In this document: piece after piece, positions 1 to 34,944 of the stretch | Numbering within the stretch: the first letter of the stretch is position 1 | Layout of the letters: each line of letters begins with the position of its first letter | Assembly (NCBI RefSeq): GCF_025210435.1 | Contig: NZ_JAOART010000104.1 | Location: 1-34,944 of the forward strand | Direction of reading: 5' to 3' | DNA from: Anaeromicrobium sp. | Lineage (GTDB): Bacteria > Bacillota > Clostridia > Peptostreptococcales > Thermotaleaceae | DNA length: 34,944 bases | The notes under the pieces: generated by a model | The model's database searches: none | The model's input: the letters and a program-made list of their open reading frames with translations, nothing else | Told to the model about the DNA's origin: nothing | Made by a program: the position numbers and the translations under genes

Positions 1-72
1 ACAAGCTATGGAAGATGTAATTTCGAATTGTTAAGGTTGAAAGTTCTTAATTCACAGGAAATATTTGGATAA
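1..72 (+). CDS. Transposase C-terminal fragment (ISL3 / IS204-IS1001-IS1096-IS1165 family likely)
   Basis: Frame 1 reads 23 residues to a TAA stop, containing SYGRCNFELLRLKVLNS. An ending of the form K(R)xxYGRxxFxLLRxRVL is typical of ISL3-family DDE transposases, where it closes the catalytic domain. The gene is open at the window edge, so length, active site and intactness cannot be judged. The same reading frame is found, inverted, at the other end of the window. Confidence 0.6.
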   Translation, partial: TSYGRCNFELLRLKVLNSQEIFG

Positions 73-136
73 TATTTAAGGTGTTCTCTTGAAAAGGGTA
101 AGTGTATAACTTTTTCACCAAAATTGCGTGAGAACC
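1..136 (+). mobile_element. ISL3-type insertion sequence, 3' end (left copy)
   Basis: These 136 bases are the exact reverse complement of 34805-34940. They hold the last codons of a transposase followed by about 64 non-coding bases that end in GCGTGAGAACC, which I take as the terminal inverted repeat of the element because identity between the two copies stops there. The sequence is cut at base 1, so only the right end of the IS is present. Family assignment rests on the short peptide alone. Confidence 0.75.
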
Positions 137-195
137 AGTTTCAAGTATAAATCAACATTATATTCTCAAAATGAAAATATTTTGTAATCGAAACA

Positions 196-975
196 TTACA
201 TGACGCTATAAGCATCAAAAAGTGCATGTAATAATAAGCTAGGCGTCAGGGATTTTGTATTTAAGTATATTCTACCGAAAATGAATCCAATATACACTTG
301 CACAAAGCATGACATTGCAATATAAACAGAAAGTTCGCCTTTGCCTATAATGTGGATGAAGCCGAATATTAAAGATTGAATTACATTTGAAACATCTTCT
401 TTAAATCCAATTGATATTAGTCCAGTTAATAAATATCCTCTAAATATCACTTCTTCTACTATGCTCGGGTAGAGTAAATGAATCACAAAACTTTTTATAA
501 AACCTAAAGAAGTAATATCAGCAAATATCTCTTTGCCTCTACCCATAGCTACAAAAATTGGTATTTCCCTTAAAATCACAAACATAATAACCACGAATAC
601 AATATTTTTTATTGTTATATTCCAGTTTAAGTCTGAGAGTTTCACTTTAAATAAATATGCTAAAAAGATTGGAAGTGTAGATATTAAATGCACCACTCCT
701 AATTCAGTATATTCATGATAAGGCGTAAAAAAACGCCAATAAAGCTGTATTACCACATAAACTATAAAAACTACAAAAAAAGCATTGATCATTCTTTTAT
801 CATACTTATATGCTAGTCTGTCACAAGCCGATTGCCACTGAATAAAAAACACTGGTATTATCCAAACTAAAGGTTCTATCATAGCTAAAATTGAATTGTC
901 TGATATCCATGCAATTACAAATATGCATAATGACACCATTACTATCTCAAGTGTTGAGATTCTTTCTTTTATCAT
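196..975 (-). CDS. CPBP family intramembrane metalloprotease
   Basis: The 259-residue product is very hydrophobic, with about seven membrane segments. It carries the CPBP (CAAX protease / bacteriocin-processing) signature: EEVIFR at residues 174-179, FGFIH at 204-208, and a C-terminal HALFD with His near 250. These Glu and His residues are the expected metal ligands and catalytic residues. The start is supported by an AGGAGATG ribosome binding site 7 bases upstream of ATG. In Firmicutes such proteins process peptides, give bacteriocin self-immunity, or are of unknown role; no bacteriocin gene is visible next to it. It is a single gene next to the IS end with no clear operon partner. Confidence 0.88.
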   Translation of the reverse strand: MIKERISTLEIVMVSLCIFVIAWISDNSILAMIEPLVWIIPVFFIQWQSACDRLAYKYDKRMINAFFVVFIVYVVIQLYWRFFTPYHEYTELGVVHLISTLPIFLAYLFKVKLSDLNWNITIKNIVFVVIMFVILREIPIFVAMGRGKEIFADITSLGFIKSFVIHLLYPSIVEEVIFRGYLLTGLISIGFKEDVSNVIQSLIFGFIHIIGKGELSVYIAMSCFVQVYIGFIFGRIYLNTKSLTPSLLLHALFDAYSVM

Positions 976-1267
976 TTATTCATCTCCTAAATCATACAAA
1001 ATAACATATTGATAAGTTTTACTCATCAAATGTGATAATTTAAACAATCTAAGTCAAATATTATGCATAACAACTGCATTCACGACATAGGTTCGTGAAT
1101 ATTAACTTGCAGATAACATATTGAATATACCATATATTTCTAATTTCTACCACGTTATTTGGAAATGTTATATTAGTTCTTGTAAAGATAATCTCTATCA
1201 ATCTTAGAAATTTCTTTTTATCATTAAATGCAAGTTTTTCAAATACCTCAAAACATAGTTTAATAAT
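976..1267. other. Intergenic stretch without a convincing gene
   Basis: AT-rich DNA between the CPBP gene and the palindrome cluster. A 71-codon minus-strand frame (1061-1276) runs through it, but it starts with GTG inside the hairpin at 1272-1292, has no ribosome binding site, and its product is not recognisable. I see no other structure here. Confidence 0.5.
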
Positions 1268-1400
1268 TGTGACCACCCATCGAACGGGTGGTTTGCTTAG
1301 CCTTAGAAGGGCATGTTGCTCGCCGTGTCTTAAGACACATTGAAAGGTCTGCCAACCGCTTTCCTTCTCTGTCTACCCCTGAAGGGGTTATTTTTTCTTG
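1268..1400 (+). mobile_element. Palindrome-rich remnant resembling an IS200/IS605-type end
   Basis: Within 130 bases there are three clear hairpins: ACCACCC/GGGTGGT (1272-1292), the perfect palindrome GTGTCTTAAGACAC (1325-1338), and ACCCCT-GA-AGGGGT (1375-1388) followed by a T-rich run. The stretch is richer in GC than its surroundings. Compact subterminal hairpins are how IS200/IS605 transposases recognise their ends, and this type of sequence recurs in clostridial genomes as end fragments or transposase-less derivatives. No tnpA or tnpB remains here. A structured RNA or terminator cluster is the alternative. Confidence 0.45.
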
Positions 1401-1522
1401 CCTTTGTTTACTTGCTCACCCGTAATAGATTTATTATGTGGAAATTGACTTTAGTTAAGCCTACTTCAGGAAAATATATTATAATTAAATGGGAACTTTA
1501 TTTGTTTTTAAGGAGGGGTTTT

Positions 1523-2091
1523 ATGGATACAATTTTGTACAATGGAAACATAATTACTATGGACTCTAACTCACCTAAATCAGAAGCTCTTTTCATAAGG
1601 GGAAACAAATTTTTCAAAGTTGGAAAAACGAAGATATATTATCTTTGAAGGATGAAAATACCAAGGTAATCAACCTGGAAAAGAAAACGGTAGTACCCGG
1701 TTTTAACGACAGCCATATGCATCTAGTAAACTTTGCTAATTCATTAAGGATAATACCTTTAGCTAATTGTAAATCTATAGATGATTTAATAGATTTAGGA
1801 AAAGATTATTTGAAAATTCATCCTGATCATAAGGGCTGGATAATAGGCCGAGGATGGAATCAGGATAACTTCCGTGAAAAGAGATTTCCTACACGATATG
1901 ATTTAGATAAAATATCTACAGAATTTCCTATTTGCTATATAAGGGTTTGTTGCCATGCTTTAGTTGTAAACTCTAAGGCCTTAGAAATAGCTAATATAAA
2001 CAATACTAGTACTCAAATAGACGGGGGATATTTTGATTTGGATGAAAATAATAACCCCTTAGGTATCTTCAGAATTGAAACCCCCTCATAA
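1523..2091 (+). pseudogene. YtcJ-like amidohydrolase, frameshifted and truncated
   Basis: ATG 1523 follows a strong AGGAGGGG site and opens with MDTILYNGNIITMD, the usual N-terminus of the YtcJ-type amidohydrolase family. Frame 1 stops at 1648. The adjacent frame carries on with DENTKVINLE and the metal-binding HxH in VPGFNDSHMHL. Restoring one base in the A5 run at 1624-1628 would join VGK to NEDILSLKDE and give one continuous protein. Only about 190 residues of an expected 500-550 remain: the frame ends inside a terminator-like hairpin at 2078-2112, so the rest of the catalytic barrel is missing. It is a double-hit pseudogene unless the A-run is a sequencing error; even then the C-terminal loss stands. 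Confidence 0.85.
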
Positions 2092-2112
2092 TTTTTTATT
2101 ATGAGGGGGTTT
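2078..2112 (+). terminator. Strong hairpin ending the truncated amidohydrolase
   Basis: A 15-bp perfect stem (left arm 2078-2092, right arm 2098-2112) with a T5 loop and four T residues reaching 2113. The stop codon of the amidohydrolase fragment sits in the left arm. It looks like a rho-independent terminator, although the T tract is short. Confidence 0.7.
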
Positions 2113-2120
2113 TAGTTCTG

Positions 2121-2355
2121 TATAGATCTTTTGGTTTTAAAATTGTTTTATATAGTAACTTGCCTATAAGGGAAACCATTGAAAATCTTTGTAATTGAGG
2201 AACGTCACAACATCCTATGATACTCCAACATGACTCATGAACCTATCTACGAAGATTCACCCTTTCGCTTGTGACAAGGACTTGGGTGGAAAAGATTTTC
2301 AATGGTTTCGTGAAATAGGCTCACATAAAGCTGGTTCATAATCAAGAAATCTATA
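2121..2355 (+). repeat. Dispersed structured repeat, copy A (MITE-like, 235 bp)
   Basis: One of four full-length copies in this window (others at 16596, 19286, 24088), all in the same orientation. The ends are imperfect inverted repeats of the form TATAGATTT...AAATCTATA. Inside are an 18-bp perfect stem (2173-2190 with 2291-2308), the inner pair GTCACAA/TTGTGAC, and a highly conserved core of about 90 bases. It carries no coding frame. Relative to the other copies both arms of the main stem are shorter and differ in matching ways (CCATTG with CAATGG), so pairing is kept. The right end supplies the TAG stop of the AIM24 gene. Confidence 0.85.
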
Positions 2356-3085
2356 TATTTCTAGGTGGATATTTCTTAGTAGGCGCAAGCCAAACTTCAC
2401 CAGTTCCAGTAAAGGTTTGTAAAAGTCCTTCTTTCTTAGATTTCTCTAGTTTTGTTTTTATATCTCCCCTTATAACAACAGCCAAACTACCATCAACCTT
2501 TAATGTATCATTATTTAGCTCATACATTAAAATTTCATCAAAGGGAACATAACTCTCTAAAATGGCGATTCCATTTCCACTTAATTTAGGTTGCCTAAAG
2601 CCATCTGCTGTTAGTAATCCCACTGCCACATCCTTATTAACATGGACAGAGACTTGAATGGAATCTTCACAACAATAGAACATTCCATCCCCTAGAATAA
2701 TTTCTTCATCACATAATTCTAGCATGTAAAAATATTTGTAAGAAGGGTCTAAGTATATTTCTCCTCTTTTTCCTGAATATCTAGATGTAAAGGAGGCCTC
2801 TCCCGTTCCCACACTCTTAAAAAATCCCTTTGCTTGGGATGGAGCATTTTCTTGAACTTCAATCATTAGTGGTCCTTTCATAAATTGTAAATCTCCCGGT
2901 TGTACTAAAACACCACTATCATTTATTTTAATTCTAACCTGTCTTAACCTTCCTCCATCAAACCTATTTTCAACAGTGTGTCCCTTTCTAGGTTTTATAT
3001 ATTCTATTATTTCAAAAATGGTACCATTTTTACCTGTTTCTTTATCTATTACCCTTACTGCATTTGAAAAATCTGGGTTAAACAT
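2351..3085 (-). CDS. AIM24 family protein
   Basis: A 244-residue soluble beta-rich protein of the AIM24 (TIGR00266-like) family. Features are QVRIKINDSGVLVQPGDL near the N-terminus, a glycine-rich middle, and the closing FTGTGEVWLAPT motif. The bacterial role of this family is not settled; the name comes from a yeast mitochondrial protein. I chose ATG 3085 because the AAAGGAGG site is 9 bases upstream; another ATG three codons earlier abuts the site directly. It has its own sigma-A promoter. Its TAG stop lies inside the terminal repeat of repeat copy A, so the last residues may have been set by that insertion. Confidence 0.85.
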   Translation of the reverse strand: MFNPDFSNAVRVIDKETGKNGTIFEIIEYIKPRKGHTVENRFDGGRLRQVRIKINDSGVLVQPGDLQFMKGPLMIEVQENAPSQAKGFFKSVGTGEASFTSRYSGKRGEIYLDPSYKYFYMLELCDEEIILGDGMFYCCEDSIQVSVHVNKDVAVGLLTADGFRQPKLSGNGIAILESYVPFDEILMYELNNDTLKVDGSLAVVIRGDIKTKLEKSKKEGLLQTFTGTGEVWLAPTKKYPPRNI

Positions 3086-3132
3086 GATAAACATCCTCCT
3101 TTTATTTCATAAACATTACTACTCTTACAATA

Positions 3133-3161
3133 ATTGTAAACAATAATTGAATACATATCAA
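3133..3161 (-). promoter_or_regulatory. Sigma-A promoter of the AIM24 gene
   Basis: On the minus strand TTGATA and TACAAT are separated by 17 bases, close to the vegetative consensus. The -10 box is about 50 bases upstream of the chosen ATG. Confidence 0.65.
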
Positions 3162-3190
3162 ATACATAAAATTATTTGTCTATCCTCTAA

Positions 3191-3234
3191 CTAGGATAAA
3201 GGGATGGTTAATATTAACCATCCCTTTATCTTAG
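3191..3234 (-). terminator. Hairpin at the end of the rocB-like gene
   Basis: A 36-nt perfect palindrome (3195-3230), extended by a GT pair and three more pairs to 3191-3234, overlaps the stop codon of the M20 peptidase gene. There is no real loop and only a weak T tract, so it may work as a terminator or mRNA-end stabiliser. Confidence 0.65.
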
Positions 3235-4886
3235 TGCTTATATTTAAATAATTCATCCACAATAAACCTTACTAATTTAGGAGTCACATTATAAGAGTAA
3301 TCTACCAATATTCTCTCTGTATACTTATGAGGGTCCCTTCCATGGGGACCATAGTTCATTACGGGTAAATCCAATTTTTTTATTTCCTCAATTGGCACCT
3401 CATATCTAATTCCCCAGGCAGGCATATTAGGTTTTAAGTACTCTACTACTTTATCTGCATCTTGTACAGCAAAATAGCTTAAATCAGATAAACCTTGGAA
3501 GTACCTTTGTTTCAATATTTTTTCTCCATACTCTTTATCTGCCTTTTCTATTAATTTATCGCATACCTTAACAATATGCTTTTCAAAATCTGTCTCTTCC
3601 TTTAATCCCACATGTGGATAATAGGGTGGAGCAAAAAATAGTATTATCATGGGCTCCCTTACTGGACAATATCTTTGAGTCTCAGCCACTATTTTAGTAC
3701 TAAGTTCCCTTTCATCAATGGAACTATCCACTTTCCATTTATTAATACATTCTTTTAAGTGATTCTCAAATTCTTCTCCAGCTGATTCTACACATAGTTT
3801 ATATAGTTGATCATAGGTATAAACTACAGGATTAAATCCATCTCCTCCTACAGGTAATTTAGACATATTCTTATATATTTGTCTTTGTATATCTACTTTA
3901 TCACAAGCATCTTTTATGGCTTCTTGTGCATAGGTTCTTATTTTGTCTATAAAGTCCTTCGGATTCTTTTGTAGAGTTGGTATATTTATATAGGATACTC
4001 CCCTAACTGGAGTTTGAACAGAATATAGATCCTTCAAATCCCTATACTTTAAGCATGTTGGTGGCAATGTTACCTCAGAGCCTACCATATCAGATAGTTC
4101 CGTATTAACTTCCACCCTTCTCATAAACTCTGAGGCTATTAAATCCACATTTACTCCTGCTAAGGACTCTCCCACATGGGCCTCTTTTCCAACAAAGAAA
4201 CATCCTAACAATAGTTTTCCAGCTGTTCCAAAGTATACATACTTATTATCATCCCCTGGATATGATGCAAAATCAGGTTCACAATTAAGTACAGCTATGG
4301 GATTTAATCCCCTCTCTTCTATTAGTTTATTTAAAAAAGGAATTCCTGCTATAACTCCCTCTGAGTTAGATTCTTCATCAGGAACTACTATTAATAATAA
4401 ATTTCCATTAAAATCATCTCTCATTCCATACTCTTCTAAAAGGGACATTTGAATGGCAGCACCTGTTTTCATATCCATGATTCCCCTACCAAATAACCAT
4501 TCACCTGATAGTAAATCATTTTTTGCATCGTCTCCCAATGTATTTGGATCTAATCTTTTAGTATATTCATAGGGATCAAAGGCATATTCCCTTAGTTTCC
4601 CAAAATCCTCCACATCCACCGTATCCATGTGACTCACTAATATTAAAGTATCCTTAGAACTTCCATTACCTTCAGCTAATCCACATACAAAATGCCTATC
4701 TAATGGATCATTAAGGGGTTTTAAAAAAACATTCTGTGGATTACTTTTAAAATATTCAGTATTTTTCAACAAGTCATATACAAGCTCTGCCATATTTTTC
4801 TCTGAAGAGGTTCCAGATACACTGTCCTGATTAACTAAAGTTATTGACAAATCCTTAAGTCCCTGTGGACTATTCCATTTCAACAT
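3231..4886 (-). CDS. rocB: M20 family metallopeptidase, RocB-like (arginine/ornithine utilisation)
   Basis: A 551-residue cytosolic protein matching the RocB branch of M20 peptidases in length and motifs: SHMDTVD (His86, Asp88), RGIMDMKTG (bridging Asp138), and PDEESNSEG (Glu171/172 as base and metal ligand). RocB is linked to arginine and ornithine use in Bacillus, but its substrate is not established; a deacylase or peptidase acting on an ornithine or arginine conjugate is possible. I chose ATG 4886, preceded by an AGGGGGG site; a longer frame to 4958 would overlap the upstream symporter by 59 bases. It sits 13 bases after the symporter gene, so the two are co-transcribed, and its placement directly after the ornithine operon supports the pathway link. 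Confidence 0.8.
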   Translation of the reverse strand: MLKWNSPQGLKDLSITLVNQDSVSGTSSEKNMAELVYDLLKNTEYFKSNPQNVFLKPLNDPLDRHFVCGLAEGNGSSKDTLILVSHMDTVDVEDFGKLREYAFDPYEYTKRLDPNTLGDDAKNDLLSGEWLFGRGIMDMKTGAAIQMSLLEEYGMRDDFNGNLLLIVVPDEESNSEGVIAGIPFLNKLIEERGLNPIAVLNCEPDFASYPGDDNKYVYFGTAGKLLLGCFFVGKEAHVGESLAGVNVDLIASEFMRRVEVNTELSDMVGSEVTLPPTCLKYRDLKDLYSVQTPVRGVSYINIPTLQKNPKDFIDKIRTYAQEAIKDACDKVDIQRQIYKNMSKLPVGGDGFNPVVYTYDQLYKLCVESAGEEFENHLKECINKWKVDSSIDERELSTKIVAETQRYCPVREPMIILFFAPPYYPHVGLKEETDFEKHIVKVCDKLIEKADKEYGEKILKQRYFQGLSDLSYFAVQDADKVVEYLKPNMPAWGIRYEVPIEEIKKLDLPVMNYGPHGRDPHKYTERILVDYSYNVTPKLVRFIVDELFKYKH

Positions 4887-4899
4887 GGTTATTCCCCCC

Positions 4900-6276
4900 C
4901 TATACTCTCTCTTTAGTCCTTGCGCCTGGATAGTACTTTGGATTATTAAAGAAGTCATCTTTAATTTCCTTCACTTCCTTAGTCATTAAGACTAGACCAA
5001 TCATATTTGGTATTATGATAGCTGCTAATAAAATATCTAAGAATTGGTATAAGAACTCTATTCCACCTACTGCCCCTAAAAATATAGCTAAAATATATAC
5101 AACTCTCATTACTTTAGAAAAACCTATTCCAAATAAGTATTCTGCCTGTTTTTCTCCATAATAAACTACTACTATGATAGTAGATATAACAAACATTAAT
5201 ATACTAAAGGTTACAATGCCTCCACCTAAAGAGTCTCCTAATAAGGATTGGAATGCTCTAGCTGGCATGGATGCTGCTTGGTCTGCAGGGACTTCTTTCC
5301 AAATCCCTGTAGTTAATACTACAAAGGCAGTTGTTGTACATACTATTAATGTATCTACTACAATTTCAAAGATTCCCCATAATGCCTGTCTTGCTGGGTG
5401 ATCAGTTATGGCTGCTGCGTGGGCTATAGGAGCCGTTCCCATACCTGCTTCATTAGAATATACTCCCCTTGCTATACCCCATCTCATAGATTGAGCTATG
5501 GCTGCTCCTGTAAATCCGCCTGTTGCTGCTATTGGAGTAAATGCATGACCGAATATTAACATTATAGCTTCTGGTATTCTTGAGGCATTACCGATTATTA
5601 TAATAAATGCTCCCACTAAATATAACATGGCCATAAAGGGAACTAGCTTTTCCGTTACTTGTGCAATTCTCTTAATTCCTCCATATACTACTAAGGCTAC
5701 TACTACTGCAACAACTACACCACTGGCCATGTTAGGTATACCTATTGTATTAGCCGTTTGTACTACAGATACGGTTTGAGTTGCTATGGATGGTATTAAC
5801 TCTACCATTAACCCAAAGGCAAATAAGGCCCCCATAAATGGAGATTTTAAACCTTTCCTTAAATAATACATAGGTCCACCTACATATTCTCCGTTTTCAT
5901 TTTTCTCTCTGTATTTAATTCCCAATATGATTTCTGAAAACTTTGATGCAGCTCCTATTAGAGATACTAACCACATCCAAAATATGGCCCCAGGTCCACC
6001 AAAGGCAATGGCAACTGGCACTCCAACTATATTAGATGCACCAATAGTTGATGCAAGAGCTGATGTTGCCGCCTGAAATGGTGATATGGTTCCTTCTCCT
6101 TGGGCCTTTTGAAATATCTTTCCAAAGGTTTCTCTCATAATAAAAGGAAAGTATTTAAATTGAAAAAATCCAAGTGATATGGTGAGCCACAAACTTCCTC
6201 CCACTAAAATGATTAACATGGGTGTGCCCCATATCCACCCCGATAAATCTCCTACTAACTTCAAAAAGCCTTCCAT
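4900..6276 (-). CDS. Sodium:alanine/glycine symporter (AGCS) family transporter
   Basis: The 458-residue protein has about 10-11 membrane helices and the AGCS family signature: GTISPFQAATSALASTIGAS, GGPGAIFWMW, and YVGGPMYYLRKGL around residues 60-145. AGCS carriers use Na+ to import alanine, glycine or related small amino acids. In this context it could take up ornithine or alanine, or export alanine made by the thiolase step; the sequence does not decide. An AAGGGGG site precedes ATG 6276. It is separated from orr by a strong hairpin, so its level may differ from that of the pathway enzymes. No clear promoter was found in the 50 bases between that hairpin and the gene. Confidence 0.88.
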   Translation of the reverse strand: MEGFLKLVGDLSGWIWGTPMLIILVGGSLWLTISLGFFQFKYFPFIMRETFGKIFQKAQGEGTISPFQAATSALASTIGASNIVGVPVAIAFGGPGAIFWMWLVSLIGAASKFSEIILGIKYREKNENGEYVGGPMYYLRKGLKSPFMGALFAFGLMVELIPSIATQTVSVVQTANTIGIPNMASGVVVAVVVALVVYGGIKRIAQVTEKLVPFMAMLYLVGAFIIIIGNASRIPEAIMLIFGHAFTPIAATGGFTGAAIAQSMRWGIARGVYSNEAGMGTAPIAHAAAITDHPARQALWGIFEIVVDTLIVCTTTAFVVLTTGIWKEVPADQAASMPARAFQSLLGDSLGGGIVTFSILMFVISTIIVVVYYGEKQAEYLFGIGFSKVMRVVYILAIFLGAVGGIEFLYQFLDILLAAIIIPNMIGLVLMTKEVKEIKDDFFNNPKYYPGARTKERV

Positions 6277-6340
6277 AAAAAATTTTCCCCCTTTTGATTT
6301 TTACTTGTTAAACATTGTAAATTATTTAACAATTTATTAA

Positions 6341-6382
6341 AAAGAAGACAGTTATTTATGTCTTAAAATAACTGTCTTCTTT
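6341..6382 (-). terminator. Rho-independent terminator after orr
   Basis: A 17-bp perfect stem with an 8-base loop, followed on the minus strand by a T5 run. It begins 3 bases after the orr stop codon and 65 bases before the symporter start. It should end, or reduce, transcription from the upstream operon. Confidence 0.85.
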
Positions 6383-6384
6383 CT

Positions 6385-7449
6385 TTAAAGGTATTCTTTA
6401 TGTACATACTTAGATGTCATGCTACGAAGTAAAGTACCATATGCCATATTAAACTTAATCTCATCTCCTATTTTGTATTCCCTAGGACAGTCCGTAACGT
6501 CCACGATTAAATGGTCACTACTACTACCTAATATGATAATATTCTCATCTATTGGATATATGCTATCCAACATAATATCCTGCTTTCCAACTCCTAAGAT
6601 TGCTCTTTCCCTTATACCCCTGTCTTCAAATAGTGGCACATTACCAAAGGCATCCTTCCCAATTTCCCCTATTGGTACAGATGGCTTTTCCTTTAACTCT
6701 ATAATTTGAGCAACTAATTGAAATACATCATTATGGGTATTTTCTATTTTTTCTCCATAGGCCGTTTCATTCCCTAATAAAATGGCCTCTCCCAATCTTA
6801 CATTATTTATTCTCTTAGGCATTCTTCCCTGTCCTATAAGATACACGCTACTTGAATTTCCCCCTGATATTAAACTCAACTCTATGTTAAATTTTTTTTC
6901 TATTTCTTTAGCATACCTTTCCAATTTTCCAAGATTAATTTCATCTGGTATAACTGCTCCAAAGCAAGTTAAATTAGTTCCAACACCTATTAGTTTAATA
7001 CCCTTTAACTTTAAAATCTCCTCCACTGTGAAAAATATATCCTCTTCTAAAACCCCTTCCCTAAGATCTCCCAAATCTAACATTAGTACAACCTTGTGTA
7101 CTTTATTCTTTCTTAATGCCTCTTTAGATAGTTCTTTCATAGTGTCTATTTCAGAATTTAAACTTATATCCACATAATCTATAACATGACTTATTTCGCT
7201 CATCATAGGTAACCTTAATAACAACTTTTCCTCTTTAAACCCTGCCAAATTCTTAAGATTCTCAGTCCTAGCATCACCTATTAAATCTATACCTTCCTCA
7301 ACTATGGCCCTCGTAATCCTCTCGTCACCACAAAAGGCCTTAGTAACTATGGCAGGTCGTATATTTTCCTTTGAACATAAATGGACTAATGTTTTCGTAT
7401 TTTCTTTTAGTTTTTCTAAATTCACTTCAATTCTTGGGCACTTTTTCAT
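6385..7449 (-). CDS. orr: Ornithine racemase (PLP, alanine racemase N-terminal fold)
   Basis: The 354-residue protein is a fold-III PLP enzyme that lacks the second domain of full alanine racemases, as the clostridial ornithine racemase does. The N-terminal RPAIVTKAFCGDERI holds the PLP lysine (Lys37), and glycine-rich phosphate-binding segments follow (SGGNSSSVYL, RLGEAILLG). It converts L-ornithine to the D-form used by the aminomutase. ATG 7449 has a GGGGTGA site. It lies 13 bases after the MutL-like gene, in the same order as described ornithine clusters. The ORN-specific name rests on context plus family; other amino-acid racemases have the same fold. Confidence 0.9.
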   Translation of the reverse strand: MKKCPRIEVNLEKLKENTKTLVHLCSKENIRPAIVTKAFCGDERITRAIVEEGIDLIGDARTENLKNLAGFKEEKLLLRLPMMSEISHVIDYVDISLNSEIDTMKELSKEALRKNKVHKVVLMLDLGDLREGVLEEDIFFTVEEILKLKGIKLIGVGTNLTCFGAVIPDEINLGKLERYAKEIEKKFNIELSLISGGNSSSVYLIGQGRMPKRINNVRLGEAILLGNETAYGEKIENTHNDVFQLVAQIIELKEKPSVPIGEIGKDAFGNVPLFEDRGIRERAILGVGKQDIMLDSIYPIDENIIILGSSSDHLIVDVTDCPREYKIGDEIKFNMAYGTLLRSMTSKYVHKEYL

Positions 7450-7462
7450 AGTTTATTCACCC

Positions 7463-8818
7463 CTAAATATTCAAACTATTTTTCAACAGATTAATTGCAG
7501 CTTCCCTATGCCTTTTAGATAATACTCCTAAGGATGCCATTATATAATCATTATCTATTAAAATCCCAGCAGTCTCCTTAGGAAGCAGATAATCCCCTTT
7601 AACTAACTTCATTATGCCCTTTAATATTTCTATTCTTCCATCTAGCCTAGTTAAGGCTCCTCCAGTTCCAACGATCCACCTTATACTAGTTAAATCCTTT
7701 CCCTCTGCATATGTTTTCTTTCCACCTGGCCCAAATATACTTCTATATCTACCTGCATGCCTCATGGTGGCCGTCATAACGGCTTCCCTTGTAAGTATTT
7801 CTACGAATTTTTTTAGTATGGGTGTATCAGGGATAGGCTTATGATTTTTAATTACATCCTCTATAGGTACTCCTAATTCATCAGTTAATTTATCCTTACC
7901 TATCCTTTCTACTATATTCTCCATATTAACGTATACACCTAGATCTCCTTCCACAGTTCTTTTAGCTATAGGTTCTGGACTTAATACTATCCTTTGTATT
8001 TCTTCAGAACCTTCTGTGACAGAATGTAGATCAGTGGTAGCTCCCCCCACATCTAATGTGATTAAATCTCCAATCTCTTTCTTTAGTACTTTTGAAGCTT
8101 CCATAACAGCTCCAGGTGTTGGTATTATAGGTCCCGTTACAAGTTCCCTCACTTTAGTCATGCCTGGGGCATGGATTATATGATCTTCAAAGGCATCCTG
8201 TATGACTTTCCTTGTAGGTTCTATGTTTAATTCGTCTATTTTAGGATATACATTCTCAACTATATATAATTTATTGTCTAAATCCTTAAATATTTCTTTT
8301 ATTTCCTCCTGGTTTTCCACATTCCCTGCATATATGATAGGAGACTTTATACCAGAGTTAGCTATGATTTCAGCATTATATATGGCCGTATCCCTCTCAC
8401 CATAATCTACTCCACCAGCAATTAATATTAAGTTAGGATTTATATCCTTTATGGCCTTTATGTCAGTTCTTCTAAGTTTACCTGCCGTCACCTTGTGTAT
8501 TATGGCACCAGCTCCTAGGGCAGCCTCTTTAGCTGCCTTAGCAGTCATATCATAAACAAGACCATGTACTGTCATTTTAAGACCACCAGCAGCACTACTT
8601 GTGGCCAACATTTCGTCATACTCTATTTTCTTAACTTTTAATTTCTTCCTTAAATCTTCTATAGCTCCATTTAAACCAATATTCACATCCCCCTCTATTA
8701 CAGAGGTTGCAGCTTGCCCCTGACCTATAAACTTAGGACAAGGACTATCTATATAATTAAATCCATTAACTACAGTAGTGGTGCTCCCAATTTCCGCTAC
8801 TAGTACATTAATTTTCAT
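7463..8818 (-). CDS. MutL/GlmL-like ASKHA protein, probable aminomutase reactivase
   Basis: A 451-residue protein of the GlmL/MutL family found beside B12-dependent mutases. The N-terminal ATPase phosphate loop VLVAEIGSTTTVVNGF is followed by a second phosphate motif, ITLDVGGATTDLHSV, both typical of acetate-kinase/Hsp70-type ATPases. In glutamate mutase systems the homologue is thought to keep or restore the active cobalamin form, so the partner here should be OraSE; this is inference. Its ATG lies inside the end of oraE (ATGAAAATTAA, 11-base overlap), which indicates translational coupling and roughly fixed stoichiometry with the mutase. Confidence 0.87.
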   Translation of the reverse strand: MKINVLVAEIGSTTTVVNGFNYIDSPCPKFIGQGQAATSVIEGDVNIGLNGAIEDLRKKLKVKKIEYDEMLATSSAAGGLKMTVHGLVYDMTAKAAKEAALGAGAIIHKVTAGKLRRTDIKAIKDINPNLILIAGGVDYGERDTAIYNAEIIANSGIKSPIIYAGNVENQEEIKEIFKDLDNKLYIVENVYPKIDELNIEPTRKVIQDAFEDHIIHAPGMTKVRELVTGPIIPTPGAVMEASKVLKKEIGDLITLDVGGATTDLHSVTEGSEEIQRIVLSPEPIAKRTVEGDLGVYVNMENIVERIGKDKLTDELGVPIEDVIKNHKPIPDTPILKKFVEILTREAVMTATMRHAGRYRSIFGPGGKKTYAEGKDLTSIRWIVGTGGALTRLDGRIEILKGIMKLVKGDYLLPKETAGILIDNDYIMASLGVLSKRHREAAINLLKNSLNI

Positions 8819-11018
8819 CTAACATTTCCCTTCTCTTTTTAACAAAGAAAGTAGCCACATGAACCCCTTTAGATCCTCTACCAAATCCAGCGTCTACACC
8901 TTGTTTTACGGCTATTTCTGGAGTTACTTGTGTTCCTCCACAGGCTATGATTATCCTGTCCCTAATTCCCTTTTCTACACATAGTTCATGGATTCTTTTC
9001 ATGTTCTTATAGTGAATATCATCATGGCTTATTATGGTTGATGCAAGTATTGCATCTGCATTAGTTTCTATGGCAGCATCTACTAATTTTTCTACAGGTA
9101 CAGAGGTTCCTAGGTAGTCACATTCAATACCATACTTTTCTATACCACCATGTTTAATATCTATAATTTCTCTGAGTCCAACGGAGTGCTCATCTTCTCC
9201 TACTGTGGCACATACTATTTTAAATGGGTTATTTTCAATATCTTCCCTAATTTCATCATCAGACATGATCTCTGGCTCTGGAGGTATAACTAAGGAATCA
9301 AGATCTATGCTAAATCCAACCTTCCCCTTAACTTGTACTCTAGTTCCTTCTGCTGGATGCATGATTTCTCTATGGATTACTTCCACTTCCTCAAGGCCCA
9401 TCTTCTTTCCTATTTCTATGGCAGCAGCCTCTGCAACCCTCTTAGACACTGGTAAGAATAAATCAAACTGAACTACTCCATCTCCAAGCCACTCTACTTC
9501 TGGCTTTACTATATTCTTTTCTCTTAAGTCCTTTGTTTCTTCCATTCTCACATTAACATTGTCCATTTCATCTAATTCATCTATATAAATTATCTTATCT
9601 GAATCTTCAAGTGTAGAACCACCTATAAGGTCAGCTGGATTTTCTACACAATACTCATCGTATTGAGCCACATTGTTATATCCATAGTGGGCAGTTACAG
9701 GGGCTAGGTAATCCTCATCCCTCTCAAATATAGTGCCTACTCCTATGCCTCCATTTATCTTTCTTCCTATTCCGTCTCCATTCCTCTCTGGATAGGAACC
9801 TGAATCTACGAAAAATGCATCTTCTACAGACTTAAAGTATCCCCCATCTTCTAATATTTCTTCCATGAATAAAACTGCCCTTTCCTTAAGTTCCCTAACC
9901 TTTTCTGGTAAATATCCCTCTTTTTTTAGTTCCACTAAATCTAGTAGTCCATCCATCCCAACTAATCCTTGTTTTGCCGTATCACAAGCCTCCACATTAT
10001 AAATATGCCATGGTACGTTTCTACCCTCATCAGGAGTAATAGTTGATTGAATATCTGCACTTGTAAGTCTTGAAATAAGTAGATTAAGTACATGGGTTAC
10101 TGTGGCCTCCCTTGTGGATGATTCCATATACTTTGTATTCATCTGTGCCCTCATTTTGTATTCTGAGAATAAGTCACGCAGTGCCACTGCATAAGGTAGG
10201 TCTATGTGTAGACAAGGTGCTGGTGGTGCTGTTGGCGGTACTGTAGATAAACAAATATTAGATTTTTTCATACCTACCTTAACGGAGAATATACTATTTA
10301 GGCCATGTTGAACCATAAGTTCAGGCATTACCTTCCAAGCTTCCCTTGCTGTGGCATTAGCATTGTGAGCTCCATCTATTTGAGCTATATCTGCCCAAGT
10401 CATGATTTTTTTAGATTCTGCCGCATCTACAAAGGAACGAACCATGTTTATATTTCTATAAAGTACATTGTATTGGGGGTCTTGGTGAGCGCCATTTACT
10501 CCCTCTTCTGCAAACATTACTGCTATTTCAGGACCTGCTACTCCACTAATGTAGGAATGATAATTTATTTCTCTTCCTACTTCATCTTCAATAAAATCTA
10601 AGGCCTTTCTTTGGGCTCTAACTTGTTTTCTAGTAATAGGTATTCCACCAATTCCTTGGGGAGTTCCCTCTATAAGTCCATCAAAGTGAGATTGTCCAGC
10701 TGTCCTTATAACCATTATGTGATCAGCTCCATGCCATGCTGCCATTCTCATTCTTCTTATGTCATCTTCAAATCTGCCAGAAGCTATTTCTGTAGTTATT
10801 GTATATTCTGGCTGTGGGTCAATGTCACCAAAGTACTTAGCACTAGGTAAGGGAACACTATTTTTTAGAGGTTCTGAGCAGTTTTTAAATTGGAAGGGAC
10901 CTATTTTAAGTCCTGGAACTTCTTCTCTCCAAACCCATCCACGTCTTTTAGGCCTATAATTTTCTAAATCATTTAAAATCTCTTTAACATCTATCTTTTC
11001 ATTCATATCTAACTTCAT
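8808..11018 (-). CDS. oraE: D-ornithine 4,5-aminomutase, large subunit (B12 and PLP)
   Basis: At 736 residues this has the normal OraE length. The N-terminal two-thirds form the TIM-barrel and adenosylcobalamin/PLP region (for example AAWHGADHIMVIRTAGQSH at 93-111). The C-terminal Rossmann domain carries DEHSVG (D609-x-H611-x-x-G), the base-off cobalamin motif. Lys622 follows His611 by 11 residues, the same spacing as the cobalt-ligating histidine and PLP-imine lysine in the C. sticklandii enzyme. It moves the terminal amino group of D-ornithine to C4, giving 2,4-diaminopentanoate. ATG 11018 has GGAGGT 8 bases upstream and overlaps the oraS stop by one base (TAATG). It works as a heterodimer with OraS. 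Confidence 0.97.
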   Translation of the reverse strand: MKLDMNEKIDVKEILNDLENYRPKRRGWVWREEVPGLKIGPFQFKNCSEPLKNSVPLPSAKYFGDIDPQPEYTITTEIASGRFEDDIRRMRMAAWHGADHIMVIRTAGQSHFDGLIEGTPQGIGGIPITRKQVRAQRKALDFIEDEVGREINYHSYISGVAGPEIAVMFAEEGVNGAHQDPQYNVLYRNINMVRSFVDAAESKKIMTWADIAQIDGAHNANATAREAWKVMPELMVQHGLNSIFSVKVGMKKSNICLSTVPPTAPPAPCLHIDLPYAVALRDLFSEYKMRAQMNTKYMESSTREATVTHVLNLLISRLTSADIQSTITPDEGRNVPWHIYNVEACDTAKQGLVGMDGLLDLVELKKEGYLPEKVRELKERAVLFMEEILEDGGYFKSVEDAFFVDSGSYPERNGDGIGRKINGGIGVGTIFERDEDYLAPVTAHYGYNNVAQYDEYCVENPADLIGGSTLEDSDKIIYIDELDEMDNVNVRMEETKDLREKNIVKPEVEWLGDGVVQFDLFLPVSKRVAEAAAIEIGKKMGLEEVEVIHREIMHPAEGTRVQVKGKVGFSIDLDSLVIPPEPEIMSDDEIREDIENNPFKIVCATVGEDEHSVGLREIIDIKHGGIEKYGIECDYLGTSVPVEKLVDAAIETNADAILASTIISHDDIHYKNMKRIHELCVEKGIRDRIIIACGGTQVTPEIAVKQGVDAGFGRGSKGVHVATFFVKKRREMLDEN

Positions 11019-11383
11019 TATTTAGTACCTCCTTCAAAAAGAGTTTGTACCTCATCCCAGCACTCTCCCTTTAAAAGCTTAAGTCCAGCATCTCTAACAG
11101 GTATATCCTTATTTAATGCTAGCTTATAAACCACATGTCCTGCCCCCTTTGACATGAGGCCCCTATCCATAACACCCTCTACAATAGTTTTTGCCTCTAT
11201 ACTTGAAAAACCCATTCTTAAAAGAACTGATCTCTCAATAGAAGGAGATGTATTTTTATGAGCCAACTCAAGCATAGGCTCCACTATCTTTTCTGCTAAC
11301 TGCCAAAATCTATTTTTCAATTCTTCATCACTTAAGTTTTTTAAGTGTTCTCTTCTTTTATTAAAATCATCTTGTCTTTTCAA
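11018..11383 (-). CDS. oraS: D-ornithine 4,5-aminomutase, small subunit
   Basis: A 121-residue partner of OraE, of the family's usual size, mostly helical and without cofactor motifs. It reads RREHLKNLSDEELKNRFWQLAEK near the N-terminus in two parts (KRREHLKNLSDEEL, then KNRFWQLAEKI). It opens with a TTG start codon 6 bases after AGGAGGG; no ATG lies nearby, so the start looks real. The OraE start overlaps its stop, tying the two subunits together. A 72-base gap separates it from ortB and holds an imperfect inverted repeat of AGGTT-AGGGTT type that could tune the mRNA. Confidence 0.95.
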   Translation of the reverse strand: MKRQDDFNKRREHLKNLSDEELKNRFWQLAEKIVEPMLELAHKNTSPSIERSVLLRMGFSSIEAKTIVEGVMDRGLMSKGAGHVVYKLALNKDIPVRDAGLKLLKGECWDEVQTLFEGGTK

Positions 11384-11455
11384 AGTTTTCCCTCCTAGGA
11401 AATTAAGGTTTAGGGTTTAGATATTTTCTCCCTTAACCCTTAACCTATAGTCTAT

Positions 11456-12862
11456 CTAAATCTCCTTTAATATACTCTCTACAAACTCTACGCTACTCTT
11501 AGTATCCTCAGCTAAAAACTCTATATCTTCCTTTGTTACACTAACATTAGGATTTTTTTCTATGCAATTCTTAATATAAGATCTCTTTAATTTATTTAAA
11601 TCAATATCATTAGCTTTTATATAACTTGGGTCCTTAGGTAAAATTATATTTTCCCCTGGTACTTCATCCTTAGGATCACCAAATCTAATTTCTATACCGT
11701 TATCCCTAGCAAAGGATAATTGTGGTTGAATATGTTTTCCTGCTCCTGTGTACTCAGTTTCTTGTACTATTATTATCTTGTCCTCATCTAACTCTCTTGC
11801 TATGGATATGGCTGCTGCTAGGGATGTATTTCCAGCAGGACCCCTTTCTATACCTTCAAGCTGAGCTAAGGCCTCCGTCGTATAGAAAACTTCTCCCTGT
11901 GTAACAGTCACATATCTATCCATATATCTAAGGGGCCTTCCAGCTGAACGTGGAACATCTGATCTGTCTGGCCAAGTTGAAAATGGAATTCCAAATCCCG
12001 TATGTCCCGTTGTGAAAGATTTTTTGTTAAACTGTTTATCGCTAGCCATATGAAGTCCTGACAGGTCAACGCTTGCCCCTACTACCTGAACTAAATCAGC
12101 TCCTGCTTTTATTAGACCTCTAGCCGTTCCCGTTAAGTTTCCTCCTCCTGCATTAGTACAAACTACCACATCTGGATCTCTTCCAAATTTTTCTCTACAT
12201 TCCATTGAAATCTCATATCCCAATGTTTCCACTCCTCCAATTCCAAATGGAGTATATAAAGATCCATTGAAATATCCCGTTTCTTCTAGTAACTTTAAGA
12301 AAGTATAGAAAAGTTCAGGTCCCGTTGTAAGCTGTATTACCTCTGCTCCATAGGCTTCACATTTTCTAGCCTTTTCTATAATCTCTGGCTGTCCCTTACC
12401 TTGAGAGTCAAAGCACTCTTGTACAATAATACATTTAAGTCCATACATGGCTGCCTGAGATGCAACTGCTGCTCCGTAGTTTCCACTAGTGGCTGCAATT
12501 ACTCCCTTATACCCTAATTTTTTAGCATGATAAATTGCATTGGCAGCCCTTCTTGCTTTAAAGCTCCCAGAAGGGTTTCCTGCTTCATCCTTTATGAAAA
12601 TCTTAGCTCCCTTTCCCTTCTCAGAAATTTTCCTAACTAATTTAGTTATGTTTCTCATTTCTAAAAGGGGAGTGTTTCCAACACCTGTGCTTCTTTGTAT
12701 TTTAGTCATTTCCTCTAGGGTATATCCAGTCTCTCTCATGATCTTTTCGTAGTCAAAGGATATGCCCCCAGATTCAAACTTGTCATAATCTATACCTATG
12801 GCGTTTTTCATTATTTCATTACGTCTTGCCATTACACCACTGTAGCTCATATCTTTACTCAT
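11456..12862 (-). CDS. ortB: 2-amino-4-oxopentanoate thiolase, subunit OrtB (PLP)
   Basis: The 468-residue protein is a fold-II PLP enzyme related to threonine synthase. DEAGNPSGSFKARRA contains the PLP lysine (Lys102), and later GGGNLTGTAR supplies the phosphate-binding loop. With OrtA it cleaves 2-amino-4-oxopentanoate with CoA to acetyl-CoA and D-alanine. I place the start at ATG 12862: GGAGGTG lies just upstream, and a longer reading from TTG five codons earlier would start within that site. The start overlaps the ortA stop by 8 bases (ATGAGTAA), consistent with coupled synthesis of the two subunits. Confidence 0.96.
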   Translation of the reverse strand: MSKDMSYSGVMARRNEIMKNAIGIDYDKFESGGISFDYEKIMRETGYTLEEMTKIQRSTGVGNTPLLEMRNITKLVRKISEKGKGAKIFIKDEAGNPSGSFKARRAANAIYHAKKLGYKGVIAATSGNYGAAVASQAAMYGLKCIIVQECFDSQGKGQPEIIEKARKCEAYGAEVIQLTTGPELFYTFLKLLEETGYFNGSLYTPFGIGGVETLGYEISMECREKFGRDPDVVVCTNAGGGNLTGTARGLIKAGADLVQVVGASVDLSGLHMASDKQFNKKSFTTGHTGFGIPFSTWPDRSDVPRSAGRPLRYMDRYVTVTQGEVFYTTEALAQLEGIERGPAGNTSLAAAISIARELDEDKIIIVQETEYTGAGKHIQPQLSFARDNGIEIRFGDPKDEVPGENIILPKDPSYIKANDIDLNKLKRSYIKNCIEKNPNVSVTKEDIEFLAEDTKSSVEFVESILKEI

Positions 12863-13160
12863 TTTCTTCACCTCCAAACAGTATTTCTCTCAAAGTAATT
12901 CCTATTTGAAGTAATTCTGGAATAAACTTTCCATAGTTATGGGTATAGGCAGGATTAACTTCCCTTAATGTTCCTTCCTCTATTCTTCCAGTAATAGTCT
13001 TAACCTTTACCCTATCTCCCACTACACCATCTTCCATTAAAAAACCCTTAACGAAACACTCAAGGGGTACCTTTTTTGTATCATCAGGAACCTGAGCTGC
13101 CCTTTCTTCTGGTTTTAACACTATGTTGTGTATTAACACCCAATCTCCAGCCTTAGCCAT
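12855..13160 (-). CDS. ortA: 2-amino-4-oxopentanoate thiolase, subunit OrtA
   Basis: A 101-residue protein of the exact OrtA type, opening MAKAGDWVLIHNIVLKPEER and containing the conserved VNPAYTHNYGKFIPEL. It is the small subunit of the PLP-dependent thiolase and has no cofactor site of its own. It lies 9 bases after ord and overlaps ortB. Function follows from family and from its position in a complete pathway cluster. Confidence 0.95.
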   Translation of the reverse strand: MAKAGDWVLIHNIVLKPEERAAQVPDDTKKVPLECFVKGFLMEDGVVGDRVKVKTITGRIEEGTLREVNPAYTHNYGKFIPELLQIGITLREILFGGEENE

Positions 13161-13169
13161 TTTACTAAC

Positions 13170-14219
13170 CTACCTTTCTATTAAATCTCTCATATCTCCC
13201 ATAATAGCTCTTGGAACAGGTAAGTCTAACATGGTCTTAACTCCTGGTCTTCCATTTATAACATGAGGAATCATATTTACACACATGGCTATTGTTCCTA
13301 TTCCTCCTGGTACTTCTGGAGTTATACTCATATTTACATCAGGAGTTCCCTTTATTATGATATAGTCTCCCGTATTAGTTCCTTCTAATTCTGGCTCTAT
13401 TTGTTGAGGATGGTCCATTTGGATTTTCATTTCTCCGTCCACATATCCAAATCCCTTCATGGCACAACCTGCCACATTACCTGGCTGAGCTTCTCCATAT
13501 GGAGATTTTCTATATACATTAGATACGATTGGCTCCATAGATTGTTTAATATTTCCACTTAATTTCCAACCAATGGCATCTGCAATCATTCTTATTGATT
13601 CTGGGAATCCTACGTGTCCTGCTAATGTTCCCTCTTTCACACCTCTTTTGAACTCATCAACTGTAATACCAATACCCTGTTCTTCCATGACAGCCGGACC
13701 AAATGGTGATAAACTGTTTACTCTTCTAGCAGTTATACTATCTACTTCTTCACAAGCTCCCGTTAAAGCTACTACTAATAAATCCATAATAAGGCCTGGG
13801 TTTATTCCTGTGCCAAGTACAGTTACGCCGTTTTCTTTAGCTATTTTATCCATTTCCTTAGTAATTTCTGGCTCTTGTGCCATTGGATAGGCCATTTCTT
13901 CTGCACTTGAAACAACATTTATCCTTTTCTCTAAACAATACTTAATCTTCTCAAAGGAATTTCTAGTGAAGGAATCAGTACATATTAAAACCACATCTGC
14001 AGCCTTCTGGGTAATAACATCTTCCATAGATCGCATAATCACATCTTCCCTGTCTCCCCTTTGGATTCCTAAAAGGTCAAACATACTCATTCCAATTTTC
14101 TTTCCTCTTCCTACTACTCCTACTATTTCTACACCCTTCTTTTTGAGTAGCATTTTAGCCATTCCACCGCCCATGGCTCCTAATCCCCAAATAATCACTT
14201 TTACATTTTCTCTATTCAT
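13170..14219 (-). CDS. ord: 2,4-diaminopentanoate dehydrogenase
   Basis: A 349-residue NAD(P)-dependent enzyme of the dihydrodipicolinate-reductase-like fold. The N-terminal KVIIWGLGAMGGGMAK is the Rossmann dinucleotide loop, and later GTGINPGLIMDL and a C-terminal GRPGVKTMLDLPVPRA match the Ord family. It oxidatively deaminates 2,4-diaminopentanoate to 2-amino-4-oxopentanoate, releasing ammonia and NAD(P)H. I chose ATG 14219 with GGAGGTG at 14229-14235; reading further upstream would run into the sigma-54 promoter, so the longer frame to 14273 is wrong. It is the first gene of the operon, with a leader of about 30 bases. Confidence 0.96.
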   Translation of the reverse strand: MNRENVKVIIWGLGAMGGGMAKMLLKKKGVEIVGVVGRGKKIGMSMFDLLGIQRGDREDVIMRSMEDVITQKAADVVLICTDSFTRNSFEKIKYCLEKRINVVSSAEEMAYPMAQEPEITKEMDKIAKENGVTVLGTGINPGLIMDLLVVALTGACEEVDSITARRVNSLSPFGPAVMEEQGIGITVDEFKRGVKEGTLAGHVGFPESIRMIADAIGWKLSGNIKQSMEPIVSNVYRKSPYGEAQPGNVAGCAMKGFGYVDGEMKIQMDHPQQIEPELEGTNTGDYIIIKGTPDVNMSITPEVPGGIGTIAMCVNMIPHVINGRPGVKTMLDLPVPRAIMGDMRDLIER

Positions 14220-14260
14220 AATAAAGTGCACCTCCATTAAAATTTTCATGCCACTTATAT

Positions 14261-14277
14261 TTGCAATAGTCATGCCA
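14261..14277 (-). promoter_or_regulatory. Sigma-54 promoter of the ornithine operon
   Basis: On the minus strand TGGCATGACTATTGCAA has GG (14275-14276) and GC (14263-14264) exactly 10 bases apart and matches TGGCAY-N5-TTGCA at almost every position. The predicted start near 14251 gives a leader of about 30 bases to ord. A sigma-54 activator gene lies 2.6 kb upstream. Confidence 0.9.
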
Positions 14278-14347
14278 TATTATTTTTCCCAATTTTCAGT
14301 AAAATAGGTGTTTTTATCAAGCTATTATGACTATTTTTATTGAGAAT

Positions 14348-14434
14348 GCAAAATATTTTGCGGATATGCAAATAAATTTGCATAGATTTTTTTCCTATTT
14401 TATCCTGTTTTTATCCTATAGCAAATATTTTTGC
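14348..14434 (-). promoter_or_regulatory. Three inverted repeats, likely activator-binding sites (UAS)
   Basis: Three related palindromes lie upstream of the sigma-54 promoter: GCAAAATATTTTGC (14348-14361, perfect), TATGCAAATAAATTTGCATA (14365-14384, perfect 9-bp arms), and GCAAATATTTTTGC (14421-14434, 5-bp arms). Their centres are 20 and 53 bases apart, close to two and five helical turns, so they face the same side of the helix. At about 78-160 bases upstream of the -24 box they sit where enhancer-binding proteins usually bind. The binding protein is inferred to be the product of 16830-18212. Confidence 0.78.
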
Positions 14435-14652
14435 ATCTTTTCCAATAAAATAAAAAGGATACCCCTTATAAGATACCCTTTCGAAAAATACTATTGAGTC
14501 ATATTCAAAAAATAAATTAGTCATTTCACTGGTTATTTGAATTATTTTCTTCGTTATGGAGTCCCTTACATATGTTTAATATGCTCACTCACCATGCCTT
14601 GAAAATAATTGAAATTCCCTAGTGCCCTGACTAGTTTATTTTTTTCATATGC
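14435..14652. other. Rest of the intergenic region between the operon and the 251-residue gene
   Basis: Apart from the control region it holds a short direct repeat of GATACCC (near 14459 and 14474) and a weak 5-bp hairpin CTAGT/ACTAG (14619-14634) that might end the 14653-15408 gene. I see no gene here. Confidence 0.4.
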
Positions 14653-15408
14653 CTAATTTTTCTTTTTAAGTTCAGTTATTATGTCCTCCATAGGATTACT
14701 TAACCAATTATAATTAGATATTTTTAATTCTTCATTATTATTAAAATAACTATTTGCCACTAAATTAGGATGTATATAACCTCCTAGGAAAAATACCTGA
14801 TTTTTTGGTTCCTTTAAATATGATTTTAGATTATTTATATGCATTTTCTCATAGTTTTGAAGAATTTCTCTATTTTCAGATTTTAATATTTGCCTATTAT
14901 CAATGTCCCTATCTATTATTTTCTTAGTAAATTCCTTATCTAATCCATTTTGGTGTGATAAAACTATTATATATATATTTCTTCTATTTATTCCATATTT
15001 TAAACATTCATTTACCATATTTTTAGTCAAATCATAAAAGGCCTCTTTTCTATAATATCCTAGATCTGTAAGTATTCTAAGGGCTCCCGTATATCTCTTA
15101 TCCTTTTTAAATAAAATCATTCCATAATTATCACTTTCTTCCATTTGAAAATTTTCCATTCTAATAGAAAAAAAATCTACATATTCTTTCATTAGATTCT
15201 TGTAAATCCTTATGGATGATTTTTTCCTCAATCCCTTTTTCTGCTTTAGCTTTTCTTCATCATAATATACCTTTGTAGTTATTTTAAATAACTCCTCTTC
15301 TAAATTCTTACTTTCTTCAAACCTAAAATCATATGTTCTTTTATTTTCCAGTAATTTTTCTATGTTCTTTAAAGTGTCATAAATTTTTTCTAAGGTATCT
15401 TTCTCCAT
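14653..15408 (-). CDS. Uncharacterised 251-residue protein
   Basis: A charged, lysine-rich, soluble protein that I do not recognise. The first 40 residues look like a short coiled coil (MEKDTLEKIYDTLKNIEKLL). The middle (about 95-150) reads like an alternating beta/helix region (MILFKKDKRYTGALRILTDL, NRRNIYIIVLSHQNGLDKEF), and the C-terminus has GGYIHPNLVANSYF. No signal peptide or membrane helix is seen. I prefer ATG 15408 over a GTG four codons earlier because GGTGAG precedes only the ATG. It is bounded upstream by a strong terminator, so it needs its own promoter. It lies between the ornithine operon and its presumed regulator, but nothing ties it to the pathway by sequence. Confidence 0.75.
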   Translation of the reverse strand: MEKDTLEKIYDTLKNIEKLLENKRTYDFRFEESKNLEEELFKITTKVYYDEEKLKQKKGLRKKSSIRIYKNLMKEYVDFFSIRMENFQMEESDNYGMILFKKDKRYTGALRILTDLGYYRKEAFYDLTKNMVNECLKYGINRRNIYIIVLSHQNGLDKEFTKKIIDRDIDNRQILKSENREILQNYEKMHINNLKSYLKEPKNQVFFLGGYIHPNLVANSYFNNNEELKISNYNWLSNPMEDIITELKKKN

Positions 15409-15433
15409 AATCTCACCCACTTTGAGTAAATTA

Positions 15434-15461
15434 AAAAAGTTATCTAAATAGATAACTTTTT
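15434..15461 (-). terminator. Bidirectional-type terminator after the membrane protein gene
   Basis: A 13-bp perfect stem AAAAAGTTATCTA with a 2-base loop, giving A5 and T5 runs on either side. It lies 45 bases after the stop of 15507-16382 and just upstream of the 251-residue gene. Confidence 0.8.
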
Positions 15462-15506
15462 AATAATATATTCATGAAATTCTCAAATATTCTCCTTGTT
15501 AATAAT

Positions 15507-16382
15507 TTACATAAAAACAAATATTACAAAACTTAATATGAATATTGCAGTTGCAGGTGGGTCTATGTGGCTGTCATTGTAACTGTTAAATACCATCCCA
15601 GCAATCTCACATAATACACCAGATAAAATTGCAAATAAAGCTCCTATAAAAATACTTCCAGTAGCTATAGTAGCATAACCAGCTACCATTGTAATATGAT
15701 GGGTTGTTGGAATCTCAAATCCCATTTGTGCGAATAATAATGATGCTGCACTAATACAAAAACCAAGATTTACTATTTGTGTACTATCTGTTATATATGA
15801 AATAACTAATCCAACTCCCAATGACAGTACTATTGTAAGTGATAATGATTTGCAGTCTGGAATGAACCTTCTCTTTTCAATTACACTCCCATGTGCTCCA
15901 CCACTATTTCCTTCTACCTTCGCCTCATATTTTCCAAATATTCCTGTTGAACCAAATATGAGTCTTGCTATTAGTCCAGATGTAAAAACTGTCATAGCTA
16001 CCGTATCCGTTTGTAAAGCTAATACTACTGAATAGAAATAATTGATTAAATAACCAATAACTCCAAATAATCCACCTACTATTAGTACCGTATTATCCCT
16101 AGTTTTCATCAATGGAGACGATAGATCTGTTCCAACTCCTAGTAATTTCTTCTTATTTGCTGCATAGGCAGCAGCGGCTACCCCACCTGCAAATGCAATA
16201 TGTGGTCCAAATAAAGTACCAAAGGCAACTTGACCTAATATATCTACTGTACCTCCACAAGATAATATTGAAATTCCAATCAATCCCATGATTCCAGCAA
16301 AGATAAATGCAGGTAAAGCTCCAATTGCAGCACCAAATAATCCTCCGCCAAAAGCAGCCAATAACACTTCTAAATTCAACAT
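15507..16382 (-). CDS. Polytopic membrane protein of unknown function (possible permease)
   Basis: The 291-residue protein is glycine- and alanine-rich, with about eight to ten membrane segments. It has glycine-packed stretches in both halves (GGGLFGAAIGALPAFIFAGI at 14-33; GYATIATGSIFIGALFAILS late), a basic loop AANKKKLLG, and the polar motifs DTVAM and HIDPPATAIF near the C-terminus. The two halves look similar enough to suggest an internal repeat. I cannot assign a named family. A GGGAGG site precedes ATG. Located directly downstream of the sigma-54 activator and upstream of the ornithine operon, it could be a transporter for this pathway, but no sigma-54 promoter precedes it. Confidence 0.8.
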   Translation of the reverse strand: MLNLEVLLAAFGGGLFGAAIGALPAFIFAGIMGLIGISILSCGGTVDILGQVAFGTLFGPHIAFAGGVAAAAYAANKKKLLGVGTDLSSPLMKTRDNTVLIVGGLFGVIGYLINYFYSVVLALQTDTVAMTVFTSGLIARLIFGSTGIFGKYEAKVEGNSGGAHGSVIEKRRFIPDCKSLSLTIVLSLGVGLVISYITDSTQIVNLGFCISAASLLFAQMGFEIPTTHHITMVAGYATIATGSIFIGALFAILSGVLCEIAGMVFNSYNDSHIDPPATAIFILSFVIFVFM

Positions 16383-16595
16383 CCTAAGACCTCCCTATTA
16401 ATATTCATTTCACACATTTAAACTATATAGTTTCACTATTTCTTATACGTATAAATACTAGTTGTTATATCTTTATGATTTATATAATGAATATTATTCC
16501 AAATTCTAACCTTAATTCTATGAATTTTATTATTCATTTTTAATTCATACATAGTCTCAAGTGGTGAATATAATAAATAGGGTTCGTTCATTGAC
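16383..16595. other. Upstream region of the membrane protein gene
   Basis: AT-rich DNA with the perfect palindrome TTATACGTATAA at 16443-16454, about 60 bases upstream of the membrane protein start, which could be an operator. No GG-N10-GC sigma-54 promoter and no clear sigma-A promoter were found. Confidence 0.4.
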
Positions 16596-16834
16596 TATAG
16601 ATTTCTTGATTTTAAATTTGTTTTATTCAGTAACTTGCCTACAAGGGAAAATATATTGAAAATTTTTGGAACCCTGGAACGTCACAACATCCTATGCTAC
16701 TTGAACATGACTCATGAACCTATCTACGAAGATTTACACTTTCGCTTGTGACAAGGACTTGGGTGGAAAAAATTTTCAATATCTTTTCCTAAAGTAGGCT
16801 CACATAAAGCAAGTTTATGACCACGAAATCTACA
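16596..16834 (+). repeat. Dispersed structured repeat, copy B (MITE-like, 239 bp)
   Basis: Full-length copy with termini TATAGATTT...AAATCTACA and the same core as the other copies. The main stem is 16646-16667 with 16769-16790. Here a C-to-T change in the left arm is matched by a G-to-A change in the right arm compared with copies C and D, so that pair is kept; one other position is unpaired. The right end overlaps the stop codon of the sigma-54 activator gene on the opposite strand. Confidence 0.85.
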
Positions 16835-18212
16835 TTTTATATTTCTTTAATTTATGTTGTAAGGTTTGTCTTTTTATTCCTAGATAATTTGCTGACTTTG
16901 AAATATTTCCTTTATTGAGGTCTAATGCCTCCCTAATCATTTCCTTTTCAATGGCCATTAGGGTATCTGATAATGTTCCTTTGAGTTTATATTTACTCTC
17001 AGGGTGAAATTTAAACACATTAGTATTCACATGGGGTGAAAAATGTTCTTTTTTCAATATTTCATCTTCTGAGGCCACATTCACTGCACCATGAATATAA
17101 TTTTCTAGTTCCCTAATATTCCCTGGCCAATTATATTTTTTAAAATACCTTATTATATCCTTATCTACTTTCTTAATTTTCACATTGGATTTTCTATTAT
17201 ACTTGTCTATAAAATGTTCTACTAAAATCTCAATGTCCTCTGTTCGCTCCCTAAGGGGAGGTAAATTTACAGGCATCACATTTATCCTATAAAATAGATC
17301 TTTCCTTAATCTTTTTTCTTCAATCATCTTATAGGGTTCCTCATTGGTAGACGCAATTATTCTCACATCCACTACAATATCCTTAAGGCCTCCTACTCGT
17401 CTTATGGTCTTTTCTTGCAATACCCTCAATAATTTACTTTGTAGCTTCTCTCCCATGGAATTTATCTCGTCTAAAAATAAAGTTCCTCCGTTGGCATGTT
17501 CAAACAGTCCAACTTTCCTCATGGCCCCTGTAAAGCTTCCCTTTTCCGTACCAAATAGGATGGATTCAAGTAAACTTTCGGGTATGGCAGCACAGTTTTG
17601 CCCTATAAAGGGTTTATCTGCCCTACGACTTCCATAGTGGATACTTTGAGCAACTAGCTCCTTCCCCGTTCCTGTCTCTCCATATATGAGAACACTAGAA
17701 GAGTAATTAGATGCTCCTTTTGCATATTCTATGGACTTAATAAAATTTTCACTATGTCCAATTATGGAATCGAATGTGAATTTTTTCTTCATTGTCTTAT
17801 CATTTCGTTCCTGTAGTTTCCTTTGAAGTTGAACTACTTCTGCTGATAATTCCTTTATTTTAGTTATATTTCTGGCTATTTCTATGGCTCCCATAATTGC
17901 CTTATCCTTTATTATGGGAATAGTATTGTTTATGGTAGTTATCTCCTTATTTTGATTATTATAGTAAATCTGGGGTCTCTCTTTTATGGCTTGTCCCTTT
18001 TCTAAAGCCTTTAGTAGGGTACTCGTATCCTTATCTAATGTGGGAAATACATTTAATAACTTTTTATTTAACACTTCTTCCCTATCCATACCTTCCATCT
18101 TTTCCATGGCCTTGTTATAAAAAATAGTTCTTCCATCCTTATCTATTACATGAATTCCTTCATCTATACTTTCCATTATGGTATATAACAAATCATCTAT
18201 GTATTCTTTCAT
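16830..18212 (-). CDS. Sigma-54-dependent PAS/AAA+/Fis activator, likely regulator of ornithine use
   Basis: A 460-residue enhancer-binding protein with three parts. Residues about 8-115 form a PAS sensor ([20 protein letters not shown]), followed by a short coiled coil (120-140). The AAA+ domain (about 148-380) has Walker A GETGTGKE (178-185), the sigma-54 contact loop as GSFTGA (225-230, a common variant of GAFTGA), and Walker B GGTLFLDE (242-249). A Fis-type HTH closes the protein ([20 protein letters not shown]). It lies on the same strand as the ornithine operon, whose promoter is the only clear sigma-54 promoter I found in the window; a sigma-54 activator is also associated with the C. 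difficile ornithine cluster. The ligand is unknown; ornithine is a guess. Its TAG stop lies in the terminus of repeat copy B, without visible loss of the HTH. Confidence 0.92.
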
Positions 18213-18289
18213 TTCTTCACTACCTTTGAAATTATTTGTACATGATAATTTCTCTATTAGAAAGACTTTTTCCTCTTATGCTTTATTGA

Positions 18290-18345
18290 AAATAAGTAAA
18301 ATAGATAGGTGATTATAAAAACTCACCTATCTATTTCACTTATTT
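18290..18345 (-). terminator. Long hairpin after the chemoreceptor-like gene
   Basis: A 23-bp stem (18290-18312 with 18323-18345) with one mismatch and a 10-base loop. It lies between the stop of 18410-19246 and the start of the activator gene. It should separate these two transcription units. Confidence 0.75.
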
Positions 18346-18409
18346 CCAATATTTTAATCAGTTTACCTTAATTGAGCCTAGAGATTATGTTTCATTAACT
18401 TATAAATCT

Positions 18410-19246
18410 CTATTGCAGATTTTCAGATAATTTTATTAGGCTGGCTGATATGTCATTTAATCGTTGAGCTCCAGCTGCCACCTGTTCTGTTTGAACCGAT
18501 TGTTCTTCGGTAACTGCTGCAAAAGTATTAATGGAATCAATCATATTATTAATATCATCTCTAATTCTAGTTAGTGTTATGGTTATTTTTTCCGTTGAGT
18601 TTTTGCTATTCTGTGCTAATTTCCTTATTTCTTCAGCAACTACTGCAAATCCCCTTCCGTGTTCACCAGCTCGTGCAGCTTCAATTGCTGCATTAAGTCC
18701 CAATAAATTTGTAGTATTAGCCACATTGTTAATATACATAAGAATATCGTCCATACTTTTGATTTGTTCCTCAATACTCTTAATATTACTGTTAAAATCT
18801 TGACTACTTACTGCTAATTCTTGAGATGAATTAGCAAGTCCTTGTGAAGAAAAAGATAATTGTTCAGAAAATGTTTGTAATTCCTTGGCCGTCTCTATAA
18901 CACTATTTTCTTTTTCCTGAGAAATTGCAAAAGTAATGGTTCCAACTACATTCCCTGTATCATCATTAATTAATGGAATGGCATAAGCAATTATAGGAAA
19001 TCCAAAAACTTCTTTAGGATATCGTGCAACTTGTCTTTGTCTTGTAGTCATAGTCTTTTGAGAAGCTCCACCCTCTACTAAGCTCATGTTCTCTTGAACA
19101 TTTAATTTGAAAGAGTTAGGTTGTTTTACCAAAAGAAATTTTTCTGTATCCGTAAGACCAACCCCTGCATCACTAGTAAAAACAGAACATAGAACATTAA
19201 AAAATTTTTCTATCATAGTAATAAATTCCTTATCATTTAAATGCAT
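18410..19246 (-). CDS. Soluble methyl-accepting chemotaxis-like protein
   Basis: A 278-residue protein with no membrane helix. The first 130 residues look like a PAS/GAF-type sensor (for example [31 protein letters not shown]). The C-terminal half is a methyl-accepting signalling coiled coil with the conserved hairpin tip ([20 protein letters not shown], then EEIRKLAQ), which contacts CheA and CheW. It is short for the family, and the helix after the tip is only about 60 residues. It is a cytosolic receptor whose stimulus is unknown. AAAGGAAG precedes ATG. Repeat copy C lies 39 bases upstream of the start codon, in the place where the promoter should be. Confidence 0.88.
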
Positions 19247-19285
19247 ACAATCTTCCTTTCTTAAGTTAAAACTAAAGTATACTTA

Positions 19286-19524
19286 TATAGATTTCTTGGT
19301 TTTAAAATTGCTTTATACAGTAACTTGCCTATAAGGGAAAATATATTGAAAATCTTTGGAACCCTGGAACGTCACAACAGCATATGCTACTCCAGCATGA
19401 CACGTGAACCTATCTACGAAGATTCACACTTTCGCTTGTGACAAGGACTTGGGTGGAAAAGATTTTCAATATATTTTCCTGAAATAGGCCCGCATAAAGC
19501 AAGTTTATACACCAGAAATCTATA
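19286..19524 (+). repeat. Dispersed structured repeat, copy C (MITE-like, 239 bp)
   Basis: The best-preserved copy. Termini TATAGATTTCTTGG and CCAGAAATCTATA are near-perfect inverted repeats. The main stem has 22 perfect pairs (19336-19357 with 19458-19479), with GTCACAA/TTGTGAC inside. It lies just upstream of the chemoreceptor-like gene (minus strand), so promoter elements for that gene may lie in the repeat. It is joined head to tail with a deleted copy, sharing TA at the junction. Confidence 0.88.
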
Positions 19525-19597
19525 TAGATTTCGTAACACTAAGATTTCTTTATACACTAACTTGCCTATAAAGTTGGTTTATAAATACGAAATCAGA
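19523..19597 (+). repeat. Internally deleted derivative of the dispersed repeat (about 75 bp)
   Basis: It has the left end of the repeat (TATAGATTT...CTTTATACACTAACTTGCC, most like copy D) joined directly to the right end (AAGTTGGTTTATAAATACGAAATC). The break falls at ATAA, a four-base sequence present on both sides in full copies, so a microhomology deletion explains it. All of the conserved core is gone. Confidence 0.75.
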
Positions 19598-19765
19598 TTT
19601 CACTAATTCTGACAATTTAAAAATTCTTCAAATTTTACAATTGATTATCATTATACAGTATTTTATTATATTGTCAAAAGTTTATAATACAATACTCTGA
19701 AAAAGTCATACTTCCTATGCTTCCTATGAAATATTATGGTTCCCTTCCACTGAAGCCAAATAAAA
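19598..19765. other. Intergenic stretch between repeats and fabI terminator
   Basis: AT-rich DNA with no gene or clear signal beyond a short direct repeat of CTTCCTATG (near 19710-19730). Confidence 0.4.
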
Positions 19766-19797
19766 AATCCTTGAAAGTATATTTACTCTCAAGGATT
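19766..19797 (-). terminator. Terminator after fabI
   Basis: Stem AATCCTTGA-AGTA/TACT-TCAAGGATT (14 positions, one mismatch), followed on the minus strand by a T6 run. It starts 10 bases after the fabI stop and ends the four-gene envelope operon. Confidence 0.85.
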
Positions 19798-19806
19798 ATA
19801 TATTTA

Positions 19807-20577
19807 TTATCCTACCATGCTAAATCCAGCATCTACATGGATAACTTCTCCAGTTACGCCTGTGCTTAGATCACTGCATAAGAACACTGCTGTTCCTCCA
19901 ACCTCTTTAGGGTCAACTGTTCTTCCTCTTGGAATCTTTTCCTCTGCCTGCTTTAATAAGTCATTAAAGTCTTTTACTCCCCTAGCTGCTAATGTCTTAA
20001 TAGGTCCTGCTGATATGGCATTAACTCTTATTTCCCTTTCTCCAAGATCCTTAGCTAAGTATCTTGTAGATGCTTCTAGGGCTGCTTTAGCAACTCCCAT
20101 AACATTATAGTTAGGAATAGCTCTTTCAGATCCTAAATAAGTTAATGTAAGAATTGACCCACCTTCAGTCATGATTTCTTGAGCGTATTTAGTTGCTAAT
20201 ACAAATGAATACGCACTAATATCATTTGCTAATTTAAATCCATCTCTTGAGGTATCATAGAAATTTCCTCCTAATTCTTCCTTCTTAGAATGGGCAATAG
20301 AGTGAACTAGTCCATGTAGTACTCCAATATCTTCCTTTAATTGGCCAAATACTTGTGCCACATTATCATCATTAGTAACATCACATTCATAAACCTTAGC
20401 ATTCTTCATTTCTTCACCAAGTAATTTTTCTAAGTTTGACAGACTTCTTTCACCTACATATGTAAATGCTAGGTTTGCTCCATGTTTATGTAGCTCTTGT
20501 GCTATTCCCCATGCAATACTTCTTTTGTTTGCAACTCCCATTATTAGGATATTTTTACCTTTTAATAATCCACTCAT
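19807..20577 (-). CDS. fabI: Enoyl-[acyl-carrier-protein] reductase (NADH), FabI
   Basis: A 256-residue short-chain dehydrogenase of the FabI branch. The N-terminal NILIMGVANKRSIAWGIA is the typical FabI cofactor loop (GxxxxxSxAxG). The catalytic Tyr157 and Lys164 (YNVMGVAK, Y-x6-K) and the second Tyr147 (TYLGSERAIP) are present. It performs the last reduction of each fatty-acid elongation cycle and is the target of triclosan. I chose ATG 20577 with AAAGGAGAGG just upstream rather than an ATG seven codons earlier. It follows the PBP gene by 29 bases with no terminator, so it is the last gene of the FHA-SEDS-PBP operon instead of lying in a fab cluster. Confidence 0.95.
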   Translation of the reverse strand: MSGLLKGKNILIMGVANKRSIAWGIAQELHKHGANLAFTYVGERSLSNLEKLLGEEMKNAKVYECDVTNDDNVAQVFGQLKEDIGVLHGLVHSIAHSKKEELGGNFYDTSRDGFKLANDISAYSFVLATKYAQEIMTEGGSILTLTYLGSERAIPNYNVMGVAKAALEASTRYLAKDLGEREIRVNAISAGPIKTLAARGVKDFNDLLKQAEEKIPRGRTVDPKEVGGTAVFLCSDLSTGVTGEVIHVDAGFSMVG

Positions 20578-20606
20578 AAGTACCTCTCCTTTATCCATAA
20601 TTTTAT

Positions 20607-22004
20607 CTATTTATTCAATACATTTAATGCATTTTTTAATATGTCCCTTGCTATAGGAGCTGCCGATACACCCCCACCTTTTCCCTCATTCTCCAAAACT
20701 ACTACTACTGTAACCTTCGGATCATTTGCTGGTGCAAAACCTACAAACCAGTCATGGGATTTGGAATTTGTCTGGGCTGTTCCCGTTTTACCAGCTACTT
20801 TTACTCCATTTATTTGGGCTCTTTTCCCCGTCCCAAATTGTACCACATCTATCATCATATTAGTTAATTTCTTTCCATCATATGGACTAATAACATTTGA
20901 TAATGGTTTTGGCTCAGTAAGCTCTATTATCCTATTCCTACTATCTGTAATCTCTTTTACTAGGTAGGGCCTCATTATATCTCCATCATTTCCTATGGCA
21001 GAAGTTACCATAGCCATATTTATTGGAGTAACTAAAAGTTTTCCTTGTCCAATAGATAGGGACCCTAAATCTACCTTTGACATTCTCCTATCTGTTGGAA
21101 AAACTGAATTTTTAGTTGTTATATCAAAATATATGTCCCTATTAAACATATATTTCTCCCCTGTCTTTTTAATTTTATTATAACCCAAATCTAATCCCAT
21201 TTGAGCAAAGGCCACGTTACAAGAATAAGTCAAAGCCTTCCTCATGTCAACTTCTTTATGGGCTATATTTTTATAGTCCTTTAATACAAATCCATCAATA
21301 GTAATTTGACCTTCACAAACATAATTGGGATTAAGGTCATAGTTAAGGGCACTAGTGGCCGTTACTAACTTAAATACGGACCCAGGTGTATAAAGTCCTT
21401 GAGCTGCTCTGTTAAGTAATGGACTATTCTCATTATTAGCTATGGCTTTCCAATTTTCCACTAATTCATTAGGATTGAAATCTGGTTTACTAACTAATCC
21501 ATAGATTTCACCTGTTTTAGGATTCATAGCAACTACAGCACCCTTTTTTCCCCTCATTCTCTTTTCCATATGAGATTGGATTTCATGATCTATAGTCAAA
21601 ATCAAATTATTTCCCTTATTATTCCCACCAATTATAGTATCTCGTACCCTTTCAATAGCAGATTTATCAAATCCCAATAATACCTTATTAAAGGATTTTT
21701 CAAGACCTGATTTACCATATTCTTTGAAAGAATATCCTATTATGTGAGAATATGTATTTCCAAAGGGATACCTTCTTATTTTATCATCATTTTCATTATT
21801 ATCTGCTAATATTACTTTATTTCTATCTAAAATTTTTCCCCTTAAAATATTATCTTCTTTTATCCACAGTCTCTTATTATAGGGATTATTAATTATTTCA
21901 TCTACTTTAAAAATTTCAATATAACTTAAATTTAGTATTAGACCTAGATACATGATACAAAAGAGCAATAGGACCTTTATAATTCTTTTAGATATGATGT
22001 TCAT
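20607..22004 (-). CDS. pbpA: Class B penicillin-binding protein (PbpA/PBP2-type transpeptidase)
   Basis: The 465-residue protein has one N-terminal membrane anchor (about 8-30), a short dimerisation region, and a transpeptidase domain with all three motifs: SVFK (Ser209-Lys212), SCN (261-263), and KTG (406-408). It crosslinks peptidoglycan outside the membrane. It is short for class B, like the PbpA proteins that pair with a RodA/FtsW-type polymerase next door. It overlaps the SEDS gene by 17 bases, indicating a functional pair. Confidence 0.93.
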   Translation of the reverse strand: MNIISKRIIKVLLLFCIMYLGLILNLSYIEIFKVDEIINNPYNKRLWIKEDNILRGKILDRNKVILADNNENDDKIRRYPFGNTYSHIIGYSFKEYGKSGLEKSFNKVLLGFDKSAIERVRDTIIGGNNKGNNLILTIDHEIQSHMEKRMRGKKGAVVAMNPKTGEIYGLVSKPDFNPNELVENWKAIANNENSPLLNRAAQGLYTPGSVFKLVTATSALNYDLNPNYVCEGQITIDGFVLKDYKNIAHKEVDMRKALTYSCNVAFAQMGLDLGYNKIKKTGEKYMFNRDIYFDITTKNSVFPTDRRMSKVDLGSLSIGQGKLLVTPINMAMVTSAIGNDGDIMRPYLVKEITDSRNRIIELTEPKPLSNVISPYDGKKLTNMMIDVVQFGTGKRAQINGVKVAGKTGTAQTNSKSHDWFVGFAPANDPKVTVVVVLENEGKGGGVSAAPIARDILKNALNVLNK

Positions 22005-23220
22005 CTTTATCCTCCTGATATGTATCTATTTCTTCAGAAGCCACTTGAAGTATACCTACTAATAAAAAACTAGAAACCAGTGAACTTCCCCCATAGCTTA
22101 CAAAAGGAAGGGTAACTCCCGTAAGAGGAATAAACTTTGTAACTCCACCTATTATTATAAATGCCTGAAATCCTAATATGACTGTCATTCCAATAGAAAC
22201 TATCTTAAAAAATCTATCATGTTGATTGAGGGCTATTTTAAAACCCCTATATATTAATATTAAAAACAACATTATTACTGCAATTCCACCGAATATACCC
22301 AATTCTTCACATATGGCTGAAAATATGAAATCCGTATGAACTTCAGGTATTAATTTAGGATATCCAAGGCCTAATCCCGTACCAAAGAAACCACCTGAAC
22401 CTATGGCAAATAAAGACTGGGTTATTTGATACCCTTCCTTTTCTATATACTTCCATGGGTCTAGCCAGGCTATAACCCTAACTCTCACGTGGTATACAAA
22501 TATATAACTTAATATGGCTATTATAATGGCCAATAGGATTTGAACATATATTTGTTTCCTATCATCTTCATTAATGTATAAAATCATGAAAAAAGTAAAA
22601 TAAAATATCATGGCTGTTCCTAAATCCCTTTGAATAAATAAAAATAATATAAATACATATATGGAACATAAAAATACATAAAAATTCATTTTCTTATTAG
22701 AATAATAAGAAGCCATATAAAATACAAATAATATTTTAATTAATTCTGATGGTTGTAGTCCAATTGATCCTATTTTAATCCAGTTAATAGCGCCATTTAT
22801 CTTATCCCCTAAAATTAAAGTTAAAAGAAATAAAACAACGGATATTATCATATAATGATTAGTCCAAATTTGCCAGTTTTTTACCCTTTTAATAGTCATA
22901 TAAGTTGCAAAATAAAAAATTATTCCAATGGCAAACCAAGCCACTTGCTTTAAACCATATCTAGGATTTAATCTATAAATCATTATTATACCTATACTAG
23001 ATAACATACTGACTATAAGAAATATATAATTATCACCAAGGGGAGATAATTTAGACAAAAAATGATTTGCCACATATATGGTTATAATAAAGAGACTTCC
23101 CCATAAAAGGGTTGCTGGATCAAACACACTTTTATACATATAAAGTAAAAATATTGCCAGGAAATTTATTAAAACTATTAAATTTTCAGGCATCTTTTTA
23201 AAGAAGAAATCATTAAACAT
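21988..23220 (-). CDS. SEDS family peptidoglycan glycosyltransferase (FtsW/RodA/SpoVE)
   Basis: A 410-residue polytopic protein with about ten to twelve membrane helices. It has the SEDS signatures: GINWIKIG-like GAINWIKIGSIGLQPSEL around 150, QRDLGTAMIF near 205, and a C-terminal VTLPFVSYGGSSLVSSFLLV. It polymerises lipid II glycan strands together with its cognate class B PBP, which overlaps its 3' end. Whether it serves division, elongation or sporulation is not clear; the FHA-SEDS-PbpA order resembles the RodA-PbpA clusters of Gram-positives. Confidence 0.94.
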   Translation of the reverse strand: MFNDFFFKKMPENLIVLINFLAIFLLYMYKSVFDPATLLWGSLFIITIYVANHFLSKLSPLGDNYIFLIVSMLSSIGIIMIYRLNPRYGLKQVAWFAIGIIFYFATYMTIKRVKNWQIWTNHYMIISVVLFLLTLILGDKINGAINWIKIGSIGLQPSELIKILFVFYMASYYSNKKMNFYVFLCSIYVFILFLFIQRDLGTAMIFYFTFFMILYINEDDRKQIYVQILLAIIIAILSYIFVYHVRVRVIAWLDPWKYIEKEGYQITQSLFAIGSGGFFGTGLGLGYPKLIPEVHTDFIFSAICEELGIFGGIAVIMLFLILIYRGFKIALNQHDRFFKIVSIGMTVILGFQAFIIIGGVTKFIPLTGVTLPFVSYGGSSLVSSFLLVGILQVASEEIDTYQEDKDEHHI

Positions 23221-23222
23221 AA

Positions 23223-23660
23223 CTACACCTCTTTAACAGTATCCACATATAAAAACTCTACCCGTCCCATTTTTATTCTATCTCCATTTTGCAACATAAC
23301 CGTATCTATTATCTTTTCTCCATTAATAAAGGTTCCATTTGCACTATTTTCATCTTTTATTAAAAAATAGTCCTCGTTTAAAATTATTCTGGCTTGATAA
23401 TTTGATATGGTTGGATCCTTTATACTTATATGATTATCATTTTTTCTTCCTATGGACATGGTTTTGTCTAAAGGATATACTTCCTTTATTTTAAAGGGTA
23501 AGGTGTCTTTTCTATTTATAAGCTTTAAATATGGACAATTTCCAATTAGCCCTGTCATATTTTGAATATCCAAATAAATCATTTTCATAATATTAAATAT
23601 AAATAGATATATTATTAAAATAAATGCATACTTGATTATTGTTGAAAAAAAATTATACAT
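23223..23660 (-). CDS. Membrane-anchored FHA domain protein
   Basis: A 145-residue protein with one N-terminal membrane segment (about 8-28) and a cytosolic FHA domain with the expected motifs: SIGRKNDNHI, then TISNYQAR, and NSANGTFINGEKI. FHA domains bind phosphothreonine, so a Ser/Thr kinase partner is implied; none is in the window. It lies 2 bases before the SEDS gene, so it likely helps to control the SEDS-PBP pair, as in the FHA-RodA-PbpA clusters of Actinobacteria. I chose ATG 23660, which has GGAGGGAGG just upstream; an ATG five codons earlier lies on top of that site. Confidence 0.9.
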   Translation of the reverse strand: MYNFFSTIIKYAFILIIYLFIFNIMKMIYLDIQNMTGLIGNCPYLKLINRKDTLPFKIKEVYPLDKTMSIGRKNDNHISIKDPTISNYQARIILNEDYFLIKDENSANGTFINGEKIIDTVMLQNGDRIKMGRVEFLYVDTVKEV

Positions 23661-23956
23661 ATATCCTCCCTCCATATCTATTTTACCATTTATTATCTAC
23701 AATCCCAAAGCATATTAAAGTTTATCCATATAATTCCTCTTAAATACTATACACTATAAATATTAAAAAAATATTAATTTTAAAAAACTTTATAGATTTA
23801 TTTTATAGAATATTCTAATGTTTTTCCATTTCTTCATTATAGTGGAAAATCAAGAGTATCTTTTAGTATACAAGAGTTTTTTTCATTTTCCACATTAAAA
23901 TAGTCAAAAATATGACATGCTTTTTTTTCTAGATAATGGTAAACTATATTTGTCGA
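23661..23956. other. Divergent intergenic region between the FHA operon and tRNA-Pro
   Basis: Very AT-rich. It should hold the promoters of the envelope operon (minus) and of the tRNA (plus). The only symmetric site I see is the perfect palindrome TAGAATATTCTA at 23806-23817. No promoter matches strongly enough to be called. Confidence 0.4.
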
Positions 23957-24033
23957 CGGGGTGTAGCGCAGTTTGGTAGCGCATCTGGTTTGGGACCAGG
24001 GGGCCGCGGGTTCAAATCCTGCCACCCCGACCA
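23957..24033 (+). tRNA. tRNA-Pro (anticodon TGG)
   Basis: A full cloverleaf can be drawn: acceptor CGGGGTG with CACCCCG, D-arm GCGCAG...AGCGC, anticodon arm CTGGTTTGGGACCAG with TGG in the loop, T-arm with GGTTCAAATCC. The discriminator A and CCA (24031-24033) are encoded. The TGG anticodon reads proline codons. It is a single tRNA gene followed by its own terminator. Confidence 0.97.
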
Positions 24034-24036
24034 TTG

Positions 24037-24067
24037 AAAAAACTTAGCAGATTCTGCTAAGTTTTTT
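24037..24067 (+). terminator. Terminator of tRNA-Pro
   Basis: A 14-bp perfect stem AAAAAACTTAGCAG/CTGCTAAGTTTTTT with a 3-base loop, ending in T7. It starts 3 bases after the tRNA CCA. Confidence 0.92.
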
Positions 24068-24087
24068 TATTTTTACCATATACTACC

Positions 24088-24326
24088 TATAGATTTATCA
24101 ACCCTAAGTTTTCTTTATACAGTAACTTGCCTATAAGGGAAAATTTATTGAAAATCTTTGGAACCCTGGAACGTCACAACATCTTATGCTAATTGAACAT
24201 GACACATGAACATATCTACGAAGATTCACACTTTCGCTTGTGACAGGGACTTGGGTGGAAAAGATTTTCAATATATTTTCCTGAAATAGACACACATAAA
24301 GCTGGTTTATAAATGATAAATCTATA
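24088..24326 (+). repeat. Dispersed structured repeat, copy D (MITE-like, 239 bp)
   Basis: Full-length copy between the tRNA terminator and the GH18 gene, ending 26 bases before its ATG. Main stem as in copy C with one mismatch in the left arm; GTCACAA/TTGTGAC is kept. Termini TATAGATTT...AAATCTATA. Its position means the GH18 leader or promoter must lie in or against the repeat. Confidence 0.86.
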
Positions 24327-24352
24327 TAACTAAACCTGGAGGTGACTGACAA

Positions 24353-25735
24353 ATGATTAGATTCAAAAAGTTTTCTATCTTCATAATTCTATTTACCCTT
24401 ATAATATCTAGTTCTTTTAATGATAGCCATGGTATTACTAAGGATAAGAAAGATTTTAAAGTTGTAGGCTATTACTCTGAAATATTTAAAGATACTATTG
24501 ATGAAAATGTTCAATTTGATAAGCTAACTCACATAACATATGCCTTTTTAATCCCGGGTGAAGATGGCTCTTTAATAGGAATCGAAAAGCCTGAAAAACT
24601 AAAGGAATTAGTAGAAAAAAGCCATAAAAACAATGTGGAGGTTTTAATAGCCGTTGGAGGATGGTCTTATAAAAATATTGCCCTTGATCCTAACTTTGAA
24701 AAAATGGCTGGATCCAGCGAAACTAGAAAAAAATTCATAGATAATATAATAAAATTTGTAGACCAATATGACCTAGATGGAGTAGAAATTGACTGGGAAT
24801 ATCCAGATTTAGGAGAGTCTTCTCAAAATTACGAAAAGCTCATATTAGAATTAGGTAAAAGGCTAAAAGAAGAGGATAAATACCTAACGGCAGCCCTTAA
24901 TGGTGCCTGGTCTAAAACAGAAGGTCCTGCCCCATCAAAGGCCGTAACAGATAATTGTTTAAAGGAATTTGATTGGATAAATATAATGGCCTATGATTCT
25001 AACAATGAACAACATAGTCCCTTTTGGTTTGCCAGTACTTCCATAAGCTATTGGATAAATAGGGGAGTACCAAAGGAAAAGATAGTTATAGGAGTTCCCT
25101 TTTATGCTAGACCTAGTTGGAAGCAATATAGGCATCTAGTAAATGAAGATAGGGAAAACGCCTATAAGGATTATGCCAAGGGAGACCCTCTTGATTCTTA
25201 TTATAACGGTATCAATACAATAAAAGAAAAAACTAGACTTGCTCTAAAAAATGCATCGGGTATTATGATTTTTGATATTAATGAAGATACTACTGATGAT
25301 TTGAGTCTTTTAAAAGCTATGAATGACACTATAGATGAAGTTTCTTCCATGTCTTTAGATGAATTTAATAAAAAAATGTATTTTGTAATCAATGGACATG
25401 AATTAACATTTAGAAAAGAAGAAAACATGGGAATACCCTTTATTGATGAAAACAATAGAACTTTAATGCCCATAAGAAAGCCTCTTGAAATGATAGGTGC
25501 TCACGTTTCTTTCAATAAAAAAGATTGTATTGTAACTGCTAAAAAAGGGGATACTACTATTGAAATTCCCATAGGCAAAGACCATATCAAAATAAATAAT
25601 GAAGAACTGAAAATGGACACAAAGACCATTATTAAAGAGGGAAGAACTTATATTCCTCTGAAATATGTATTTGAAGGATTTAATTACAATATTAAGTGGC
25701 ATGAGGAAAGTAGAACTATTCTAGTAGAAAATTAA
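24353..25735 (+). CDS. Secreted glycoside hydrolase family 18 protein with C-terminal copper-amine-oxidase-N-like domain
   Basis: A 460-residue protein with an N-terminal signal peptide (basic start, hydrophobic 8-20). The GH18 barrel follows (about 35-330): VGGW at 101-104 and the catalytic DGVEIDWE at 142-149 with acid Glu149, so it should be active on N-acetylglucosamine polymers such as chitin or peptidoglycan-like glycans. From about 345 a copper amine oxidase N-like domain follows (TLMPIRKPLEMIGAHV, RTYIPLKYVFEGF), a common wall or surface module in clostridia. A GGAGGTGA site precedes ATG. Repeat copy D lies directly upstream. The last codons are part of a long perfect palindrome. The natural substrate is not known. 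Confidence 0.92.
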   Translation: MIRFKKFSIFIILFTLIISSSFNDSHGITKDKKDFKVVGYYSEIFKDTIDENVQFDKLTHITYAFLIPGEDGSLIGIEKPEKLKELVEKSHKNNVEVLIAVGGWSYKNIALDPNFEKMAGSSETRKKFIDNIIKFVDQYDLDGVEIDWEYPDLGESSQNYEKLILELGKRLKEEDKYLTAALNGAWSKTEGPAPSKAVTDNCLKEFDWINIMAYDSNNEQHSPFWFASTSISYWINRGVPKEKIVIGVPFYARPSWKQYRHLVNEDRENAYKDYAKGDPLDSYYNGINTIKEKTRLALKNASGIMIFDINEDTTDDLSLLKAMNDTIDEVSSMSLDEFNKKMYFVINGHELTFRKEENMGIPFIDENNRTLMPIRKPLEMIGAHVSFNKKDCIVTAKKGDTTIEIPIGKDHIKINNEELKMDTKTIIKEGRTYIPLKYVFEGFNYNIKWHEESRTILVEN

Positions 25736-25783
25736 AGTGGTAGAGGGAATTTCCCTCTACCACTTTAATTTTCTACTAGAATA
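25717..25783 (+). terminator. 67-nt perfect palindrome overlapping the end of the GH18 gene
   Basis: Two perfect 33-bp arms around a single central T at 25750. The left arm includes the last six codons and the stop of the GH18 gene. The inner part (AAAGTGGTAGAGGGAA and its complement) would work as a terminator hairpin, but a typical T tract is missing and the arms are about twice the usual length. Confidence 0.8.
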
Positions 25784-25859
25784 ATATGCCCATAACATTA
25801 ATCTATAGCAATAAGCATAACTTTAAATAAGTACATATATAGTAAAGGCGGGATGATCT

Positions 25860-27365
25860 TTGAATTTGAAAAAAGTTTTTTTAATTTTATTCATATTTAT
25901 AATTTCTACTTTAGGCATATTTATCTACATATACTATCCTAATAAATACATTAAATATACAAATCTAGAGGAAGGTTATACTCTAAAATACCCAAGTCAT
26001 ATGGAAATTCATAACTCTCTAGGACATGTAAAAACTATTATTTCTAATGAAAATATGAAAATAGAAATATATTATGATAATTTTAAAAATACCCATTCCT
26101 CACCCCTTGCTTATATGAACTATAGTAATAAATTTTTAGAAAACAATAAAGATCATATAAGAGAACTCCAAAAGACTACCTATGTAAATGGTAAGAAAAT
26201 TCATTTATTAAAGTGGAAAAGAAATAAACTTCCCAATGTGGAAAATGATAAAAACTATTATGTAAGTGCAGAAATTTTAAAAAACAAATATGAAGTTTAC
26301 ACAATCCTTATAAAATCTTCAAATCCATTGAAAAACACCTCTGACTATATGAATATTATAAGGACTTTTAAAATTATAAATAAAAATGAAAAGATAAATA
26401 ATGTTTACAACACTCCTTCATTTGAAAATCCAAAGGAACCCTTAAATAAAGAAACCATGTTATTTCTTAAAGAGTATTTTTTAGAAAATAATAATTTAAA
26501 ATGGGGTATTTATGAGCATACAGCCCCAGAGGACTTTCATTTTTTAAAGACCCTTGAGAAAAAGCTAGATTACTCATTTAAATTTCTAGTTAAATATCAG
26601 TCCTTCACTAGTGGTTCCTTTCCTACTAAAGAAATGATAAATGCCCATAATAATAATCGTCATGTCCTATTAACCCTTCAAACAATCCATCTAGATCATA
26701 AGGATAATTCTAGTGTTATGTATGATATATTAAAAGGGAAATATGACGATTTTTTTAATTCCTATGCAAAAGATATAAAAGGATTTAAGCATCCTGTAAT
26801 ATTTCGTCTAAACAATGAAATGAATGGAGATTGGTGTTTCTATTCTAGTTATTATTATTCTAAAGATCCAGATATATTTAAAGAAGTGTGGAAATATGTT
26901 TATAGGATTTTCCAATCTAATAAAGTAGATAATGTCCTTTGGGTATGGAACCCCCATGATATTTCCTTTCCGGATTTTAAATGGAATCATTATTTAAATT
27001 ATTATCCTGGAGATGAATATGTTCATATAGTGGGCCTTACAGGATACAATACGGGTACCTATTATGAGGGTGAGAAATGGCGAGATTTTAATGACATTTA
27101 TATACCTATGTATAATGACTATATGAAATATTTCAATAAACCCTTTATGATTACAGAGTTTGGATCTAATTCAGTAGGGGGTAATAAGGAAAAATGGGTT
27201 AATGAAATGTTTAGTAGTATTCAGAAATTCAAAAATATAAAAATAGCCATATGGTGGAACGGAATTGATTGGGATAGTAATATGAATCCTGCAAGAGTTT
27301 ATAGATTGGATGAAAATGAAAATATTATTCAGATTTTTAAAGATGGTTTAAAGGATTACAAATAG
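25860..27365 (+). CDS. Membrane-anchored glycoside hydrolase, family 26-like
   Basis: A 501-residue protein with an uncleaved-looking N-terminal membrane segment (about 4-26), an extracellular region of about 150 residues with no clear family (PsbP-like TLKYPSHMEI), and a C-terminal barrel (about 205-500) like GH26 mannanases. RLNNEMNGDW supplies the acid/base Glu320 and MITEFGS the nucleophile Glu433; WNP and WWNGID also fit the clan. It should act on a beta-glycan at the cell surface. The frame opens with TTG 25860 after a weak AGGCGGGA site; no ATG lies in frame near it. It follows the GH18 gene after a strong hairpin and may form a surface glycan module with it. Confidence 0.82.
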   Translation: MNLKKVFLILFIFIISTLGIFIYIYYPNKYIKYTNLEEGYTLKYPSHMEIHNSLGHVKTIISNENMKIEIYYDNFKNTHSSPLAYMNYSNKFLENNKDHIRELQKTTYVNGKKIHLLKWKRNKLPNVENDKNYYVSAEILKNKYEVYTILIKSSNPLKNTSDYMNIIRTFKIINKNEKINNVYNTPSFENPKEPLNKETMLFLKEYFLENNNLKWGIYEHTAPEDFHFLKTLEKKLDYSFKFLVKYQSFTSGSFPTKEMINAHNNNRHVLLTLQTIHLDHKDNSSVMYDILKGKYDDFFNSYAKDIKGFKHPVIFRLNNEMNGDWCFYSSYYYSKDPDIFKEVWKYVYRIFQSNKVDNVLWVWNPHDISFPDFKWNHYLNYYPGDEYVHIVGLTGYNTGTYYEGEKWRDFNDIYIPMYNDYMKYFNKPFMITEFGSNSVGGNKEKWVNEMFSSIQKFKNIKIAIWWNGIDWDSNMNPARVYRLDENENIIQIFKDGLKDYK

Positions 27366-27372
27366 ATTTATA

Positions 27373-27413
27373 TTAAATTATCACCGTCCCTAAAAGGATC
27401 GGTGATAATTTAA
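27373..27413 (+). terminator. Terminator between convergent GH26-like and RND genes
   Basis: Stem TTAAATTATCACCG/CGGTGATAATTTAA (14 bp) with a loop containing a short TCC/GGA pair. It can serve both converging transcripts. Confidence 0.85.
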
Positions 27414-27428
27414 TGTATTCATTAACAA

Positions 27429-30400
27429 TTAAAACTTTATCTTTTCCATAAATCCTTCAACTAAGCTGTATACCACAGGTATAACAATCATAGTTAAAAA
27501 GGTAGATGCCATAAGACCAAACATAAGGCATATGGCCATAGGTCCAAATAATCCGCTTCCTGATAAGGCTAAAGGTACAAGACCTATTACGGTAGTTGTT
27601 GCACTAAGGATAATGGCATTAAATCGCTTTCCTACTGCATCTATACACGCATCATCAATAGTATCTCCCCTTTTTCTAGCATCATTAATATATTCTATTA
27701 ACAATATACCATTTTTAACAACTAGGCCAATCAATGCTATTATTCCTAGAAATGCAGTTAATGATAATGGTTTATTGAATATAAATAATCCTGTAACAGA
27801 TCCTATTAGAGATAATGGTATGGTAATCATTATAACTAATGGCTGCATAAATGATCTAAACTGAATAACTAATATTACATATATGATAAACATGGCAAAT
27901 AGGGCTATTAATCCCACAATACCAAAGTTTTCACTAATATCTTCACGCTCACCTGCAAAGTCAATTTTAACTCCTGATGTGTCTAGTGTTGGTAGAAGTT
28001 CAAATTCTATAATATCTTCTATAGTTGCAGGGCTATATCCTGGCAGTTCATTTGCAAGTAATTCCACCGTTTGCTCCCTATTAAAAGTTTTTATTGTATC
28101 ATCTTTTTTTCCATAGGTAACCTTGGCAAACTGCTTTATTGGTATTTTGTTATTAGTTACGGAGGATTTTATTGCCAAGTTCTCAAGTTCTTCCACACTA
28201 TGAATATCACCTTTTACTTTAATGTTGTACTCATTACCATCCCTTCTAAATACAGAAGAGGTGCTTCCATATAATGCAACATTTATTTGTTTTTGTATGT
28301 CGTATTTTGATATTCCTAAGTTACTTGCTATGTCTTCATCCACATCCACATTTAACTCATAGGTCTTATCTTTCATGTCATGACGAACATTTGTAGTTCC
28401 TGGTATTTTTCCTATTTCATCCTTTAATAAATTAGATACTTCCCTTAATCTGTCTAAATTATCACTAGAAAGTCTTAATATGACCTTTGCATCTGCTGGT
28501 TTGGCATTTGCAAGAAGTTTAGCACTACATTTTCCTCCAGAGATATATGCATCTAATTTATTTTGGATATAATTTAAAAATACAACCTTGTCTTCAAATC
28601 TTCTATTTTTCTTATCTCCCAGGTCAAATTTACAAAGCATTTGTCCATAATCTTGAGAAGGAGTGGCTACAGGTACTGTTATATAATACTTTGGTAGACC
28701 ATTACCAACAGAAACTGTATAATTTGTGATTTCAGGTTCCTTAGATAATAACTCCACTACCTCATCTGTTAATTTTTCAGTGGCATCTATACTTCCACCT
28801 ATTTCCGTATTCATTTCTATGTATAAAATATCCTTATCTGCATAAGGGAAAAACTCTGATGGTAATTGAGGCATTAATACATTCATGACTAAAATCAAGG
28901 CCAAAAATGTTACTATAATTGTACTTTTCTTCCATTTCAATCCAGTCTTCAATGTATTTTTGAAAAATAATCTTATGGCACCTTCTTTGTCACTCTTCCT
29001 TTTACTTGGCCTAAAGGCAATTGCTGACATAGCTGGTGTGATAAACATAGATACAATATAAGCTGCAATAATGGATATAATCAACACCCTAGGTATGGAA
29101 CCTAAAAACTTACCAGCAGCTCCAGGCATACCAAGTAGTGGTGAAAATGCTGCAATAGTTGTAAGTGTTGCTGTAAAAATAGGAATGGATGATACGGCAG
29201 TACCATTATAGGATGCATCTAATCTACTTTCCCCTTCATCTATTTTTACTTGTATAGTATCACTAATAACTATGGCATTATCCACTAATATTCCTAATGC
29301 CACAATCAAGGCCGTTAAAGACATTTGATGAATATATATTTTCATTAAATACATTACCCCAAAGGTCATTAGTATGGACAAAGGAATAGCTGTAGATACA
29401 ACTAAGGCATTTCTAAGTCCCATTCCTAAAAATACAACGATTACAACAAGTACAATACCTTCTAGAAGATTGATCATGAAGTCATTAACAGATTTCTCCA
29501 CATCATCTGGTTGGTAGATAATTTCCTCAACGAGCAAATCTTCAGGTAACTGTCCCTTTACCTTATCTAAGGCTACACGTACATCTTTTCCTACGATAAC
29601 TACATTTTTTCCCTTTTCAAAGTAGCCTGCTAAAAGTACCGTATTTAATCCCTTTTGCTTGTATTTTTCCACACCATCTTCAAGATCCATATAAACATTT
29701 GCAATATCAGATAATCTTGTTACAACTCCCGTATCCCTTGCTACGAATATGATTGTATTTTCTATGTCATTTATATTTCCATATATTCCGGGAGTCTTAA
29801 CTGTAATCTCTCCCGATTTATATTCTATTTTTCCTGATGGAATCTCTATATTTTGTGATTGAATAATATTATTCACATCATCTATGGATAAGTCTAATTG
29901 ATTAAGCTTTCCCACATCTATATCTACCTTTACTTCCTTATCAACTTCCCCTTCAATTTCAAATTTTGTAATACCGTCAATACCTGTTAGTCCATCTTTA
30001 AATAATTCTCCAAAGGATGCTAACTGTTCATAGGAATAATTTTCCCCTGAAAGACTTATAATAATCCCTGCTGAGGAAACAATATCCGTATTAATTTCAT
30101 TGACAAAGGCACCATTAGGCAGTTCTGATTCTGCATCTGCCACTGCATTTCTCACATCTTGCATAGCCTTATCATAATCTGTATTTGCTGTAAACATGGG
30201 TACAGTAATAGATAATCCTTGATTTGATATACCTTGTATTTCATCTATTCCATCAAGTTCTGCTAATTCGTCTTCTATTTTACTAGTTACTAAGTCCTTC
30301 ACATCCTTAGGTGATGCCCCTGGATAAGGAGTAATAATCATGGCTGCAGGAAAGGATACATCAGGACTTTCTTGTCTTGGCAATACATAGTAAGCATATG

Positions 30401-30485
30401 CCCCTAGAAATGCAATTATCACTGCTAGGAATAGGGTCACTGTTCTTTCTTTTATAAGTTGCTTTATTAATTTATTCAATCCCAT
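27429..30485 (-). CDS. RND family efflux transporter (AcrB/HAE1-like)
   Basis: A 1018-residue inner-membrane pump of the expected length with twelve membrane helices. Residues include the N-terminal LPRQESPDVSFPAAMIITPY with PGASPKDV, and the TM4 proton-relay region ALGILVDNAIVISDTI with the conserved Asp. Two large external loops are present. It uses proton motive force to export drugs, lipids or metabolites. In a single-membrane Firmicute there is no outer membrane channel, and none is encoded here. It follows the adaptor gene by 6 bases, in an adaptor-pump operon under the TetR regulator just upstream. Confidence 0.93.
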   Translation of the reverse strand: MGLNKLIKQLIKERTVTLFLAVIIAFLGAYAYYVLPRQESPDVSFPAAMIITPYPGASPKDVKDLVTSKIEDELAELDGIDEIQGISNQGLSITVPMFTANTDYDKAMQDVRNAVADAESELPNGAFVNEINTDIVSSAGIIISLSGENYSYEQLASFGELFKDGLTGIDGITKFEIEGEVDKEVKVDIDVGKLNQLDLSIDDVNNIIQSQNIEIPSGKIEYKSGEITVKTPGIYGNINDIENTIIFVARDTGVVTRLSDIANVYMDLEDGVEKYKQKGLNTVLLAGYFEKGKNVVIVGKDVRVALDKVKGQLPEDLLVEEIIYQPDDVEKSVNDFMINLLEGIVLVVIVVFLGMGLRNALVVSTAIPLSILMTFGVMYLMKIYIHQMSLTALIVALGILVDNAIVISDTIQVKIDEGESRLDASYNGTAVSSIPIFTATLTTIAAFSPLLGMPGAAGKFLGSIPRVLIISIIAAYIVSMFITPAMSAIAFRPSKRKSDKEGAIRLFFKNTLKTGLKWKKSTIIVTFLALILVMNVLMPQLPSEFFPYADKDILYIEMNTEIGGSIDATEKLTDEVVELLSKEPEITNYTVSVGNGLPKYYITVPVATPSQDYGQMLCKFDLGDKKNRRFEDKVVFLNYIQNKLDAYISGGKCSAKLLANAKPADAKVILRLSSDNLDRLREVSNLLKDEIGKIPGTTNVRHDMKDKTYELNVDVDEDIASNLGISKYDIQKQINVALYGSTSSVFRRDGNEYNIKVKGDIHSVEELENLAIKSSVTNNKIPIKQFAKVTYGKKDDTIKTFNREQTVELLANELPGYSPATIEDIIEFELLPTLDTSGVKIDFAGEREDISENFGIVGLIALFAMFIIYVILVIQFRSFMQPLVIMITIPLSLIGSVTGLFIFNKPLSLTAFLGIIALIGLVVKNGILLIEYINDARKRGDTIDDACIDAVGKRFNAIILSATTTVIGLVPLALSGSGLFGPMAICLMFGLMASTFLTMIVIPVVYSLVEGFMEKIKF

Positions 30486-30491
30486 TGCCCC

Positions 30492-31592
30492 CTATTCTAC
30501 GATATTTACCTTTGAACCATCATTTAAGTTTTTCATACCACTTATAGCTAATAGTTCTCCTGGTTTTACACCTTTTATCATCACTTTATCTTCATTGTTT
30601 TTAAGGAGTGTAACCGTTCTTTTAAAAGCCCTATCTTCCTTTACAATATACACATAATCTTCTCCATTTGAAAATATGGACTGCATAGGAATCCAAACTC
30701 CATTTTCTTCTCCCACATGGAAAGATACCTTGGCAATAGATCCTAACCTATAGTTTTTATCCTTCACATATACTTCTCCATTGTAGGTTCTAGTTGCTTG
30801 ATTTGGCGCTTCATCAATATTAGTAATTAATCCATTTGCCATTTCTCCATCTATATTGATAGTAGCTTTTATTCCCCTATGTATTTTATTTAAATCCTTT
30901 TGGGCAATTCCCACATTAATTATTTGATCCATACTTCTTACTTGAACAATAGTCACATAAGACATGGCTGGAGGTGCTATTCTTTCTCCCTCCTCATGGG
31001 GTATAGCCACAACAATTCCATCTTCCTTTGCATAGATGGTTGATTCCTCAAGGATAATAAGAGTATTTTCATAATTAACCCTTGTAGCATCATACTGGGA
31101 TTTAGCTTGATTATATGTGGCCACTGAAGCGTCCCTTTGTAGTTTTATCTGCTCATATTGGGATTTTGATAAACTACTTGCTTCATATAACTTTTCCATT
31201 CTACTAAATTGATCTTCTTGATAATTCATAGCATCCCTAGCCTTTTTAACATTTTCTTCTGCTGATACTAAATTTGCCTTTGCAGCCTCTAATTGAAGAT
31301 TAATATCTTCTTTATCTAATTCTGCCAATATATTTCCCTTTTTTACTTTATCTCCCTTTTTCACATGAACTTTAGCAAGTTTTCCACCTGTCTTAAAGCT
31401 ATAATCTATAATACTTTTAGAATCTACCGTCCCTATATAACCAAGGGAAACAGAATTTTTTGTTTCCTCAATCTTTTGTACCTTAACAGCCCTTACTTTT
31501 TCCTCTTTTTTCATTCCATCTGCCTTTGCACATGCTGATAGGGATAACAGCATAGTGCTAACCATAATAATTCCTAAGATTTTTTTTATCAT
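30492..31592 (-). CDS. RND efflux adaptor lipoprotein (HlyD/MFP family)
   Basis: A 366-residue protein with a lipoprotein signal peptide (lipobox LSAC near residue 21), a biotinyl-lipoyl-like hairpin domain (GGKLAKVHVKKGDKVKKGNI), a long coiled coil (about 95-175), the second lipoyl half (STIYAKEDGIVVAIPHEEGE), and C-terminal barrel and membrane-proximal domains. It docks on the RND pump encoded directly downstream. As a lipoprotein it sits on the outer face of the cytoplasmic membrane. Its upstream region holds two TetR-type palindromes. Confidence 0.92.
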   Translation of the reverse strand: MIKKILGIIMVSTMLLSLSACAKADGMKKEEKVRAVKVQKIEETKNSVSLGYIGTVDSKSIIDYSFKTGGKLAKVHVKKGDKVKKGNILAELDKEDINLQLEAAKANLVSAEENVKKARDAMNYQEDQFSRMEKLYEASSLSKSQYEQIKLQRDASVATYNQAKSQYDATRVNYENTLIILEESTIYAKEDGIVVAIPHEEGERIAPPAMSYVTIVQVRSMDQIINVGIAQKDLNKIHRGIKATINIDGEMANGLITNIDEAPNQATRTYNGEVYVKDKNYRLGSIAKVSFHVGEENGVWIPMQSIFSNGEDYVYIVKEDRAFKRTVTLLKNNEDKVMIKGVKPGELLAISGMKNLNDGSKVNIVE

Positions 31593-31645
31593 TATTCCAC
31601 CCTTCCTTTATTCACATATATGATTCATAAAATCCAAATAATGAT

Positions 31646-31659
31646 TGACTAATCAGTCA
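31646..31659. promoter_or_regulatory. TetR-type operator, proximal site
   Basis: TGACT-AATC-AGTCA, a perfect 5-bp inverted repeat, 54 bases upstream of the adaptor ATG. It overlaps a second palindrome, TGATT-GACT-AATCA. The same motif recurs 58 bases away. Confidence 0.75.
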
Positions 31660-31703
31660 TTATCCTTTTAAAAAAATAATAGTCATCCTTTTGTCTTGTT
31701 GAT

Positions 31704-31717
31704 TGACTACTCAGTCA
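31704..31717. promoter_or_regulatory. TetR-type operator, distal site
   Basis: TGACT-ACTC-AGTCA, flanked by the same GAT and TTAT bases as the proximal site. It lies between the tetR stop and the adaptor start, so both sites can control the pump operon; control of tetR itself from here is less likely. Confidence 0.75.
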
Positions 31718-31771
31718 TTATATCACAAAAAATATCTGTTAACTATATATTCCTCCCATTTCTATAATTTT

Positions 31772-32329
31772 TTAAGATCCAACACCTCCCCACAACATAT
31801 TAAAGCTTTCTTTTATAAGATCATCCACATTTTCATCCTTATTTTCCAATATGTATTTAGTAGTGTGTATTAAGGCACCCTCCATGTAATGACATATTAA
31901 TTTTGTATTCTTATGTTTAAAAATTCCTTCACCAATGCCCTTTTCTATCAAACCATGGGCAAATCTAAAAAGTTCTTCTGTTTTTTCTTTATTAATATTA
32001 TTAATATATGGTGAATGGGCAAATTGTTCTCTAAACTTAAACATATCTGGACATTTAATACTCCATCTAATTGCATTAGTCCACAATGATTCCACAGCTT
32101 CTTTAACTGACAAATCTTCACTAAAACCTTTAAAAATACACTCTTTACAACCTGATAGTTCTTTTAAGTAAAGGCTATTTATTAAATCCTCTTTAGTACT
32201 AAAATAATTAAATAATGTTCCATTTGAAACTCCTGCTTCTTTGGCTATTTTTGAAGTTGGTGTTCCATGAAAACCAAACTCATTAAATAATTTTAAAGCA
32301 GCTTCCATAATCATTTCTTTTTTACTCAA
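31772..32329 (-). CDS. TetR/AcrR family transcriptional regulator
   Basis: A 185-residue protein with the TetR DNA-binding head (AALKLFNEFGFHGTPTSKIA, KEAGVSNGTLFNYFSTKEDL, within residues 8-48) and a helical ligand-binding C-terminal domain. It lies upstream of the RND adaptor-pump pair on the same strand, with paired TGACT-N4-AGTCA sites in between, so it is the likely local repressor. The ligand is unknown. Distance to the adaptor (179 bases) suggests the pump has its own promoter at the operators. Confidence 0.93.
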   Translation of the reverse strand: MSKKEMIMEAALKLFNEFGFHGTPTSKIAKEAGVSNGTLFNYFSTKEDLINSLYLKELSGCKECIFKGFSEDLSVKEAVESLWTNAIRWSIKCPDMFKFREQFAHSPYINNINKEKTEELFRFAHGLIEKGIGEGIFKHKNTKLICHYMEGALIHTTKYILENKDENVDDLIKESFNMLWGGVGS

Positions 32330-32839
32330 AGTTTTTCACCTCTTATGCCTAATCCCTCTTTCATTTTATCCATTCTTTCTATTTTTGTCAATTATGATAC
32401 AAATAGCTTAGCCTTATTCATAAAAATATATAATTATATATTCTTAACTATTTACATCTAGTCTATCTAGAACTTTCATTTGAAATATAAGGTTTATGAA
32501 AGAATAGGAATTATTAATCTATGGGAAAGTTAAAATCAAAAATATGGATTATTTTAGGAATAGGGTGTCGTATTAAAAATAGTGTAGCATATACATGTGC
32601 TTTATAAAGGGAAAGGCAATCAAAAGAACTCCATATATGGCACCAGTAAAAACTGGTGGTGTGATTTAACCCTCGAAATATATTTTCAATGTCTATAATT
32701 TATATTTTTAGATACCTATACAATGTAATACTTACAATTACCCTTTACCTGTGGTAAACTATTATTATTTTAAACTATAACTACTGCATAATATAGATTA
32801 GTAAACACAAATATTTTATCAGAGGGAGGGTTCAATACT
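32330..32839. other. 510-bp divergent intergenic region upstream of tetR and the HTH-AAA+ regulator
   Basis: No gene seen. It holds a perfect hairpin CACCAGT-AAAA-ACTGGTG at 32641-32658 and the perfect palindrome TTTACC-TGT-GGTAAA at 32744-32758, about 80 bases before the downstream ATG, which is a reasonable operator for that regulator. The purine-rich piece at 32606-32680 is slightly richer in GC than its flanks and might be an RNA leader, but I match it to no known riboswitch. Confidence 0.5.
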
Positions 32840-34465
32840 ATGAAGTTAAATCGAATCATTAGAATTTTAATGATTCTCGCTAATGCTAACAGAGTAACTG
32901 TTAAATATCTAGCTGATAAATTTAATGTGTCACGTAAAACCATATATTCCGATTTAAATACAATTATATTATCCGGAATACCTATAATTTATGGACAAGA
33001 TCATAAAGGTACTGTTACATTATTAGAAGGTTTTAATTTCCCTAAATCATTTAAGGAACCTATTGAATGCACTAATCGACCCAATAAAGAAGACATTTAT
33101 ATAAAATATGTCAATCATGAGCAAAGCATGAAACATACCCTATCCTTATGGGAAAAATTCACACAACACAGGTTACATGGGGAACATACATTAGACCCTA
33201 CTATCTTTCATTCTTGGATTCGGTGTCAACGTATGAATGTACCTATCTACGAGGTGGACCCTGGAAACTTCCTCTCTCCTGATTGTTTGAAGGATTACTT
33301 CATTGAGAACGCCCTTTCAAAAGAGATGGTAAAACCAAGGATATTCTTGAATATTTTTAAACACCTAGGCTGGTATGCTATGACTTATGATAAAAATACA
33401 AACCTTGAATATATCATTAATCCTGTTACTAACTATGAGCGATTGTATCCACAGCTTGGATACTATCTTAATGTTAATGAAAGGCATATTGGAACAAACT
33501 CTATAGCCTTGGCTTTAATGGAAAATAGAACTATTATTACAAGGGGAGCGGAGCATTATAACAAATCTTTTCATGACATTACTTCAATTGCTGCACCAAT
33601 TTATAAGCATGGTGAACTTTATGGTGCACTCAATATTATTTTTATACATACCAATGTAAATCCAAATGTTGTTCATATTGTTAATAGCTTTGCACGCCTA
33701 TACGAAGCCCTTGTCCTTAGTGAACATGCTCTAGAAAAAAAAGAAGAAAAACGTCTCTATGACGAAAGCATAGAAAAAACTAATTCATATGTTCCTAAGA
33801 TTTATGGTAAATCATTTCATTGGAAAAAAGTGCTAAATATAGCAGATTATTTTTCTATAATGCCTAACCATATGGCTATTGTAGGTGAAGAGGGTGTAGG
33901 AAAAAGCACCATAGCTCGATACATTCACTCAAAAAGCACACGAAAGTATGCCCCCTGTTACCAATTGGATGGAAACCAAGTTCCAGGTACCCAAGCCCAA
34001 CTGAAAGAACATCTCTTTGGAACGGAAAAAAATCACCAATTGGGATTGATTGAAAAGACAGAAGGAGGTATTTTAATAATAAAAAATGTGCATAAGTTAT
34101 CAAAAGACATTCAAAAGCTCATAGGACGTTATATAAAAACTTCTAAAATTAAGCGTATAGGGGGTAGAAAATTCCTTACCTTTGATGTAAGAATTATTTT
34201 TACCATGCCATCTCTACAATCAGAAGGTATTGTTGAATCATTAAAAAATGAAATTCTACTCTATTTGAATATTCATCCTTTACGAGAACGAAAAGAGGAC
34301 ATACTAGATATTTATCAGGGTTGGTCTGTGGATGAGAATACAAGTAAAGATATTAAGTTAATAAAAAGCCAGATAGAAGCAATAGACCCATCAGAACTGA
34401 AAGAAAATATAAAAACCCTACGAGAACTTTTTATAGAAAATAATAAAATCTCCTCAACAAAGTAG
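32840..34465 (+). CDS. Hybrid regulator: DeoR/HTH_11 head, AcoR-like GAF region, degenerate sigma-54-type AAA+
   Basis: A 541-residue protein. Residues 1-60 are a winged helix of the DeoR/HTH_11 type (VKYLADKFNVSRKTIYSDLN). Residues about 115-300 match the AcoR-type input region (FHSWIRCQRMNVP; HIGTNSIALAL; TRGAEHYNKSFHDITSIAAP). From 320 an AAA+ domain follows with Walker A GEEGVGKS (349-356) and LRERKEDI (481-488). However, LFGTEK is followed directly by NHQLGLIE, so the GAFTGA loop is missing, and Walker B reads GGILIIKNVH, without Asp-Glu. There is no Fis HTH at the end. It probably binds DNA by its head and does not activate sigma-54. Target genes are not apparent. Confidence 0.85.
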   Translation: MKLNRIIRILMILANANRVTVKYLADKFNVSRKTIYSDLNTIILSGIPIIYGQDHKGTVTLLEGFNFPKSFKEPIECTNRPNKEDIYIKYVNHEQSMKHTLSLWEKFTQHRLHGEHTLDPTIFHSWIRCQRMNVPIYEVDPGNFLSPDCLKDYFIENALSKEMVKPRIFLNIFKHLGWYAMTYDKNTNLEYIINPVTNYERLYPQLGYYLNVNERHIGTNSIALALMENRTIITRGAEHYNKSFHDITSIAAPIYKHGELYGALNIIFIHTNVNPNVVHIVNSFARLYEALVLSEHALEKKEEKRLYDESIEKTNSYVPKIYGKSFHWKKVLNIADYFSIMPNHMAIVGEEGVGKSTIARYIHSKSTRKYAPCYQLDGNQVPGTQAQLKEHLFGTEKNHQLGLIEKTEGGILIIKNVHKLSKDIQKLIGRYIKTSKIKRIGGRKFLTFDVRIIFTMPSLQSEGIVESLKNEILLYLNIHPLRERKEDILDIYQGWSVDENTSKDIKLIKSQIEAIDPSELKENIKTLRELFIENNKISSTK

Positions 34466-34477
34466 GAGATTTTATTA
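34441..34477 (+). terminator. Terminator overlapping the end of the hybrid regulator gene
   Basis: A 14-bp perfect stem (34441-34454 with 34464-34477) and 9-base loop. The stop codon TAG (34463-34465) spans the start of the right arm. T-rich DNA follows the GAGA in the right arm. Confidence 0.8.
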
Positions 34478-34519
34478 TTTTGAGTGAATTTCTACCCATT
34501 CATAATTAAATGCTTAATT

Positions 34520-34745
34520 TCATTTTATATCAACTTCCATAAAGTTTAGATTCGCTCCATTATCTATAAGAAAATCTGCAATTTGAAAATTACCAGTTTT
34601 TAATGCTACCTGAAGCGGTGATTGACCATCATCTTTTTTAGGGGGGTTGCTTAGCTGTACAATTAACTAATTCTGGTTTCTTATTTATTATATCCTTTAC
34701 TAATTCATAATCACTTTTTCTAATGGCAGTAAATAATTTCTTCAT
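34520..34745 (-). pseudogene. Ankyrin-repeat protein, frameshifted and truncated
   Basis: ATG 34745 follows AAGGAGAG and reads KKLFTAIRKSDYELVKDII up to KQPP, then stops. In the next frame the protein continues with KKDDGQSPLQVALKTGNFQ and IADFLIDNGANLNF, a clear ankyrin repeat, to TGA at 34520. The shift falls in a run of six C (minus strand; G6 at 34641-34646), where five would restore the frame. The remaining 75 codons hold only about two repeats. Downstream codons in the same frame (EWVEIHSK, 34478-34510) may be a remnant of a lost C-terminus. A real frame change or a homopolymer error are both possible. Confidence 0.8.
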
Positions 34746-34804
34746 GACTTACTCTCCTTCAAAAATCAAGATGTCAACTCATATGTAGATTGTCAAGTAA
34801 AATT

Positions 34805-34944
34805 GGTTCTCACGCAATTTTGGTGAAAAAGTTATACACTTACCCTTTTCAAGAGAACACCTTAAATATTATCCAAATATTTCCTGTGAATTAAGAACTT
34901 TCAACCTTAACAATTCGAAATTACATCTTCCATAGCTTGTACGT
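34805..34944 (-). mobile_element. ISL3-type insertion sequence, 3' end (right copy)
   Basis: Bases 34805-34940 are identical to the reverse complement of 1-136, and four more bases extend the element. The element boundary is at GGTTCTCACGC (34805), where similarity to the left copy ends. The two copies face outward from the window, with their transposase 3' ends toward the interior. Confidence 0.75.
34869..34944 (-). CDS. Transposase C-terminal fragment (right copy)
   Basis: On the minus strand the frame reads R-TSYGRCNFELLRLKV and on to the same TAA as the left copy. It is open at the window edge and one codon longer (Arg) than the left fragment. Identity to the left copy is complete over the shared bases. 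Confidence 0.6.
   Translation of the reverse strand, partial: RTSYGRCNFELLRLKVLNSQEIFG

Follow-up and report, generated by a model that had tools for sequence, protein, structure and literature searches.

The closest described counterparts of the element reported here include small repeats of other bacteria. According to the excerpts available of two reports, RUP of Streptococcus pneumoniae, considered here with IS630-Spn1, is a small, gene-less and intergenic element with inverted ends and a TA target, and its ends are common with those of an IS630-family element (PMC2229807, PMC3049150). ERIC of the enterobacteria is described, again in excerpt, as an intergenic imperfect palindrome with TA termini, target duplication and folded transcripts (PMC2229807). 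The bcr1-bcr18 repeats of Bacillus cereus are MITE-like and intergenic, and some of them have a conserved predicted RNA structure (PMC3446304, PMC6542083, both in part). As to orientation, the pneumococcal BOX, RUP and SPRITE repeats lie at 60.8-63.3% on the leading strand, mirroring the coding bias (PMC3049150, in excerpt), and for Tn7 (TnsE), IS200/IS605 and IS families with clamp-binding transposases a tie between orientation and replication direction has been described (PMC5371812, in excerpt).

A MITE of Anaeromicrobium sp. shares features with each of these. It resembles RUP in its general build, but it is twice as long and has a large covarying core, and 89% of its sampled copies lie in one orientation, whereas the excerpted figure for RUP is 60.9% on the leading strand. 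ERIC has a length of 127 bp and another sequence, and the portion of the source at hand treats its orientation in terms of what it does to mRNA and not of replication polarity. The bcr1-bcr18 repeats likewise have another sequence, and their partly available descriptions link them to a TTTAT motif and to a mechanism resembling recombination rather than to an IS630 that duplicates TA. As with Tn7, IS200/IS605 and the clamp-binding IS families, the orientation of insertions may follow replication; those elements are autonomous, whereas the MITE is gene-less with a likely IS630 (DDE) partner. A limited look at literature on MITE orientation and replication, available in part, gave no comparable polarity apart from the weak bias that PMC3049150 describes.

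The MITE, its copies and its likely partner

The window, the whole stretch of DNA that was analysed (34,944 bp), is one entire contig (C58) of a draft genome of 3.96 Mb in 148 contigs. The preliminary description had reported four copies of 235-239 bp in one orientation, and this was borne out: copies A (2121-2355, 235 bp; also a covariance-model match in alignment A1), B (16596-16834), C (19286-19524) and D (24088-24326; the last three 239 bp each) are full-length and all on the + strand. The words 'one orientation' in its title proved to be its most informative part. The right end of copy B (CACATAAAGCAAGTTTATGACCACGAAATCTACA) equals the IS630 end described below at 27 of 34 bases, and copy D separates a glycosyl hydrolase 18 gene from tRNA-Pro. 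The inverted termini, the stem and the inner GTCACAA/TTGTGAC pair noted earlier are also present in the sequence. In copy C the left tip TATAGATTT occupies 19286-19294, its outer TA being likely a target duplication, and the right tip AAATCTATA occupies 19516-19524 (both + strand); these tips are terminal inverted repeats, each of which departs by one mismatch at most in 144 of 199 flanked copies. The preliminary description had overlooked a core-less, internally deleted derivative that abuts copy C (19523-19595, + strand; right tip decayed, end set by eye) and a lone right-end piece at 1425-1483 on the - strand. In the window the MITE holds no ORF of at least 80 aa. A copy of a second repeat family, unrelated to the MITE and likewise overlooked before, is found at 14496-14656.

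The search of this genome and its relatives with a covariance model, proposed on the basis of the four copies, extended the family far beyond them. With a core model built from 34 copies of three genomes (alignment A1), at least 150 matches were obtained in the window's genome; 150 is the number of candidates scored and therefore a lower bound, and a few matches at contig ends might represent the same copy split in two. The congener G001 gave 82 matches and G015, of one other genus, gave 4; in each of these two genomes one of the matches is the reverse-strand reading of a copy already counted. These three are the only genomes with the MITE among 298 of the order. With one exception, the 225 sampled copies are placed outside ORFs of at least 90 aa, and in tandem-gene contexts they lie at a median of 44 bp past the upstream stop. 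The earlier statement that no named family matches holds for Rfam, which yields no family for the MITE: over the whole window only tRNA reaches gathering scores, and the copy C region gave a single sub-threshold miRNA match (E 0.7). The MITE was matched neither in phage and plasmid collections nor, with one exact 22-base pattern, in a viral collection. The surroundings of copy C have no excess of promoter- or terminator-like sites (5 promoter-like sites where 3.3 are expected, with no strong one within the MITE).

The element is a non-coding MITE that duplicates TA on insertion: it is short, has terminal inverted repeats and a TA target duplication, and occurs in many dispersed, insertion-polymorphic copies. 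The duplication was read in 4 of 21 alignments of filled and empty sites, in which a single TA at the empty site stands against TA on both sides of the element, exactly in two (G000 C39:10360 and C11:9293) and with neighbouring differences in two (G001 C2:138024 and C18:12497; all positions within extracted segments), while the other 17, which are too diverged or have decayed tips or extra bases, are undecided. The two congeners mostly share 85-94% identity over orthologous flanks. Among 135 copies checked in the window's genome, 36 had an identifiable orthologous site, which was called empty in 15 cases, held other extra sequence in 14 and a copy or fragment in 7; among 71 checked in the congener the corresponding figures were 18, 11, 3 and 4 (copies), some of the 'empty' calls being loose in that the site is shorter than expected. 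Core-less derivatives with both ends measure 63-117 bp.

An autonomous element with the same ends had been suggested as a search target, and a likely autonomous relative was found in an IS630-type gene that runs into the terminal sequence of the MITE. This gene is present in the window's genome as five pieces, four at contig ends (C114, C94, C39 and C137) and the fifth on C42. The C114 piece is a DDE_3 match (75.7 bits), and its match to positions 175-297 of the 299 in the NCBIfam transpos_IS630 profile scores 88.4 bits, under the cut-off of 100. Its coding end leads into CACATAAAACAAAGTCTTTACCACGAAATCTATA and then into unrelated flank; the C114, C94 and C39 pieces have three different flanks and a common terminal base, all ending at AAATCTATA. 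At least 24 of 34 bases of this end are matched by 88 of 174 MITE right ends and 28 of 156 left ends, compared with 4 of 996 other ATCTATA sites. The sharing refers to the right end only and to three IS copies, and the part of the IS630 covered here is one end plus half of its transposase gene. These sequence data indicate that an IS630-family transposase of the same genome likely moves the MITE in trans. An IS630-like fragment on C107 has no such end within the 700 bases examined. It speaks against this partnership that the congener gave no match to the IS630-type gene despite its 82 MITE matches; G015 gave a distant one (29%). As the congener copies look older and the gene is absent there, this would fit a family that has lost its engine. 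A paired-end search for an autonomous element in 2.5 Mb returned mostly core-less derivatives, and a looser one gave 1450 candidate pairs, of which the best 25 were viewed. Three ORFs enclosed by paired ends were rejected as transposases, being a GerAC germination protein, a symporter and an FAD protein.

Orientation relative to replication

The orientation analysis drew on 1.44 Mb from the window's genome and on 1.11 Mb from the congener, segments that were largely chosen for holding copies. From 235 matches, the 225 covering more than 110 model positions were used (153 from the window's genome and 72 from the congener). GC skew of the draft assemblies served as a proxy for replication direction, the G-rich strand being presumed to be the leading one. 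With 10-kb skew and the copies masked, the MITE runs against the G-rich strand in 199 of 225 cases (135/153 and 64/72 in the two genomes), and with 5-kb skew in 201 of 225 (137/153 and 64/72). A second intergenic repeat family (162 bp, TTAGGCATAT...ATATGCCTTA), with 58 copies in the same 1.44 Mb, provides an internal negative control and is unbiased (32/58). Exceptions in the congener include one member in each of four adjacent inverted pairs.

However, gene direction confounds this polarity, because 1502 of 1758 ORFs of at least 150 aa (85.4%; genes here are plain ORFs) are co-oriented with the G-rich strand. Insertion might be unoriented, with selection quickly purging copies whose orientation would reverse the sense of the folded RNA within co-transcribed genes, through polarity, termination or mRNA stability as reported for ERIC; the bias would then track gene direction, and replication only through it. 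Several observations fit such purging. In tandem-gene spacers 137 of 149 copies are antisense to both genes and the copies lie at the short distance from the upstream stop given above, and for ERIC the effect on transcripts is described, in excerpt, as depending on orientation (PMC2229807). The eight tandem contexts opposed to the G-rich strand divide evenly, four copies following replication and four following the genes; by 5-kb skew the former have values of at least 0.07 and the latter of at most 0.06. On the other hand, where the neighbouring genes are divergent or convergent, 26 of 33 copies still follow replication (16/20 and 10/13). Young copies are also as biased as old ones: across thirds of an age proxy, 47, 44 and 46 of 51 copies in the window's genome and 21, 21 and 22 of 24 in the congener have the common orientation, and so do 24 of 26 copies at sites empty in the other genome. 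Furthermore, the second repeat family occupies the same spacers and is unbiased, and core-less derivatives share the bias, all nine two-ended ones having the MITE polarity, although only 11 of 16 lone ends do. Purging thus seems possible but rather improbable as the source of the bias. The result with the core-less derivatives also suggests that the core may not set the polarity, though deletions in place could explain them.

The folded core and its covariation

The stem and core of copy C fold with -44.9 kcal/mol compared with -22.1 kcal/mol for shuffled sequences (z -7.1), and copies B, D and A gave z values of -4.35, -4.21 and -3.95. On the + strand of copy C, the 5' side of P1 (GCCTAT, 19327-19332) faces 19484-19489, that of the long stem P2 (19340-19357) faces 19458-19475 and that of P3 (GTCACAA, 19371-19377) faces 19436-19442. 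In A1, 98.0% of P1 cells are paired, with double changes in 4 of 6 pairs; P2 has double changes in 10 of 13 modelled pairs; P3 is 100% paired over 5 modelled pairs, 3 of them with double changes. The 38-pair structure as a whole has 91.2% of cells paired, double changes in 24 pairs and a covariation score of 0.401, as against 77.5%, 16.1 pairs and 0.153 in a shuffled control and at most 47.7%, 13 pairs and 0.127 when slid by 1-3 columns; the structure was derived from the sequences on which it is scored, and kinship of the copies inflates the counts. P1 alternates between GCCTAT/ATAGGC and ACTTAC/GTAAGT, and P3 between GTCAC/GTGAC and ATCAG/CTGAT. A hairpin inside P3 (helix 7) is weak, with 71.8% of cells paired. 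The in-step changes first seen in the window (CCATTG/CAATGG versus TATATTG/CAATATA, and T-A versus C-G) were confirmed there, and the strong covariation extends over many copies.

Such changes might come mainly from template switching or gene conversion between the arms of the palindrome and not from selection on the fold. Blocks do change as wholes, CCC/GGG giving way to TTG/CAA, and there are mixed copies, with 9 TTG/GGG and about 5 CCC/CAA among 114; copy A of the window is one of them, its TTG standing unpaired opposite GGG where the other copies have CCC/GGG or TTG/CAA. We nevertheless regard this origin as unlikely to be the main one, though it may have had a part, since double changes affect 24 of 38 pairs across three subfamilies, single pairs swap C-G for G-C within P3 (57 C-G with 8 G-C, and 55 G-C with 11 C-G, among 70 congener copies), and the equally palindromic tips pair worse than P3 (965/1098 versus 846/854 cells in the window's genome).

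The further proposal that the core is held beyond the need of a passive MITE found support in the window's genome but none in the congener. Private substitutions in the window's genome are rarer in paired core columns (24 in 7912 cells) than in unpaired ones (67 in 11827; p 0.007), whereas in the congener there is no difference (29 in 3628 and 49 in 7774; p 0.33). Selection on pairing in resident copies is thus not clearly supported. The invariance of P3 in sorted copies was set aside because sorting itself required the P3 letters. G-U versus A-C departures pointed to no consistent strand (P2: 71:9 in the congener, 11:14 in the window's genome; tips: 22:50 and 41:56).

A model and its significance

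Considering the copy number, the covarying fold, the TA at readable sites, the end of the transposase gene and the strand bias with its control, we think it probable that this is a TA-duplicating MITE, likely moved in trans by an IS630 transposase and apparently inserted with a fixed orientation to the fork. From this we infer both that this transposase moves the MITE and that the bias arises at insertion, not by later selection. The IS630-type transposase would act in trans on the MITE ends, and orientation would be set as the asymmetric ends engage a fork or clamp complex; Gomez et al. (2014) reportedly dealt with the clamp and IS orientation. The ends may suffice for polarity, as the core-less derivatives suggest unless they are deletions in place, and the paired core may persist because propagation requires a folded form of the master copies, either of single-stranded DNA at the fork or of RNA.

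A Y1 transposase (IS200/IS605 or REP-type) that moved the MITE as single-stranded DNA would account for the hairpin and the polarity alike; the genome has three Y1_Tnp genes, and IS200/IS605 orientation is described in excerpt as recapitulating replication direction (PMC5371812). This route is nevertheless highly improbable, because such elements have neither target duplication nor inverted termini, whereas the MITE has a TA duplication, which argues against single-strand transposition of the IS200/IS605 kind, long inverted termini and ends common to an IS630-type gene.

Within the preferred reading of an IS630-moved MITE, we put forward a doubtful extension, namely that the core is a strand-specific fold of the single-stranded MITE at the fork, which would couple it to replication and fix its polarity. 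To our knowledge no MITE with a fold-coupled replication polarity has been described. If the idea is true, a single mechanism would underlie both the selection on structure and the orientation bias of nine in ten.

Small bacterial repeats have mostly been regarded as passengers. This MITE has a near-fixed polarity, whereas a co-resident second family has none, and its fold is preserved by compensatory change in several subfamilies. Two congeners, 225 sampled copies, sites both with and without an insertion, derivatives that lack the core and a likely transposase together make it a testable system for the coupling of DDE transposition to the replication fork.

Sequences adjoining copies A and C

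Immediately upstream of copy A (2121-2355) of the 239-bp element lies an ORF (1645-2091, preceded by another at 1340-1648) whose match to Amidohydro_3 is limited to profile positions 1-139 of 472. The gene at this place is truncated or broken. On the right-hand side of copy C (19286-19524), beyond the element boundary, a σ70-type site is predicted on the minus strand at 19650-19677 (TTGACA, 16 nt, TATAAT), with a 12/12 match to consensus.

Other repeats in the genome

A second repeat family, unrelated to the element, is represented at 14496-14656. It is intergenic, 162 bp long and has the ends TTAGGCATAT...ATATGCCTTA; 58 copies were found in 1.44 Mb of the window's genome versus one in the sampled congener, and no orientation bias was detected among the 58. 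Another repeat occupies both contig ends in inverted copies (1-158 and 34783-34940, 95% complementary), and the assembly probably broke at both ends because these copies sit there. Elsewhere in this genome (G000), contig C120 (L147) carries a tandem array (about 9593-10853) whose unit includes AATTCCCAAAGGGAATTATATGTTCTTCTAAC and which looks CRISPR-like by eye.

Paired copies and sites filled in both congeners

Most sampled element copies run opposite to the G-rich, presumed leading strand. The congener G001 contains four adjacent pairs in opposite orientation (C2:312541/312770, C3:421/658, C8:109270/109450 and C17:36930/37164), one member of each being an exception to this bias. At three sites, a full copy is present in both G000 and G001 in identical relative orientation (positions in segments C5:6843 and C6_100001:52063; C73:6416 and C15_75001:6063; C95:3446 and C2_10001:88062, respectively). 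The scores suggest that the subfamily differs between the two genomes there. These doubly filled sites may be read as shared target hot spots, or as the result of replacement or concerted evolution.
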